Shown: positions 1 to 64,000 of the stretch, one piece after another
Position numbering within the stretch: the first letter of the stretch is position 1
Layout: every line of letters begins with the position of its first letter
NCBI RefSeq assembly: GCF_002954325.1
Contig: NZ_MQVX01000001.1
Location: 1,129,107-1,193,106, forward strand
Length of the DNA stretch: 64,000 nucleotides
Source: Aureicoccus marinus
GTDB taxonomy: Bacteria; Bacteroidota; Bacteroidia; Flavobacteriales; Flavobacteriaceae
Direction: 5' to 3'
The notes under the pieces: generated by a model
The model's input: only the letters and a program-made list of their open reading frames with translations
The model's database searches: none
What the model was told of the DNA's origin: nothing
Made by a program: the position numbers and the translations under genes

Positions 1-720
1 TCACCGTCAAAGAAACCGTGTACACACCTCCAGTAGTGAAGGTATAAGTTGGATTCGCCTCAGTAGACATATCACCAGTTCCGAAATCCCAGGCATAACT
101 CACAATATCATTGTTGTCATCCGTAGATCCACTTCCTGTGAAATTAACCTCTAAGGCTTCGTTCCCAGAAGTCACATCCGCCGTTGCAATGGCAACAGGA
201 GCTCCATTTACAGTGATTTCAAGAGTTGCGGTATCTGTAAGGCCTTGACCATCTTCAACTGTTAAACTGACCGTATAAACTCCTCCAGAAAGAAAGGTAT
301 AAGTAGGGTCCTGTTCCACAGAAGTATCTCCAGTACCAAAGTCCCATGCGTAACTAATAATGTTATTGGGTTTATCGTCAAAGGAATTGCTCCCAGTAAA
401 TGATACTTCCAAAGGTGCGTTACCCGCAGTTATATTAGTCTCTGCAACTGATGTAGGTGGTAAGGGCTCTTGAACTTCTATGGTAAGAATATCCGTATCT
501 GTATTTCCATCACCATCAATGACAGTTAAACTAACTTCGTAAGTACCAGAGCTATTAAACACATAAGTCGGGTTCGCCTCCGTACTGGTATTTCCATCCT
601 GGAAATCCCATAAATAGCCCGTAACCGCAATATCGTCAAATGAATTACTGCCCACGAAATTAACGCTTAAAGGAGAATTACCTGTGGTAATATCTGATTC
701 AGCAACAGCAAATAAGGATT
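1..720 (-). repeat. Tandem PKD-domain coding repeats
   Basis: Three related blocks about 255-265 bp apart (anchors near 43, 298 and 563) encode the PKD signature: WDFGTGD or WDFQDGN, then S-T/V-E-A/Q-NPTYTF, then GGVYTVSLTV. Conservation is clear in protein and moderate in DNA. The last repeat runs off the window, so the array may be longer. Confidence 0.8.
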
Positions 721-3700
721 GACCTAGAGAACCAACAAACCAGGTAAAATCGACCGTATCACTTAAATCTGAATCATCTGTGACCGTTACTTGGACATTA
801 TAGGGGCTATTGTCTGCTGCACCTCCACTACTTCCAGTAAAATTAGATTCGGGAAGAGCGTCTAACTTGGCTTCAGTATTAAAGTCACCTGCTTGAGTAA
901 CCTTATAGAGTACCATTTTATCAATGATATGCCCACTACTCCTTTCAGAAACAATGAATTCATATACACCAGGATTCTTAAACCAAACAAAAACACTGTG
1001 ATCATCCCCATCACTGACCTTGGACTCCCACTCGTATACTTCAGGCTGACCGCCAGTCCTGTATACCTTAAAATATCCATTACTACCAAGGCCAAGAGGT
1101 AAGGTACCTCCCATGTCCGTCGTTATGTTATTTCCTAAACCACTACCTTTTGGATAACACAAATCATCATAAATATCATTTTCGATGATATTGGTATAAA
1201 TCGATTCGTTTGAAGTTGTAAATCCATCGTATCCAAAGAAAACAACATTAGAATCATTCGGAAATTTCAACCAACTATCGTTGTTTTCAGCAGCCAAATT
1301 ACCCGTATACAGATTTCGCCAGTTAAACCTGTAAACACCTGTGTTCGTAATGTTGATTTTGTAAGTCAATTGTCCTCCGCCTAAAGGATTTCCAAAGTGC
1401 TGAGAATCCGGAGTAATTCCTACAGCACCTCCAACCGTTGTTAAGCTCCACCCTCCGACCAAATTGGCGCTTTCCGCTTCAATTAATAGGTAACCATTCT
1501 CTTCCTGAAAAATCTTATCACCTTGATTCGCTACTTCAATAGTACCTGTAATCAAGCCAGAATTTTCATCAATAGTTAATGTTGGTGGTAAATTGGTTGC
1601 TTCGTAAGTCAATGAAACACCGTTATCTGTTGCATCAATCTGCAGAGAAACGCTATCTCCTTCTGTATTGGTCTGATTTCCAGGATTGGTAACTATAGGC
1701 GGTACATCATTATTTGAAAGATTAATAGCTACACTATCATTTAAACCATAATAAATGGTCAAAACGGCATTTCTACCTTCCCCTGTTCCGGTTAGATTTA
1801 CCTCAATGGTGTGCAAGTCATCCTGTTTCAACAGCACACTAGTTAATTCACCGGTACTTATTGAATAATCAGCTGCATTGACTCCAGTTATTTCCATGCG
1901 GTCAATCCAGGTTCCGGTATTTCCATTTACAATACTAATCTGAAATGAACTAGTTGAGTTATCGGCGACAAAAACGCCAGCTGGTGCTTCTATAACACTG
2001 CCTTGAAGGGCAGCTCCATTCGCATTGTCCGTTCCAAAGAACTCCATGTTCTTCTGGTTACCACCTCCGCGGCTTGGTGATCCGGCCAAAACATAAATAC
2101 CATCTCCCGAAACAATAGCCTGGGTCCCGTGACGTTCAAAATTCATATCAGGCAATCTTGTCCAGCTTTCGGTTGCAGGGTCATACTGCTCTGTAATTTT
2201 CAGGGCATCGTTTACTACCACGCCATAGACCAGTTCATTCTTTACTTCACCACCTATAACGACCAAACGGTTGTTGAAATTAGCCACTGCTGTACCAGCA
2301 CGAGGAGTAGGAATATTGTCTTCTGCTGGGAGTGTACTCCAAGTTGCATTAGTAATATTGTACACATCAACTTCAGGAATAACCGGAGCAAATACCCCTC
2401 CCGTTCCACCAGAAGTCCTCCCTGAGGCCACATAGATCTTATCATCAATAAGTACTGCCCCAAAGTGATCTCTTGCTCTCGGTGCATCAGCCAAGACAGT
2501 CCATGTACCCGTTTTAGGATCGTATTCGTCCAAATAAGGAACGGCTCCACCATCGTGCCCAACCGTATTCCCAGCAACAACATAAAACTTGTCATTATAC
2601 ATTACCAATCCTGCCGAACCTCTTCTTCTGGCTGTTGGAATCTCAGGGCCTTGAATCCAATTTTGATTCACAGGATCAAACAACCAAATATATTCTGCAG
2701 GGGCTTCCGTCGGAAAATTATTGTCCTTGAAAGCACCAATAATCCATATATAGCCCTGGTAGGTAACCGCTTGGTAGTGATTAAATTCGAATGGCGCAGA
2801 GTTGGACAATGTTTGCCAGGTATTGCTCGAGTAGTCATAGATATCAATATTTGTAGCCGACTCTCTACCTCCCATTAAATAAAACTTGTCACCAGCTTGC
2901 ACAAACGAACACTCGTGTCGAGCACTATAGTTTAAATCTTCATCCTTTTCTGTCCAAGAACTTGCTATTTCCCAAATAAATTCAATACTTGATGGCGCAG
3001 ACCCTTCTTTCAATACCGTGACCTTTACCGGATGCTGTCCGTCATTTGCTGGCCCACCAGTACTAGCAGATTCCGCAATTGTACCGGAGATCTCGCCAGT
3101 ATTGGGATCAATACTTAGGCCTTCCGGCAATCCTAAGGCGAAATAGACAAAACTTTCCATAACATCACCCCCTGTAGCATTGATCTGCAAGGAAATGAAA
3201 TTATTTACATCATTAAGCTGATTACCCGGATTATTCAAGACGACTGGATCAAGAGCCGAGTCTATTCGGTAAATTTCAATTGCATTAATCAAAGGGTTTT
3301 GTGTGACCCTTCCGAAGCCTATGTCAAGGACACCATCAACCACATCGACAGGTAAAGAGATCATACCTCCGGTCAAATGCCCAAATTCTTGGACAATATC
3401 GAAATTATCTCTCGATACGGCACCTTCTAACAAAATATCAAATACCCGGTCTCCAATTTGATTGGTACCTTCAAAGAAATTGGCAAAATATAAGTTTACT
3501 ACAAAAGAACCATTGGCTATGGGAATCTCGTAGGCCATGTCATCTCCAGAGGCAATATCATACCGCTCTTGCGCAAAGAGCATGTCAAAGGCTGTCTGAT
3601 CAATGTAGGCAGGCATGGACGCCTGATCACGATTCGCAAAATCTATTGTAATTGGATCCACTCGTCCTGTATTCACGGTAAATCCATTTCCTACCTGTGC

Positions 3701-6700
3701 TCCCTCGGTCGCATTGTCCTCCCAATTTGCGCCTAGGTTAGGGGTGTTGAATGAGATTCCACCAGCGTTAATACGGAAATCAGATGTATCATTGATGTTC
3801 CAAAGAAATTGAATGGACGCTCCATCGTCATTGAATCCGTCACTGTCTTCCACATTAATTGTAACTAGATAAGGACTGTTATCAGCCGCATTAAGTGCAA
3901 TTGTGCCGGTGAACAAACCATTAGTAGGTTCAATAGTTAGTCCTGGTGGGAGGTTTAGCGCATCATAACTTAAGTTACCATCGCCACCAAAGGCTTGTAC
4001 TGCCAATCCATTATTAATTTGGGTACCTGGCTCGTTGATCTGATCAGCGATTTGTTTGAGATAGATGGGGGTGTCGAAGTCTGGTACATCCAAAATCTCT
4101 ATAGCATTAACCATCGGATTCTCAATCACTCCATGAATAAATTCAATATTTATTTCGGAATCATTTACTTTAATAATATGTGAAAAAACGCCACCGTTAA
4201 AACTCCCGAAAGACTCAGCAAGGTCGATATCATTCAAAAGTGGCAAGGTGATTCCTTCGATCTGGACATCAAAGATACGCTGCCCTATCTGGGAATCCGC
4301 TATAAATCCTTCTCCCATATAAAGTCTTATCTCATAGTTACCTGACATGGCAACGGGGAAAGCATAACTCATATTTGGAGTACCGGCACTATCGTCAAAG
4401 CGCTCTGTTGTAAATAGACCTAATGGCACACTGCCCACATTGACCGAAGGGTCTAGGGCATTAACGCTTCCAGAAAAAACTCGGTTAGAGGCCGCTTCGT
4501 TCAAGTAAATTGATGGACTTAGATCAGTATCTTCATCCCAATTAAGCAATCCATCTATAGCGGTAACCTCCGGACCTCCAGCATTCACACGGTAAAGAAC
4601 TATTGGCCCATTATTAATGGAAATTGTAAAGGTTTCATCAACAAAAAATCCACCTTGATCAATTGCCCGAATTGTTAAATCCGTTGATTCAATAAGATTA
4701 GGTAATGCAATATCCAATTGACTACTTGTAATGACCGGAGTGAAATTTGCATTGGTATTGTTCTGAACAGAATAGGTCAGATTCGCTACTCCATCATTAT
4801 CATCAAAATAGTTTGAAAGATCAAGTATCTCTTGTGTTTCGCCAAGAGGTCTTTCAATATCAGGAATACTCTGAACAACAAAAGGCTCTTCAAAAAGAAC
4901 ATTTAGGAAATCCCAAGTTCCTTCCAATTCGACACCAGAGACGCCAGAAGTCCCTATCAATCCAACCGCTAAATCCTTAGTAGACTGCTGTATAGCTTCC
5001 AAAATAGTGCCTTGCGCCGTTATGGTACCTACAGTTACTTTAGCCCCACCGTCAATGCTGTATTGACAAGTTACATCTCCGGTAGATGGCTCAATTAGAA
5101 AATAAAATCGAATCCCACCTGTCGTAGCTGGTCGATCCGACTCGAGGAGTGTTGAAGTTATAGGGGCTTGAGGTATGTCATTAATTTCCTGAATCATTTC
5201 GAACCCGTCTACATTAACAGTAAATTTAATGTAGTTAGATTGTGTCCCGTCTCCAATAAAGAATCCCAATTCACCACCAACGGCGGCGGTATTGCCATAT
5301 AATCGAAGGCCTCCAGTGAATCCAACCATGCCGCCAACTACAGAATAAGAACCAACAGAAGCTTCTGATTGTACGCCATACTGGTAACCCTTTTCCTGTG
5401 TGTTGGTTACGCCCAGCGCTGTTCCAGAAGTCATGTGGGAAGTCATTAGTCCTGGCGCACCACCTAGAACATCATTCGGATTTGGATCAGTTGGATCATC
5501 ACGTCGATCTAACCAGTTAATCCAGTTCTCATTAGTGTCTCCATTATTCATCAATCCTGTCATGCCAAGGCCAAAGATTCCACCCAATTGCTGTTGATCA
5601 TTGAACAAATCATTACTGACAGGAATAGGAAAGGCATCGCTGCCACTTGTTGTTGGATCTCCTAATTGAAAAGGATCAGCACTGTCTACAATGCCATCAA
5701 AATCGTCATCATTATCCAACAAATCAGAAACCAGAATTCCACCGGCAGCCTTATCAAAATCAGATGGTTGTGATCCACCATTACAGAGATCAGTTCCATT
5801 TTGATCCTCATCGTCATTAGTATATCCATCTGAATCATTATCAGCACTGGGGTCATAGTCCATTTCACCTGGAAGAATGCACACTACAAAATCCTGGGGT
5901 TCAAATACAATCAAGTCTCCACCTAAGGTTCCCGCCCAGATGGTACCCGGAAAAATTTCCGTATCCGAATTACAAGTAATAGCTAGTGCATTACCTCCAA
6001 GACCAGAGAAAAATTCCGCAGTAAAGTTGGCAACACTCCCGTCGGGATTAAGTTCAACTCTTCTCAATACACCACTATTTACCCCAGCAATTAAGTTGCC
6101 CTGCATTTGACCTGCAAAGTTGGTCGCTGTATATTCATCAATTCCGTTTGTATTGGTCCCCCAAACCAAAACAGGACTGTTATCCGGACCGTCAGGATTA
6201 GGTGTCGTAGGACCTCGCCAATCTCCTTCATCTGGATTGGCCGTATTGACCGGTGGCCAATTGGCTGGTAGGCCTAAAGTAACATCGGTGGTGGAGTTCG
6301 GTGAACTTCCATCAGGATCATATATTAAGGTTCTCCATACACTGTTTGTATCATTGACTGTATACAAACCGGCACCCGATGGGTTTGCCCGTACTGGATT
6401 CGGGTGACCCGCATAATAACTACCAAAAGTATAGCTACTAAGGTCAGTGGTAATCAGTTCTAAATGATCTTGATTTAAAATTCTTTCCCCATCAGGAGCT
6501 TGAGTAGCGAATGTGCTCCCTGTCTCGTTAGGGTCATAATCATTATTCGCATTAACTGTACCCTCATTTACCGGGAAACCTCCCCAGCCTCCATTGGCGC
6601 CATTATCTGTTGCGTAAACTGCACCGCTCTCCGTAACGACAAGGTCATATGCATTTCTAAATCCCGGCGAAAAAACCTGGACGGGGCCTGCAGGATCAAT

Positions 6701-7606
6701 GATTGCCATATTTAAACCATCATTTCCTCCCCAAGGGTCATTTAAATCTTCTCCAGTGTATCCTGGGTCATTAGGATCTATAATACCGTTCGAATTGGGC
6801 CGTGTAGGATCATCGAGGGTAGGAAGATCATAAATATATTGTCTCCCGCTATCGGTCAATATTGGCAGGCTATTGATCTCATCTAAATTAACCGATAAAA
6901 TCGCACCGGATAATGCGTATTCACATGTGAAAACGAAATTTGTAGATGGTGAACCCGCATTAGTAATCCCCCCAGAAGTTACTAACAAATAATTTACCCC
7001 GTTAATTTGCGCGTATTCCAAACCATTTGTTGCATGGTTTTCTTCAGAACGAGGCAAACCTCTAACCAAATCCACAACATCCCATGCCGAACCAGTCCAG
7101 GTGAATCTTGTAATAACTCCAGAATTCGTATCCAATCCTACATCACCATTACCTCCTGCGGGTCCAGATCCAATTCTAAAATCACTAGATGTTACATATA
7201 TAATTGGGTTTGTAGCAGTCCCGGCTACTGTCAGTCCGGTAGTTTCCCGCTCCAAACTGCTAAAACCAGACCCATCATCATTATGGTCTTCCATAGTTTG
7301 GATACCATTCAATTCCTCAACTGCTGTAACCGTATAACTGGTAGATGATTGGCGCTCAATAGTGAATATTTTGATTAATCCATGGTATTCAGCCACATAA
7401 AGACGTCCATCAGGACCAAACATGATTGAAGTAAATCCATTGGTACTTTCACCTATTCCATTAAAATTGAGCGTAGATTGGTCAAAATTAACCTGTGCAT
7501 TAGCTTGGTAAAAACCAAAAGCTAGCAATAATCCGTAAAGAAGCAAATTCTTCTTTACAACTTGTACCATACTGCGCGCTATTGGATTTAAGAATTGCTG
7601 ATTCAT
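1..7606 (-). CDS. Giant secreted multidomain surface protein (sugar-dehydrogenase-like propeller, malectin, Kelch, PKD); 3' end outside window
   Basis: One reading frame stays open from ATG 7606 to the window start, about 2,535 codons; the C-terminus is missing. A second in-frame Met at 7570 directly precedes a signal peptide (KK, a leucine-rich core, then ANA/Q). Domains in order, residues approximate: glucose/sorbosone-dehydrogenase-like beta-propeller (35-560, with FGPDGRLYVAEYHG); an Asp-rich calcium-binding-type stretch (575-640); a lectin-like beta-sandwich (640-890); two malectin-like domains with Ig-like spacers (1000-1450); Kelch repeats (1540-1850, e.g. FYVVAGN, IYVASGR); a carbohydrate-binding-like module (2030-2250, IEAESANLVGGW); at least three PKD domains (from 2290, YAWDFGTGD, GGVYTVSLTV). 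The role is probably extracellular binding of glycans at the cell surface. A type IX secretion tail would lie beyond the window, so that export route is inferred. It lies downstream of the wzc-like gene, separated by a terminator. Confidence 0.88.
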   Translation of the reverse strand, partial: MNQQFLNPIARSMVQVVKKNLLLYGLLLAFGFYQANAQVNFDQSTLNFNGIGESTNGFTSIMFGPDGRLYVAEYHGLIKIFTIERQSSTSYTVTAVEELNGIQTMEDHNDDGSGFSSLERETTGLTVAGTATNPIIYVTSSDFRIGSGPAGGNGDVGLDTNSGVITRFTWTGSAWDVVDLVRGLPRSEENHATNGLEYAQINGVNYLLVTSGGITNAGSPSTNFVFTCEYALSGAILSVNLDEINSLPILTDSGRQYIYDLPTLDDPTRPNSNGIIDPNDPGYTGEDLNDPWGGNDGLNMAIIDPAGPVQVFSPGFRNAYDLVVTESGAVYATDNGANGGWGGFPVNEGTVNANNDYDPNETGSTFATQAPDGERILNQDHLELITTDLSSYTFGSYYAGHPNPVRANPSGAGLYTVNDTNSVWRTLIYDPDGSSPNSTTDVTLGLPANWPPVNTANPDEGDWRGPTTPNPDGPDNSPVLVWGTNTNGIDEYTATNFAGQMQGNLIAGVNSGVLRRVELNPDGSVANFTAEFFSGLGGNALAITCNSDTEIFPGTIWAGTLGGDLIVFEPQDFVVCILPGEMDYDPSADNDSDGYTNDDEDQNGTDLCNGGSQPSDFDKAAGGILVSDLLDNDDDFDGIVDSADPFQLGDPTTSGSDAFPIPVSNDLFNDQQQLGGIFGLGMTGLMNNGDTNENWINWLDRRDDPTDPNPNDVLGGAPGLMTSHMTSGTALGVTNTQEKGYQYGVQSEASVGSYSVVGGMVGFTGGLRLYGNTAAVGGELGFFIGDGTQSNYIKFTVNVDGFEMIQEINDIPQAPITSTLLESDRPATTGGIRFYFLIEPSTGDVTCQYSIDGGAKVTVGTITAQGTILEAIQQSTKDLAVGLIGTSGVSGVELEGTWDFLNVLFEEPFVVQSIPDIERPLGETQEILDLSNYFDDNDGVANLTYSVQNNTNANFTPVITSSQLDIALPNLIESTDLTIRAIDQGGFFVDETFTISINNGPIVLYRVNAGGPEVTAIDGLLNWDEDTDLSPSIYLNEAASNRVFSGSVNALDPSVNVGSVPLGLFTTERFDDSAGTPNMSYAFPVAMSGNYEIRLYMGEGFIADSQIGQRIFDVQIEGITLPLLNDIDLAESFGSFNGGVFSHIIKVNDSEINIEFIHGVIENPMVNAIEILDVPDFDTPIYLKQIADQINEPGTQINNGLAVQAFGGDGNLSYDALNLPPGLTIEPTNGLFTGTIALNAADNSPYLVTINVEDSDGFNDDGASIQFLWNINDTSDFRINAGGISFNTPNLGANWEDNATEGAQVGNGFTVNTGRVDPITIDFANRDQASMPAYIDQTAFDMLFAQERYDIASGDDMAYEIPIANGSFVVNLYFANFFEGTNQIGDRVFDILLEGAVSRDNFDIVQEFGHLTGGMISLPVDVVDGVLDIGFGRVTQNPLINAIEIYRIDSALDPVVLNNPGNQLNDVNNFISLQINATGGDVMESFVYFALGLPEGLSIDPNTGEISGTIAESASTGGPANDGQHPVKVTVLKEGSAPSSIEFIWEIASSWTEKDEDLNYSARHECSFVQAGDKFYLMGGRESATNIDIYDYSSNTWQTLSNSAPFEFNHYQAVTYQGYIWIIGAFKDNNFPTEAPAEYIWLFDPVNQNWIQGPEIPTARRRGSAGLVMYNDKFYVVAGNTVGHDGGAVPYLDEYDPKTGTWTVLADAPRARDHFGAVLIDDKIYVASGRTSGGTGGVFAPVIPEVDVYNITNATWSTLPAEDNIPTPRAGTAVANFNNRLVVIGGEVKNELVYGVVVNDALKITEQYDPATESWTRLPDMNFERHGTQAIVSGDGIYVLAGSPSRGGGNQKNMEFFGTDNANGAALQGSVIEAPAGVFVADNSTSSFQISIVNGNTGTWIDRMEITGVNAADYSISTGELTSVLLKQDDLHTIEVNLTGTGEGRNAVLTIYYGLNDSVAINLSNNDVPPIVTNPGNQTNTEGDSVSLQIDATDNGVSLTYEATNLPPTLTIDENSGLITGTIEVANQGDKIFQEENGYLLIEAESANLVGGWSLTTVGGAVGITPDSQHFGNPLGGGQLTYKINITNTGVYRFNWRNLYTGNLAAENNDSWLKFPNDSNVVFFGYDGFTTSNESIYTNIIENDIYDDLCYPKGSGLGNNITTDMGGTLPLGLGSNGYFKVYRTGGQPEVYEWESKVSDGDDHSVFVWFKNPGVYEFIVSERSSGHIIDKMVLYKVTQAGDFNTEAKLDALPESNFTGSSGGAADNSPYNVQVTVTDDSDLSDTVDFTWFVGSLGQSLFAVAESDITTGNSPLSVNFVGSNSFDDIAVTGYLWDFQDGNTSTEANPTYVFNSSGTYEVSLTVIDGDGNTDTDILTIEVQEPLPPTSVAETNITAGNAPLEVSFTGSNSFDDKPNNIISYAWDFGTGDTSVEQDPTYTFLSGGVYTVSLTVEDGQGLTDTATLEITVNGAPVAIATADVTSGNEALEVNFTGSGSTDDNNDIVSYAWDFGTGDMSTEANPTYTFTTGGVYTVSLTV

Positions 7607-7636
7607 AACAGTAATCTGGGGTTTAATTTTTGAGCC

Positions 7637-7664
7637 TAAAGATAGGGCAATGACTTAATTACAA
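7637..7664 (-). promoter_or_regulatory. Possible promoter of the giant surface protein gene
   Basis: On the minus strand TTG (7664-7662) is followed after 17 bases by TATCTTTA (7644-7637), seven of eight matches to the Bacteroidota -7 element TAnnTTTG. Transcription would start about 25 bases before the ATG at 7606. Visual match only. Confidence 0.3.
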
Positions 7665-7756
7665 GCGTACTTGTAGCTTTTAAATCGTCAAAATAAACAC
7701 GAATATCGACGAGAAGTCTTTTCCCAGGATTTATGGGAATTTGGTCATATCTACGC

Positions 7757-7790
7757 AAAAAAAGCCCGTTAATCAATTAACCGGCTTTTT
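7757..7790 (-). terminator. Rho-independent terminator after the wzc-like operon
   Basis: Inverted repeat with arms AAAAAGCC-C-GTTAAT and ATTAAC-C-GGCTTTTT around a short loop and one C-C mismatch. On the minus strand it follows the kinase stop codon by about 20 bases and ends in a T run. It separates the export operon from the giant surface protein gene. Confidence 0.75.
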
Positions 7791-7811
7791 AAACTTCTCA
7801 AAATTTACTTC

Positions 7812-8738
7812 TTAAAACTTCCACCATCTTTTCTTGGTCTGCCCATACCCGTATCCATACAAACCTCCATAGCCCAAATTGGCACCTGAAACATCATTTA
7901 CAACAAATGCCAGTCCTTTGATTTTCTTCTCTTCCTGAAGTTTAATCGGGAACTCAATTGCCTTTTTCTCCGTAACGCGAGCTCTAGTCACATAAATGAG
8001 ATGATCAGCATATTCCGATATTAGCAGGGTATCAGTAACCACCATTAGAGGTGCAGTGTCTACAATGACATAATCGTAATCCCTACTCAATTCGGTCATT
8101 ACCTTACTAACCTTGGGACTGAGCAATAACTCTGCAGGGTTTGGAGGAATTCGACCAGAGTAAATGATGTCCAGTTCTATATTGTTTAAACTTATTTTAC
8201 GCTTCAATGCTTCGAGATCTCGATCATCTGAAAAGAGATAGTCTGTAAATCCGAGCACACGCTTCTTGCCATCACCATGATCGCCAACAGATTTACTCAA
8301 GAATTTTCCTTTGTCCTGTTTAAAAAAATCACGGATCTTCGGATTTCTAATATCTGCACCTAAAAGAACAACCTTTTTACCTGCACTGGCCAAGATCATT
8401 GCAAGATTTGAAGAAACGAACGTCTTCCCTTCTCCTGAAATACTGGAAGTAACAAAAACCACATTGTTCTTTTTTCCTTCAGGTCTATTGGTTTTTATTA
8501 AATAATCCAGATTTGTTCTCAATATTCTTAAGGACTCTGATAACACACTGCGATCATCGGTAATCAGTTGTTTTAACTGTCTTCTGGTTAACTTTGGTAA
8601 TTCGCCCAAGACAGGGACATCCTTAGTGATCTTTTCTAAAGTCCTCATGTTGTAGACTTTATTATCCAAAATGTCTTGTGCATAGATAATGCTAAAGGGA
8701 ATGGCAATACCTAGCACAACGGCCATCAAATAGATCAT
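7812..8738 (-). CDS. wzc: Wzc-like tyrosine kinase (BY-kinase) domain, C-terminal half of a frameshifted co-polymerase
   Basis: 308-aa ORF. It begins with a membrane segment (residues 1-20), then a CpsD/CapB-type BY-kinase: Walker A SGEGKT (~104), Walker A' region VVLLGADIRNP, Walker B YVIVDTAP. The C-terminus carries a tyrosine cluster (YGGLYGYGYG), the usual autophosphorylation site. BY-kinases control chain length and export through phosphorylation cycles at the inner membrane. In Bacteroidota this domain is normally fused to the Wzz/GNVR part. Here the ATG overlaps the upstream TGA (ATGA), but codons before the ATG in this frame read YLVSRIPVSPRTK, the family's usual linker, so the two ORFs were one gene. 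The missing base is next to 8780. Confidence 0.85.
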   Translation of the reverse strand: MIYLMAVVLGIAIPFSIIYAQDILDNKVYNMRTLEKITKDVPVLGELPKLTRRQLKQLITDDRSVLSESLRILRTNLDYLIKTNRPEGKKNNVVFVTSSISGEGKTFVSSNLAMILASAGKKVVLLGADIRNPKIRDFFKQDKGKFLSKSVGDHGDGKKRVLGFTDYLFSDDRDLEALKRKISLNNIELDIIYSGRIPPNPAELLLSPKVSKVMTELSRDYDYVIVDTAPLMVVTDTLLISEYADHLIYVTRARVTEKKAIEFPIKLQEEKKIKGLAFVVNDVSGANLGYGGLYGYGYGQTKKRWWKF

Positions 8739-10180
8739 CTTCGTCCTAGGCGAAACTGGTATTCTTGAAACCAGATAAGCATATCAACAACTTTACATTT
8801 AGGGTTGGTTGAGGCAACTGCAATTTGCGCCTCTTCCCTTTTTTGAAGAAGATAGAGATAGAGTGATTCGGTCGTTTGCTGCTTGCGGGTAATATCTCTC
8901 AGAGCTCTTTCTTTGATTGGCGCTGAATAAATCCTAGAATTAATTACCGCCTGCTGACCACTCAAACTATTCATGGTTAGAGTAAGATTATCTACCGTAG
9001 AATTCAAGCTCGTTTTTAGGTTTCTCTTTAAATCTCTAAGTTGTCCATCAAGATTTACAACGACTGGGTTCTTCTCATTTGAACTTTTAAGTAAACGCTT
9101 TCTTTCCTGAACCAATTGGTTATACTGGGCGGTCGTATTGGCAATTGATGGATCAGAAAAACCTAAATTCGAGGGCAAAACTTTGAACCCCGCCTTCTGA
9201 TCAACATAATCCCGCATATTCGAAGCGATATTCAATTCGTTTTGAACGTTATTCAATTTTTGTCGGTTTTCGGCCCCAACATTCAAATTAATACTGGTTT
9301 CCGATGCGAGATCGGCAATCCCTCTTTCTGTACGAAGGTTCTCAGCGGAATCATCTACATCGCTCAAGCTTAACGATATTTCGCTGATTCTATCGTTGAT
9401 AAAATCTCTTGTTCTATCAGCAACAATTTTCTTATCCCTGATGGCATTATCATTGTACAAGAACACCAATCTATCTAGTACTTGCTTTGCTCTTTCAGGG
9501 ACAGGATCCTGCAGAGACAAACTAACAATGGACGATTTATCGTCCTCATTGATAACATTCACGCGGTACCTGAAGCTATCAGCTACCGTTTCAACGGGTT
9601 GCACTGTAATGTGAATTTTATCTCCTTGATACTCACCAAAAAAATCTGGATTAGGAGTAAGTACAATATTGCCAATCGGGGTACTAATTTTCTTGCCAAA
9701 ATCATACTTGGAAGCCTTCCCCTCCTCTTCCTCTAAATAAGAATAAGAAGTATCGGAATCTAGACGTATGTAAAAATCGTATGTAGTCTTCTCAATAACC
9801 GAGTCCTCAGCGATAAAGTTGATTATTAAAGGCTGTTTTCCATAGAGTGGCTTTTCTTTGAGGTTACCCATCAGTTTCATGCCAACATTAAGTTTCAGTT
9901 CTTGAACTATTTCGATGAAATTTGACCTGGATTTTATAAGCTCAATTTCATCAAGAACATTCTGACTTCCAAAGGAAAAAAGATCGCTATCGCCAAATAT
10001 CTGAACCCCGCCATTATCTTCTTCCTGAATCTGAATTTTAGCGGCTACTAAATATTCAGGAGTCTTATAGCGCACGTAGATTACGGACAATATCAACATA
10101 GTGACAACCATCAAGAGAAACCACTGCCAATGCTTGGTATAGTTGGATATAAGTTCCTTAAGATCAAGATTGTCTCCCAT
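8735..10180 (-). CDS. wzc: Wzc-like polysaccharide co-polymerase, N-terminal Wzz/GNVR half (frameshifted)
   Basis: 481-aa ORF with one membrane segment near residues 15-35, a Wzz domain (PEYLVAAKIQIQEED), a long periplasmic coiled-coil region (~230-400) and a GNVR-type segment near the end (YLYLLQKREEAQIAVAST). It ends in an out-of-frame tail (MLIWFQEYQFRLGRR) where the family continues into the second membrane helix. Restoring one base near 8780 (ATGCTT to ATGGCTT on the minus strand) joins it to the kinase ORF as one protein of about 800 aa, the usual Bacteroidota length. Role: periplasmic chain-length control and coupling of Wzy polymerisation to the Wza pore. It starts 10 bases after the wza-like stop. 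Confidence 0.85.
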   Translation of the reverse strand: MGDNLDLKELISNYTKHWQWFLLMVVTMLILSVIYVRYKTPEYLVAAKIQIQEEDNGGVQIFGDSDLFSFGSQNVLDEIELIKSRSNFIEIVQELKLNVGMKLMGNLKEKPLYGKQPLIINFIAEDSVIEKTTYDFYIRLDSDTSYSYLEEEEGKASKYDFGKKISTPIGNIVLTPNPDFFGEYQGDKIHITVQPVETVADSFRYRVNVINEDDKSSIVSLSLQDPVPERAKQVLDRLVFLYNDNAIRDKKIVADRTRDFINDRISEISLSLSDVDDSAENLRTERGIADLASETSINLNVGAENRQKLNNVQNELNIASNMRDYVDQKAGFKVLPSNLGFSDPSIANTTAQYNQLVQERKRLLKSSNEKNPVVVNLDGQLRDLKRNLKTSLNSTVDNLTLTMNSLSGQQAVINSRIYSAPIKERALRDITRKQQTTESLYLYLLQKREEAQIAVASTNPKCKVVDMLIWFQEYQFRLGRR

Positions 10181-10190
10181 AAAAAAGTGA

Positions 10191-10955
10191 TTAATTTCTT
10201 GTAATTAGTATAATGGTCGAAGTGATAATGACGGAAATAAGAGAAACAGTAATATTAGCACGGTTATCCAATGATGATGTGCTCACGGCCGACTTATTTG
10301 GCTCCACATAAACAATATCATTCTGAGTTAAGTAGTATACTGGCGAATTCATTGCATTTTTCTTCGTCAAGTCAATTCTATTATAAACTTTGGCTCCATC
10401 AAAATCCCGTATGACCAATACATTCTCTCTTTTACCCTTTATCGTCAAATCCCCTGCCAATCCCAAAGCTTCCATTATAGTTATCCTTTCACCATTAACG
10501 GGATAAGTACCCGGTTTATTGACTTCGCCTAATACGGAAACAGTAAAATTCTTTAATCGGATGTTAATTATAGGATCAACTAGGTAGTCTTTCAATTTTT
10601 GCCTTAACAGTACTCGCAGCTCTTCAGGAGATAAACCAACTATTTTCATTTTACCAATTACAGGAAAATCTATCTGCCCGTCTTTGTCAATAATATAATC
10701 AACTTGCTCTGGTCTTACTCCGCCTTCGACAGAACCTCGATAGAGGTTAAACGGTTCACTAGCCTCTTTTGACAAAGTAGATATATATATACTGACGACA
10801 TCGTCTACCTTGAATTTTGTAGTGAAACTACTTTTATCGACAATTGTTTCAAACTGACCTGCGTCTTGAAAATAGACGATATCTTTGCGCGAAGCACAAG
10901 AACTCAATAAAAGAACCACGATAAGAAGTAACAGTATAGAATTGGTCTTTCGCAT
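10191..10955 (-). CDS. wza: Wza-like polysaccharide export lipoprotein
   Basis: 254 aa. Lipoprotein signal peptide with lipobox LLSSC (Cys20), then the polysaccharide export (Poly_export) domain (about residues 50-130, DVVSIYISTLSKEA, GQIDFPVIGKM) and a SLBB beta-grasp domain (~135-190, VSVLGEVNKPGTYPV). A hydrophobic C-terminal segment (ITVSLISVIITSTIILI) is usual in Bacteroidota members. It should form the outer-membrane export channel docking on the Wzc-like protein encoded just downstream. Four bases separate its start from the dehydratase stop, so it belongs to the minus-strand operon running from 14054 to 7812. Confidence 0.9.
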   Translation of the reverse strand: MRKTNSILLLLIVVLLLSSCASRKDIVYFQDAGQFETIVDKSSFTTKFKVDDVVSIYISTLSKEASEPFNLYRGSVEGGVRPEQVDYIIDKDGQIDFPVIGKMKIVGLSPEELRVLLRQKLKDYLVDPIINIRLKNFTVSVLGEVNKPGTYPVNGERITIMEALGLAGDLTIKGKRENVLVIRDFDGAKVYNRIDLTKKNAMNSPVYYLTQNDIVYVEPNKSAVSTSSLDNRANITVSLISVIITSTIILITRN

Positions 10956-10959
10956 CTAG

Positions 10960-12927
10960 CTAGGTTTTAGAGGATTCCGACGCAGGTTTCGTATCTGGTT
11001 CAGAATCAGCATTTGTCCCAATATTACTGCTTTTTTTAGTCTTGTCCAACTGACTAAAGGAGGAGTTATTCGAAATATATTCAGGGACAATTCCCTTCAT
11101 CAATTCAACGATTTTTTCAGGCTCAAAATAAATGGAATTTGCTGCACATAGCTCCTCGATACCTTTACGAATTGAAGCGTAATCGAGCTCCCTTACCTTG
11201 CTAATCATGATTTTCTCGTTGTAAGTCGGCAGGGTATTCTCACCATTGGCTAAAAGCTCTTCGTACAGTTTTTCTCCAGGACGTAAGCCGGTAATCTCTA
11301 TATTGATGTCTTCTGGATAACGCAATCCTGAGAGTTTGATCATATTTTTGGCCAAATCGTAAATTTTTACGGATTCACCCATATCAAAAAGGAATATCTC
11401 ACCTCCTTTTCCCATGCACGCCGCTTCCAAGACCAATTGAGATGCCTCCGGGATGGTCATGAAATAACGGGTAATATCCTTGTGTGTTACGGTTAAAGGA
11501 CCACCCTTTTCAATTTGCTTTCTAAAAAGAGGGATTACCGATCCATTCGATCCGAGCACATTACCGAATCGGGTAGTGATGAATTTGGTCTTGCCTTCTT
11601 GGTGTTTACAACTGATGTACATTTCGGCAATCCTTTTGGTCGCCCCCATCACATTGGTTGGGTTGACAGCCTTGTCTGTAGAAATAAAAACAAATTTCTC
11701 TACGCCATAATCCTGCGCTAGATCCGCTATGTTGCGAGTGCCCTGAATGTTGATCCGCACAGCTTCATACGCATTGTACTCCATAAGAGGCACGTGCTTG
11801 TAGGCGGCTGCATGATAGACCATATCCGGCGAAAATTCCTCAAAATACTGAGTCATTCGCTTTTTGTCGCGCACATCGGCTACGAAGGGTACAAAGTTGT
11901 GGTAACCCTGTTGTTTAAGCTCCTGTTGCAAATCGTACAAGGCAGATTCCGCTTGGTCAATAATTATAAGGCGATGATAGTCGTACTTACAGATCTGGCG
12001 AACAATCTCACTACCAATTGAACCAGCACCCCCAGTTACCATAATGGTTTTGCCTGATAGTTGCTCAGAAACTTTAGACTTTTTGATGTGGATCGGTGTT
12101 CGGTTCAAGAGGTCCTCAATCTGAACTTGCTTGATCTGAGAAACCTTAAACTCTCCATCGATCCAAATTTCAACTGGCGGAACCTTTTTGACCTTGACCG
12201 GGTATTCGATCAAACCATCCAGCATTTCTCGAAGTTTGTTCGGCTCTACATTGTGAATAGCAAAAATGATTTCTCGAATATCATTTTTAGCGAGAAAGAA
12301 GTCGTTGAGTACCCGACGATCAAAGACGCGGACGCCGTTGATCTTCTTACCTATTTTCTTTTTATCGTCATCGATAAAGCCAACCACTTTGGAAGAACTG
12401 TAGCTGTGATTACTCAGAGCATTGTAGGTCAAAATACCCGATTGACCAGCACCGTATATCAAAATATTCTTGGTGCGCTTGAATTGACTGGTCAGAGAAG
12501 CATAAGAGGTTTTAAAAACGTAACGCGAGGCGGTCAAGATCACAAAACTGATCAGACTGTGGATAATAATAACGCCTAGTGGAATAGCGAATCCACTCAA
12601 AAATCCCCCCCAGCGAACGATCATTACAAAAAAGATCATCAAAATGCTCGACAGACAGATTGCATTGAAAATATTGTAGATATCCTTTGCTCCCGTATGC
12701 CTGATCACACTTTTATAGGATCCAGTAATCAGGAAAGCCCCTAAGCCCAATAAAGAAACGACAGGCAATTGCTTGAACATCATTTGCACGTCAAAATCAA
12801 AACTCAGGTTATCACTTACCAAGTAAGATAAGACAAAAGAAACGCCAATAATTGCAACATCAATAGCCAGCACCAACCATTTGGAGGCGTAGCGATGTGA
12901 AATGCTGATTAGGTAGCTTTTAATCAC
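10960..12927 (-). CDS. Membrane-bound nucleotide-sugar 4,6-dehydratase (CapD/WbpM/PglF type)
   Basis: 655 aa. Four predicted membrane helices (residues ~15-140), a Rossmann-like CoA-binding fold (YGAGQSG, ~155), then the catalytic dehydratase domain with MVTGGAGSIGSE (~297) and FISTDKAVNPTNVMGATK (~425). The Met-x-x-x-Lys in place of Tyr-x-x-x-Lys is the signature of the long WbpM/PglF class. The family converts UDP-GlcNAc to a UDP-4-keto-6-deoxy sugar. The C-terminal ~40 residues are a polar, probably disordered tail. Its start overlaps the aminotransferase stop by 4 bases, and that aminotransferase would use the 4-keto product. Substrate is inferred from the family. Confidence 0.9.
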   Translation of the reverse strand: MIKSYLISISHRYASKWLVLAIDVAIIGVSFVLSYLVSDNLSFDFDVQMMFKQLPVVSLLGLGAFLITGSYKSVIRHTGAKDIYNIFNAICLSSILMIFFVMIVRWGGFLSGFAIPLGVIIIHSLISFVILTASRYVFKTSYASLTSQFKRTKNILIYGAGQSGILTYNALSNHSYSSSKVVGFIDDDKKKIGKKINGVRVFDRRVLNDFFLAKNDIREIIFAIHNVEPNKLREMLDGLIEYPVKVKKVPPVEIWIDGEFKVSQIKQVQIEDLLNRTPIHIKKSKVSEQLSGKTIMVTGGAGSIGSEIVRQICKYDYHRLIIIDQAESALYDLQQELKQQGYHNFVPFVADVRDKKRMTQYFEEFSPDMVYHAAAYKHVPLMEYNAYEAVRINIQGTRNIADLAQDYGVEKFVFISTDKAVNPTNVMGATKRIAEMYISCKHQEGKTKFITTRFGNVLGSNGSVIPLFRKQIEKGGPLTVTHKDITRYFMTIPEASQLVLEAACMGKGGEIFLFDMGESVKIYDLAKNMIKLSGLRYPEDINIEITGLRPGEKLYEELLANGENTLPTYNEKIMISKVRELDYASIRKGIEELCAANSIYFEPEKIVELMKGIVPEYISNNSSFSQLDKTKKSSNIGTNADSEPDTKPASESSKT

Positions 12928-14054
12928 GATTTCATAATTTTGTGGATTTGGTTCAAAACACGATCCAAATCCTGTTCGGTTAAGTTAGAACCACTGGGAA
13001 GACAAAGGCCGCGATCAAAGATGCCCTCAGCGGCTTCACCTCCGTAGTACTGGTTCTTCTGGAAGACGGGTTGTAAGTGCATAGGCTTCCACATGGGCCG
13101 AGATTCTATGTTCTCTTCCCACAAGCCCAGGCGTATTTTTTCTCTTATTTCAAAAGAAGGAGTCATGATAGTGCTTAGCCATCGGTTACTGAAGTAGCCT
13201 TCCGGTTCTTCTAAAAAATCAATTTCCTCGTATTTGGCCAATTCTTCCTTATAAGAGGTATAATTCTTTCGACGAGACGCTACTCTATCGGCTAAAACTT
13301 CCATCTGCCCTCGACCAATTCCGGCCAAAATATTGCTCATTCTGTAGTTGTATCCTATATCAGAGTGTTGGTAATGAGGAGCTTCATCACGGGCCTGGGT
13401 CGCCAGATAGATCGCTCTTTTCTTGTGCTCTTCCGAACGGCAAACCAGGGCACCCCCACCAGAGGTCGTAATTATCTTGTTTCCGTTGAAGGAGAGAATT
13501 GCGATATCGCCAAAACTTCCACAAGGAACACCATCGATATGACTTCCTAAGGACTCCGCGCTATCTTCTAAAACCGGAATGTCATATCGCTGAGCGATTT
13601 GGGTGATCCGGTCATTTTGATAGGGCATACCATATAAATGAACCGCGACAATGGCCTTGGGTTTTACACCTGCCTTGATTCGGGATTCAATCGCCATTTC
13701 TAAGGCCACCGGATCCATATTGTAGGTTTCCCACTCACTATCGACAAAAACGGGGGATGCCCCCAAATAAACGATAGGGTTGGCTGAAGCCGAGAAGGTC
13801 AGGCTTTGGCACAAAACTTCATCCCCTGCTCCTACGCCTAGAATTTCAAGACCAAGATGAAGGGCCGCAGTTCCGGAACTAAGGGCGGCAATCTGCCTTT
13901 TTTCTTGATAATGAGAAGAAATAGCGGCTTCAAAAGCATTGACATTGGGTCCCAAAGGGGCTATCCAATTCTCAGCAAAAGCCGAATGAATATAGTCTAG
14001 CTCGGTGCCGCTCATGTGCGGAGAGGACAACCAGATGCGATCCTTGTTGCTCAA
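12924..14054 (-). CDS. PLP-dependent sugar aminotransferase (DegT/DnrJ/EryC1 family)
   Basis: 376 aa, starting at TTG 14054 so that the family N-terminus (IWLSSPHMSGTELDYI) is included. Motifs: LSSGTAALHLGL (~58), the acidic ED (EDSAESLGS, ~164) and SFNGNKIITTSGGG, whose Lys ~193 is the expected PLP lysine. These enzymes aminate 4-keto-6-deoxy nucleotide sugars, as PglE does in bacillosamine synthesis. It directly precedes and overlaps the PglF-like dehydratase, so the pair probably makes a UDP-4-amino-4,6-dideoxy-hexosamine. It is the first gene of the minus-strand export operon. Confidence 0.9.
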   Translation of the reverse strand: MSNKDRIWLSSPHMSGTELDYIHSAFAENWIAPLGPNVNAFEAAISSHYQEKRQIAALSSGTAALHLGLEILGVGAGDEVLCQSLTFSASANPIVYLGASPVFVDSEWETYNMDPVALEMAIESRIKAGVKPKAIVAVHLYGMPYQNDRITQIAQRYDIPVLEDSAESLGSHIDGVPCGSFGDIAILSFNGNKIITTSGGGALVCRSEEHKKRAIYLATQARDEAPHYQHSDIGYNYRMSNILAGIGRGQMEVLADRVASRRKNYTSYKEELAKYEEIDFLEEPEGYFSNRWLSTIMTPSFEIREKIRLGLWEENIESRPMWKPMHLQPVFQKNQYYGGEAAEGIFDRGLCLPSGSNLTEQDLDRVLNQIHKIMKS

Positions 14055-14247
14055 TTTTCAGTTTGATTTGGAGTTATTCGTGCATAAAAATAGGTGAATT
14101 GATACGAGACTGAGTTATATATCGTTTAAGCTTTTAAATTATCGATCAAAGGAGGATATTCTCTGTAAAAATTACCTCTTAACAAGAATCACTTGAATAA
14201 AAATGGCGTTAATTTGCCACATTCTTTTAACCTAAATCAAAGCACAC

Positions 14248-15644
14248 ATGAAAACCATCCGTGAAATCTGCTGTATTGGAGCAGGCTATGTAGGTGGTCC
14301 TACCATGGCGGTTATCGCAAAAATGTGCCCGGAAATTCGGGTAACCGTTGTTGACATCAATCCAGACCGCATCGCAAAATGGAATGACGAAGACTTGGAC
14401 AAACTTCCAGTATACGAACCTGGACTTGCCGAGATCGTTGGGGAAACCCGAGGAAAAAATCTCTTTTTCTCCACCGACGTAGATGGCGGTATTGACCGAG
14501 CTGATATCATCTTTATTTCGGTAAATACGCCGACGAAAACCTATGGTAAAGGAAAAGGCCAAGCAGCCGACCTTAAAAATATCGAGCTCTGTGCGCGAAA
14601 CATCGCACGAGTAGCCAAGGAAGACAAAATTGTCGTCGAAAAATCAACGCTGCCTGTTAGAACAGCCGAGGCCCTGAAGAGCATCTTGCACAACACCGGA
14701 AACGGAGTAAAGTTCGAGATTCTGTCGAATCCTGAGTTTTTAGCTGAAGGCACAGCTATTGAAGACTTACTCCATGCCGATCGCGTCCTCATTGGAGGTG
14801 ATGAGACCCCAAGTGGTCAAACAGCAAAGGATGCCTTGAGCAGCATTTATGAGCACTGGTTACCTAAAGAAAGAGTTCTTCAGACCAATGTATGGTCATC
14901 TGAGCTGTCTAAACTTGTGGCTAACGCTTTCTTAGCACAACGTGTCTCGTCCATCAACTCAATCTCCGCTTTGTGCGAGCGTACCGACGCCAATGTAGAT
15001 GAGGTTTCACGAGCGATTGGGTTCGACAGCCGTATTGGCCCTAAATTCCTGAAGTCCTCTGTTGGTTTTGGCGGATCTTGTTTCCAAAAAGACATCCTCA
15101 ACTTGGTTTACATCGCTAAAAGCTTTGGCCTGCAAGAGGTTTCAGAGTACTGGGAGCAGGTAATCATTATGAACGATTACCAGAAAAGACGCTTTGCAGA
15201 CAACATTGTCTCGACCCTCTACAATACCATTTCTGGGAAAAAAATCGTATTCTATGGTTGGGCCTTTAAAAAAGACACCAACGATACCCGGGAGTCCGCC
15301 GCTATTTATGTAGCCGATGCCCTCTTGGACGAAAACGCACATTTGGTGGTCTATGATCCGAAAGTTCCAGCAGACCAGATTTATGCCGACCTGGACTACC
15401 TAGCACTCGTTCACCGGAAGACAATAGAAGGTTATTAACGGTTGTAAATGATCCCATGGAAGCTTCTCAAAACGCTCATGCCATTGCCGTATTGACCGAA
15501 TGGGACGAATTCAAGAATTACGATTGGGCCAGCATTTACGAGAAAATGCTCAAACCGGCCTTTGTTTTTGACGGACGTCGGATCCTAGACAACAAAAAGA
15601 TGGAGGATATTGGATTCAAGTTCTACAAGATCGGAGAATCCTAA
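14248..15644 (+). CDS. ugd: UDP-glucose 6-dehydrogenase (frameshifted near 15403)
   Basis: Two ORFs, 14248-15438 and 15456-15644, give one ~465-aa enzyme resembling the eukaryote-type UGDH. Visible: NAD motif GAGYVGGP (~11), STLPVRTAE (~183), and the catalytic Cys278 in [10 protein letters not shown]. The first ORF ends in an out-of-frame tail after DLDYL; the other frame continues [20 protein letters not shown] directly into the second ORF. Restoring a G (CTAGCACT to CTAGGCACT) repairs it. The reaction makes UDP-glucuronate with two NAD. The uronate epimerase follows, and a strong terminator lies between them. If the frameshift is real, the UDP-binding C-terminus is lost and the enzyme is probably inactive. 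Confidence 0.88.
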
Positions 15645-15664
15645 TTTTACGCTCCACCCATTTC

Positions 15665-15693
15665 AAAACCGGCTCTTTTAGGACCGGTTTTTT
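15665..15693 (+). terminator. Rho-independent terminator after ugd
   Basis: Perfect stem AAAACCGG (15665-15672) and CCGGTTTT (15684-15691) with an 11-base loop, followed by a T run. It lies 20 bases after the ugd stop. Confidence 0.8.
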
Positions 15694-15727
15694 ATTCTAC
15701 CTTTGCCACTACCAGAATAAAAACACC

Positions 15728-16771
15728 TTGAAAATACTTGTTACCGGAGCCGCAGGTTTTATAGGATTTCACCTTTGTCAGGCCCTACTAGAAAACGGTC
15801 ATGACGTAGTTGGTCTTGATAACATCAACGGATATTACGACGTCAAATTAAAATTTGCACGCCTGGAGGAATTGGGTATCTCGCAAATCGATGCGACTCC
15901 CTTCAATATTCGATGCGAAAGCAGCAAATACGGGGCGCAGTTCAACTTTGTTCGTATGCACCTGGAAGACCGAGAAAAGCTCCCCAAGCTCTTTCGAAAA
16001 GAAAAGTTTGAACGGGTATGCAACCTCGCTGCCCAGGCCGGAGTTCGATTTAGTATTGAAAATCCGGAGCCCTATATCGACAGTAATGTCGTCGGTTTTT
16101 TGAATTTACTGGAATGCTGCCGAAATTTTGACATACAACACTTGGTTTATGCCAGTAGCTCTAGTGTTTATGGTTTAAGTGACGAAATCCCCTTCAGTAC
16201 CCAACATAAAACCGAGCAGCCGATAAGCCTATACGCCGCCACCAAAAAGAGTAACGAGTTAATGGCCCATACCTACAGCCATCTCTTTTCCTTGCCTACG
16301 ACTGGCTTACGGTTTTTTACGGTCTATGGCCCTTGGGGAAGACCGGATATGGCTTACTTCTTATTTGCTGATTCGATTCAACGCGATAAACCCATTAAAG
16401 TCTTTAACGACGGACTCATGGAGCGGGATTTTACTTATGTCGGAGATATCGTAAAAGGAGTTCAATTGGTTCTGGAATCCGACACCCGAGAAAGAGAAGA
16501 CAAAAGAGAGTTCTATCGCCTGTATAATATCGGAAAGAACAAGGCCGAAAAGCTGCTTGATTTTATCGAAATCATTGAAAATAAGATGGGAAAGACCGCC
16601 GAAAAAGTTCTCTTGCCTATTCAACCGGGCGATGTTCTCAAGACTTGGGCGGATACTACTGAATTGAACAAAGACTATGGGTACAGTCCAAAAACACCAA
16701 TAAAAATTGGCTTAGAACAATTTGTCAATTGGTACAAATGGTATTACGGCTTGGATCAGAATCCTGCTTAA
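15728..16771 (+). CDS. NAD-dependent epimerase, probable UDP-glucuronate 4-epimerase
   Basis: 347 aa, extended SDR. TTG start at 15728, chosen because it gives the conserved MKILVTGAAGFIGFHL N-terminus. Motifs: GAAGFIG (7-13), AAQAGVR (~95-105, typical of UDP-glucuronate epimerases), SSSSVYG and the catalytic Tyr-x-x-x-Lys in YAATKKSNE. RFFTVYGPWGRPDMA and ERDFTYVGDIV are standard for the LpsL/GAE group. It would convert UDP-GlcA from the preceding ugd into UDP-GalA. The stop lies 4 bases from the convergent SGNH-like gene. The substrate is inferred from the motif and the neighbour. Confidence 0.85.
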   Translation: MKILVTGAAGFIGFHLCQALLENGHDVVGLDNINGYYDVKLKFARLEELGISQIDATPFNIRCESSKYGAQFNFVRMHLEDREKLPKLFRKEKFERVCNLAAQAGVRFSIENPEPYIDSNVVGFLNLLECCRNFDIQHLVYASSSSVYGLSDEIPFSTQHKTEQPISLYAATKKSNELMAHTYSHLFSLPTTGLRFFTVYGPWGRPDMAYFLFADSIQRDKPIKVFNDGLMERDFTYVGDIVKGVQLVLESDTREREDKREFYRLYNIGKNKAEKLLDFIEIIENKMGKTAEKVLLPIQPGDVLKTWADTTELNKDYGYSPKTPIKIGLEQFVNWYKWYYGLDQNPA

Positions 16772-16775
16772 TATT

Positions 16776-17852
16776 TTATTTGCCCAACTTTCTAGCCAAG
16801 ATAAACTCCGAATAAATCTGGGTAAGAAGGGTGGCCCCATCGGCACTAACATGGTCTACATCACTCCAATACCTTTTATCATTGAGAAACCGGTACGACG
16901 GAAGTGCAATTGGATTCTCCATGTCAGTAGAACTCTTTCGAAAAAACCGTCTACGGTAATTGACATTATCCGATGTCATGGCATCTATAAGAAGTGGTAT
17001 GTAAATTTTGCTAAATTCTATTTCTTGGATTTTACTTTTCTCTTGCGCTTTGCTAATAAATTTCTCCTGAGAAACGACATTGCGAAAAAAGTTACTTTTT
17101 AAAAATACTTGATCAATAAATTGCCTCTTCCCTAAAACAAGTCTTAGCGGACCTTTTCCAGCTTTTTCCTTTTGATAAGTGTAATCATTCAAATACAGAT
17201 TATAATATTCATCATTGCGAAGCACCTCTCCACTACTATATTCTAAATAAACGGTTTGAGAAATAATTCCGGGAGCGGGTATAAAACCATAAGATTTCTC
17301 AATAAAATCAAGCTGTTCCGGTGTCAAATTCCAATCTCCTTGAAACAAAGAAAAACTTATATATTCTAAAGAAAGCTTTACTCGTTTAAAAAAGTAATGA
17401 ATAAAACTACCGTTCAGGGCTTGCCCTCGAGCAACAAGTTCTTTGGGTTTATAAAGTAATGGACTCAATTTGTGTAAACCCGTAAAAGGCACCTTGCCTT
17501 TTAACCAAAGAACTTCCTTTGGTTTTAAGGCTTGAATTTTCTCAAAAAAATACAGATTTAAATCATTGCCATTGTGGGGAACCGCCATATTAAGAGTAGG
17601 AATTCCGGCTCTACTTAAGATTGAATCATTGATGCCGCCCTGTATCAAGGAAGAACCCAACAGGACTAGTTTACCCTCCACATTTTCAGGTTTACGATTT
17701 ATGAGATGGAGGTTCCAAGCGACTTTTTTATAGGGTGTTTCAATAGTTTTATAGTATACAAAACGGTCGGAGAATGCCACTGAAGCAAGTCCCGCAGACA
17801 AGAGCATAAAGAGAATAGAAATAAATCCGAATCGCACTAAAAATATTTTCAT
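16776..17852 (-). CDS. SGNH-like membrane/periplasmic partner of MBOAT O-acyltransferase
   Basis: 358 aa with one N-terminal membrane anchor (residues ~8-28). LVLLGSSLIQGG (~63) resembles SGNH block I, and SDVDHVSADG near the C-terminus resembles the Asp-x-x-His block V. Similar proteins (the AlgJ/AlgX/DltD-like type) take acyl groups passed across the membrane by an MBOAT protein and place them on the polysaccharide. It lies 12 bases after the MBOAT gene, as expected for such a pair. The exact family is not certain; the assignment rests on the two motifs and the neighbour. Confidence 0.65.
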   Translation of the reverse strand: MKIFLVRFGFISILFMLLSAGLASVAFSDRFVYYKTIETPYKKVAWNLHLINRKPENVEGKLVLLGSSLIQGGINDSILSRAGIPTLNMAVPHNGNDLNLYFFEKIQALKPKEVLWLKGKVPFTGLHKLSPLLYKPKELVARGQALNGSFIHYFFKRVKLSLEYISFSLFQGDWNLTPEQLDFIEKSYGFIPAPGIISQTVYLEYSSGEVLRNDEYYNLYLNDYTYQKEKAGKGPLRLVLGKRQFIDQVFLKSNFFRNVVSQEKFISKAQEKSKIQEIEFSKIYIPLLIDAMTSDNVNYRRRFFRKSSTDMENPIALPSYRFLNDKRYWSDVDHVSADGATLLTQIYSEFILARKLGK

Positions 17853-17864
17853 CCGAAAATCACC

Positions 17865-19301
17865 TTAAAATTGGAAATAAATAAAATCTTGCTGATTGTC
17901 CATATGGGCCACTATGAGCAAGGCTAGGACTATATAAAAACTCCATCTAAGCACTCCTGAGACCTTAAGCCCAATATGTTCAATTGCAAATTCCGATTCC
18001 CGACCAAACCATTCGATCACCAGAAATAGTCCAATCAATAGTAAAAGAACTCCAGAAAAATCCTGAACCGGGTTGAAGACCGTACGATCAAAAATACCAT
18101 TCAAATAGCGGAACGCATGATGTACATTCTCCGCCCTAAAGAATACCCAGGCGAGCAAAGTGAGTAAAAAAGTCCCCAACAAATTGAGCACGTCACGCAC
18201 GGAAATCCGTGATCCTGAACCCCCAATAATATCAATATTCTGGCGATTTCTCTTGGTTAGTAATAAGGGCAGAAAATACAATGCATTAAGACCACCCCAT
18301 ACAATAAAGGTCCAATTCGCTCCATGCCAAAAACCACTTACTAAAAAAATGATGAAAGTATTGCGCAATTTCATCTTCAATCCACCACGACTGCCGCCCA
18401 GAGGAATATAAAGATAGTCCCTGAACCAAGTGGATAAAGAGATATGCCACCTCCTCCAAAACTCAGCGATATCTCTGGAGAAATAAGGAAAAGAGAAATT
18501 TTTCATTAGGTTAAATCCGAATAACCTCGAGGTACCTATTGCAATATCCGAATAACCGGAAAAATCTCCATAAATCTGAAATGCAAACAAAAAAGCACCC
18601 CATATTAAGGTACTACCACTCAAATTATCAGAGTTGTCAAAAATGGGATTGACTAAAGCTGCACATTGATCCGCAATAACGATTTTCTTGAATAACCCCC
18701 ATAGAATTTGTCGCAAACCATCAACAGCCTTGGAATATTCAAAAACTCTCCGCTCGTAGAATTGTGGAAGTAGGTTTGTCGCTCTTTCAATGGGTCCAGC
18801 AACCAATTGAGGGAAAAAGGACACAAAAGCCATAAACCCAATAAAATCCTCTGTCGGCTCTAAATTCCGTTTATAAACATCAATGGTGTAGCTAAGTGTC
18901 TGAAAAGTGTAAAAACTAATTCCCACAGGCAAGATAATATTCAATCCAGAGCTTGAAATTTCCTGTCCTAGAAAACTGAACGCCATTACAAAATTATCCA
19001 AGAAAAAATTGTAGTACTTAAAGAACCCAAGAAATCCAAGGTTGACAACAATACTAATCCAAATTAAAAGTGTCCTCCTCACGCTCCTTTCCTCATTCGC
19101 CAAAAAGCGGCCAATAGAATAGTCTACAATCGTACTGAAAAGAATAAGGGCCAAAAACCTATAGTCCCACCAACCGTAGAACAAATAACTTGCCGCTACA
19201 ATTAGTAGGTTTTGAGCTTTTAGCTTGTTCTTAAATACAAACCAGTAAAGCCCAAAAACAATTGGCAAGAATACCGCAAAATCCAGTGAGTTAAACAGCA
19301 T
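17865..19301 (-). CDS. MBOAT family O-acyltransferase (AlgI-like)
   Basis: 478 aa, about ten membrane helices. Conserved MBOAT features: LPVGISFYTFQTLSYTID (~125), FPQLVAGPIERA (~165), EFWRRWHISLSTWFRDYLYIPLGG (~300), and the catalytic His in VSGFWHGANWTF (~335). AlgI-type proteins move acetyl groups from the cytoplasm to the periplasm for O-acetylation of exported polysaccharides. It is followed by the SGNH-like partner, making a two-gene minus-strand unit inside a mainly plus-strand stretch. The acyl group is most often acetyl, but the sequence does not show this. Confidence 0.9.
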   Translation of the reverse strand: MLFNSLDFAVFLPIVFGLYWFVFKNKLKAQNLLIVAASYLFYGWWDYRFLALILFSTIVDYSIGRFLANEERSVRRTLLIWISIVVNLGFLGFFKYYNFFLDNFVMAFSFLGQEISSSGLNIILPVGISFYTFQTLSYTIDVYKRNLEPTEDFIGFMAFVSFFPQLVAGPIERATNLLPQFYERRVFEYSKAVDGLRQILWGLFKKIVIADQCAALVNPIFDNSDNLSGSTLIWGAFLFAFQIYGDFSGYSDIAIGTSRLFGFNLMKNFSFPYFSRDIAEFWRRWHISLSTWFRDYLYIPLGGSRGGLKMKLRNTFIIFLVSGFWHGANWTFIVWGGLNALYFLPLLLTKRNRQNIDIIGGSGSRISVRDVLNLLGTFLLTLLAWVFFRAENVHHAFRYLNGIFDRTVFNPVQDFSGVLLLLIGLFLVIEWFGRESEFAIEHIGLKVSGVLRWSFYIVLALLIVAHMDNQQDFIYFQF

Positions 19302-19450
19302 GCTCTTATAAGTGTTTAAGCCAAAACGTCTTTAGATTTAAAATATTTCAAGCTTGGCTAATGGGCAATTTCGACGATAAAGTTAATTCCTCTTTCCGTA
19401 TTTCTAATTCTTAAATGAAATTTCGAACGTTAGGCGAATAAACTTAGCTT

Positions 19451-19485
19451 TTTGTGCGGATATCAAACGGATATGAATATTTTTG
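19451..19485 (+). promoter_or_regulatory. Predicted promoter of gmd-fcl-wzx
   Basis: TTTG (19451-19454) and TATTTTTG (19478-19485), an exact TAnnTTTG, are 23 bases apart, at the upper limit for Bacteroidota sigma-A promoters. Expected start near 19492, about 50 bases before the gmd ATG. The surrounding ~240-base interval has no gene. Confidence 0.5.
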
Positions 19486-19541
19486 GTCACAAATAAAAGA
19501 ATTCTTTAGATACAAACGTTCTTCTGAAAAATCCTTTCACA

Positions 19542-20653
19542 ATGAAAAAAGCGCTTATTACTGGTGCAACCGGCCAAGATGGAGCATATCTCAGTGAATT
19601 TCTATTAAAAAAAGGGTATGAAGTACACGGCTTAAAACGCCGGTCATCGCTATTCAATACAGACCGGATTGACCATTTATATGAAGATCCGCATGTAGAA
19701 AACCGAAAATTTATTCTGCATTATGGTGACATGACTGATAGCACAAATCTGATTCGTATAGTTCAGGAAATTCAACCAGACGAGATTTATAATCTGGCCG
19801 CGATGAGTCATGTAAAGGTTTCTTTTGAAACTCCAGAATATACCGCCAATGCCGATGGTATTGGGACCCTTAGAATATTGGAAGCCGTAAGACTTCTCGG
19901 TTTGGAAAAGAAAACCAGAATTTATCAGGCTCCACATCTGAACTTTATGGCAAAGTACAGGAGATTCCACAAACGGAGACGACGCCTTTCTATCCCAGAA
20001 GCCCCTATGCTGTTGCCAAAATGTATGCGTATTGGATTACAGTAAACTACCGGGAAGCCTATGGTATATACGCCTGCAATGGAATACTTTTTAACCACGA
20101 ATCCCCTGTAAGAGGTGAAACTTTTGTTACTAGGAAAATCACTCGTGCGACCTCAAGAATTGCTCTTGGGCTACAGGAAAAATTGTATCTGGGCAACCTA
20201 GATGCCCAGCGTGACTGGGGCCATGCCAAGGACTATGTGAGAATGATGTGGATGATTTTACAAGCTGATCAAGCTGAAGACTGGGTAATTGCAACCAATA
20301 AAACGACTGCTGTGAGAGACTTTGTACGAATGAGCTTCTCGAAAGTAGGTATCGAATTGGAATTCAGAGGAAAAGATGAAAATGAAAAGGGATATGTCAA
20401 GGCCTGTCATAACCCAGAATACCAATTAGAAATCGGTAAAGAAGTGATTGCGGTTGACCCTAAATACTTCCGTCCGACTGAAGTTGACATACTCATAGGA
20501 GACGCATCCAAAGCCAAGAATAAGCTGGGCTGGGTACCGGAATACTCTTTGGAGGAACTTGTCGATGACATGATGCAGAGTGATCTCAACTTGATGAAAA
20601 AAGACCAGTACTTGAAACATGGAGGTTACCGTATTCTTAATTATTTTGAATAA
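19542..20653 (+). CDS. gmd: GDP-mannose 4,6-dehydratase (frameshifted near 19931)
   Basis: Two ORFs, 19542-20045 and 20021-20653, make up one ~370-aa SDR enzyme. N-terminal [17 protein letters not shown] is the GMD NADP motif; [28 protein letters not shown] and [16 protein letters not shown] are highly typical. The first ORF leaves frame after TRIYQA; the other frame supplies [16 protein letters not shown] and the catalytic YAVAK. Restoring one T (GCTCC to GCTTCC) near 19931 repairs it. The enzyme converts GDP-D-mannose to GDP-4-keto-6-deoxymannose, the substrate of the fcl product encoded next (TAATG overlap). Confidence 0.9.
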
Positions 20654-21741
20654 TGGACATATCTTCTCGAATTTATGTTGCCGGGCACCGTGGTCTGGTT
20701 GGGAGTGCGATTCTTAAGAACCTAAAAAACAAAGGTTTTCAAAACTTAATCACAAGAGCTCGATCAGAACTTGATCTTACCGACACGCTCGCAGTTAAGG
20801 AATTCTTTGAATCGGAAAAACCTGAATTTGTATTTCTTGCAGCAGCAAAAGTTGGTGGCATTGTTGCGAATAACACCTACAGAGCGGACTTTCTTCATGA
20901 AAATCTGATGATCCAAAACAATGTAATTAATCAGAGCTATTGCAATGGTGTGAAAAAATTACTCTTTTTGGGTAGTACTTGTATTTATCCCAAAAATTGT
21001 CCTCAACCAATGAAAGAGGATTATTTGCTGACAGATGTTCTTGAATACACCAATGAACCGTATGCGATTGCCAAAATCGCCGGGATTAAAATGTGTGAAA
21101 ATTACAACTTACAGTACGGCACCAATTTTATCTCTGTCATGCCGACAAATCTTTACGGCCCCAATGATAATTTCGACTTAGAAAAGTCTCATGTCCTCCC
21201 TGCTCTAATCCGAAAAATGCATTTGGGAAAGGCGCTGGAAGACAAAAACTTTGATGAGCTTCGTATGGATTTCAATCGGTTACCTATTGAAGGAGTAGAC
21301 GGTAAAGCAGCAGAGGAACAAATTTTAGCAAGCCTTCAGAAATATGGAGTGCATAGGGCTTCCGATGGTGCTGTCAGTATAGAGATTTGGGGTTCTGGGA
21401 AACCGATGAGGGAGTTTTTATGGTCAGAAGACATGGCAGATGCGTGCGTCTTTATTATGGAAAACAGAAACTTTAAGGAGATGTACCCCCATGACATTAA
21501 AGAAATTAGAAACACTCACATCAATATTGGAACCGGAGAAGACATCTCCATAACCGACTTGGCTCATTTGGTTAGAGACAAAGTCTCTTTTAACGGAGAA
21601 CTATACTTCAATAACGAAAAACCAGATGGCACGCTAAGAAAACTTACCGATGTAAGTAAATTGAATTCCTTAGGCTGGAAACACACTGTTGAATTGCATG
21701 AAGGTGTGGAACAGATGTATAACTGGTACACCAACCAGTAA
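20653..21741 (+). CDS. fcl: GDP-L-fucose synthase
   Basis: 362 aa, extended SDR. Motifs: VAGHRGLVGSAI (9-20), FLAAAKVGGIVAN, LGSTCIYPKNCPQPM, and the catalytic Tyr-x-x-x-Lys in YAIAKIAG. It has the ~30-residue insertion (around FNRLPIEGVDGKAAEE) common in Bacteroidota members. The enzyme epimerises and reduces GDP-4-keto-6-deoxymannose to GDP-L-fucose. The ATG overlaps the gmd stop by one base, so the two are cotranscribed and probably translationally coupled. L-fucose is therefore a likely component of the polysaccharide. Confidence 0.93.
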   Translation: MDISSRIYVAGHRGLVGSAILKNLKNKGFQNLITRARSELDLTDTLAVKEFFESEKPEFVFLAAAKVGGIVANNTYRADFLHENLMIQNNVINQSYCNGVKKLLFLGSTCIYPKNCPQPMKEDYLLTDVLEYTNEPYAIAKIAGIKMCENYNLQYGTNFISVMPTNLYGPNDNFDLEKSHVLPALIRKMHLGKALEDKNFDELRMDFNRLPIEGVDGKAAEEQILASLQKYGVHRASDGAVSIEIWGSGKPMREFLWSEDMADACVFIMENRNFKEMYPHDIKEIRNTHINIGTGEDISITDLAHLVRDKVSFNGELYFNNEKPDGTLRKLTDVSKLNSLGWKHTVELHEGVEQMYNWYTNQ

Positions 21742-21776
21742 TTCGCCCTAAGGTCAAATGAATTAAAACTTATCGA

Positions 21777-23264
21777 TTGAAATTAGGAGAAAAAATGTTT
21801 CGTGGATTGGCTTGGAGCTCCATGGAGCGTCTCTCAATTCAGGCTATTCAATTTATCCTGGGTATTATCCTAGCCCGTATTTTGACAGAAGAACAATACG
21901 GTACAGTGGGTATCTTATTGATCTTCATTGCCATATCCAAGGTTTTTATCGATAGCGGGTTTTCACAAGCTCTCATTCAAAAGAAAAACCATAACCTGCA
22001 GGATGAGAATACCGTTTTTATATTCAATCTCTTATTGAGTATAATCTGCTATGTTATACTTTATTTAGGCGCTCCATATTTCGCCGAATTCTACAGTGAT
22101 AACCCCATACATATTGAGCTCCCACGTTATTTACGGATAATTGCCATTATCCTAATAATTAATGCTTTTGGTGCTGTTCCTCTGACCCTTGTAACAAAAG
22201 AATTAAATTTTAAGGTGCAAACTATAATCAATGCCATTGCTTCCATTTTATCCGGCGTTGTAGCGGTTTATTTGGCCTACGACGGCTATGGAGTTATGGC
22301 CCTTATCTATCAGCAAATAGTTCGTGCTTTAATAGCCCTAGTTGCAATTTACGCCTTGATTAAATGGAGACCTTTATGGATCTTTTCGTGGCATTCATTC
22401 AAAGATTTATTTCGATATGGTTCTAATATATTGATCGGCTCTGTTTTGGGAGTATTGGTAAATAACTTAAGTGCCGTTTTTATTCCCAAAATGCTTAGTG
22501 TCTCCCAATTTGGCTATTACACTCGAGGAATGCAATTCTCAGATTTTGCGTTTGGGGTAGTTAACTCTACTCTAGGAAGAGTGATTTTCCCAGGTCTCTC
22601 CAGAGTTCAGGATGATCTGAGTAGACTTGTGGGTCATACTCGTCAAATTATTAAACTCGTGGCAATACTGAACGTCCCGCTATTTATGTTCCTTGCAGTT
22701 CTTGCAAAACCGATCATAGTGGTATTATTAACAGAAAGATGGCTTCCTGCTGCTCCGGTAATGCAATTTTTTTGTTTGGCTAGGATGGTTACCATTATCT
22801 CCGGTGTCAATGTGAGCCTAATGCAAGCAATAGGTCGTACCGATCTTATACTTCGCCAGCAGTATGTAAAGATTGCCGTAAGGATAGGGCTTTTAGTATT
22901 TGCCTTTCAATATGGAATCGTATACGTTGCCCTGGCAGAATTGATTTCTACTTCAATCCATTTCTTCATCAATACTTATCACCCAGGTAAGATTATGAAG
23001 TACGGTGCTTTAAAGCAACTCTGGGACCTGAAGGAGATTTTTACAGTAGGCATGTTCGCTTCTGGCATTACATACTTTACCAATATGTTCTTGTCCTTGC
23101 ATTGGTTTCAGCAAAATTTAGGTGAAATAATAGGAGGAGTAGTCTATCTCCTAATTTGCTTCTTAATTGGAGGAATATTCTATTTGCTACTTTGTCGTTT
23201 GTTGAAAATACGCGAATTCAAAACGATTATAAATCAATTAAAGTCGCTGATCAATAATCGCTAA
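21777..23264 (+). CDS. wzx: Wzx-like oligosaccharide flippase (MOP superfamily)
   Basis: 495 aa with about 12-14 predicted membrane helices. The N-terminus (FRGLAWSSMERLSIQAIQFILGIILARILTEEQYG) and the internal RYGSNILIGS are typical of Polysacc_synt_3/Wzx flippases. TTG 21777 gives the usual short cytoplasmic lead; ATG 21795 is an alternative, preceded by TTAGGAG. It would flip the lipid-linked repeat unit to the periplasmic side. It follows fcl by 35 bases. The C-terminal third resembles the truncated wzx stump at 29926-30219 (both contain IHFFINTY and KYGA). Confidence 0.88.
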   Translation: MKLGEKMFRGLAWSSMERLSIQAIQFILGIILARILTEEQYGTVGILLIFIAISKVFIDSGFSQALIQKKNHNLQDENTVFIFNLLLSIICYVILYLGAPYFAEFYSDNPIHIELPRYLRIIAIILIINAFGAVPLTLVTKELNFKVQTIINAIASILSGVVAVYLAYDGYGVMALIYQQIVRALIALVAIYALIKWRPLWIFSWHSFKDLFRYGSNILIGSVLGVLVNNLSAVFIPKMLSVSQFGYYTRGMQFSDFAFGVVNSTLGRVIFPGLSRVQDDLSRLVGHTRQIIKLVAILNVPLFMFLAVLAKPIIVVLLTERWLPAAPVMQFFCLARMVTIISGVNVSLMQAIGRTDLILRQQYVKIAVRIGLLVFAFQYGIVYVALAELISTSIHFFINTYHPGKIMKYGALKQLWDLKEIFTVGMFASGITYFTNMFLSLHWFQQNLGEIIGGVVYLLICFLIGGIFYLLLCRLLKIREFKTIINQLKSLINNR

Positions 23265-23601
23265 TTAGGCCATTTAAGAGAAAAGATTACCCTGGAATTT
23301 TTCTTCACATTAGGATAAGGATAAAGTCTAAGTCTTAAAGTTTTCCCAAGTTTATTTTCATTAAATTTAATGAATATCCCAGAGGTGGTTTTGTAAGTCA
23401 TACATGTATAACCAAAAGAGTTACAATAAACCGAATCCATATGCTTCGATTTCTTATCCATACACTCACCTTTGGCAAGAATAAATACGAGATCTTCAAC
23501 TGGATGCTTTTTAAGCAAGAAAAGGTCGTTTATGCGGATATACCTAGAATAAATGGGTTCTTATCCCTCAGGAGAAGTTGCCAGGGAGTCATCTGCAAAA
23601 A
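23261..23601 (-). pseudogene. 3' fragment of an unidentified minus-strand gene, cut at an IS end
   Basis: The minus strand reads as convincing coding sequence from about 23601 to the TAG at 23261 (e.g. YSRYIRINDLFLLKKHPVED, then KTLRLRLYPYPN), interrupted by one in-frame TAA at 23561-23563. No start codon or N-terminus is present: the frame begins exactly where an 18-bp IS end is found (23602-23619). I do not recognise the protein. It is convergent with wzx and overlaps its stop. Probably the remnant of a polysaccharide gene removed by IS-associated deletion. Confidence 0.5.
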
Positions 23602-23619
23602 TTTAGCTGACGGTTTACA
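23602..23619. mobile_element. Orphan IS terminal sequence (18 bp)
   Basis: The 18 bases TTTAGCTGACGGTTTACA are identical to the last 18 bases of both IS copies (ends at 25830 and 29925). No transposase sequence adjoins it. On one side lies a truncated gene, on the other the downstream flank of a GT4 gene. It marks a third former insertion or a deletion endpoint. Confidence 0.8.
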
Positions 23620-23689
23620 TACTACCCAAAAAAGAATTAATCACGGTTATTTGTAGAACAGTAAATGAGTCAGTAAACAGCCTGCTAAC

Positions 23690-24817
23690 TCAGCTTCTAA
23701 GTCGGTATAATGACCGATAGGATAGGGCGATATCACTCCAATTGAAAACCCCTATAAGAGACTTATTAATAGTTAAACTATTATAGTTATTGATACAATT
23801 CAATATGGCAGTCTGAATGGATTCAACAGTAATTTGGTTTACGGCTATTCCACAATTAGCATTCCTTAAAAATCCACTAATTCCTTCACCCTGTTTATAA
23901 ATTACCGGTAAGCCTTGAGAAAGAGCTTCGATATAAACTAAGCCGAACAGTTCGTGTTCAGCAATCATTGCAAAACAGCTAGCCTCTCTATAATACTTTA
24001 ATAATGACTCTTTCTCTTTGACAACCCCTTTATACTCAACATATTTCGAGGAATCGATTGCCCTTAAAACATTCTGATAGTATTCTTTTTCCTTCGCATT
24101 GGCACCGCCTACAACGACAAGCTCAACAGCCAACTCTTTGACTTTATTAATTTGATTTACTGCCGAAATCAAATCAATAACATGCTTCCTTCGTTGGATT
24201 TGACCAACATAAATGATCTTGAACACCTTTTGATTTTCTAACAACCCTTTTTTTCGGTAATTGTTATGCCAAAAATCATCAATGCCATTGGGAATAGTTG
24301 CAAATTTTTTCTTGAGTTGCTCTCTCCACCGTACCGAAATCATGCCTGATAGCAGACTTCTGTAAGAGTCCGATATAAAAATAATCTTTTCCGCATTTTT
24401 GAGGACCTTATGAACATAAGGTCTTCGATGATACATCAACTTATACTGTAACCCAACATCTGTACTGCGGATAGCCACGATATACTTCAAGCCGAACTTC
24501 TTCTTTAGTTTGTAAGCTACAACACCGTCATTGTATAAGTTATGCGCATGAACAAAATCAACGTTCTCATGCAGTCCTAGCTTAATTATTCTACGTGTAA
24601 GCGTTCTAATCTTATACCTAAACCTGTACTTATGATCTTTACGAATGATCTTATCAAAAAATAAACTAGTGTTAGGTAGATCAACCTGGTTCTCAGGCTC
24701 GCGATTGTACTTGATTGGAATATAAACCCTTTGTTCACAATGTGCATCCTGTGCACCATGTAAAGACGAATATAGGTGATTGTCTATGTAATACGAATTG
24801 AGGTGCAATATCACCAT
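23690..24817 (-). CDS. Glycosyltransferase family 4 protein
   Basis: 375 aa from the ATG at 24817. A longer frame exists upstream (to 24877), but that extension runs into the IS (left end 24865) and is not family sequence; 24817 matches the start of the paralogue at 37236. GT-B fold: N-terminal ILHLNSYYIDNHL, FVHAHNLYNDG (~97), C-terminal YVGQIQRRKH (~225), and the GT4 nucleotide-binding acidic pair in ELFGLVYIEALSQGLP (~315). It is about half identical by eye to the frameshifted GT4 at 37236-38368. The IS copy sits 48 bases upstream and may have removed its original promoter. Confidence 0.85.
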   Translation of the reverse strand: MVILHLNSYYIDNHLYSSLHGAQDAHCEQRVYIPIKYNREPENQVDLPNTSLFFDKIIRKDHKYRFRYKIRTLTRRIIKLGLHENVDFVHAHNLYNDGVVAYKLKKKFGLKYIVAIRSTDVGLQYKLMYHRRPYVHKVLKNAEKIIFISDSYRSLLSGMISVRWREQLKKKFATIPNGIDDFWHNNYRKKGLLENQKVFKIIYVGQIQRRKHVIDLISAVNQINKVKELAVELVVVGGANAKEKEYYQNVLRAIDSSKYVEYKGVVKEKESLLKYYREASCFAMIAEHELFGLVYIEALSQGLPVIYKQGEGISGFLRNANCGIAVNQITVESIQTAILNCINNYNSLTINKSLIGVFNWSDIALSYRSLYRLRS

Positions 24818-24905
24818 GGCTTTATTTTGAGTATTAAACATTGGGAGGGTTTGATGCATGCAGGTGTACGTCTTCAAGTGAAACTGGACTAATGCTTAGT
24901 GAAAG

Positions 24906-25373
24906 TTAGGCACTATTTTTTAGTTTTCTTTTGTGGTAATTTTTCCTTCTAATTTGGATTGTTCTCTGTTTGATTTTGTCTCTTCGTTTTAGGATTCTAT
25001 GGTGCCTTCCTGTGATCACATCTTCAGGGGTCACATTGCCGAGTGATTCGTGATATCGATCACTATTGTAGAAGTGTACAAATTCATCAATAGCCAGTTT
25101 TAAATGTTCCGGACTGTAGTAATTATCGAGTTTAATCACATTCTTCAATGTCCTGTGATAGCGTTCAATCTTGCCTTGCGTTTGTGGGTGAGCTGGTGCT
25201 CCTCTGACATGCTTAATGCCCTTGCTTTGGACAAACGCTTGCAGATCGTGGGAGATGTAACAGGAGCCATTGTCTGAGAGTAACTTGGGAGCTTGGTCTT
25301 TGGTTAATCCCGTTCTCTTTAAAGCCATATCAATTGTTCTGTTGACTCCCAGCTCTGATTGTGAGTAACGCAT
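24906..25373 (-). pseudogene. IS3-family transposase OrfB, internally deleted
   Basis: 155 codons against 327 in copy B. The N-terminus MRYSQSE joins LGVNRT and then IDMALKRTG, so most of the helix-turn-helix region and the first catalytic Asp (WQTDFTYF in copy B) are gone. The second Asp (LLSDNGSCY) and the Glu (TQGKIERYH) remain. The reading frame is intact, but a DDE enzyme lacking its first Asp should be inactive. Confidence 0.88.
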
Positions 25374-25387
25374 ATACGGATGGTACT

Positions 25388-25729
25388 TTACAAGCTTTTT
25401 TTAAGACCACGGATCTCCAGGGTTTGCTCTGCTACTGTAAGCTTGAGATCGTGATTCTCTTTCTTGAGTTCTTCTACCTCTGTACTGTTTGCTTCCCGAA
25501 GGGTATCACCCTGAAGTCTTTTCTTCCCCGCTTCCATAAAGTCCTTACACCACTTGTAATAAAGACCAGAGGCTATTCCTTCCTTTCTGCAAATACTGGC
25601 TACTGATTCTTCTCCTCGAAGACCTTCAATAACAATTCTGATCTTCTCTTCTGCGGAGAATTGCCTGCGGGTTTTACGCTTAATCTCTCTTACCGTTTGG
25701 CTGGCTGATTTCTTTTGTTGTTTGGCCAT
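25388..25729 (-). CDS. IS3-family transposase OrfA (copy A)
   Basis: 113 aa from ATG 25729 (MAKQQKKS). A longer frame reaches 25786, but the family N-terminus fits 25729. Helix-turn-helix (RRQFSAEEKIRIVIEGLRGE, then SICRKEGIASGLYYKWCKDF) followed by a leucine-rich coiled coil (VEELKKENHDLKLTVAEQTL). It nearly matches copy B. A run of seven A just before the stop can move ribosomes into the -1 frame of OrfB. Confidence 0.85.
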   Translation of the reverse strand: MAKQQKKSASQTVREIKRKTRRQFSAEEKIRIVIEGLRGEESVASICRKEGIASGLYYKWCKDFMEAGKKRLQGDTLREANSTEVEELKKENHDLKLTVAEQTLEIRGLKKSL

Positions 25730-25830
25730 AATTGAATTGATTTTAAGTGATCTCCTCCCAACTCTTGGAAGGTAGAAAAGTGTCACTTAACTTTCAATCA
25801 ATTCAGTTCACTTTTAGCTGACGGTTTACA

Positions 25831-26898
25831 TTAGCCGGATCGGGCCATATTTCATATGTATGCAGATGAAGACACAGGAGCACTCGAGGAAATAATTCGT
25901 TCGATTAAAGCTAAAACAACGAGCGAAATAATGCTCTTGAATCATCATATTGCCTGGTATGGCAATAGAGACTCCCCTAAGAACCAAACTCTTAAAGACG
26001 ATAATTGCTCTCAACTTATTAATCATCTGCCCAAAAATACGGCTGTGAGCTGGTGGATGTTCAAATGGGGTGGCGAGCTTATTTAACTACAAATAAAGGG
26101 TACGATATCAATAACCTGATGGTCGACGAAGTCTACAGTAATGTACATCCTAACAATGAAGTCAATTTACTTTTAAAAGATTCAATTCTTAGACATTTTA
26201 GATTCAATCTCATAAGTCATCAGCATTATAACCGAGGCTGGTCTAATCAGATCATGGTCATTAACTTAAAATAGAGCTTACAAGAAGGAAAAAGTTCTAA
26301 TTTAACGTGATGGGGGAAATTCAGTATTGAGGATAACCACTTTCAGCTCGATTCAAGTTGGTTAGCACTTGATTTTGTTAGAAAAAAATAGAGTTGGTTC
26401 TGCCCCAGAACTGTGCCTAGGAAAGCGAAAAGCTCCTGGTGCATATTGACGGAAAAAAACCATCTGATTTTGACGAGCTTTACCTAAGGACAAGACCGTC
26501 AAGTGGCTATAATCACTGGAGTCCAGCCTTAAAAAAGGTAAGACTGGGTAAAAATTTACAATTAGAGGATTGGAAGCTGAAAATATTATCCATTGATCAC
26601 TACAAAGAATTTATTTCATATCGGCTAGAAGGATTCAATAGCGGCTTAGATTAATATGGCACAAATGAGGAGATCTTTACTTCTGATTCCGGAAGAATAC
26701 CCCTTTTTCCGTAAGACTTTTTCATCTTCGAAGCAGATAAATACACTAAAAAAATAACACCTCAAGGCTTTGACATTTATTGGAAAATAAAAGCTCAGCA
26801 TGGGGATACCATTGTAACTCAAAAAGGTAAACATAGATATGATATCGCAAAAGGGCTGCGCAACTCTAATCATCAATTGGAACAGTCATTTGCCGTTT
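25831..26898 (+). pseudogene. Degraded, 5'-truncated SGNH-hydrolase-like gene, paralogue of 34389-35984
   Basis: Several broken plus-strand frames align in order with the intact SGNH protein at 34389-35984: IIRSIKAKTTSEIMLLNHHI matches its FKTRTTAEVLIYNHHL; SNVHPNNEVNLLLKDSIL covers the Asp-x-x-His region; HIDGKKPSDFDELYLRTRPS matches FLIDGKPLSEWKKTYFVTRP; and SDSGRIPLFP, a stop, then DFFIFEADKYTKKITPQGF matches SKSGRIRINPSDFYIFESD. Stops and frameshifts occur throughout. The 5' third is missing: the gene begins at the end of IS copy A (25830). It is a true pseudogene, not a single indel. Confidence 0.8.
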
Positions 26899-26961
26899 AG
26901 AAGAACTCATTTGCTGGTAAAGGAGATAATCATTTATCAACCTGCTTTGTAATGATAGTAT

Positions 26962-28218
26962 TTAACTGAGAGGCATTAAGCAAAGTGCTCTCTTACCGGT
27001 GTGAACCGAATCAAAGCAAACCATATTCCCCGTGTGATTCATTCGAGGATGGAGATCACAGGCCCAATGCTGTCCCATTATGGATTGAAAACTTTTCAAA
27101 GAGTTTAAACTGGCCAAATATTGAACTTCGTTGGTTTTGGTATCCACTAAATACAATTTGGCCATGCGCCATTTATCCGGGTAGGTATCTGTAACAAAAA
27201 TCGTGTCCGATGCAAAACTCTGATGCCCATCAGAATTAAGTCTCGGATAGGCAACTCTTCGGTATTTTTCCATTGTCGGACTCTCAAAAAGAATATGACT
27301 ATCTACTCCCTCTAGCCTGCAGTAGGCAATGATCTGATTTTTTTCATTCCAAACATAATGAGAAACCATATCATCCGTCGGAGCTGCGTGACATTCTCCT
27401 TTTTTCAAATCGTAAACCAAGAGTCTAGACCATCTTTTTAAGGCGGCTTCTCTTTTAACAGATCGATGAAGAAAGGCCAGATACCTTCCATCAGGAGAAA
27501 ACAAAGTATGCGTTACAAAGTGAGTTTGTTCGGAGACATATCTAGGTACTTCCCCTATCGTTTTAAGTTCTTCTATACTCACTAATAATTCTCTTGTATT
27601 GGCACCTATATCAATGGTAAAAAGTCCGGTTTGTTTTGGAAAATATTCCTCTAAAAAAGCCTCCCCATCCGCATAGGGATAACCATAACCACCCATCAAC
27701 TCTTCCAGTCTTTCATAACTGAACGAGCTCGCCATTCGACCATCCTGTGAACAAGAGTCAATCGGATAATCCAATGTTTTTAGGAACTCTCCATTTTGAT
27801 GATAAATACGCGATACGAAACGATTACTCTCCCTATCGTTAAATATAACACTTTCATTATCAAGCCATTGCAGCCTACACCCCTTATGATAGTTCCAGGC
27901 CTTTGTTCTTGCCAATGGTTTGAATTCGGACCAAAAATCATTCTTGTTGAAATACCCCACTTCCAGTTCTTCGCCCGGATTCGGCATTCTTTTGGGAATC
28001 AAGTAACGATTAGCCAAGAGTAGACTATCATTTGTGTGGAAGGGATTCAGGTCGTGAAAACCAAAGAAAAATCCCTCTTTAGCAACAATTGGGTTAATAG
28101 AGTAATCTTTTCTATTTGGAAGAATATCAAAAACACCCTGGTAGGCATTACGAAGCATAAGTTTTATAATGGGGTTATTCTTGACCGCGTTATAAACCAA
28201 ACTTTCAAACTTGTTCAT
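26962..28218 (-). CDS. Beta-propeller protein of unknown function in polysaccharide locus (TolB/PL22-like fold suspected)
   Basis: 418 aa, no signal peptide. Repeated strand motifs of the HTLFSPDGRYLAFLHRS type suggest a six- or seven-bladed propeller. Conserved His-rich stretches shared with the second copy (39511-40759): FFFGFHDLNPF (~50), WNYHKGCRLQWL (~108), MVSHYVWN (~290), RLNSDGHQSF (~330), VTDTYPDK, and WACDLHPRMN near the end. Clustered histidines in a propeller recall the metal site of PL22 oligogalacturonate lyases, so a role in modifying or trimming the glycan is possible, but I cannot assign it. It sits between a pseudogene and an IS, yet it is intact. Confidence 0.6.
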   Translation of the reverse strand: MNKFESLVYNAVKNNPIIKLMLRNAYQGVFDILPNRKDYSINPIVAKEGFFFGFHDLNPFHTNDSLLLANRYLIPKRMPNPGEELEVGYFNKNDFWSEFKPLARTKAWNYHKGCRLQWLDNESVIFNDRESNRFVSRIYHQNGEFLKTLDYPIDSCSQDGRMASSFSYERLEELMGGYGYPYADGEAFLEEYFPKQTGLFTIDIGANTRELLVSIEELKTIGEVPRYVSEQTHFVTHTLFSPDGRYLAFLHRSVKREAALKRWSRLLVYDLKKGECHAAPTDDMVSHYVWNEKNQIIAYCRLEGVDSHILFESPTMEKYRRVAYPRLNSDGHQSFASDTIFVTDTYPDKWRMAKLYLVDTKTNEVQYLASLNSLKSFQSIMGQHWACDLHPRMNHTGNMVCFDSVHTGKRALCLMPLS

Positions 28219-28484
28219 TAACCAAAAATTTACTTCTGTATACTAAGAACAATAGGTCCCGGTGAAATTAATTAAATAGTTTTTCTATCCGTAAGTTAGC
28301 TCAAAAGATTATTGAGAGCAGAAATGGCTAAAAGAAGGCACTTACAAAGCGCCTATTATGAATGGTTTTTCTGGTAAGATATCTCGGAGAGATGCAAACA
28401 TGCACAATAGATAAATAAATTTATCAAAATACCCCCGAAAGGATGTACGTCTTCAAGTGAAACTGAACTAATGCTTAGTGAAAG

Positions 28485-29468
28485 TTAGGCACTATTTTTT
28501 AGTTTTCTTTTTTGATGATTTTTCCTTCTAATTTGGATTGTTCTCTGTTTGATTTTGTCTCTTCGTTTTAGGATTCTATGGTGCCTTCCTGTGAACACAT
28601 CTTCAGGGGTGACATTACCGAGTGATTCGTGATATCGATCACTATTGTAGAAGTGTACAAATTCATCAATAGCCAGTTTTAAATGTCCCGTAATGTAGTA
28701 ATTATCGAGTTTAATCACATTCTTCAATGTCCTGTGATAGCGTTCAATTTTGCCTTGTGTTTGTGGGTGAGCTGGCGCTCCTCTGACATGCTTAATGCCT
28801 TTGCTTTGGACAAAGGCTTGCAGATCGTGGGAGATATAACAGGAGCCATTGTCTGAGAGTAACTTGGGAGCTTGGTCCTTGGTTAGCCCTGTTCTTTTTA
28901 AAGCCATCTCGAGTGTTCTACTGGCATCTGAGGCTTTCATGGAAGAACAGAGTTCCCAGGCTATGATATAACGGCTGTAATCATCCATGATGGTGGAGAG
29001 GTAATACCATCCCCAGCCAATTACCCGGAAGTAGGTAAAATCAGTTTGCCACATCTGATTGATTCGAACTGTTGGGTCTTTAAAGCGATCAGAAGCACTG
29101 ATTACCTGCATGGCTGGGCCAGTGATCAACCCTGCTCTTTTTAGGATTCTGTACACACTGGATTCAGAGATAAAGTAACCTTTGTTATCCGTGTAAAGAC
29201 AAGCCAGTTCCCTTGCTGATCTCTCTGGCTGTTCTAAGGCTAGATCAAGGATATCTTCCTGGATTTGTGCCGGGATTCTATTCCAAACCACTCGCTCGGG
29301 ATTGTACTGATTCTTCAGACCTTCAAAGCCCTCTTCCTGATAACGCCTATACCAATTGTAGAAAGTGCTCTTATTGATTTTAAGCTCTACAAGGGTTCTG
29401 TTGACCCCCAGCTCTGATCCTTCCACAATGCGGATGATCTCCATCTTCTCTGATTGTGAGTAACGCAT
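28485..29468 (-). CDS. IS3-family transposase OrfB (DDE integrase core)
   Basis: 327 aa. N-terminal helix-turn-helix segments (IIRIVEGSELGVNRTLVELK, WYRRYQEEGFEGL), an HTH_21-type region (IYRILKRAGLITGPAM) and the rve integrase core with DDE residues: Asp in WQTDFTYF (~142), Asp in LLSDNGSCY (~208) and Glu in TQGKIERYHR (~244). ATG start 14 bases after the orfA stop. It is in the -1 frame of orfA, and an A7 run before the orfA stop would permit an OrfAB fusion by frameshifting. Confidence 0.93.
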   Translation of the reverse strand: MRYSQSEKMEIIRIVEGSELGVNRTLVELKINKSTFYNWYRRYQEEGFEGLKNQYNPERVVWNRIPAQIQEDILDLALEQPERSARELACLYTDNKGYFISESSVYRILKRAGLITGPAMQVISASDRFKDPTVRINQMWQTDFTYFRVIGWGWYYLSTIMDDYSRYIIAWELCSSMKASDASRTLEMALKRTGLTKDQAPKLLSDNGSCYISHDLQAFVQSKGIKHVRGAPAHPQTQGKIERYHRTLKNVIKLDNYYITGHLKLAIDEFVHFYNSDRYHESLGNVTPEDVFTGRHHRILKRRDKIKQRTIQIRRKNHQKRKLKNSA

Positions 29469-29482
29469 ATACGGATGGTACT

Positions 29483-29824
29483 TTACAAGCTTTTTTTAAG
29501 ACCACGGATCTCCAGGGTTTGCTCTGCAACAGTAAGCTTGAGATCATGATTCTCTTTCTTGAGTTCCTCTACTTCCGTACTGTTTGCTTCCCGAAGGGTA
29601 TCGCCCTGAAGTCTTTTCTTTCCTGCTTCCATAAAGTCCTTACACCACTTGTAATAAAGACCAGAGGCTATTCCTTCCTTTCTGCAAATACTGGCTACTG
29701 ATTCTTCTCCTCGAAGACCTTCAAGAACAATTCTGATCTTCTCTTCTGCGGAGAATTGCCTGCGGGTTTTACGCTTAATTTCTCTTACCGTTTGGCTGGC
29801 TGATTTCTTTTGTTGTTTGGCCAT
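29483..29824 (-). CDS. IS3-family transposase OrfA (copy B)
   Basis: 113 aa from ATG 29824. Same helix-turn-helix plus coiled-coil protein as in copy A, with at least one visible change (IRIVLEGL instead of IRIVIEGL). It binds IS ends and regulates transposition in this family. The A7 run at the 3' end (CTTAAAAAAAGC on the minus strand) is the expected frameshift site. Confidence 0.88.
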   Translation of the reverse strand: MAKQQKKSASQTVREIKRKTRRQFSAEEKIRIVLEGLRGEESVASICRKEGIASGLYYKWCKDFMEAGKKRLQGDTLREANSTEVEELKKENHDLKLTVAEQTLEIRGLKKSL

Positions 29825-29925
29825 AATTGAATTGATTTTAAGTGATCTCCTCCCAACTCTTGGAAGGTAGAAAAGTGTCACTTAACTTTCAATCAATTCA
29901 GTCCACTTTTAGCTGACGGTTTACA

Positions 29926-30219
29926 CTTTCGACCTTAATCCATTTCTTTATAAACACCTACTCGTCTGGTAGATTCATTAAGTATGGAGCAATTCACCAA
30001 ACAAAAGACTTAAAGAAAGTATTCCTAGCAAGAATAATCATGGCTGGTTTAGTATATATTTCGGGGGTTTACCTCAAATCGATAAACCATGTTGTTTGGC
30101 TATGTATTACTCCTGTATTGGCCTCTATTAGCTATCTTGCGATTGCCAAACTTTTTAATATAATGGAGCTTAGTGCGTTAATCTTCCGACTCACAGAATT
30201 TATCAAGAGTTCAAAATGA
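29926..30219 (+). pseudogene. 3' stump of a second wzx flippase gene, truncated by IS copy B
   Basis: Open frame of ~97 codons beginning exactly at the IS end: LSTLIHFFINTYSSGRFIKY, then GAIHQTKDLKKVF and two membrane segments (IIMAGLVYISGVYL; VVWLCITPVLASISYLAIA). It aligns with the C-terminal third of the Wzx at 21777-23264 (STSIHFFINTYHPGKIMKYG). Its TGA overlaps the ATG of the next glycosyltransferase (ATGA), so it was once the first gene of that operon. No N-terminal part is present. Confidence 0.85.
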
Positions 30220-31331
30220 AAAAACTAAGACTGACGTGCATCTTTAACTATGCTCCTCACTATCGCTTGCCGATTTATCGGCTTATTGATGAACATTTCC
30301 AAACAGATTTCTACTTCGGTAAAAATTTGAAGGGTAGCATCCGATCCATCGATATGGACGATCTCAGTGGATTCAAAAACTATATAGTCAATAAAAATAT
30401 TCTAGGTACCAATTACCTCTGGCAAAAAGGGGCCCTAAGAGCTTTTTTTAGACATCAAGAGTCCATTTGTATCCTGACGGGATCCCCTTACACCGTAAGC
30501 AACTGGGTAATCGGGCTATGTGGTCGCCTTTTAAACAGAAAAGTTTGGGTTTGGACACACGGAATGAAAGGAGAAAAAAAGGGAAAAAGAAAAGGGTTCG
30601 AAAAGTCATTTTACCGCCTTTTTGATAAAATTCTACTTTACGGGCATTATTCAGAAAAAATTATGCTAAAAGAGGGATTCAAAGAAAAAAAGCTCGTGGT
30701 CATATACAATTCCCTAGACTATACCAAACAACTTGAAATACGCAGGAATCTCAACCAAAAACTGATCTTTTCCAAGTATTTTAAGAATGACTTCCAGACT
30801 TTGATCTATGTGGGGAGATTGCAAAAAGTTAAAAGACTAGACCTGATCTTGCACGCTATGACCAAATTGAAACCAGAGATAAAAATTAACCTAGTTTTGG
30901 TCGGCAAAGAAACGGACGGGTCCAATTTGAAAGAATTAGTAAATAAACTTGGCTTGAGCGAACATGTTTGGTTTTACGGCGAAACTTATGATGAATTGGA
31001 AATCGCAGAACTTTTTAATGAATCTCACATTTGTATTTCTCCTGGACCGATTGGCTTGACTGCCATTCACGCAGCAACTTTTGGGGTCCCTTTAATTACA
31101 AATGACAATTTTTCAAAACAAATGCCCGAATTTGAAGTTATTAAGGATGGGATGAATGGTTCATTTTTTAAAGAAAATGATGTAGACGACCTCAGCGAAA
31201 AGATCCGGTTATGGTGCAACAAATCCGATGAAGAAATTCAAACTTCGCAATTGTATTCCTTGAATAAAATAAAACAGTATTACAACCCTTTGCGACAATT
31301 AGAAATAATAAGATCCCTTATACCTCAATGA
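30216..31331 (+). CDS. Glycosyltransferase family 4 protein
   Basis: 371 aa, GT-B fold. N-terminal RLTCIFNYAPHYRLPIYRLI is common in GT4 proteins of capsule loci; WTHGMKGEKKGKRKGFEKSF (~113) is a basic patch probably facing the membrane; the C-terminal half has YVGRLQKVKRLDLILHAM (~200) and a nucleotide-sugar region around CISPGPIGLTAIHAATFGVP (~275). Here the canonical E-x7-E is replaced by ISPGPIGLTAIHA, a variation seen in some GT4 members. It overlaps both neighbours by 4 bases (ATGA). It probably adds one sugar of the repeat unit; donor unknown. Confidence 0.83.
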   Translation: MKKLRLTCIFNYAPHYRLPIYRLIDEHFQTDFYFGKNLKGSIRSIDMDDLSGFKNYIVNKNILGTNYLWQKGALRAFFRHQESICILTGSPYTVSNWVIGLCGRLLNRKVWVWTHGMKGEKKGKRKGFEKSFYRLFDKILLYGHYSEKIMLKEGFKEKKLVVIYNSLDYTKQLEIRRNLNQKLIFSKYFKNDFQTLIYVGRLQKVKRLDLILHAMTKLKPEIKINLVLVGKETDGSNLKELVNKLGLSEHVWFYGETYDELEIAELFNESHICISPGPIGLTAIHAATFGVPLITNDNFSKQMPEFEVIKDGMNGSFFKENDVDDLSEKIRLWCNKSDEEIQTSQLYSLNKIKQYYNPLRQLEIIRSLIPQ

Positions 31332-32590
31332 AAATTCTTTGGATAACCAATACCATATTTCCTGAGTTTGCAAAATATCTTGAAATTCCTGTGCCTTTTG
31401 TAGGCGGGTGGATGTTTGGATTAGGAAGGGCAATGGCCCGGTTCGAAGATATAGAGCTAACCGTGGCCACAGTTACGGTTTCGTCTAAGGATCAAACATT
31501 TGTGTCAGAAGGTATAACTCATTACTTAATAAAGGGGAGTAAAATAAAGAATAAGTACGACAAGAGACTAGAACCTAAATGGAAAAGAATCATAGATGAA
31601 GTGCAACCCGATGTAATTCACATGCACGGCTCTGAGTACGCACATGGGCTTTCTTTGATGAAAGTTTATCCTGAAGGTAATTTCGTGGTTTCCATCCAAG
31701 GCCTAATAAGTGTTTATACACGCTACTATTTAGCGAGACTAGGTCGAGGAGACATCCTCTCGACGATCACCATAAGGGATTTGATTAAGCGTGATTCTAT
31801 TCTTGATCAACACAAAGAATTTAAAATAAGAGGCAAAACCGTCGAGTTACCGATACTTAAAGGGGTAAAACATATAATTGGACGAACGAGTTGGGATTAT
31901 TCGCACGCTAAGGCAATTAATCCGACGGTCAATTATCACTTTCAAAATGAATCTTTGAGGGATCCTTTTTACAGCTCAACCAAATGGAGTTTCGATAACT
32001 GTACTCCATATACCATCTTTATTAGCCAATCCACAAGACCTTTAAAGGGTTTGCATCAAGTAATCAAGGCAGTATCTCTCATAAATGAAGACTACCCTAA
32101 AATTCAGCTACGTATTGCAGGAAGTAACATTATTCGACCTAGCCGTTTTGGTAAAAGACCACTTAAAGGATACGGCGTATACATAAAAAAGCTTGGTGCT
32201 AAACTGGGTCTCTTAAACCAAATGACCTTCCTAGGAGGATTAACTGCCGAGCAAATGATCTCTGAATATTTAAATTGCCATTTGTTCATCTGTCCTTCTA
32301 GTATCGAAAACAGCCCAAATTCCTTAGGAGAGGCCCAAATCTTAGGGACCCCAATAATTGCTTCTTACACAGGAGGAATTCCTGATATGGTGACCCATAA
32401 AATTACTGGGCTACTCTACAGATTTGAAGAACATGAAATGCTCGCACAAGAAATCAAACGTATTTTTGACTCCCAGGAATTGAGTAAGAGCATTTCTCAA
32501 GAAGGAATTGAGGTCGCAACTATAAGGCACAATAGAGAGACCAATTCTCAACGACTGCATCAAATCTATAAAATTATTAATAACCACTAA
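31328..32590 (+). CDS. Glycosyltransferase family 4 protein
   Basis: 420 aa, GT-B. N-terminal KILWITNTIFPE and GGWMFGLGRAMA, DVIHMHGSEYAHGLS (~98), C-terminal IFISQSTRPLKGLHQVIKAV (~230), and CPSSIENSPNSLGEAQILGTP (~325), which carries the E-x7-E motif. It starts in an ATGA overlap with the preceding GT4, so it is in the same operon. It probably extends the lipid-linked repeat unit in the cytoplasm; sugar donor not predictable from sequence. Confidence 0.87.
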   Translation: MKILWITNTIFPEFAKYLEIPVPFVGGWMFGLGRAMARFEDIELTVATVTVSSKDQTFVSEGITHYLIKGSKIKNKYDKRLEPKWKRIIDEVQPDVIHMHGSEYAHGLSLMKVYPEGNFVVSIQGLISVYTRYYLARLGRGDILSTITIRDLIKRDSILDQHKEFKIRGKTVELPILKGVKHIIGRTSWDYSHAKAINPTVNYHFQNESLRDPFYSSTKWSFDNCTPYTIFISQSTRPLKGLHQVIKAVSLINEDYPKIQLRIAGSNIIRPSRFGKRPLKGYGVYIKKLGAKLGLLNQMTFLGGLTAEQMISEYLNCHLFICPSSIENSPNSLGEAQILGTPIIASYTGGIPDMVTHKITGLLYRFEEHEMLAQEIKRIFDSQELSKSISQEGIEVATIRHNRETNSQRLHQIYKIINNH

Positions 32591-32599
32591 GAGTAAGGT

Positions 32600-33193
32600 A
32601 TGTCAGTTTTAAGACACATCTGGAGAATCGTTTCTTTGCGCTCTCTTCGATTCGCAATAATTAATAGAGTTGAACTTTCTAGCGCGAAGACTTCCTGGTC
32701 AAAAGTACCACGAATCAATGGGTTGTTACGCATTCAAGGAAAAGGTCGAATTCAGTTTGGCAAAAATGTCAAAATCAACAGCGGAAAAAATTACAACATA
32801 ATTGGAGGGGATACTCGAACTGCTTTAGTGGTAAAGAAAAATGCCCGACTCGTAATTGGCGATAATTGCGGAATTTCTAATTGTTCTATAGTTTGTCACG
32901 AATTCGTACAGCTAGGAAAAGATGTTAAAATTGGTGGAGGAGTCAAAATATACGATACTGATTTTCATCAACTTGATGCTCACCTTAGAAGAGATGCTAA
33001 GACAGACATTGGGAGAACTAAACCTGTATTCATCGATGATGATGCTTTTATTGGAGCCCACTCCATTATTTTAAAAGGATCATATGTAGGTAAAGGTGCG
33101 ATTATTGGTGCGGGCTCAGTAGTTAGAGGAAGAGTTCCTGATAATGAAATATGGACAGGTAATCCGGCAAAATTTGTTCGGAAAATCCATTAA
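32600..33193 (+). CDS. Acyltransferase with left-handed beta-helix (hexapeptide repeats)
   Basis: 197 aa. Hexapeptide repeats from ~55 onward (IQFGKNVKINSG, LVIGDNCGISNCSIVCHEFVQ), a loop with YDTDFHQLD (~123) that has the catalytic-type His, and IGAHSIILKGSYVGKGAIIGAGSVV near the end, as in maltose/CapG-type O-acetyltransferases. It would acetylate a sugar from acetyl-CoA in the cytoplasm. It follows the GT4 gene by 9 bases. Confidence 0.88.
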   Translation: MSVLRHIWRIVSLRSLRFAIINRVELSSAKTSWSKVPRINGLLRIQGKGRIQFGKNVKINSGKNYNIIGGDTRTALVVKKNARLVIGDNCGISNCSIVCHEFVQLGKDVKIGGGVKIYDTDFHQLDAHLRRDAKTDIGRTKPVFIDDDAFIGAHSIILKGSYVGKGAIIGAGSVVRGRVPDNEIWTGNPAKFVRKIH

Positions 33194-33202
33194 CTTGAAA
33201 AA

Positions 33203-34392
33203 GTGCTAGAGCTAAGACAATTCATAAAATCCTTTGGAGTAATTCTATCAGCTCTTTTGCTGATATTTCTCCTGGACCCTTATCGATTAGGGTTTCTAGC
33301 TGGTTATTTGTTAATAATCAGCATTATTCTTCAGCCAAACTTGTTCAAAAAGTTGATCGATTTTGATGCTTTTATCTTGTTCACTTTTTCTCTGATATAC
33401 GCAGCTGTCTACAGCTTTAAAATGGAACAGGGGGTTCAATTTCTCATTATTTATTCGAGCTTTCCGGCAGGATTCTACCTTATAGGTAAGCGAGTAGGAC
33501 TAACGCTGAAGTCTTCTAAACAGATGTTCCAGGTACTCTTCGTTTTGTCTTTTTGTTTTTCTATCACTGCGCTCACCTCTATCGTTCTCAACTTGGTCGA
33601 TGGTGGTTTCGTACAAACCCAGAGGGATATTGCCTTATTCTGGAATGGCAAAACTCTCAATGCAACTGCAATGGGAGGCTACTTAATATATATCTTTGTG
33701 TCCCTGGCTTCTTATTGCTCTATAAAGTCAAGTTAACAAAGGCTTTTAGGTTTTTCATGATTTTGGCCTTTATAGTGACTTTACTCTGCGTATTTAGATT
33801 AGGGAATAGAACCCAACTTGTTCTCATTGTATTGAACACCTTGATCAGTATACTCTTCATAATTCCCGTTCAAACTAAAATATCGAACCTCCAATTGATC
33901 ATACGCTTGATTATTCTTGGCAGTATTATCCTCGTGTTCTTCCCAGTAGATCTCGAAGCCGATTACCTTACCGTATTAAATTCTCGATTGGAACAAAATG
34001 ACAATACGGCTACTGCTGGTGGTCGCACCATTCGATGGGAGAAAAGTCTTGAATTAATGATTGAGCAACCATTTGGTTGGGAAAAAGAAGCTATTGGTTA
34101 TTCTCATAATATTTGGTTGGATGCTGCTCGGTACGGAGGGGTCCTGATGTTTTTCTATCTTATTTTTATCACCCTGAGGTTTTTGTCAAAAACTCTAAAT
34201 ACCATAAAACATTCTAAACACAACTTGGTTCAATTACAGCTCTTGTTATTCACCTTTGTAACTTTCGTCATATTCTTTGTAGAACCAATTCTTGAAGGGC
34301 TGTTTCACATTTTTAATTTCTACTGTCTACTTCAAGGTGTTATAAACCATTACCATATCCAAATTCATAAAGGCAGGGATTTCGAAACCTAG
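33203..34392 (+). CDS. wzy: Wzy-like O-antigen/EPS polymerase (frameshifted near 33709)
   Basis: GTG start at 33203. Two overlapping frames (33203-33736 and the frame ending at 34392) together encode ~396 aa with about ten membrane helices and the large periplasmic loop typical of Wzy/WaaL proteins (NDNTATAGGRTIRWEKSLEL, FGWEKEAIGYSHNIWLDAARYG). The first frame ends SLASYCSIKSS; the other continues FLLLYKVKLTKAFRF. Restoring one T (GGCTTCTT to GGCTTTCTT) joins them. It would polymerise repeat units on the periplasmic face and is the only polymerase candidate in the window. It overlaps the convergent SGNH gene by 4 bases. Confidence 0.78.
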
Positions 34393-35984
34393 TTATTCAT
34401 CTTGTGAGGAGAATATATTCGAAAAGCACTTATTGGAAACGGCCTACTACCTTCAATCAACTCAATGCTGAGCTTGTGAGTTTTATTGGACAATTCAAAA
34501 ATATCATTTGTCTGGGTATTCTTTGAAGAATAAACAGCATAATCGCCTATATAAGGTTGTACCTTCCAGTTAATCTTAAAACCTTTAGAAGTTCTACTTT
34601 GGGTGTGAACGTCGGATTCAAAAATGTAAAAATCAGAAGGATTAATACGAATACGACCCGATTTAGATTCAAAAACACTTTGATTAGAGCCATTTCCTTC
34701 AAATCCATTGGACTTACTAAATACCTCGTAGCTAATTTCCTTTTTATCGTGATCGATAAAGGTGATTATAAGTTCATATTCGTCTCTGACCTGTGTTCCA
34801 ACGAGATTTACTCGCTTAAGCGCTGGAGTAAAATAATCTAAACTTCTCGAAGGGCGGGTTACAAAGTACGTCTTTTTCCATTCTGATAAGGGTTTGCCAT
34901 CTATTAGAAATTTGACCTTAGCACCCTCAGATGAAGGAATGTTTAAGGGAGAAATCAGTTCAATTCGAAACCCTGTAAAAGTAACTTCCAATTTACCCTG
35001 AGTCAATAACAAAAAATCGGAACGAGGTATGAGTTGAGCATTATCGGTATTAAGGATAGAATCAAGAGTAACGTATCCTTTACCAAGTTGAATTTCATGT
35101 ATCAATTTTTCATTCTTGTCTGCCCAATGCACAGCTGTCTCTTGTTCAGAAAAGGCAGATATAATAGCTGATTCAATCAAATAATTGCCATTTCTATTTG
35201 GGTGAATTGCATCCTTCATTAAAACCGGTAATAAGATTTCAGGGTTCCTCTTTAGATAATCCTTCCAAAGAGATCGGATGTCCAGTAAAGCAAAACCATA
35301 TTTAAAACACAATTCCTGCAGTTTATTTGAACCCACATCGTCCTTTAACCATTGCTCATTTCTCTCCTTTAAATTAGATTCTGCGTTCAGATGGTGATTG
35401 TATATAAGAACTTCCGCAGTAGTTCTGGTTTTAAACTGGTGAAAAATTCCTTCGAGTTTTCTGTCTTCCACTCCCCCATATACATGAAAAACAATCAGAT
35501 CCGGTCGAAAAGGGATTACATCATGCTCAAGAGTTCTGACTAGATGCTTCGCAGTAAATCCACCTATTGATTTGTTATCAAAAATAATTTTGACACCGGG
35601 ATTAATCGATTGCATTTGATCAATTATATGCTCGCTATTTAGCCCCCTTGTAATAGACTGCCCATAAAATAGAACCCGAAGACTATCCTTTGAACCAATA
35701 GCCCCTGTTTTCAGCATAAAATTAGTCCTCTGAAGGCCTTCTGAATTAACCAGATACTCCTTTAACTTAAAATCAATATTGGGGATATCCTTCGGCCGAT
35801 TGCGCTGCCAATTTTTATATATCCTATAAGGAACAGCTGTCCAATCTAAATAGGAAGGTAAAATCCTGTAGTTCCGTTCCATAAAGGATCCATAGTATAT
35901 AAGCAGCATAAGTAATGCTATTACTGTTGTAGCCTTTATAGAAATGCTTCTTATTATTTGTACACGTTTTAGAAATTCGAGCAT
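34389..35984 (-). CDS. SGNH/GDSL-hydrolase-like protein, membrane anchored
   Basis: 531 aa. One membrane helix (residues ~15-35), then an SGNH domain: block I as FYGQSITRG (~107), HVYGGVEDRK (~165, block II/III region), NHHL and DAIHPNRNG (~258, Asp-x-x-His block V). The C-terminal ~250 residues are beta-rich (FLIDGKPLSEWKKTYFVTRP) and may bind carbohydrate. Members deacetylate or acetylate surface glycans; which one is not visible here. A decayed paralogue lies at 25831-26898. Convergent with wzy, same strand as the GT61 gene 42 bases upstream. Confidence 0.75.
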   Translation of the reverse strand: MLEFLKRVQIIRSISIKATTVIALLMLLIYYGSFMERNYRILPSYLDWTAVPYRIYKNWQRNRPKDIPNIDFKLKEYLVNSEGLQRTNFMLKTGAIGSKDSLRVLFYGQSITRGLNSEHIIDQMQSINPGVKIIFDNKSIGGFTAKHLVRTLEHDVIPFRPDLIVFHVYGGVEDRKLEGIFHQFKTRTTAEVLIYNHHLNAESNLKERNEQWLKDDVGSNKLQELCFKYGFALLDIRSLWKDYLKRNPEILLPVLMKDAIHPNRNGNYLIESAIISAFSEQETAVHWADKNEKLIHEIQLGKGYVTLDSILNTDNAQLIPRSDFLLLTQGKLEVTFTGFRIELISPLNIPSSEGAKVKFLIDGKPLSEWKKTYFVTRPSRSLDYFTPALKRVNLVGTQVRDEYELIITFIDHDKKEISYEVFSKSNGFEGNGSNQSVFESKSGRIRINPSDFYIFESDVHTQSRTSKGFKINWKVQPYIGDYAVYSSKNTQTNDIFELSNKTHKLSIELIEGSRPFPISAFRIYSPHKMNN

Positions 35985-36026
35985 ATTTGTAGAAGTTGGT
36001 TTACAGAATGACTCTTAAAAAATATA

Positions 36027-37124
36027 TCACTCCAGAATCTCTTGTAGATCAGAAAGCTCTATCTTAAAATCAACATGAAGATCAGGAGTAAGACTAGTGT
36101 CATTAACCAATTCATTAAGCTTTGAGTATTGTAAATTCGTCAATTCAGCTAATTCTTGATAAATAAGTGAGTTACTGTTGTTAGGGAAAAGTTCAATAAC
36201 TCGGGTTTCTGCTTTACAAAAGACCAAATTCGCCATACCCGCACCATGGGGACTAACTATCGTTTCAACATTAGAAAATAGACTTACTTGTTTTTCAAAA
36301 GCCATTTCCTCTAAAAAGACTTTGACAAACCCTTTCTGCTCCAGATACGAGAAAACTTCTTCCTCATTGACTAATCGACGAGTCTTAGCCTGGGACCTGC
36401 TTATAAATATCTTGGCTCTAGAATCAGGTAACTGTCTAAACTCCCCAAATAATTCCTTCAAAAAACCAGGTATCCACTCCGGCATAGGAGCAGAAGGGTC
36501 ATTGGGATGAGATGTAAGTAATAATTTGTTTGCGGTGATATGTCGATGGAATTGACTATTAACTATTTTCTCTGAAGATAAACCTAAGGACTCTAAGGCT
36601 TTTAGTTTGTATCCCTGAATTGGACCAGGCACAAGAATATAATCAATATCGTCCAAATCAGTGCCAGAGGATTGAAGAATGTGAATCCTAGATAAGGAAT
36701 CAAACAGCCAATGATAGTAGTTTTTTGAAGAACCTCCACCAGAAAGTAAGGAAAAAACAGTCCCATCAAGGGCTTTCGGTTGATCACTGTAGTAAGTCGA
36801 AGTAAAAACAATGTTTTCTTCGGGTTGAACATAGCGCCCATTTCGATAATGAAAAGAAGGTTCAGCAAGCATTTCATTATCTGAATTGACGACCACTACT
36901 GTCTTGTCATTGTCTGTGTCTATCCTTCCACCGATCAAACTGTATAACTGGGCAGAATCATTTTTAGAAGGGATCTCGCTTTGGGGTTTAAATTCAAACG
37001 AATGGAAGTAGTCCTCTTTGCTTTCATCTAATGTATAAATGACTCTCTTAGGAATAAACTGGCTTCGAAAGACTATTCGTTTAGGGTTTAAAAAACGTAC
37101 AATTCTCTTAAGTAATTTTACCAT
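36027..37124 (-). CDS. Glycosyltransferase family 61 protein
   Basis: 365 aa. GT61 (DUF563) motifs: SSKNYYHWLFDSLSRIHIL (~130), DYILVPG, KIFISRSQAKTRRLVNEEEV (~245) and ETIVSPHGAGMANLVFCKAE (~290). GT61 enzymes include xylosyl- and other pentosyl/hexosyl-transferases. It is unusual among the neighbouring GT4 and GT2 types and is divergently placed from the GT4 at 37236. It probably transfers a side-chain or backbone sugar; donor unknown. Confidence 0.87.
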   Translation of the reverse strand: MVKLLKRIVRFLNPKRIVFRSQFIPKRVIYTLDESKEDYFHSFEFKPQSEIPSKNDSAQLYSLIGGRIDTDNDKTVVVVNSDNEMLAEPSFHYRNGRYVQPEENIVFTSTYYSDQPKALDGTVFSLLSGGGSSKNYYHWLFDSLSRIHILQSSGTDLDDIDYILVPGPIQGYKLKALESLGLSSEKIVNSQFHRHITANKLLLTSHPNDPSAPMPEWIPGFLKELFGEFRQLPDSRAKIFISRSQAKTRRLVNEEEVFSYLEQKGFVKVFLEEMAFEKQVSLFSNVETIVSPHGAGMANLVFCKAETRVIELFPNNSNSLIYQELAELTNLQYSKLNELVNDTSLTPDLHVDFKIELSDLQEILE

Positions 37125-37235
37125 TGTTCTTACCTAGACTATTAAAAAAAATAGTTATTTCGTGGGGCTTGTAGGAAGCTGGCACAAATGTAAGCCAAGA
37201 ATACCTTTTATTCTCTAATTAAAAGACTACAATAG

Positions 37236-38368
37236 ATGAGGATCTTACACATCAATTCTTACTATATCGATAATCATCTCTATTCCTACCTATATAGAGA
37301 GTTAGATTCAAGTCATAAACAAACGATTTATGTTCCCATCAAATGGAACCGCAGTCCTGAAAATCAAGTTGATTTAGCACAAGGAGAGTTACATTTTTCC
37401 AGGATTCTGAAAAAAAAGCATAAATTTCTCTTTAAGGTTAAGGTGAGAAGCCTTTTTAAGGACCTGATCGGTCGAAATTTACATGAAAACTGTGAGCTAG
37501 TTCATGCACATAACCTTTTTAATGATGGCGCATTAGCATATGAATTGTTTAAATCCTACTCCCTGCCCTTTACCGTAGCAGTGCGCAGTACTGATATCAA
37601 TTTACAGTATAAGTACATGGTTCACAGAAGAGGTTATATTCATATGGTCTTAAATTCGGCCCGAGATATCATTTTTATTTCTGAAGTATCACGTAAAAAA
37701 TTCCTTGACATGTTACCAGAGGGTTTGTCTAAATCGCTGGAAAAAAAAACCATGGTAATTCCTAACGGTATTGATCATTTTTGGCATAAGAACACTGCAG
37801 AAAAAGCCATAAAAGACATCGATTCTCAGGAACCATTTCGTTTTATCTATGTAGGTCAGATTCTAAAAAGAAAGAAGCTTGAATTGGCCCTTCAGGCATT
37901 GAAGGAGCTGAACAAGGAAGGAAACCAATTCGAATTGATTGTGATTGGAGGAAGCAACAATTCCGAATTGGAGTATTATAGTGAAATCACGGCCGAATTT
38001 GAAAATAGGAAGGATATTCAATATCTGGGAAAAATAAAGGACAAAAAGAAATTACTCGAAGATACAGAAAAGCTGATGCCTTTCTAATGGTATCTCGAAA
38101 TGAACTTTTCGGATTGGTCTATGTCGAAGCTCTTACGCAAGGATTACCCTTAATATTTCATCGTTCAGCAGGGATTTATTCTTTTTTCAAAGGGCGGCAT
38201 TTAGGTATCGCATTGGAGGATTACTCCATCATGGAACTGAAAAATGCAATTTTAGAAATAAGAAAAGGTTACAATAATTTCACCATTGAAACGAAAGATT
38301 TCGAATCTTTTAATTGGAAAAATATCGCTGAGATCTATCAAAAGTTGTACGCTTCAATACTTGCATAA
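37236..38368 (+). CDS. Glycosyltransferase family 4 protein (frameshifted near 38065)
   Basis: ORFs 37236-38087 and 38087-38368 form one ~377-aa GT4, a paralogue of the protein at 23690-24817 (ILHINSYYIDNHLYSYLY; VHAHNLFNDGALAYEL; YVGQILKRKKLELALQAL). The first ORF leaves frame after KLLED; the other frame reads YRKADAFLMVSRNELFGLVY, and ELFGLVYVEALTQGLP carries the E-x7-E motif. Restoring one T (GATAC to GATTAC) repairs it. It starts 111 bases from the divergent GT61 gene. Confidence 0.85.
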
Positions 38369-38426
38369 CAGCGTTATTATACAATTAAAAACACAAATTA
38401 TAATTCTGTTCTCAACATCCTAAATT

Positions 38427-39497
38427 ATGAGATTACACAAGCTTGACGGTCTTAGAGGTCTTTTTAGTCTGATGGTAGTCTTTTTTCACTTTGACCCATA
38501 CGCCGTCCCTTCTTACTTATATCCCAACTTTATAATTAGAGAGTCCTGGACATTTGTCGATTTTTTCTTCGTTCTCTCTGGCTTTGTAATCAGTCTCAAC
38601 TATCACCATCTAAGCTCAAAAGAAGCGCTATGGCTTTACATGAAAAAACGATTTATACGCCTTTATCCTCTGCTCTTTTATACTGTAATGCTATTTTTTA
38701 TAGTTGATGTGAGCATCAACTATCTCATGCCAAAAATGGTAGAAAATGTTGATTCCATAGGTGTTCTGATAACCAGACTCTTTGATTCATTGTTATTTAT
38801 GAATTCCACACCTGTTTTAGGCAATAGTGGAGGAATCAATGGGCCCTCGTGGTCAATTTCAGCAGAAATGATCGCATATATGTATTTCGGATTACTATTG
38901 GTTTTTACTCCAAAAAAACTAAAGAATGTGTTGTTTGTGATAGGTATTTTATTAGGATACGCAATTTTGATTCTCGCAAAAGTACAGGATTGGGCCCTCG
39001 ATCTCAGGTTCATAAGAGGTATAATTTCTTTTAGCATTGGCTATTTTACTTGGTTTTTTTACAACAAAAAGCCAAGTAAATCTCCTAATGTAATCGAGTA
39101 TTTACTTTTAATTGTATTGGGGCTCTTACTATTTCAACTACACTCGATGGTTTTCGTCCCAAAAATGATATTCTTTACGTTTATTTTCCCTCTTTTCTTC
39201 GGGGTATTTATATATCTACTAACTGGTAGTAATGGATTGCTCTCGAAACTAATGGATTCAAAACTATTTAGATATTTAGGCAAACTCTCTTATTCCATTT
39301 ACTTAAATCATTTTCTGTTGGTATTGGTCGTTCCTGCCTTTTTCTTTAAATATTTAAAGATTACCAATACCGACACCAACACTCTTCTGAGTACTCTTTT
39401 GGTGATCATACTGACAATAGGATACAGTCATTTGACCAACTTGTTCATCGAACAAAAATGCGGTAAAGAACTGAAGAAATGGATTTTTGGCGCTTAA
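38427..39497 (+). CDS. Acyltransferase family 3 (OafA-like) membrane protein
   Basis: 356 aa, about ten membrane helices. N-terminal LDGLRGLFSLMVVFFHFDPY has the catalytic-type His of acyltransferase-3 proteins; FVDFFFVLSGFVISLNY (~45), KKRFIRLYPL (~72) and NGPSWSISAEMIAYMYFG (~135) are all family hallmarks. These proteins O-acylate polysaccharides from the cytoplasmic side. Located 58 bases after the GT4 gene and convergent with the second beta-propeller gene. Confidence 0.9.
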   Translation: MRLHKLDGLRGLFSLMVVFFHFDPYAVPSYLYPNFIIRESWTFVDFFFVLSGFVISLNYHHLSSKEALWLYMKKRFIRLYPLLFYTVMLFFIVDVSINYLMPKMVENVDSIGVLITRLFDSLLFMNSTPVLGNSGGINGPSWSISAEMIAYMYFGLLLVFTPKKLKNVLFVIGILLGYAILILAKVQDWALDLRFIRGIISFSIGYFTWFFYNKKPSKSPNVIEYLLLIVLGLLLFQLHSMVFVPKMIFFTFIFPLFFGVFIYLLTGSNGLLSKLMDSKLFRYLGKLSYSIYLNHFLLVLVVPAFFFKYLKITNTDTNTLLSTLLVIILTIGYSHLTNLFIEQKCGKELKKWIFGA

Positions 39498-39510
39498 AAC
39501 AGGGTGGGAC

Positions 39511-40759
39511 TCAAACTTCCATTATGCATAAGGCTCTTTTGCCGGTGAAGACAGAATCAAAACACATAACATTCCCTGCTCTATTCATTCGTGGATGCAA
39601 ATCACAAGCCCAATGTGATCCAGGGATAGACTGATACTTTTTCAACGAATTTAAATTAGCCAATAATTTTACCTCATTCGAGTGGATATTAACCTTAAAT
39701 ATGCGCGCCATTCTGCGTTTATCTGGATAGGTATCAGTAATAAAGTTATTGGAATCTATAAAACTTTGGTGACCATCAGAATTCAGACGTGGATAAGCCA
39801 ATCGCTCCCAGCTTAAAAGATGTGGATCTTTAAATAGAATATGACTGTCGATACCTTCCATCCTGCAAAAGGCGATAATCTGATTCTGATCGTTCCATAC
39901 ATAATGTGAAACCATATCATCAGTACCAGCTACATGAAGACTGTTTTCATGCAAGTCGTAGACCAGTAACCTTGACCATCTAAGAGCATCGTATTGTGAC
40001 GACACAGCACGATGCATAAAAGACAAGTATCGACCATCCTTTGAGAAAAGAGTATGCGTAACAAAGTTTTTTGATTCTTAACATAATCCGGCACATCACC
40101 AAATTCAAAAAGCTCTCTTATACTCAGGATTTGGCGCCGTTCATTGCTATTCAGATCAATCAAAAAAGTCCAGTTCCATCGGGAACATTCTCCTCCAAAT
40201 AAGAATCGTCCTTGTATAAATAGCCGTAGCCCCCCATACAGCTTTCTAATCTTTCATAACTAAAAGAACTTGCCAAGTGGCCACCTTCATGAACACTATC
40301 AATAGGAAAGTTTATCTTGCGTTCCTTTTTGGAACGAATATTGACTATAGTTGCTCCCATTCCTTTTTCTCCGACCGAATTATATATAACCTCCTCCTGA
40401 TTAAGCCACTGCATTCGACAACCTTTGTGATAATTCCAAGAATACGTCTCACCAATTTTAATGAATTCTTTAAGACCTCCATCAATAGTGAAATAACCCA
40501 ATTCTAAAAGATCCTTTGGTCCAGGCATTCTTCGCGGTATAGTCAACTTATTAGCAAGGACTAATTGATCATCTAAGGAAAACGGGGTGACATCATGAAA
40601 ACCGAAAAAGTAACCCTCTTTCACCGAAATAGGGTTAACAGAATAGTTTTTTTTCCTAGGCATTAGGTCAAATGCACTCTGGTATACATTTCGAATCCTT
40701 CTTTTAAGTCCCGGATTCTTCTTGACCACATCATAGATCAATTTCTCGAGTTTATTCAT
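39511..40759 (-). CDS. Second beta-propeller protein of the same unknown family (two frameshifts)
   Basis: Three ORFs (40160-40765, 39930-40163 and 39511-40026) together match the intact 418-aa protein at 26962-28218 end to end: FGFHDVTPFSLDDQLVLANK, WNYHKGCRMQWL, SYERLESCMGGYGYLY, RLNSDGHQSF, TDTYPDKRRMARI, WACDLHPRMNRAGNVMCFDS. The start 40759 (MNKLEK) is chosen by alignment with the paralogue. Restoring one base in each of two homopolymers, minus-strand T6 near 40165 and A6 near 40072, gives a single protein. Function unknown; the conserved His motifs are kept. Confidence 0.65.
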
Positions 40760-40845
40760 GGGCATTAAATAAATATTCTCTTTTCTCCGTTTAAACAGAA
40801 CGAAAATAAGATTTCAATTCAAGATGAAAAATTATATTTGCCCGC

Positions 40846-41734
40846 ATGTCTGAAACAAAATCAGTGAAAAGAATTGCTGCGCTATACACCTGTTTTAATC
40901 GTAGGGATAAAACCATCCAATCACTAGAACACTTAAAAGAAGCGCTGAAGAAATCGAATTCAACTATTGAATTGGACATTTACGTTACTGACGATGGATC
41001 GAGCGATGGAACTCGGGAAGCAATTAAATCTTTTGATCCCGAAATTCAAGTTATTCATGGCACTGGAGATCTATTTTGGGCCAACGGAATGAACAGTTCA
41101 TGCGAAAAGCCCTTAATAAAGGAACATACGACGGTTATCTCCTTTTAAATGACGATACAAATGTATATCCTAATCTTTTTGGGCAACTTAATCTAACCGA
41201 ATCCCTGTGTGAAACTAATTATGGAAAAAAGGGGATTTATATTGGTTCAACCCAGGATCCAATCTCAAAAAAATTGAGCTATGGCGGTGCTGTAATCACC
41301 AATAAGTGGTTATATAAGTTTAAAAAAAGAATACCGAATGGCGAAATCCAGTCTTGTGAGTTGGGCAATGCCAACATCCTTTATTCTTCCAAAGAAGTGG
41401 TTGATAAAATTGGAACACTCTCTGATGGGTATAAGCATGGGATTGCCGATTTCGATTACACCTTAAGGGCTGTTAAGCAAAATATCCCTGTGATGGTTAT
41501 GCCTGACTTCAACGGAACGTGTGAAAATGATCACAGATCAATGTATCATAATTTTGAAAATAAACCACTTAAGCAGAGGATAGAATATCTTTACCATCCA
41601 TTAGGTGTTGATTTCAGTTCTAGACTAAAGTTTATGTGGCGATTCTTTCCGTACCGATATCCATTCTTTTTTTGGTAGGTTGGTTCAAAGTGTTTTTCCC
41701 AGCCTTGTACAAAAGACTATTTTCAAGAACCTAG
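40846..41734 (+). CDS. Glycosyltransferase family 2 protein (two frameshifts)
   Basis: ORFs 40846-41148 and 41076-41678 plus a C-terminal piece to 41734 form one ~297-aa GT2 (rhamnosyltransferase-like). N-terminal AALYTCFNRRDKTIQSLEHL and DIYVTDDGSSDGTREAI (GT-A nucleotide-binding Asp residues), then GDLFWANGMN, YLLLNDDTNVYP, and GIADFDYTLRAV. First break near 41103: TGCGAAAA should be TGGCGAAAA (SSWRKALNKGTYDGY). Second near 41668: T7 should be T8, extending the protein with LVGWFKVFFPALYKRLFSRT. Confidence 0.83.
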
Positions 41735-41747
41735 TTATTACTATTGT

Positions 41748-42359
41748 ATGTACTCTTACTTTATTAAACCTTTATTTGATATTGTATTCTCCAGTTTACT
41801 GTTTTTGATAACATTACCCCTCCTTATAGTAACCACAGTCGCATTGAGCATAACCAATGGTGGAAAACCCTTTTTCTTTCAACAAAGACCAGGCAAAAAT
41901 GGACAAGTATTTAAGATTGTCAAGTTCAAAACAATGAATGACAAAAAAGATTTGGAGGGTAATTTATTGTCTGATGAGCTCCGGCTTACACCAATTGGGC
42001 AAATGGTACGAAAATTATCTATTGATGAATTACCGCAACTGATCAATATCATGAAAGGAGACATGAGTTTTGTTGGACCTAGACCATTACTTGTTCAATA
42101 TTTAGAGCGGTACAATAGCTTCCAACTAAGACGGCATGATGTAAAACCTGGTATAACTGGTTGGGCTCAGGTCAATGGTAGAAATGCGATTAGCTGGACG
42201 AAAAAGTTTGAATTGGATGTTTGGTATGTCAATCACCAATCCTTTTCGTTAGACCTCAAGATTTTATTTAAAACTGTCGGTAAAATTCTTCAACAAGAGG
42301 GTATTTCCTCTGAGAGTAGTGCCACCATGGAAGAATTCATGGGCGAGGGTAATCTATAG
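41748..42359 (+). CDS. Initiating sugar phosphotransferase (PglC-like, bacterial sugar transferase)
   Basis: 203 aa, the short monotopic form. One N-terminal hydrophobic segment (~5-33), KPFFFQQRPGKNGQVFKIVKF with FKTM (~60), RKLSIDELPQLINIMKGDMSFVGPRP (~87-115) and PGITGWAQVNGRN. It transfers a phospho-sugar to undecaprenyl phosphate, the first step in unit assembly. PglC members often use a diacetylated or amino-deoxy sugar; the 4,6-dehydratase/aminotransferase pair at 10960-14054 would supply such a donor. It is the last plus-strand gene of the assembly module and converges with the HAD gene. Confidence 0.92.
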   Translation: MYSYFIKPLFDIVFSSLLFLITLPLLIVTTVALSITNGGKPFFFQQRPGKNGQVFKIVKFKTMNDKKDLEGNLLSDELRLTPIGQMVRKLSIDELPQLINIMKGDMSFVGPRPLLVQYLERYNSFQLRRHDVKPGITGWAQVNGRNAISWTKKFELDVWYVNHQSFSLDLKILFKTVGKILQQEGISSESSATMEEFMGEGNL

Positions 42360-43011
42360 GGTTTAGCTCTCTGATATACCGAATAAGAGATTTGGGACGA
42401 TGGGCTTCTAACATCATAAACTGAAAAACTCCTGAATGGATGTTCTTTCCATTGTCGATTAGGCCAATACTGCCCCAATCTCGTTCGTTGGGAACAATAA
42501 AATCTTTCTTCCAATTATCAGCGACATAGGTATAGGACATTCCGGGAAAGTGTTCTTCGACCAACATGTAATTCAAAGTAGAAGGTTTCGCTGAACCCAC
42601 CTCCTCTGAGATCACTAGTAATTCAAAGTAGTCCAAGAGTCCAAGGGCCAAGAGTTTATTTCGTTGCGAAACAGAGCGACCGTCGGTAATACAAACCAAT
42701 TTTCCACCGCGATTTCTAATACCTTCGAATAACTCAACAACTCCGTTAAAGGGAGTGATACGAGGCATGTGCTCTCTATACTCTCTTAAAAGATCTTCCT
42801 TGCTAATAGTGTAATTTTCGGTTAAATAGTCGAAGACATTCTCCTTGTTACGGTACATGGAGATCATAAGGACGTACAATTCCAAAAAGGATTCCGGTTC
42901 GAGAAGTCTAGAGATTTCCGAATAGGCGGATCTTAAATAATCCAACTCATTGTAAAGGGTGTCGTCTAAATCAAAGCACCAAACCGTAGAAGAATTAACC
43001 TTTATATCCAT
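42337..43011 (-). CDS. HAD-superfamily hydrolase
   Basis: 224 aa. HAD motif I CFDLDDTLYN (~12), motif II LVCITDGRS (~108), motif III Lys in VGSAKPS (~140), motif IV YVADNWKKDF (~162). Five-helix cap as in phosphoglycolate-phosphatase-like enzymes. The start overlaps the ATP-grasp stop by 17 bases, so the two are coupled. The substrate is unknown; it may be a phosphorylated sugar or a product of the ATP-grasp ligase. It overlaps the convergent sugar transferase end by 23 bases. Confidence 0.82.
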   Translation of the reverse strand: MDIKVNSSTVWCFDLDDTLYNELDYLRSAYSEISRLLEPESFLELYVLMISMYRNKENVFDYLTENYTISKEDLLREYREHMPRITPFNGVVELFEGIRNRGGKLVCITDGRSVSQRNKLLALGLLDYFELLVISEEVGSAKPSTLNYMLVEEHFPGMSYTYVADNWKKDFIVPNERDWGSIGLIDNGKNIHSGVFQFMMLEAHRPKSLIRYIRELNPIDYPRP

Positions 43012-43963
43012 GAACTAGAATTTCGTCGTCATAGCGCAACATCAAGAGCTGATCTTCCCAATCAGAAAAATGATCATCAATTGGACTTTGCTTAAAATAC
43101 TCCGCTATGATCCAGGCAGGAAAGTTGGCTCCTGCCCTATAGGACAGTGGATAACCTCCTCCAAATCTGGGGTTTATTTCAATACCATAAACCTTTCCAT
43201 TTGTTTTATGCAAGAAAAATTGAGCTGTCAAGCAGCCCACTGCGCCTTCAATAAACGACAAACGTTCTCTTAAATAAGGGATGATTTCGTTTCGACTGGT
43301 AAGCCCTTTGTTCACTTCTCCATCACGGACCTCAATCCTTTTTCGAGGAACTACACATTTTAATTTGTGTTCCCGATCGTAGTACATATCACAGGTGTAC
43401 TCCTCGTATTGATCGTGATCAATGTATTCCAAGAACATCAACTTTTCATTCTGGAAGTGATAATCCGTCAGTTGTGACTTATCGGTTATAAGATAGGTGT
43501 CTACACTTCGACTTCCATCTACAGGCTTAATAAACAAGGGAATCTCAAAATTATCCTTGCTGTATTCCTTCGCTATGTGGACTCCATTTTCTTCAAAGAA
43601 GTCATGGATCTGTCGTTTGTCACGACACTTCTCTACCAGTTTATGATCTGAAACCAAAAAAAGAATTCCTTTCTCAAGGAATTCTTTCTTTTTATTCGAT
43701 AAAGGCAAAAGCTCTGTATCGATAGTCGGTATTACTAGAGTAATATTATTCTGGGTACAGATACTTTCTAGAACCTCAAAATAGGTCGGGTCATCTAATC
43801 GAGGAACTTTAAAAAAGTCATCCGCCGCGTGACAGGCTGAAGAAGCTACAGGGTTTGCATCAGCAGCAAATACTTTGGCCTTGTAGTTAACCTTATTTAA
43901 CTCTTTCTGAAAAGCCCTAACCAGAGATACTCTTCGTCCAGCTGAAGTGATTAAAATATTCAT
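42995..43963 (-). CDS. ATP-grasp ligase-like protein (CarB/PylC-like)
   Basis: 322 aa. N-terminal pre-ATP-grasp domain starting NILITSAGRRVSLVRAF and VFAADANPVASSACHAADD (~34), central ATP-grasp fold (FIKPVDGSRSVDTYLI, FLEYIDHDQYEEYTCDMYYD), and the metal-binding EINPRFGGGYPLSYRAGAN near the end. These enzymes activate a carboxylate with ATP and join it to an amine. Proteins of this type occur beside HAD hydrolases in polysaccharide loci. Ligation of an amino acid to a uronic acid or amino sugar is possible here but not shown. Confidence 0.8.
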   Translation of the reverse strand: MNILITSAGRRVSLVRAFQKELNKVNYKAKVFAADANPVASSACHAADDFFKVPRLDDPTYFEVLESICTQNNITLVIPTIDTELLPLSNKKKEFLEKGILFLVSDHKLVEKCRDKRQIHDFFEENGVHIAKEYSKDNFEIPLFIKPVDGSRSVDTYLITDKSQLTDYHFQNEKLMFLEYIDHDQYEEYTCDMYYDREHKLKCVVPRKRIEVRDGEVNKGLTSRNEIIPYLRERLSFIEGAVGCLTAQFFLHKTNGKVYGIEINPRFGGGYPLSYRAGANFPAWIIAEYFKQSPIDDHFSDWEDQLLMLRYDDEILVHGYKG

Positions 43964-43994
43964 AAAACCTATTCCGATTAGTCCAGTTTACCTG

Positions 43995-45248
43995 CTATAC
44001 AATCATTCCCGCAGCGACGGTTTCGTTTGTAGATTCATTGATGAGAATCAAGCTTCCTGTACTGCGATTTTCTCTATATGGATCAACCATAAGTGGCTTG
44101 GTCGTTCTCAATCGCACCTTGGCAATTTCGTTCATACCAATGGACTTATCTTCTGGATTTCGATCCAGCGTATTGATATCTATTTTGTAAATAATTTCCT
44201 TGATCATGGCTTTTTGATCGTTGGTGGTGTGGCGAACCAGGTATTTGGCACCGGGTTGCATCGGTGAGTTATTTAACCAACAAAGCATGATCTCGATGTC
44301 CTGGGTCGGTTCGGGTTTATTGTTCGATCTAACAATCATATTACCTCGGCTCACATCGATGTCGTCTTCCAGCTCTACGGTTACTGACATCGGAGCAAAG
44401 GCTTCTTCCAGTGGCTGATTGGCCAATTCCACAGATTTGACTTTAGAAGTGAATCCGGAGGGCATAATGGTTACCTCATCCCCTGGTCTCATAATACCAC
44501 TGGATAAGCGACCTGCATAACCTCGGTAATCCCGGTGCTCCTCACTTTGAGGGCGAATAACGGTTTGTACAGGAAAGCGCATGTCCACCTTATTGATATC
44601 ACTGCTAATATGCATGGTCTCTAGGGTGTGCAAGAGCGGCGCGCCTTGATACCAATCCATATTTTCTGAACGGTTAACCACATTGTCTCCATTCAAAGCA
44701 CTTATTGGGATAAATCGAACGTCCTTCACCAATAACTTCGAAGAGAATTCCTCAAACTGCTGAATAACCTTGTTATAGGTTTCTTCCTTATAATCAACAA
44801 GGTCCATTTTGTTGATGCACACAATGATATGTGGTATCTGCAAAAGAGAGGCGATAAATGAATGGCGCTTGGTCTGCTCGATTACTCCATGCCTTGCATC
44901 GACCAAAATTAAGGCTGCATTGGCCGTTGAAGCACCAGTAATCATATTCCTGGTGTATTCAATATGACCCGGAGTATCCGCTATAATAAACTTTCGTTTT
45001 GGGGTAGTAAAGTAGCGGTAAGCCACATCAATGGTAATACCTTGTTCTCTTTCATCGCGTAATCCATCTGTAAATAACGCAAGGTCAACACCATCGTGAC
45101 CTTTTTGCTTACTGGTATTTTCAATAGCTTCTAACTGATCTTCAAAAATGGATTTCGAATCATAGAGCAACCTACCGATAAGGGTACTTTTTCCATCGTC
45201 CACACTACCTGCAGTAGTAAATCGCAATAACTGATTATTGTTTATCAT
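43995..45248 (-). CDS. cysN: Sulfate adenylyltransferase subunit 1 (GTPase)
   Basis: 417 aa from ATG 45248 (MINNNQLLRFTTAGSVDDGKSTL). A longer frame reaches 45407, but it overlaps cysD out of family register. GTPase motifs: G1 GSVDDGKST (~16), G3 DTPGHIEY (~103), G4 NKMD (~158), then two beta-barrel domains. With CysD it makes adenosine 5'-phosphosulfate, driven by GTP hydrolysis. There is no APS kinase fusion; CysC is encoded separately three genes away in the same operon. Sixteen bases separate it from cysD. Confidence 0.93.
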   Translation of the reverse strand: MINNNQLLRFTTAGSVDDGKSTLIGRLLYDSKSIFEDQLEAIENTSKQKGHDGVDLALFTDGLRDEREQGITIDVAYRYFTTPKRKFIIADTPGHIEYTRNMITGASTANAALILVDARHGVIEQTKRHSFIASLLQIPHIIVCINKMDLVDYKEETYNKVIQQFEEFSSKLLVKDVRFIPISALNGDNVVNRSENMDWYQGAPLLHTLETMHISSDINKVDMRFPVQTVIRPQSEEHRDYRGYAGRLSSGIMRPGDEVTIMPSGFTSKVKSVELANQPLEEAFAPMSVTVELEDDIDVSRGNMIVRSNNKPEPTQDIEIMLCWLNNSPMQPGAKYLVRHTTNDQKAMIKEIIYKIDINTLDRNPEDKSIGMNEIAKVRLRTTKPLMVDPYRENRSTGSLILINESTNETVAAGMIV

Positions 45249-45264
45249 TTCTTTTGTCTTGCTA

Positions 45265-46169
45265 TTAGAAATATCCTTGCTTTTTTCTATCCTCCATGGC
45301 CGTCTCGGAGCGTTTGTCATCACTGCGGTTTCCGCGCTCAGTTTGGCGCATGGTCGAAACCTCATCAATAATTTTTTCGATGTTATCGGCTTCTGACTCA
45401 ATTCCACCGGTAATGGTGATGTCTCCTAAGGTTCTAAACCTGATTTTCTTAGTCTGAATTTCTTCTCCTTCTCTCAATTCAAGAAATTCTGAATTGGGAA
45501 TCCAGGAATCATTTCGCCAGACCACTTCTCTTTCGTGGGCCAGGTACAGGGAAGGAATTTCAATATTCTCACGAGCGATATAGCTCCAAACATCCATTTC
45601 GGTCCAATTACTAATCGGGAAAGCTCTAAAATGTTCTCCTTGAAAGTGCTTACCGTTAAATAAGTTCCAAAGCTCTGGTCGTTGATTCTTTGGGTCCCAT
45701 TGACCAAAATCATCTCGGTGAGAAAAGAACCGTTCTTTGGCACGGGCCTTCTCCTCATCACGACGACCACCACCAATGGCACAGTCTACCTTATTCGACT
45801 CGATCGCGTCTAACAGGGTAGTAATTTGCAGCGCATTACGGGTAGCATTTTTTCCTTTTTCTTCAGCGACTCTGCCCTGATCGATAGACTCCTGAACGGA
45901 CCCTACAATCAACTGAGCCCCCATCTCTTTTATCAAATCATCGCGAAATTGAATGGTTTCGGGAAAATTATGGCCTGTGTCAACATGCATAAGAGAAAAA
46001 GGATCTTAGCAGGTGCAAAGGCTTTGCGTGCTAAATGGGTGACCACAATAGAGTCTTTTCCCCCTGAAAAGAGAATAGCAGGATTTTGGAACTGAGACCA
46101 AACCTCGCGAAGTACAAAAATGCCCTCAGCTTCCAGTTCATCTAAATAATTTAAATAGTACTTTTTCAT
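45265..46169 (-). CDS. cysD: Sulfate adenylyltransferase subunit 2 (frameshifted near 46000)
   Basis: ORFs 45933-46169 and 45265-45990 give one ~301-aa protein: N-terminal YYLNYLDELEAEGIFVLREV, PP-loop-type ATP motif LFSGGKDSIVV (~33), HVDTGHNFPETIQFRD, IGGGRRDEEKARAKER, FPISNWTEMDVWSYI. The first ORF leaves frame at AKI; restoring one base (ATCCTTTTTC to ATCCCTTTTTC on the minus strand) gives AKIPFSLMHVDTGHN. An enzyme this conserved is unlikely to be broken while its operon partners stay intact, which favours a sequencing indel. It makes APS with CysN. Confidence 0.9.
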
Positions 46170-46219
46170 TCGTACACGATTAGATCAAAATGATAGGGAG
46201 TTCCCTTTCCGGTAACTCG

Positions 46220-46810
46220 TTAATAATTTATCTTCGGTTTTAAGGCATTAACAACCAAGTCAATCGACTCTTGAATTGTAAACGACTCATTCATTTCTAT
46301 ATTGGGTGAACTCGGAGATTCATAGGGAGCTGAAATTCCGGTCATATTCTTAATTTCTCCTGAACGGGCTTTGGCATATAAACCTTTGACATCTCGTCTT
46401 TCGCACTCTTCCAAACTGGTATTGACAAACACTTCAAAATAGCTGTCCGCTCCCACTGTTTTACGAATAAACTCCCGGTCTGCTTCATAGGGAGCAACAA
46501 AAGCAGCGATAACGACTATTCCGGCATCCACAAAAAGCTTGGAAACTTCTGCAATTCGTCTAATGTTCTCTGATCGATCTTCGGGACTAAAAGTCAAATC
46601 CTGATTAATTCCTGAGCGTATATTGTCGCCGTCCAAAACGTAGGTTTTATAGCCCTTGGTGTGCAGGTCCTGCTCTACTCCATTGGCAATCGTGGACTTA
46701 CCACTACCAGACAGCCCTGTAAAAAACGCCAGCATACCCTTCTGATTAAGAAGTTTTTCTCTGTCTTCCCGCAGAATCTTATACTGGTGTCTTACTATGT
46801 TCTTTTCCAT
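46220..46810 (-). CDS. cysC: Adenylylsulfate (APS) kinase
   Basis: 196 aa. P-loop FTGLSGSGKSTIAN (~30), YVLDGDNIRSGINQDLTFS (~58), ENIRRIAEVSKLFVDAGIVV, and KGLYAKARSGEIKNMTGI, all APS-kinase hallmarks. It phosphorylates APS to PAPS, the sulfate donor of sulfotransferases. Its start overlaps the DUF2061 stop by 16 bases. No PAPS reductase or sulfite reductase gene is present nearby, so the PAPS made here is probably for sulfation rather than cysteine synthesis. Confidence 0.95.
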   Translation of the reverse strand: MEKNIVRHQYKILREDREKLLNQKGMLAFFTGLSGSGKSTIANGVEQDLHTKGYKTYVLDGDNIRSGINQDLTFSPEDRSENIRRIAEVSKLFVDAGIVVIAAFVAPYEADREFIRKTVGADSYFEVFVNTSLEECERRDVKGLYAKARSGEIKNMTGISAPYESPSSPNIEMNESFTIQESIDLVVNALKPKINY

Positions 46811-47226
46811 TTCCTCGCCCGGATACGTTTATCCAATCCAAAATTAATTTTATACCACAGTCGTTCATGCAAATAGTACAGGAGCATTTTGGTAACAACC
46901 TCTGCGGCTCCGATCTGCAAACCGAGATAAGGATTTCCCGTAAAAAACCACGACAAAAGTACAGTATCTAAGGTTCCTATGACCCTCCAAGTGACTGTTT
47001 TAATTAAATGTCGTTTTCTACTGTTTGCGATGTAAATTTTGACCCATACCCGTTCATGAAGATAGTAGAGTACCATTTTGGTGATGGACTCGGTCAATCC
47101 AATCTGCATACCTATGGTAGGGTCCCCGGATATTATCCAACTGAGAACAATGGTATCCAAGGTCCCAACCACCCTCCAGGTAAGGGTTTTAGCAATGTGC
47201 CTTTTATGCTTAATCTTACTAAGCAC
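46795..47226 (-). CDS. Small membrane protein with two DUF2061 repeats
   Basis: 143 aa made of two copies of the same ~60-residue module: KRHIAKTLTWRVVGTLDTIV (residues 6-25) and KRHLIKTVTWRVIGTLDTVL (~69-88), each followed by a hydrophobic segment and YYLHERxWxKI. DUF2061 has no known function; it is often found next to sulfate-activation genes in Bacteroidota. It overlaps cysC and cysQ by 16 and 8 bases, so it is translated with them. Four predicted membrane segments; a transport or membrane-scaffold role for sulfate activation is inference only. Confidence 0.85.
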   Translation of the reverse strand: MLSKIKHKRHIAKTLTWRVVGTLDTIVLSWIISGDPTIGMQIGLTESITKMVLYYLHERVWVKIYIANSRKRHLIKTVTWRVIGTLDTVLLSWFFTGNPYLGLQIGAAEVVTKMLLYYLHERLWYKINFGLDKRIRARKWKRT

Positions 47227-48031
47227 TCTTGTGTCTCACTAAAAAATGTCCGTTCAACATATCCTCCCTGTTGTAGCGCAAAGGTTCTCCCGTATCTTTT
47301 GAGATGACTTCTAAACCAACCGCTTCACAAATGGCTTGTCCGGCCGCGGTATCCCACTCCATGGTTGGGGCATATCTTGGGTAGACATCCGCTAAGCCCT
47401 CCGCAACAAGACAGAACTTCAAGGAACTTCCTTTTGAAACAATATCAATTTCCTCAAAATCCGACTTTAAATTGTCAATAAAATCCTGTGTATCCTGATT
47501 CATGTGCGATCTGCTTCCAACGACTCTGATTCGACTGGAGTTTGGTGCCTGAGGAATAAGCTGAGCTCCTGGCGTATCAAAAGAATTAGGCAACTCGTGC
47601 TCTTCATTCAAAACCACTTTAATACTGGTCGCTTTATCGACTTGCCCGATGTATAATTCTCTGCTAACCGGCACATAAATAACACCAAAAACAGGCTCAT
47701 TATGAACGATTAAAGCGATATTGACCGTAAACTCCCCATTGCGTTTGATAAACTCCTTGGTCCCATCTAAGGGGTCAACCATCCACAGGGTATTCCAATT
47801 GGTACGTTCATCAAAAGTGACCATTTTAGTCTCTTCACTTACGATAGGAAAAGAAGATTGGTTCAGATACTCTAGTATTTTTTTATTCGACGCCAAATCC
47901 GCCGACGTCAGAGGAGAATTGTCCGCTTTAAAATCAGTTGAAAAGTCAGCCGAATCATAGATTTTAAGTATCTCCTTTCCAGCCTCTACAGCTCCCTTCA
48001 CAGCCAAAAGCTGATCGTCTTTCAACACCAT
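47219..48031 (-). CDS. cysQ: 3'(2'),5'-bisphosphate nucleotidase
   Basis: 270 aa from ATG 48031 (MVLKDDQLLAVKGAVEAGKE); upstream ATGs at 48040 and 48067 are possible. Inositol-monophosphatase fold with metal-site motifs SEETKM (~70), WMVDPLDGTKEFI (~92) and MEWDTAAGQAICEAVG near the end. CysQ removes the 3'-phosphate from PAP, the toxic by-product of every PAPS-dependent sulfation. Being first in the operon with cysC, cysD and cysN, it fits a sulfotransferase-driven PAPS/PAP cycle. Confidence 0.92.
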   Translation of the reverse strand: MVLKDDQLLAVKGAVEAGKEILKIYDSADFSTDFKADNSPLTSADLASNKKILEYLNQSSFPIVSEETKMVTFDERTNWNTLWMVDPLDGTKEFIKRNGEFTVNIALIVHNEPVFGVIYVPVSRELYIGQVDKATSIKVVLNEEHELPNSFDTPGAQLIPQAPNSSRIRVVGSRSHMNQDTQDFIDNLKSDFEEIDIVSKGSSLKFCLVAEGLADVYPRYAPTMEWDTAAGQAICEAVGLEVISKDTGEPLRYNREDMLNGHFLVRHKSA

Positions 48032-48151
48032 AATTATCATTTTAACGCCAAACTTATAACATTCCAATCGAATAGAGTCAAAAGTGTTGTAACTGGACGA
48101 TTTGTATACTCAAAACGTAGAATCATTAGGGTGAAAAGGAAATTATATTAT

Positions 48152-48159
48152 TAGGTTTG
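48152..48159 (+). promoter_or_regulatory. Predicted -7 element before the 48177 glycosyltransferase
   Basis: TAGGTTTG is an exact match to the Bacteroidota TAnnTTTG element, 17 bases before the ATG. No convincing -33 TTG at the usual distance, so the call rests on one element. Confidence 0.35.
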
Positions 48160-48176
48160 CACTGACCTATTTCATC

Positions 48177-49370
48177 ATGAAGATCCTTTACATTCACCAA
48201 TACTTCAATACCCCAAGAGAACCTGGAGGAACCAGATCCTATTGGATTGCTCAGGAAATGATCAAAAGAGGACATGAAGTCACTATGATCACTTCGCGAT
48301 ACCCTCAAAAGGAATTCAAAAGAGTAGAAGAAGTGGATGGGATATCGGTCATTTATCTCCGAGTGAACTACTCGAACAAAATGGGGATTTTTAAGCGCCT
48401 TGTTTCATTTACAAGGTTTATGCTTGCCAGTACCAAAGAGGCGTTTGCTCAAAAAAACACCGATGTGGTTTTTGCTACCTCTACGCCATTGACTATTGGA
48501 ATTCCGGCTTATTTATTAAAAAAATTCAAACGCATTCCATACATTTTTGAAGTAAGGGATCTTTGGCCAGAAGTGCCTATTCAAATGGGTGCAATTAAGA
48601 ATAAGCTAATCATTGGATTAACCCGCCAGCTAGAAAGGACTATTTACAATAATGCCAAGCACATTGTTGCTCTATCTCCGGGTATGGAAGAGGGTGTGAT
48701 CCAAGCGGGGATAAAAAAGGAGAAGGTGAGTATGGTCCCCAATATGGCCAAAATTGATCAATTCTACTCCCGACCCATTAACCAAGAAATTCTTTCCAGG
48801 TTCAATTTGGATCAAGAGAAATTTAGAATCATCTATTTTGGAGCTTTAGGTCAGGCCAATGCCATCGATTATATCGTCGATGTAGCAGACTTGCTAAAGT
48901 CAAATTCAGATATTGAATTTGTTTTTATCGGCCGCGGTGCCATGCAAAATTATCTGGAAAGTGAAATTCAAAACCGAGGACTGGTTAATGTGAAGTACCT
49001 AGGAGCTTTTAAAATGGATATCACTTCCGAACTCGTTAACGCCAGCCAGGTTTCTTTAGTCACCTTTAGCGATATTCCAATACTAAAAACCAACTCTCCG
49101 AATAAGCTATTTGATTCCTTATCTGCCGGAAAGCCCATCATCGTCAATTCTGCAGGATGGACAAAAGCCATGGTTGAACAATACGATTGTGGTTTTTTTG
49201 TAGACCCAAAAGACCCCAAGGATTGCGCGACTAAAATCACTGATATTTACCGTGAAGAAGCCAAGTTAGGTATGATGGGTGAAAATTCCAGAAACTTAGC
49301 AACAAGCCAATATGACAAAGGTATACTTTGTCGAGAATTGGTGGATATTGTCGAGGCTAATTTCTTTTAG
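48177..49370 (+). CDS. Glycosyltransferase family 4 protein (WbuB/WcaI-like)
   Basis: 397 aa. N-terminal KILYIHQYFNTPREPGGTRSY with the glycine-rich loop, FEVRDLWPEVPIQMGAI (~125, characteristic of the WbuB group), VSMVPNMAKIDQFY (~180), FGALGQANAIDYIVDVADLL (~222) and KTNSPNKLFDSLSAGKPIIV near the C-terminus. The group includes amino-deoxy-sugar transferases such as L-FucNAc transferase. It is divergent from the PAPS operon and convergent with the sulfotransferase-like gene. Confidence 0.88.
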   Translation: MKILYIHQYFNTPREPGGTRSYWIAQEMIKRGHEVTMITSRYPQKEFKRVEEVDGISVIYLRVNYSNKMGIFKRLVSFTRFMLASTKEAFAQKNTDVVFATSTPLTIGIPAYLLKKFKRIPYIFEVRDLWPEVPIQMGAIKNKLIIGLTRQLERTIYNNAKHIVALSPGMEEGVIQAGIKKEKVSMVPNMAKIDQFYSRPINQEILSRFNLDQEKFRIIYFGALGQANAIDYIVDVADLLKSNSDIEFVFIGRGAMQNYLESEIQNRGLVNVKYLGAFKMDITSELVNASQVSLVTFSDIPILKTNSPNKLFDSLSAGKPIIVNSAGWTKAMVEQYDCGFFVDPKDPKDCATKITDIYREEAKLGMMGENSRNLATSQYDKGILCRELVDIVEANFF

Positions 49371-49379
49371 ATTCCCGTC

Positions 49380-50156
49380 CTACTTAGGAATAGCCATATG
49401 AAAGGCACTGGTCAATTTCTCGTATTCCGCATCCAAAGCCTCATTTTCGTAGGTAAAAACCTTGTACGAACGACCTCTTTTCCATGATTTACCAGGATCC
49501 CCGACCTCATCAATTTTTTGATTGAGTACCGGTAAATACTCCTCAATCTGACTGAGCCAAACATAATCAACATTATCCAGCTTCCTGGTTTTATTGGTAT
49601 AATCAAAATAAAAATCCTCGAGTATTTTGACCTGTTCGTTCTGCGCCTCGCCTTCTAAATTGGGAATCTGATGCAAGTCTACACCCACCTTTTGTTTCCA
49701 GAACAATTCATTAATATAGTCATAGCGCATATCTTTCTTAATCTTAACCCAATGATTGACAACCGATCGAATCCAGCTTGACGGAGGCCTAAGTATACAT
49801 ACATATTGAAATTCATCCGCAAGTGGATGGTCATGCAATTCATCAATATAGGCACTCCAAAATCCTGAACACTCTAATTTTAAATTGAGAGTATTTTGTC
49901 TTTGAATGACAAAAGCATCAAAATTTTTTTGAACCTCTTTCAATGATAAATAATGCATGGGCTCGTGAAGCGAAACAACTGGAGAATAACATCTCGCCAA
50001 GAATGTAGTTCCTGTTTTATATGGGGATATAGAAATTACAGTTTTTTTTCCTTGAATGGAAGTGCGATTATCAACCAATTTAAGAGCATCCATTTTGCCC
50101 CTAATCTGTTGCAGTGTTTTAGATAGTGGAGTCTTGTGAATAATCTTTTTAATCAT
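49380..50156 (-). CDS. Sulfotransferase-like protein
   Basis: 258 aa, no signal peptide. SPYKTGTTFLARC (~45) resembles the PAPS 5'-phosphosulfate loop (usually PKSGTTW), and YVCILRPPSSWIRSVVNHW (~125) resembles the 3'-phosphate-binding region with its conserved Arg and Ser. Overall length fits a compact sulfotransferase. It lies about 1.3 kb from the cysQ start, where PAPS would be supplied by the neighbouring operon, so sulfation of the repeat unit is the likely role. The PAPS loop is not a perfect consensus, so the assignment is good but not certain. Confidence 0.7.
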   Translation of the reverse strand: MIKKIIHKTPLSKTLQQIRGKMDALKLVDNRTSIQGKKTVISISPYKTGTTFLARCYSPVVSLHEPMHYLSLKEVQKNFDAFVIQRQNTLNLKLECSGFWSAYIDELHDHPLADEFQYVCILRPPSSWIRSVVNHWVKIKKDMRYDYINELFWKQKVGVDLHQIPNLEGEAQNEQVKILEDFYFDYTNKTRKLDNVDYVWLSQIEEYLPVLNQKIDEVGDPGKSWKRGRSYKVFTYENEALDAEYEKLTSAFHMAIPK

Positions 50157-50587
50157 TTATTCTTTTTTTAGTCGACCTATTGCTAATTGGTGAGTCCTGA
50201 ATTATCTTATTCTTCAGTATTTAGTTCATATCAATTTCATTTGGGAAAGTTAAAAACTTCTTTTAAAGTCCAAAAAGTTCTTTCTACTTGAATTTACTAC
50301 ACAAGTACTAAATGGAACAAAAATCCTTTAAGCAATGTTATCAGACGGGTTTTTCACAATAAATCCCACTTTAAAACGAACTAAGAATCTCCACCTACTA
50401 AAGTTGAAATGAGGTGAAAGTGCGCTGAATTGTCATACGGAACAACTTGTGTTAAAACTCAGCCTAGATACCCTGCTGAGCATTTAACCACATCTTAAAA
50501 ATGAAACGGCACCCTCCCCAGGGTGCCGTCTCTAAAGTAGAACCAAAACCTAAAAATAGGACTCTTCAATATCGTTAGAGGCCGAGT
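50157..50587. other. 431-base interval without a gene
   Basis: No credible coding frame on either strand. It holds the terminator of the OmpA-like gene at its right edge and A/T-rich sequence elsewhere. It marks the boundary between the polysaccharide locus and the conserved flank. A promoter for the sulfotransferase-like gene should lie near its left edge, but I see no clear TAnnTTTG there. Confidence 0.5.
50506..50529 (-). terminator. Terminator of the OmpA-like gene
   Basis: Perfect 9-bp stem ACGGCACCC/GGGTGCCGT with a 6-base loop; on the minus strand it is followed by a T-rich stretch. It lies about 58 bases after the OmpA-like stop. Confidence 0.8.
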
Positions 50588-51757
50588 CTACAAGCGAATT
50601 AGGTTGAATTCAGCTCGGCGATTCTCTTGGTGTTTGTTCTCCGGACAAGGCACGTTATCCTTGCACTCGTTGTTGAGGATTTCTTCTCCCAATGCACTTT
50701 TGCGCAATTGGTTTGGATCAATTTCAGCAGCAATCAGATAATCTACTACTCGTTGCAAGCGGCGTTCTGACAACCATTGATTATAGGTTTTATCTCCTCT
50801 TGAATCCGCATGAGTAACAACTTTGATTACTCGGGTATTTTCCTCTTTCAACAAGGCGACTACTTGATCCAATATTTCTTTGCTCTTCGCTGTCAGGAAA
50901 GAAGAGTTGAAATCAAAGTATACATGACCCAGTTCTTCCACTCGGCGATTCAGGTCGTCCCACTTTTTGCGCTCTTCTTCTTCAAGAGCCAAAGCAGCCG
51001 CTTTGATGCGTTGAGCTTCCGCTTCTTTAATTCTGATTTGCTCAGCCAATCTGGCCTCCTCAGCACGTACAGCAGCAATCGAATCAAGGCGGCGTTTTTC
51101 GGCCTCCTCCATCTGCGTGATGATCAATAATTTTTCTTCTCCTTTAGCCGACAACTTCTTTTCTGATCCAAAGCGGTAGACTAATCCCAAAGCGTGCTGA
51201 TAATGATTCGAAGCTTCTTCCTTGAGGGCAAAGTGACCGTTGGTATTGATGTCTAAACCGAGATCCTCATTGAACCAAAGACGGAAACCGATTGTACTCA
51301 AAAAGTTGGTACGTCCAAGGTTATTGGCATCCGCATAACCCAATCCTACACCAACATATGGATCAAAGAACCCGGTTTCACCAAAGAGATAATTGAGATC
51401 GTAACTCGCGCGTAGATCTACCGAGAAGTAATCGATGTCGTCGGTCAAGATCTGACCATCGACCAAGTTTCCTTCCTTGTATTTGTTGTAGGACCCTATC
51501 AATTCAAGTCCAAATCCGTTATCAAAATATCTACCAACACTTAAGCGAGATGGAAATACAACGTAGTTCCAATTGGTGTTAGCATTAAAAGCTTGATTGA
51601 ATAACAAACCTGCATCATCCACAACGTTCCAGCCTAAGCCTACCAACCAGTAGCTCTCTGCAACGCTGTCTTTGGCAGTGAGTCTCACCTCTTCCTGGGC
51701 GAAGGCGGTGTTTTGTAGAAAGGCCAGTATGACTAGCAACAGCATTATTTTTTTCAT
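50588..51757 (-). CDS. OmpA-family outer-membrane protein
   Basis: 389 aa. Signal peptide ending AFA/Q (~21), an N-terminal beta-barrel domain (residues ~35-200, YDLNYLFGETGFFDPYVGVG), an unusual charged helical linker (~210-275, EEAEKRRLDSIAAVRAEEAR) and a C-terminal OmpA peptidoglycan-binding domain (VYFDFNSSFLTAKSKEILDQ; THADSRGDKTYNQWLSERRL). The barrel stays in the outer membrane while the C-terminal domain grips peptidoglycan; the linker would span the periplasm. A Cys pair (NECKDNVPCPENKHQ) near the end is typical. Its own promoter and terminator make it a single-gene unit. Confidence 0.9.
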   Translation of the reverse strand: MKKIMLLLVILAFLQNTAFAQEEVRLTAKDSVAESYWLVGLGWNVVDDAGLLFNQAFNANTNWNYVVFPSRLSVGRYFDNGFGLELIGSYNKYKEGNLVDGQILTDDIDYFSVDLRASYDLNYLFGETGFFDPYVGVGLGYADANNLGRTNFLSTIGFRLWFNEDLGLDINTNGHFALKEEASNHYQHALGLVYRFGSEKKLSAKGEEKLLIITQMEEAEKRRLDSIAAVRAEEARLAEQIRIKEAEAQRIKAAALALEEEERKKWDDLNRRVEELGHVYFDFNSSFLTAKSKEILDQVVALLKEENTRVIKVVTHADSRGDKTYNQWLSERRLQRVVDYLIAAEIDPNQLRKSALGEEILNNECKDNVPCPENKHQENRRAEFNLIRL

Positions 51758-51785
51758 GGTTCACTCGTATTTGGGATAGCTGAAG

Positions 51786-51793
51786 CAAAGCTA
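51786..51793 (-). promoter_or_regulatory. Predicted -7 element of the OmpA-like gene
   Basis: TAGCTTTG on the minus strand (exact TAnnTTTG), 29 bases before the ATG. The -33 region (TTTTCC) is weak. Spacing to the start codon is typical. Confidence 0.5.
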
Positions 51794-51911
51794 GAACGCC
51801 GCTTCGTGATCTTCGGAAAATGAGGTACCAATCGCTGCAATAATCGACCAAAGACACCAGAAAATCAATGCCTTGTAAGTCAACGATAAATCGGGTAAAT
51901 CAACGACTCGA

Positions 51912-51960
51912 TGAACGGTAATTCTCTCCGTTCAATGACAAGAGGAGGTCAAAAGACCTC
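51912..51960. other. Two adjacent hairpins between bshA and the OmpA-like gene
   Basis: TGAACGG/CCGTTCA (51912-51918 and 51928-51934) and GAGGTC/GACCTC (51945-51950 and 51955-51960). They lie downstream of the bshA stop but have no T run, so they are weak terminators or mRNA-stabilising structures. Confidence 0.4.
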
Positions 51961-51975
51961 AGAAGATTCAAGGAA

Positions 51976-53118
51976 TTAATAGGCGTTTTTATGTCGCTGT
52001 GCGTAGGCCTTTTCATATACGCTTTCATAAAGAGGAAGGATATGCTGTATATCGAAGGTCATGGCCCATGTATAGGCTTTGTTCTTATAACTCTCTAATT
52101 TTTCGGGATCCTGCAGAACACGAATGGAATGAGCAATCATGGAATTTACGTCCCCCACATCACTCAGGTATCCGGTTTCTCCCTGAACGTTGACTTCAGG
52201 AATACCTCCCGTATTAGTCGAGATCACGGCCACTTTATTGATCATCGCTTCCAAGGCCGCTAAACCAAAACTTTCGGTTTCTGAAGGCAGTAAGAACAGG
52301 TCCGAAAAACACAAGATGCGATCGATCTCATTGCTATTCCCCAAAAAGATCACCTTGTCCTCTATACCGTATTCTTTCGCCTGCTTTTCTGCAGCCGCTT
52401 TTTCAGGCCCTTCACCGACCATCACCAACTTGGCCGGTATTTTTTTCTGTATCCCATTAAAAATGGATATTACATCCGGTATCCTTTTCACTTTTCGGAA
52501 GTTACTGATGTGGGTCACGATTCTCTCGTGATCCGCAGCCATGAGAGAACGCTGACAATCTGTAAAGCCCTCGCGGTATTTACGTTGGTCAATAAAATTT
52601 GGAATCACATCAATCTCTTGGGTGATATCAAACAGTTCCAGGGTACTCTTTCGCAAATCCTCCGAAACCGCAGTAACCACATCGGATTTATTGATACTAA
52701 AGGTGACGGCAGAACGATAAAACGGATGCTTACCAACCAGGGTAATGTCTGTTCCGTGTAGCGTGGTAATCATGGGAATAAAGATGCCTTCTTCCTGCAG
52801 CATTTTCTTGGCCATATAACCGGCATAGGCATGCGGGATGGCGTAGTGTACATGTAAAAGCTCAATTCCATGAAGTTTAATCGTGTCGACCAACTTACTG
52901 GAGAGGGCTAATTCATAGGGCTGATAATGAAACAAAGGGTATTCCGGAACGTGAACTTCATGAAAATGAATATTGTTGTTCAAGAGCTCCAATCGCACGG
53001 GTTGCTTGTAGGTGACAAAATGAACTTCGTGTCCGCGATCCGCAAGGGCAATGCCCAGTTCAGTAGCGACTACACCACTTCCTCCAAAGGTGGGATAGCA
53101 TACAATTGCAATTTTCAT
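51976..53118 (-). CDS. bshA: N-acetyl-alpha-D-glucosaminyl L-malate synthase (bacillithiol synthesis)
   Basis: 380 aa, GT4. N-terminal KIAIVCYPTFGGSGVVATEL with the glycine loop, HVHYAIPHAYAGYMAKKML (~90), TTLHGTDITLVG, VIPNFID, ISNFRKVKRIPDVI (~205), LLPSETESFGLAALEAM (~278, E-x7-E) and NTGGIPEVN. These match BshA closely. The enzyme links UDP-GlcNAc to L-malate as the first step toward bacillithiol, the thiol cofactor used by many Bacteroidota. It is a housekeeping gene and marks the edge of the conserved flank. Confidence 0.93.
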   Translation of the reverse strand: MKIAIVCYPTFGGSGVVATELGIALADRGHEVHFVTYKQPVRLELLNNNIHFHEVHVPEYPLFHYQPYELALSSKLVDTIKLHGIELLHVHYAIPHAYAGYMAKKMLQEEGIFIPMITTLHGTDITLVGKHPFYRSAVTFSINKSDVVTAVSEDLRKSTLELFDITQEIDVIPNFIDQRKYREGFTDCQRSLMAADHERIVTHISNFRKVKRIPDVISIFNGIQKKIPAKLVMVGEGPEKAAAEKQAKEYGIEDKVIFLGNSNEIDRILCFSDLFLLPSETESFGLAALEAMINKVAVISTNTGGIPEVNVQGETGYLSDVGDVNSMIAHSIRVLQDPEKLESYKNKAYTWAMTFDIQHILPLYESVYEKAYAQRHKNAY

Positions 53119-53188
53119 AGGGTTGAATTAGCCGTAAATCGGAAGAAGAACTTACCGATTTTTACAAAGCTAATGGAAATTAAGCGGG

Positions 53189-56100
53189 CTACTCGTCAAG
53201 AGCATCATAAATTACCTGCTGGATACGTGTGCGGAGTTCGGTCGAAATAAGCAGATTGTTCCGCGCAGAAGGATAGGTTCTGTTGGACAAGAATACATAA
53301 ACCAAGTTCTTTTCGGGATCCGCCCAAGTATAGGTACCCGTAAATCCACTGTGCCCAAAACTCTTACGTGAAACACAGCCGCAAGTGGGGCCGTGATCTT
53401 TGAGCTGAGGCTTATCAAAACCGACACCTCGGCGCACATCTTTATGGCAGAAATAGCAGGTGTTGAATTTACTAATCGTGCGAGACTGCAAATAACGCTG
53501 CCCTCCATAATAACCTCCTTGTAGATACATCTGCATGATCTTCGCAACATCGTTGGCATTACTGAACAATCCTGCATGCCCACCGACACCATTTTGCATG
53601 GCCGCTCCCATATCGTGGACATAGCCCCGTACTGTGGTATGGCGGAAATATTTATCTTCTTCCGTTGGAACGATCCACTTCTTCTGAAATTTGCGAAGCG
53701 GATTGAACAGGGTGTTATTGGCGCCTAGTGAAGCGTAAAGAAAATTATTCGATAAGGTATCTAAACGTTGTCCTTTGCTCTTTTCGATATACTTTTTGAA
53801 CACGTAGTAACCGACATCGCTGTAACGGTAGCGGTTTGATTTGAGTTCCTGCTCCCCAATTCTGCGGTAAATCGTATCCCCGTAGCTGTTTGACAGGTAG
53901 AGGTTTTCGTTAATTTTTATTTCATAACCAGGTTCTGGCTTTTGGCGATAAAGTTCTTTCGAAGGCTTGCGCTGCTTATCCAGCGTATTGACGTAATAGG
54001 CAATCCAAGCAGGTAGACGACCGTAGTGTGACAGAGCCTTTAAAACCGTAACATCCTTGAGTTCACTGTCGCTGTATTCCGGTATCAGTTCCGAAAAGGT
54101 GTTGTTTAATTCCAAATCGCCCTTCTCCTCCATTTCCATGAGCAAAGGCAGTGTACTAAGGATTTTGGTCAGGGAAGCCAAATCAAAGAGGTGTTCCTTG
54201 GTCAATTTTTCTTCTCCCTCAAAGGTTAATTTCCCAAACGCCTTATTGTAAATCACTTTACCGTCTTTCGCTATAAGGACCTGGGCTCCAGGATACATTA
54301 AGGAGTCTAAGCCATGCTGCACCAAGGTATCTACTCGAGTTAGCCATTCGACATCAAAACCAACTCTTTCCGGAATACTATACCCCAAGCGTTCCAATTT
54401 TCGAGTGCTAATACCATCCCCTGCCTGAAAACCGGGTTGCTCGGCAATACTCACAGGAAGTCGACCGTGGGATTCTATTGCCCCAAAAAGAACTTGAGCC
54501 GCTTTACTTTGTGCAATCGGGTGATTCTGATAAGCGCAAAGAATAGCGTCAATTTCAGGAAAGGCATCGAAAGGATGTAAATCAAAACTGATTCCGGATC
54601 CAATAGGACTGTTTTGTAATGCCGGACCATTAGCCGGGGCTGGACCAACAGGAATTTCTGCGGTCTGCGGCGGAATCACCGCAATATCAGAAAGTGCGTA
54701 TGGCTTAGCGAATAGGGCAAGCACCAGGTTACTGCTGCGCAGAGACGCTAAAGACTTCAACTGTTCCTGTTCAGTCTTGGTTAAACGGAATTTTTTATAG
54801 GGGGAAGCGTCGCTCTTGTGTACCCCAACAACAATGAGGTTGTAAGACTTTAATTGGGCCGCAAAGGACTTGGCCTTTCGAAAATCAAAAGCATCGACTT
54901 GTGCATACTTCCGAAGTGTACTTAAAAAAGCTTCACTGGAAGCTTCTCCTAAGTGGACGTAGGCAATTTTCTTTTTTTTCAAGATTCTTTAAAGGAAGTA
55001 AGGCAAAATCGTTTTTGACCACGGTCATCGATTCCTCAAAGAGTTCTTCCCGCAAAATACGAGCACTTTTAGGATCCAGATCCGCAACTAACCCCTCCTC
55101 GGGCAAAGGCTCCCATTGATTCAAACCCGCTTTGAACTTCGCCATCAGAATTTTCTTGACCGAAGCGGCTAAGCGAATCTCACTTATTAGTCCTTGTTTA
55201 TAGGCTTTTTTAAAGGTAGCTACGGCGGAAACCACATCTTCCGGCATGAGTAACAGATCATTGCCTGCCAAAAAAGCCTTCAACTCCACCTCTCCCGGAG
55301 GAGCGAAAGTCGATACCGCCTTCATATTCAAAGCATCGGTTACCACCAAGCCCCGGAATTGTAAACGTTTCAACAAGACATCGGTTACCACGGCCTTCGA
55401 AAGAGACGAAGGAAAGCCTTCTCTTTTCTCAAAAGCCGGCACCCCTAAATGGGCAACCATAACCGATTCTATTCCTGCGTCGGCTAACATTTCGAAGGGA
55501 TACAGTTCTATGCTGTCTAAACGCTTTTTATCACCGCTGATATAGGGAAGAACTTTGTGTGAATCCTTAGCCGTATCTCCGTGTCCGGGAAAGTGCTTGG
55601 CACAACTGAATATTCCGGCTTGTTGCAAACCTTTCATATAGGCCATTGCCCTGAGGGTAACCTCTTTGGGGTCCTGTCCAAAGGATCGGTTACCTATAAT
55701 GGGGTTTTGAGGATTGGTGTTGCTGTCGGCTACCGGAGCAAAGTTCATATGAACGCCCATACGGCTAAACTGCTGCCCAATTTCATAGCCCACCCTTTCT
55801 ATCATAGAAGAGTCCTGGATGGCTCCCAGACTCATATTCCAAGGAAATCGAGGCACGGAATCCAGACGCATAGCGAGGCCCCACTCGGCATCTTGTGCAA
55901 TTAAATAAGGGATACGGGCTCTGCTCTGCAGAGAATTCGTCAGTCGAAGTTGGGCGGTGGGTGAACCGGTAGAAAAAATAATCCCTCCCAGTTGCTGGTC
56001 TTCAATTAAAGAAAGTTGCTTCATCAATTGCTTCTTTGGAGCAGCCGAAGAAAGCTGCACCATAAACAACTGCCCAATCTTTTGGTCCAAGGTCATTTTT

Positions 56101-56222
56101 GCGTACTCCGCATTGACCCACCTCACCTGCCCTAAGGTGTCAGATGCTACCAAGGGACCAGCCTGGCCATTAACCAAACTGGCTGTAAAAACAAGGATTA
56201 TGGTAATGTAGAGTTGCTTCAT
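53189..56222 (-). CDS. GH3 beta-N-acetylhexosaminidase fused to serine hydrolase (frameshifted at an A8 run)
   Basis: ORFs 54933-56297 and 53189-54982 join into one ~1,010-aa secreted protein. Start ATG 56222 (MKQLYITIILVFTASLVNGQ) gives a clean signal peptide. The first part is a GH3 domain with the NagZ hallmark KHFPGHGDTAKDSH; the second has a GH3 C-terminal-like domain and then a class-C beta-lactamase/esterase domain with SxxK in ASLTK, a Tyr motif YSDVGYYV and HSGFTG. Such fusions are widespread in Bacteroidota and probably act in peptidoglycan turnover. Frame is lost at A8 (54973-54980); A7 restores LKNLEKKKIAYVHLG. Confidence 0.87.
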
Positions 56223-56323
56223 AAATGCAATAGACCAACAACTGCGCCAAATCGAAATTATTGCTTTTGAAGCAATTATGAAGAAGGCTCTGGACAAAAA
56301 GCAAGAATTGTAGACCAGAGGTA

Positions 56324-56806
56324 TCAGAAAAACCTTGCGTGCCAGCTTTCCTTTGCAGGCACCTCCCAGTTTTCCTCGTACTCTCCCTTAGTAGCTACCA
56401 GGTTATTGAAAACCACTGTGTTGGGACCCACAGCACCTTGTTTAGCCATGTTCTTGAAGTCCATTAAGGCCTTGTGTGCAACGAATTCTCCTTGCTTGTA
56501 GGTGACATTCATTTTGTCCAGCAAATCAACACTGTACTTCTGCTCTAAACCCTGAATAAAGTGCACGGAAGCATCGATGGAACACCCAGAAGCAGAGGCC
56601 TGGTTTTGATCCAAACCGATCACAATAAATCGGTTATAAGGCAAGTCATAACCGGCCTTGAGGTTTTGCCCATGAGCCGTCCAATGCTCTAAAAAAGTAT
56701 CGAGAAGATCCTTAAGCTCAGGCAGTTCAGCCTCGGTGAAGGGGCGATTCGATTGGTATATCCAAATTCTTGCCTCAGAAGGCAATTCCTTAAAATCGAC
56801 CAGCAT
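56324..56806 (-). CDS. Conserved Bacteroidota protein of unknown function
   Basis: 160 aa, no signal peptide or membrane segment. The N-terminus (EARIWIYQSNRPFTEAELPE) and the middle (FIVIGLDQNQASASGCSIDASVHFIQ) are characteristic of a conserved family often labelled ABC-transporter ATPase in databases. No Walker A or B motif is present, so that label is not supported. It lies 2 bases from the Fe-S protein gene and is probably cotranscribed with it. Confidence 0.75.
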   Translation of the reverse strand: MLVDFKELPSEARIWIYQSNRPFTEAELPELKDLLDTFLEHWTAHGQNLKAGYDLPYNRFIVIGLDQNQASASGCSIDASVHFIQGLEQKYSVDLLDKMNVTYKQGEFVAHKALMDFKNMAKQGAVGPNTVVFNNLVATKGEYEENWEVPAKESWHARFF

Positions 56807-56808
56807 GC

Positions 56809-57597
56809 CTATAAATCTTCGATCCCATCCAGTAATTCAGCCACATCCATCACTTTGATGGCACCTTCCTTCTCTTTGTTTTTAACCCCATCGGTCATCA
56901 TGGTGTTACAGAATGGACAGGCTGCAGCAATGATTTCGGGTTGCGTCTCCAGCGCTTGTTCTGTTCGCTCAATATTGACGTCTTTATTGCCCTTTTCAGG
57001 CTCCTTAAACATTTGAGCTCCACCCGCACCGCAGCATAGCCCGCGAGTCTTGCAGCTTTTCATTTCGACCAACTCCGCATCGAGCTTTTGAATCAGCTCG
57101 CGAGGGGCCTCAAAAATTTTGTTCGCACGCCCCAGATAACAAGGATCATGGAAGGTAATTCGCTTTCCTTTAAATGCACCTCCTTCTATTTTGAGACGGC
57201 CTTCTTCGAGTAGCTGCTTTAAGAAGGTGGTGTGGTGCATGACCTCGTAGTTACCTCCTAATGCCGGGTATTCATTCTTGAGGGTATTAAAACAGTGCGG
57301 ACAAGTGGTCACTACCTTCTTCACCTCATAGGCATTCATGACCTCAATATTGGTCACCGCCTGCATTTGAAACAAGAACTCATTTCCAGCGCGTTTTGCC
57401 GGATCTCCCGTACAGCTTTCTTCTGTACCTAAAACGGCAAACGAAACTTCTGCTTGGGTTAACAAGCGCGCGAAGGCCTTGGTGATCTTTTTTGCGCGGT
57501 CGTCAAAGCTACCGGCGCATCCTACCCAGAATAGCACTTCCGGGGTTTCTCCTGCGGCCATCATATCGGCCATTGTTTTGATCTTCAATTCTTCCAT
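56809..57597 (-). CDS. (Fe-S)-binding protein with CCG domains (HdrB/GlpC/LutA-like)
   Basis: 262 aa, soluble. Two cysteine-rich CCG modules: the first around VTTCPHCFNTLKNEYP and the second around CKTRGLCCGAGGAQMF (~180) with AACPFCNTMM. Such domains hold Fe-S clusters in heterodisulfide-reductase-like electron transfer. Encoded just after the membrane Fe-S protein (14-base gap), with which it probably forms one complex. The substrate is unknown. Confidence 0.88.
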   Translation of the reverse strand: MEELKIKTMADMMAAGETPEVLFWVGCAGSFDDRAKKITKAFARLLTQAEVSFAVLGTEESCTGDPAKRAGNEFLFQMQAVTNIEVMNAYEVKKVVTTCPHCFNTLKNEYPALGGNYEVMHHTTFLKQLLEEGRLKIEGGAFKGKRITFHDPCYLGRANKIFEAPRELIQKLDAELVEMKSCKTRGLCCGAGGAQMFKEPEKGNKDVNIERTEQALETQPEIIAAACPFCNTMMTDGVKNKEKEGAIKVMDVAELLDGIEDL

Positions 57598-57610
57598 TAT
57601 CCCGCTTCAA

Positions 57611-58948
57611 TTAGGATTCATTCGCCCAGTTCAATCGGTCCATTTGGTTAAATGGCCAAGGGGCACCGTTATTTTCTACATTCCCCATCATGACGTTCAA
57701 ATCATTAGGGGCTGCCGATTCTTCCATCACCAAATAACGCCGCATATCCACGATAATGGATAGAGGGTCAATTCCGATTGGACAGGCTTGTGTACAGGCA
57801 TTACAAGTGGTACATGCCCAAAGTTCTTCTCGGGTGATATAGTCGTCCAGTAAATTTTTTCCATCGTCTTTCCACTCCCCCTTGTTGGCATCAAGTACCT
57901 TTCCTACTTCTTCTAGGCGGTCACGGGTATCCATCATAATTTTACGAGGAGAAAGCAATTTTCCGGTCTGATTCGCCGGGCATTCAGAAGTACAACGCCC
58001 GCACTCGGTGCAGGTATAGGCATTCATCAGCTGAACCCAATTCAAATCCTGTACATCTTTGGCGCCAAAAGTTCCAGGATCATCTACGTCTGCTCCGCTA
58101 TCTTCTGCAGGGGCAGCAAAGGGATCAGCACTGGGATCCATCATCATTTTCACCTCTTGGGTAACTGATTCCAAGTTGTTAATCTCTCCTGCTGGCTGCA
58201 GTTTGGCATACCAGGTATTGGGGAAAGCCAAAATGATGTGGAGGTGTTTGGAGTAATACAAGTAATTCAAAAAAGACAGGATACCGATGATGTGTAGCCA
58301 CCAGCAAGCGCGTTCCAAAAGAATTAAGCTCGACTCCGACCAGCCCGCTAAACCTTGCGCAATAAAACTACTGATCGGGAAAGAACCCGCCTCGACATAG
58401 TGTTCTGAACCCATCTGTTGCAGTTGGTAATCCGCCGCATTCATGGTTAAAAATAAGCCCATCAAAACCACTTCAATGTAGAGAATGAGGTTGGCATCAT
58501 TCTTTGGCCAGCCTTTCATCTCCGGTTTGACAAATCGAGCCAGCTTTAGGGAATTTCTTCGAAGCCAAAAGACCACAACCGATACCACAACCAAAAAGGC
58601 CAGAATTTCGAATGATCCAATTAAAAAGTCATAAACTCCGCCCAAGAAGGCAAAAAGACGGTGGGTTCCTAGAATTCCATCCAGTACAATTTCAAGGACT
58701 TCGATATTGATGATGATAAAGCCTAAGTAGACGATGATGTGTAAAAACCCGGCTATAGGTCGCACCACCATCTTGGTTTGGCCCAAGGCAACGAGCCCCA
58801 TCATCTTCCAGCGTTCGCTTTTCTGGTCAGAGCGATCGACCTTCTGGCCTAAAAAGATATTTCGTCTTAATTTGCCGACATTCTTCGCAAAAAGCCCAAT
58901 GGCCCCCGCTAACACCAACACAAAAATCACATTGGGTAAGTACTCCAT
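57611..58948 (-). CDS. Membrane (Fe-S) oxidoreductase, 4Fe-4S dicluster
   Basis: 445 aa. About five membrane helices in the N-terminal half (FVLVLAGAIGLFA at the start, FLHIIVYLGFIIINIEVLEI ~75, FEILAFLVVVSVVVFWL), with spaced histidines that could hold haem as in NarI-like proteins. The C-terminal part has two ferredoxin motifs: CTECGRCTSECP and CTTCNACTQACP. It would pass electrons between the quinone pool and the soluble CCG protein encoded next. Nine bases follow the MlaD-like stop. Confidence 0.88.
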   Translation of the reverse strand: MEYLPNVIFVLVLAGAIGLFAKNVGKLRRNIFLGQKVDRSDQKSERWKMMGLVALGQTKMVVRPIAGFLHIIVYLGFIIINIEVLEIVLDGILGTHRLFAFLGGVYDFLIGSFEILAFLVVVSVVVFWLRRNSLKLARFVKPEMKGWPKNDANLILYIEVVLMGLFLTMNAADYQLQQMGSEHYVEAGSFPISSFIAQGLAGWSESSLILLERACWWLHIIGILSFLNYLYYSKHLHIILAFPNTWYAKLQPAGEINNLESVTQEVKMMMDPSADPFAAPAEDSGADVDDPGTFGAKDVQDLNWVQLMNAYTCTECGRCTSECPANQTGKLLSPRKIMMDTRDRLEEVGKVLDANKGEWKDDGKNLLDDYITREELWACTTCNACTQACPIGIDPLSIIVDMRRYLVMEESAAPNDLNVMMGNVENNGAPWPFNQMDRLNWANES

Positions 58949-58956
58949 AATTTATA

Positions 58957-59907
58957 CTAATTCTTGTTTTCCGCCGGATCGTTTTCAGGCAGGGTATACT
59001 CTTTCTGCTTCTTGCCAAATACCGATACGTTGACATATCGTTTCGGATTCAAACGGAAATCTTGAAGCAAGAGATCAAGTTCCTTCGAGGCATTCGTCAA
59101 GTTGTTGTAGAGCTCCTCATCTTGAGTCAATTTACCGAGCGTTCCGTCCCCTGCATCAATCTTAGCCAGCACACTGTTCAGGTTGTCTACGGTAGACTGA
59201 AATTCCTTCATGGTGTTGGGTAAACCTGCACGGTTCAAGGAATCGGAAAGCTGTTTGAAATTCTCCGTAATTTGATAGAAGTTCTTGACGGAAGAATCCA
59301 ACTCGTTTTGATTACCCTTGACAATATTGTTGATTCCACGAACACTTTCTTTGAACTCCAGGATGGTTTCGTTCAAATTACTGATGCTCATGCGCAGTTC
59401 CTCTCTGCGCTGAATATCCAAAACACGGTTGACATTGGTCAAGAGGCTATCTGCGGAACCCGCCACACCCTGTAATTGGCCTTCGAGTTCGGGCAATTTG
59501 TCCGTCAAACCTTGAACCACTACAGAAGGCAAGGTATCTCCCGAAACCGCGATAGGTTGCCCGTCAAAAACCGTATTGATTTCGACCCATTTACTCCCCA
59601 ACAGGTTGCCATTAATACGGGCTTCACTGTTTTTGGAAAATTCAACCGTAGTGTTCAAGGAAAGGGTTACCAGTAATTTCTTCCCCTGCTTATCCAAAAA
59701 ACGGATATCCTTCACCTTTCCTACATCAATGCTGTTGATGTAGACCTGGGTGCCGTTTTGGAGACCGGCGACGTTGTCGTACACGGCGTAAAAAGTCCGG
59801 GAATTATCGAATATACTGAGGGATTTCAGGTAGCTATAACCGGAAATAAATAATACAATACCAACAATGGCAATTAGTCCAGTTTTGATTTCTCTTGAGA
59901 GCTTCAA
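58957..59907 (-). CDS. MlaD-like MCE-domain protein
   Basis: 316 aa. One N-terminal membrane helix (residues ~10-28, TGLIAIVGIVLFISGYSYL), an MCE domain (~38-115, YAVYDNVAGLQNGTQVYING-type, VGKVKDIRFLD, LLGSKWVEI), then a long helical region (~140-270). MCE proteins carry phospholipids between outer and inner membranes. The neighbouring amidase and lptD also act on the envelope. 61 bases separate it from the amidase gene. Confidence 0.88.
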   Translation of the reverse strand: MKLSREIKTGLIAIVGIVLFISGYSYLKSLSIFDNSRTFYAVYDNVAGLQNGTQVYINSIDVGKVKDIRFLDKQGKKLLVTLSLNTTVEFSKNSEARINGNLLGSKWVEINTVFDGQPIAVSGDTLPSVVVQGLTDKLPELEGQLQGVAGSADSLLTNVNRVLDIQRREELRMSISNLNETILEFKESVRGINNIVKGNQNELDSSVKNFYQITENFKQLSDSLNRAGLPNTMKEFQSTVDNLNSVLAKIDAGDGTLGKLTQDEELYNNLTNASKELDLLLQDFRLNPKRYVNVSVFGKKQKEYTLPENDPAENKN

Positions 59908-59968
59908 CAGGTCCGCTTTAGGGTTTGGATAAAATTAGGAATAATTTAGGAAAGCCCCTGCCCTTCTT

Positions 59969-61195
59969 TCAAGGATAAGCAGAGCGAATGGCGGCCGTTA
60001 GAGGTACCCGTTCTCCGTTTTTGTAAACGACGATATAACAGCCTGAGTATCCTTTAGATGCAGCTTCTTTTTGTAATTCCCGTGCCTCTCGGTAAGAGCT
60101 TACCGACCCGTACATATAGCGATACAAATTCTTGTAGGCCTCCTTGGACATGGTTTTTAAGCCATTAAAATAGGAGGGACTTAAAGGAATAGTCTTAACC
60201 GTTGCCATTAATTGCACCTTGTACACTACCGGAGATTTACCTGCAGAATTGGAATTGAGCTTGGGCTTAGATTCAACCACTTTAGTGACTTCCGGCTTGG
60301 TTTCTTCAACTTTCGTTTTGGTTTCGACTACAGCCTCTTCCTGTGAAGGATCTGGCGTACTGCTGGTCAAAGCACCTATATCATTTGCTGCTGCCGCCTG
60401 GTCCAGGCTCCTTTTGTAGCCGATTACCGCATTGGCGATGGCCCGCCCCATTTGCTCCTGTCCTTTTTTAGAATTCAGGTAGGCTCCTTCTGTCTTGTTG
60501 GTCAAAAAACCTGTTTCGACCAATACGCTCGGCATAAAAGTCTGGTGCAAAACGATAAAGCCCGCCTGCTTCACTTTGCGGTCTTTACGCTTTAGAGAAC
60601 CCGTGAACTGTTTTTGAATCATGGCAGCCACCTGAATACTTTCATCCAGAAATTCCTCCTGCATGATGGTATTGCCAATAAGTGATTCCGGACTGTTGAT
60701 ATCGTAATTGGCGTAACGCTCTTTATAATTGTCCTCCAAATAGATCACCGAATTTTCTTTCTTGGCCACTTCAAAGTTTTTTTGATTTACGTGCAGCCCC
60801 ATGACAAAGGTCCCTGCTCCGTAGGCGTTCGAGGTATGAGAATCACAATGAACAGAGACGAATAAATTGGCATTGGCCTTGTTGGCAATTTCGCCTCGCT
60901 TGTAGAGATCCACAAAGGTATCGTCCTTTCTTGTGTAGATCACTTTAATCCCTGGTTGCTTCTCTAGAAAAGCACCTGTTTTAAGAACAATGCTTAAAGC
61001 GATCTTTTTTTCGAGATATCCGTTCCCTAAGTTACCTGGATCATGCCCTCCATGTCCCGCGTCCAGCACAACGATAAAAGGCTTATTAACAGGCTCTTCC
61101 TTTAATTGTGGAGGTCCTTGCTTGCTTGCCAGAGTCGTCGAACCGCTGAGGAGTAGCGATAAGAAAAGTAGAGATACAAATTTTACAACATGCAT
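59969..61195 (-). CDS. N-acetylmuramoyl-L-alanine amidase
   Basis: 408 aa. Signal peptide (residues 1-23), then an Amidase_3 domain with the zinc ligands: His in LDAGHGGHDPGN (~46), Glu in YLEKKIALS (~62), His in FVSVHCDSHT (~117), and the catalytic Glu in VLVETGFLTN (~240). After a low-complexity linker rich in Glu, Lys and Val (~285-320) comes a C-terminal SPOR-like domain (VYKVQLMATV; YRYMYGSVSSYREARELQ). It cleaves peptidoglycan cross-strand peptides, e.g. during cell separation. Divergent from lptD. Confidence 0.92.
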   Translation of the reverse strand: MHVVKFVSLLFLSLLLSGSTTLASKQGPPQLKEEPVNKPFIVVLDAGHGGHDPGNLGNGYLEKKIALSIVLKTGAFLEKQPGIKVIYTRKDDTFVDLYKRGEIANKANANLFVSVHCDSHTSNAYGAGTFVMGLHVNQKNFEVAKKENSVIYLEDNYKERYANYDINSPESLIGNTIMQEEFLDESIQVAAMIQKQFTGSLKRKDRKVKQAGFIVLHQTFMPSVLVETGFLTNKTEGAYLNSKKGQEQMGRAIANAVIGYKRSLDQAAAANDIGALTSSTPDPSQEEAVVETKTKVEETKPEVTKVVESKPKLNSNSAGKSPVVYKVQLMATVKTIPLSPSYFNGLKTMSKEAYKNLYRYMYGSVSSYREARELQKEAASKGYSGCYIVVYKNGERVPLTAAIRSAYP

Positions 61196-61246
61196 AACTC
61201 AAGGTTTTAGATGAACTTGGGGCGTTAAAAATAGGATAAGGCCTCC

Positions 61247-61275
61247 TTGGCGTACCAAAAATATATGTAAGTTTG
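61247..61275 (+). promoter_or_regulatory. Predicted promoter of lptD
   Basis: TTG (61247-61249) and TAAGTTTG (61268-61275), exact TAnnTTTG, with 18 bases between. Start near 61282, ~41 bases before the TTG start codon. Consensus at both elements; the best promoter in the window. Confidence 0.7.
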
Positions 61276-61322
61276 GATTCCAAAAACCAGGCCAAACCTT
61301 TACAAAAGTAGGATTTATCGCA

Positions 61323-64000
61323 TTGCAGTCAAACCTTCAATTTCGTACACTTTTATTTTTGCTTTTGTTGGTTTGCTGGGGACTTCAAGCCCAGGAGGAC
61401 CGGCCAATCACCTTGCGGACCCCCGTTTTTAGGGACACCATAAAAGGGGCTCTTCTACCTCCTAACATCCTGAATGACAGCGTAAAAAAAGATACTGCAA
61501 CCCAAGAAAAAGCGCCAAGCAACACCATTTTAGACCAGATTCGCTACAGCGCTAAGGACTATGTACGCTTAAGCCAGAAAGACAAAAAAATATACCTCTA
61601 CAACGAGGCCGAAATCTATTACCAAGACACCGAACTCAAAGCGGGAATCATTGTGATGGACTACACCACCAATGAAGTCTACGCTGGCCGAATCAAGGAT
61701 GAAGACGGTAATTACAGCCAATTGCCCTTTTTTAAACAAGGGCAGAACGAGGTGATTCCCGATTCGATTCGCTTTAACTTTGACACCAAACGAGCTATCA
61801 TTTGGAATTCGAGAACAGAACAACAAGCCCAGGTTGGTGCTATTGGAGGCGGAAATGATGCCATGAAAGTCTTGGCTGAAAGAACCAAGAAAGAAAATGA
61901 TTCCGTTTACTTCTTGCGTAATGGACGACTGACCACCTCAAAAGATACCATTGATCCCGATTACTTCATTCGAATCCGAAAGGCCAAGTTCGTTCCCGGG
62001 AAGAAGATCATTGCGGGATTCAGTAATATGTATCTGGTGCAGGTTCCTACCCCAATTGCTTTACCTTTCGCTTATTTCCCATTGACTAATAACCGAACCG
62101 GTGGACTCATCTTCCCCACCTTCACTTCGGATCCTCAGCGAGGGTATGCCATTCAAAATGGGGGGTATTATTTCCCGATTAGTGATTACCTGGATTTCAC
62201 CATCGTTGGGGACTTCTTTACCAACGGTAGTTATGGATTTCGAACGCGGTCGGTTTACAAAAAGAGATACAAATACCAAGGAAGTATCGATTTCAGATTC
62301 GAGAACCTGATCACGAGTCAGCGAGGCTTTGAGGACTACAGTAGACAGACGATTTACAACTTGCAGATTCAGCACAGTCAGGATTCCAAAGCCAACCCAA
62401 ACTCGCGTTTTTCAGCCTCGGTGAACCTCGGTAGTAGTTCGTACTTCCGGAATTCAGCAAACCAGGTGAACTTGGCGCTAACCCAAAACAACAACCTCTC
62501 CTCTTCCATCTCCTATTCCAAGACCTTTCCGGCTTATCCGCGAGTAGACTTGAGTTTGACGGCTACCCACAACCAGAATACCAATACGGAGGTTATCAAT
62601 ATGACCCTGCCAACCCTGCAAATGAATATGGAAAGAATCTTTCCGTTTGCAAAAAGAGACGGGGTTAAAAAAGGAGCCCTCCAAAACATCAACTTCCAGT
62701 ATTCCGCACGAGCAGAAAATCGTATTCAAACCGTAGACTCTCTCTTTCTCACTGGTCGTATGTTCGAAGATTCTCGTGTAGGTGCCAGACACACCATTCC
62801 GATCAACACCAACTTTAAGCTAGCCCAGTACCTCAGTGTTACTGTGGGTGGTACCTACGAAGATGTCTGGACTTTCGAGACCTTTACCAGAGGGCAAAAT
62901 CCAGACAACACCACAAGCAACCAAGAGGTGGTTCTGGATACCGTACGTGGATTCGATCGCTGGAATCGCTACGGCCTTCAAGCGAGTATCGGTACGACCG
63001 TCTATGGAGACTACCGCTTTAAAGAGGGCAAGCGCTTGCAGGCCATTCGGCACGTCATGCGCCCTTCTTTGGGTTGGAATTACACCCCTTCTTTTGAGCA
63101 GTTCTACGACACCTACACAAACTTGGATGGTGAGTTGGAACAATACAGTCGATTTGAAGGAACACTTAATGGAGCTCCTTCCCTTAACCGCTCCAATTCC
63201 GTGTCGTTTAGTTTGAGTAATACCATTGAGGCGAAGATCATGCCCAAGGACAGTTCAGAGACCGAACCCAAAAAGATCTCGCTCCTGAGTAACCTGAACC
63301 TAGCCACCTCCTATAACTTTGAGGCGGACTCCCTCAAATTGGCTCCCCTGAGTTTCAATGGAGGAACAACCCTCTTAAACAATAAACTGTCGATCAACTT
63401 CCAAGGAAGCCTGGACCCCTACGCTATCGATAATAACGGGACTCGGATCAACACCCTCAACATTAAAAACGGAGGAAGTCTATTCCGCCTCACTCGGGCC
63501 AGTGTGAACCTGGGTTACTCCCTAAATAACGAAACATTCAAGAAGAAAAAGAAGGGCGAAAAAGAAGAGGAAGATCCTGATGCCGACCTCAATGACTACC
63601 GAGCAGCCAGTGGAGGACGTAAAGATGATCTCTTTGGATTCGGACTCAACGATAGAGATGCCAATTTCGCTTTTGACAACGAGGGAGAAGATGGAGAGGT
63701 AGACAACCCCATTTACGGGACCACCATCCCCTGGGATTTACGCCTGGCTTTTACCAGTACGTATAGCAATACCAATAGACAAAACGAATTCACGAACAAT
63801 TCATTAATGTTCTCCGGAAACGTGCAACTCTCGCCCCGGTGGAAAGTGCGCGTATCATCAGGTTATGATTTTAAGAATAAAGGCTTTAACTTAACTCAGC
63901 TCGGCTTTACGCGAAACCTGAAAAGTTTTGATTTACGATTTAACTGGGTACCTTTTGGGCGAAACGAGCGCTGGGATTTCTTTATTGGAATAAGCAGCTC
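61323..64000 (+). CDS. lptD: LptD-like LPS-assembly outer-membrane protein (3' end outside window)
   Basis: ~892 codons in the window, open to the edge. TTG start at 61323; no in-frame ATG lies close upstream. Signal peptide (LFLLLLVCWGLQA/Q), then an N-terminal OstA-like periplasmic domain (YSAKDYVRLSQKDKKIYLYN, AEIYYQDTELKAGIIVMDY) and a long C-terminal beta-barrel (from ~240; FPLTNNRTGGLIFPTF is the Bacteroidota LptD signature). LptD inserts LPS in the outer leaflet and is usually essential. Bacteroidota forms carry long acidic loops such as DPDADLNDYRAAS here. Confidence 0.92.
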   Translation, partial: MQSNLQFRTLLFLLLLVCWGLQAQEDRPITLRTPVFRDTIKGALLPPNILNDSVKKDTATQEKAPSNTILDQIRYSAKDYVRLSQKDKKIYLYNEAEIYYQDTELKAGIIVMDYTTNEVYAGRIKDEDGNYSQLPFFKQGQNEVIPDSIRFNFDTKRAIIWNSRTEQQAQVGAIGGGNDAMKVLAERTKKENDSVYFLRNGRLTTSKDTIDPDYFIRIRKAKFVPGKKIIAGFSNMYLVQVPTPIALPFAYFPLTNNRTGGLIFPTFTSDPQRGYAIQNGGYYFPISDYLDFTIVGDFFTNGSYGFRTRSVYKKRYKYQGSIDFRFENLITSQRGFEDYSRQTIYNLQIQHSQDSKANPNSRFSASVNLGSSSYFRNSANQVNLALTQNNNLSSSISYSKTFPAYPRVDLSLTATHNQNTNTEVINMTLPTLQMNMERIFPFAKRDGVKKGALQNINFQYSARAENRIQTVDSLFLTGRMFEDSRVGARHTIPINTNFKLAQYLSVTVGGTYEDVWTFETFTRGQNPDNTTSNQEVVLDTVRGFDRWNRYGLQASIGTTVYGDYRFKEGKRLQAIRHVMRPSLGWNYTPSFEQFYDTYTNLDGELEQYSRFEGTLNGAPSLNRSNSVSFSLSNTIEAKIMPKDSSETEPKKISLLSNLNLATSYNFEADSLKLAPLSFNGGTTLLNNKLSINFQGSLDPYAIDNNGTRINTLNIKNGGSLFRLTRASVNLGYSLNNETFKKKKKGEKEEEDPDADLNDYRAASGGRKDDLFGFGLNDRDANFAFDNEGEDGEVDNPIYGTTIPWDLRLAFTSTYSNTNRQNEFTNNSLMFSGNVQLSPRWKVRVSSGYDFKNKGFNLTQLGFTRNLKSFDLRFNWVPFGRNERWDFFIGISS

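Follow-up and report, generated by a model that had tools for sequence, protein, structure and literature searches.

A predicted surface-polysaccharide cluster of Aureicoccus marinus probably built from two divergent forms of one cassette, with an IS3-family element at the joint

In Salmonella, the group D2 O-antigen cluster consists of the 5' end of the D1 cluster and the 3' end of the E cluster, with an H-repeat remnant at the junction, and groups B1 and B2 carry wzy remnants as well as IS elements (PMC3715488). Judging from its sequence, the locus described here can be read as a Flavobacteriaceae case of a D2-like rearrangement, a kind of event already known. As in D2, the 5' part of one form is followed by the 3' part of another, a mobile element or its remnant occupies the junction and gene remnants lie nearby; in contrast to D2, whose parents D1 and E have both been identified, the single-copy framework is known here from other genera only and the blocks are internally rearranged (PMC3715488). 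The likeness to B1 and B2 lies in the remnant of a processing gene beside a defective IS, its function being supplied by another gene, but here the remnant is that of the Wzx flippase and the putative replacement is found in the same cluster (PMC3715488). A literature search found no published example of O-antigen exchange in Flavobacteriaceae.

The window (the whole stretch of 64,000 nucleotides analysed) belongs to a genome of 3.05 Mb, assembled in 2 contigs with a completeness of 87%. Wzx, Wzy, an initiating transferase and the export genes Wzz and Wza are all present, and by this gene content the locus is a predicted Wzx/Wzy-type surface-polysaccharide cluster. To the left of the MBOAT gene are Wzz, Wza and a Polysacc_synt_2-type epimerase; the MBOAT gene itself is followed by GMD, FCL, the flippase, glycosyltransferases, the polymerase and the initiating sugar transferase (Table 1). 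Duplicate and remnant genes of a second cassette are present within this one cluster, in two parts called block A and cassette B; the gene GC is 0.35-0.40 in both blocks, against 0.457 genome-wide (800 kb sampled).

Table 1. Features of the cluster, with positions in the window; percentages are identities and L numbers designate relatives.
Feature	Position	Strand	Evidence
MBOAT O-acyltransferase, left framework gene	17865..19301	-	PF03062; 73-76% to same-position gene in L032-L034 and L036
gmd, GDP-mannose 4,6-dehydratase, frameshifted (probably assembly indel)	19542..20653	+	TIGR01472; 82-85% to relatives
GDP-L-fucose synthase-like (FCL)	20653..21741	+	71-74% to same-position genes of relatives
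Wzx1, intact flippase, assigned to block A	21777..23264	+	PF13440, E 1.6e-78; 45-50% to relatives' Wzx
Solo 17-nt IS 5' end, third scar, between Wzx1 and GT4a	23603..23619	-	Exact match to IS end
GT4a, intact GT4 glycosyltransferase, block A	23690..24820	-	PF00534
IS copy 1, IS3-family type, 966 bp, internal deletions of 36 and 480 bp	24865..25830	-	96.2% to copy 2
SGNHa, SGNH-like pseudogene, 5' end truncated by IS copy 1	25831..26905	+	Homology from 25835
PROPa, intact 418-aa beta-propeller protein, block A	26962..28218	-	AlphaFold model, pLDDT 92.8
IS copy 2, full-length IS3-family element, 1482 bp, at A/B joint	28444..29925	-	NF033516, rve, HTH_Tnp_1 OrfA
Wzx stump, C-terminal 96 aa of cassette B Wzx	29926..30213	+	Homology to Wzx of relatives
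Two GT4 glycosyltransferases, cassette B	30216..32590	+	PF00534; second one 44-54% to relatives
Hexapeptide acetyltransferase, cassette B	32600..33193	+	PF00132; 50% to L033 at same place
Wzy polymerase, cassette B, frameshifted (probably assembly indel)	33203..34392	+	39-45% to relatives' Wzy; PF04932 sub-threshold
SGNHb, intact SGNH-like protein, cassette B	34389..35984	-	Homologue of SGNHa
GT61 glycosyltransferase, cassette B	36027..37124	-	PF04577; without block A counterpart
GT4b, cassette B, one frameshift	37236..38368	+	47/40% to GT4a
Acyltransferase 3, cassette B	38427..39497	+	PF01757; 54% to L039
PROPb, propeller of cassette B, frameshifted	39511..40765	-	65/50% to PROPa
Transferase named GT2 (frameshifted) and initiating sugar phosphotransferase	40846..42359	+	Phosphotransferase TIGR03025-type

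The nearest cassettes are those of Flagellimonas, Allomuricauda, Maribacter and Robertkochia, all relatives compared being from other genera of Flavobacteriaceae. In the first three genera the cassettes share a common framework (MBOAT, GMD, FCL, Wzx, GT4, acetyltransferase, Wzy, propeller, GT4, GT2, initiating transferase) with gene-to-gene variation, and the position of GT2 and the initiating sugar phosphotransferase is the same as in our window. The six relatives L032, L033, L034, L036, L037 and L039, from these three genera, each have one propeller and one adjacent GT4, with no internal paralogues and no IS. Unlike here, the genes are in single copies, other genes take the place of SGNH and GT61, and the GT4 and propeller genes are on the same strand, ~10 nt apart or slightly overlapping. 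The gene order of our window, with all genes intact and without IS, was not found in these relatives. The propeller has a patchy distribution, with 8 of the 397 family genomes carrying it, this one included (4/71 in the genus Flagellimonas, 1/5), and it is single-copy outside this genome; this pattern fits an exchangeable cassette. The SGNH gene is present in 4 of the 397, own genome included, and no relative of it was found in nine propeller-bearing genomes with a query that matched three other family genomes.

The first-pass annotation had claimed four paralogue pairs (GT4, SGNH, propeller and Wzx) whose order and strand differ between the two sides. All four were recovered as homologues by tblastn, and the differences in order and strand are borne out by the coordinates. 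Every pair is divergent, at 33-65% identity: 47% over 276 aa and 40% over 108 aa for GT4a and GT4b, 65% over 188 aa and 50% over 200 aa for PROPa and PROPb, 33% and 38% between SGNHb and the two SGNHa segments (25835-26083 and 26385-26879), and 35% over 105 aa (E 4e-13) between Wzx1 and the stump (29926-30210), with an overall range of 35-38% for the last pair. These values rule out a recent duplication of the pairs. As a cross-genus yardstick, PROPa is 52-58% identical and GT4a 42-50% identical to the counterparts in other genera, the match of GT4a to the propeller-adjacent GT4 of relatives being 47-50% in most and 42% in Robertkochia.

Cassette B reads SGNHb(-), GT61(-), GT4b(+), acyltransferase(+), PROPb(-), and block A reads GT4a(-), IS, SGNHa(+), PROPa(-). 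When the GT4a-SGNHa segment is inverted in silico, block A reads SGNHa(-), GT4a(+), PROPa(-), which is the order and the strands of B, and the IS then stands where GT61 and the start of SGNH would be. An inversion in block A is suggested by this match, which involves three genes only and is therefore not significant; the third IS scar would mark its left end, and at the right end no such mark was observed. In block A, tblastn brought up no remnant of either GT61 or acyltransferase 3, and the search for gene remnants in 23265-23600 and 28219-28444 gave only weak matches (E >=0.01).

The IS copies are of one element, which has the hallmarks of the IS3 family, i.e. an OrfA with HTH, an OrfB with the rve integrase core and TG...CA ends; copy 2 scores 183 bits against NF033516 (cutoff 160) and is 95% identical to another full copy elsewhere in the genome. 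Copies 1 and 2 differ by 3.8%, and since private differences are spread across all three copies compared, neither was freshly copied from the other. The 17-nt scar, missed in the earlier reading, marks the joint of Wzx1 with GT4a and has the same orientation as both copies. The proposal that IS elements lie at the cassette joints holds for copy 2, which is exactly at the A/B junction, but not for copy 1, which is within block A between GT4a and SGNHa. The Wzx stump starts at the very next base after copy 2 (29925|29926), in frame, and aligns from residue ~386 of the relatives' Wzx. Because its end overlaps the start of the downstream GT4 gene, this GT4 is probably the native neighbour of the cassette B Wzx. 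SGNHa starts at most 5 nt from copy 1 and misses ~110 N-terminal residues; several in-frame stops and frame changes indicate that this gene is truly decayed. Both the stump and the pseudogene had been recognized as such in the first reading.

Insertion of IS3-family elements usually leaves a target-site duplication of 3-5 bp, which is lost after deletion or recombination, so that an old copy need not show one. Inspection by eye revealed no such duplication at the two window copies, at the third scar or at the other full genome copy, crossed pairs included. The lack of duplications would fit a deletion or a recombination without being proof of either, since the other full copy in the genome also has none, and the IS copies carry no flanking duplications from which the path of events could be traced.

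We consider it probable that an IS-mediated fusion of A to B built the cluster out of two cassette forms that had diverged within one lineage. Such a fusion could have proceeded as follows: (i) IS copies inserted into both cassette forms; (ii) an IS-adjacent deletion or a recombination between IS copies removed the intervening sequence, including the left part of B; and (iii) block A, with Wzx1, GT4a, the SGNH remnant and PROPa, was thereby joined to cassette B, starting at the C-terminal part of the B flippase. The flippase of A would have taken over from the truncated one of B, and the redundant SGNH copy would have decayed. The hybrid may well be functional, as block A provides the only complete flippase and cassette B the only polymerase and most of the transferases; the fusion would thus have survived because Wzx1 supplies the missing flippase. 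A glycan changed relative to that of the parents is plausible, and an actual serotype switch may have taken place.

The earlier idea of a remnant cassette joined to another is supported by the single-copy, IS-free relatives and by the IS scars at the joints, whereas visibly different donors were not recovered. The concatenated left and right arms both group with Maribacter antarcticus (support 82/80 and 98/99), without supported conflict between them, so the proposed test for tree conflict brought up none and distinct donors for the two arms are unsupported. In the propeller tree PROPa pairs with PROPb as its sister (97/84), both on long branches, and a sister grouping of GT4a and GT4b is not rejected (p-AU 0.40). 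The sister position of the propellers makes divergent forms within one lineage the best description of the two cassettes.

The main rival is a duplication in place followed by divergence: an ancestral cassette would have copied part of itself, the two copies would have drifted apart, and IS elements arriving afterwards would have truncated some genes. The sister propellers and the GT4 grouping just described would be expected from it, as would an SGNH gene common to both blocks and missing from the nine propeller-bearing relatives. However, the copies are as far apart as those of different genera, or further, and a relative with the duplication was not found. The truncations begin at the IS ends, which implies that the IS took part in the present arrangement, and it seems unlikely that two Wzx were kept at one locus while diverging to 38%. 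We therefore regard duplication in place as unlikely, although it deserves more weight than the other alternatives.

The quality of the assembly bears on both the pseudogenes and the joint. In a comparison of relatives' proteins with ~860 kb of the genome that include the window, frameshifts appeared in 6 of 31 conserved genes, GMD among them; the reverse comparison with relatives gave 0 of 33. For this reason assembly indels are the probable cause of the frameshifts in GT4b, PROPb, Wzy, GMD and GT2, and the apparent decay of these five genes was set aside as evidence, conserved genes elsewhere being similarly shifted. Frameshift "pseudogenes" of this genome are in general not to be trusted; clear decay is confined to SGNHa, IS copy 1 and the Wzx stump. 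The many indels and the incomplete genome could also point to an assembly chimera, in which the cassettes of two strains were joined by the assembler at a shared IS repeat, all the more as the A/B joint sits on a 1.5-kb repeat of which the genome contains a further full copy. With only 2 contigs, though, reads probably crossed 1.5 kb; the IS copies are not identical; and a deleted IS copy, a 17-nt end and a truncated, decayed gene are not products of assembly mistakes, which leaves a chimera quite improbable. That the pairs are unrelated paralogues of ordinary multi-copy families with the IS incidental, as the size of the GT4 and Wzx families and the several GT4 in the window might suggest, is hardly credible when GT4a and GT4b are both of the specific propeller-adjacent type of relatives, few genomes of the family encode the propeller, all but this one in a single copy, and the truncations coincide with IS ends.

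Read as an IS-mediated fusion of A to B, the locus offers a readable surface-polysaccharide rearrangement in Flavobacteriaceae, whose cut points are placed to within a few bases, and suggests that a flippase can be the part that is replaced. A broader view would be that the locus is a working hybrid in which the fusion swapped the flippase only and kept the polymerase and transferases, that Flavobacteriaceae diversify their glycans by swaps of IS-bounded modules, and that the propeller is a glycan-processing part travelling with its GT4. We put this forward as a rather doubtful possibility.

A single-sequence structure model of the SGNH protein was too poor for use (pLDDT 35). For PROPa, no Pfam family covered the protein at the thresholds used. 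The nearest fold to its AlphaFold model is the oligogalacturonate lyase 3pe7 (Z 27.9, 324 residues, rmsd 3.4), followed by an S9 peptidase (Z 25.1). PROPa is thus predicted to have a beta-propeller fold, PL22-like by the nearest solved structure, and a putative lyase activity may be taken as a lead. Histidines 55, 237, 287, 332 and 390 of PROPa are invariant in 29 homologues.

IS copy 1, a member of the IS3 family, carries internal deletions that appear to terminate at the short direct repeats GTTCT and CTCTGAT, which suggests a slippage-type origin for them. Five further solo 5' ends of the same IS (54-115 bp; L014-L018) were found elsewhere in the genome, with no solo 3' end among them. The approximately 400 bp flanking the solo ends at L015 and L018 share 90% identity, and a repeated unit therefore terminates at IS ends at these two loci.

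Single frameshifts were observed at a high rate, in 6 of the 31 conserved genes from the whole-genome sample (L075-L114) and the window; these are probably assembly indels, so that any pseudogene call in the A. marinus genome requires caution.

Features and their coordinates
Feature	Window position	Strand	Remark
IS copy 1, internally deleted	24865-25830		deletions at columns 472-507 and 527-1006 of the alignment
Open frame, at least 2535 codons	2-7606	-	continues past left edge; close to Wzz gene

The beta-propeller gene PROPa (window 26962-28218) and loci L031-L074 represent an uncharacterised family without a Pfam model. Throughout Bacteroidota, and in a few Bacillota, its genes lie within or close to those for polysaccharides, the nearest fold is PL22 oligogalacturonate lyase, and five histidines are invariant (29 homologues). 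Since a lipoprotein-like gene adjoining the GT4 glycosyltransferase-propeller pair (L031, 6644-7651) matches Polysacc_lyase (PF14099), a lyase may be a travelling companion of this pair.
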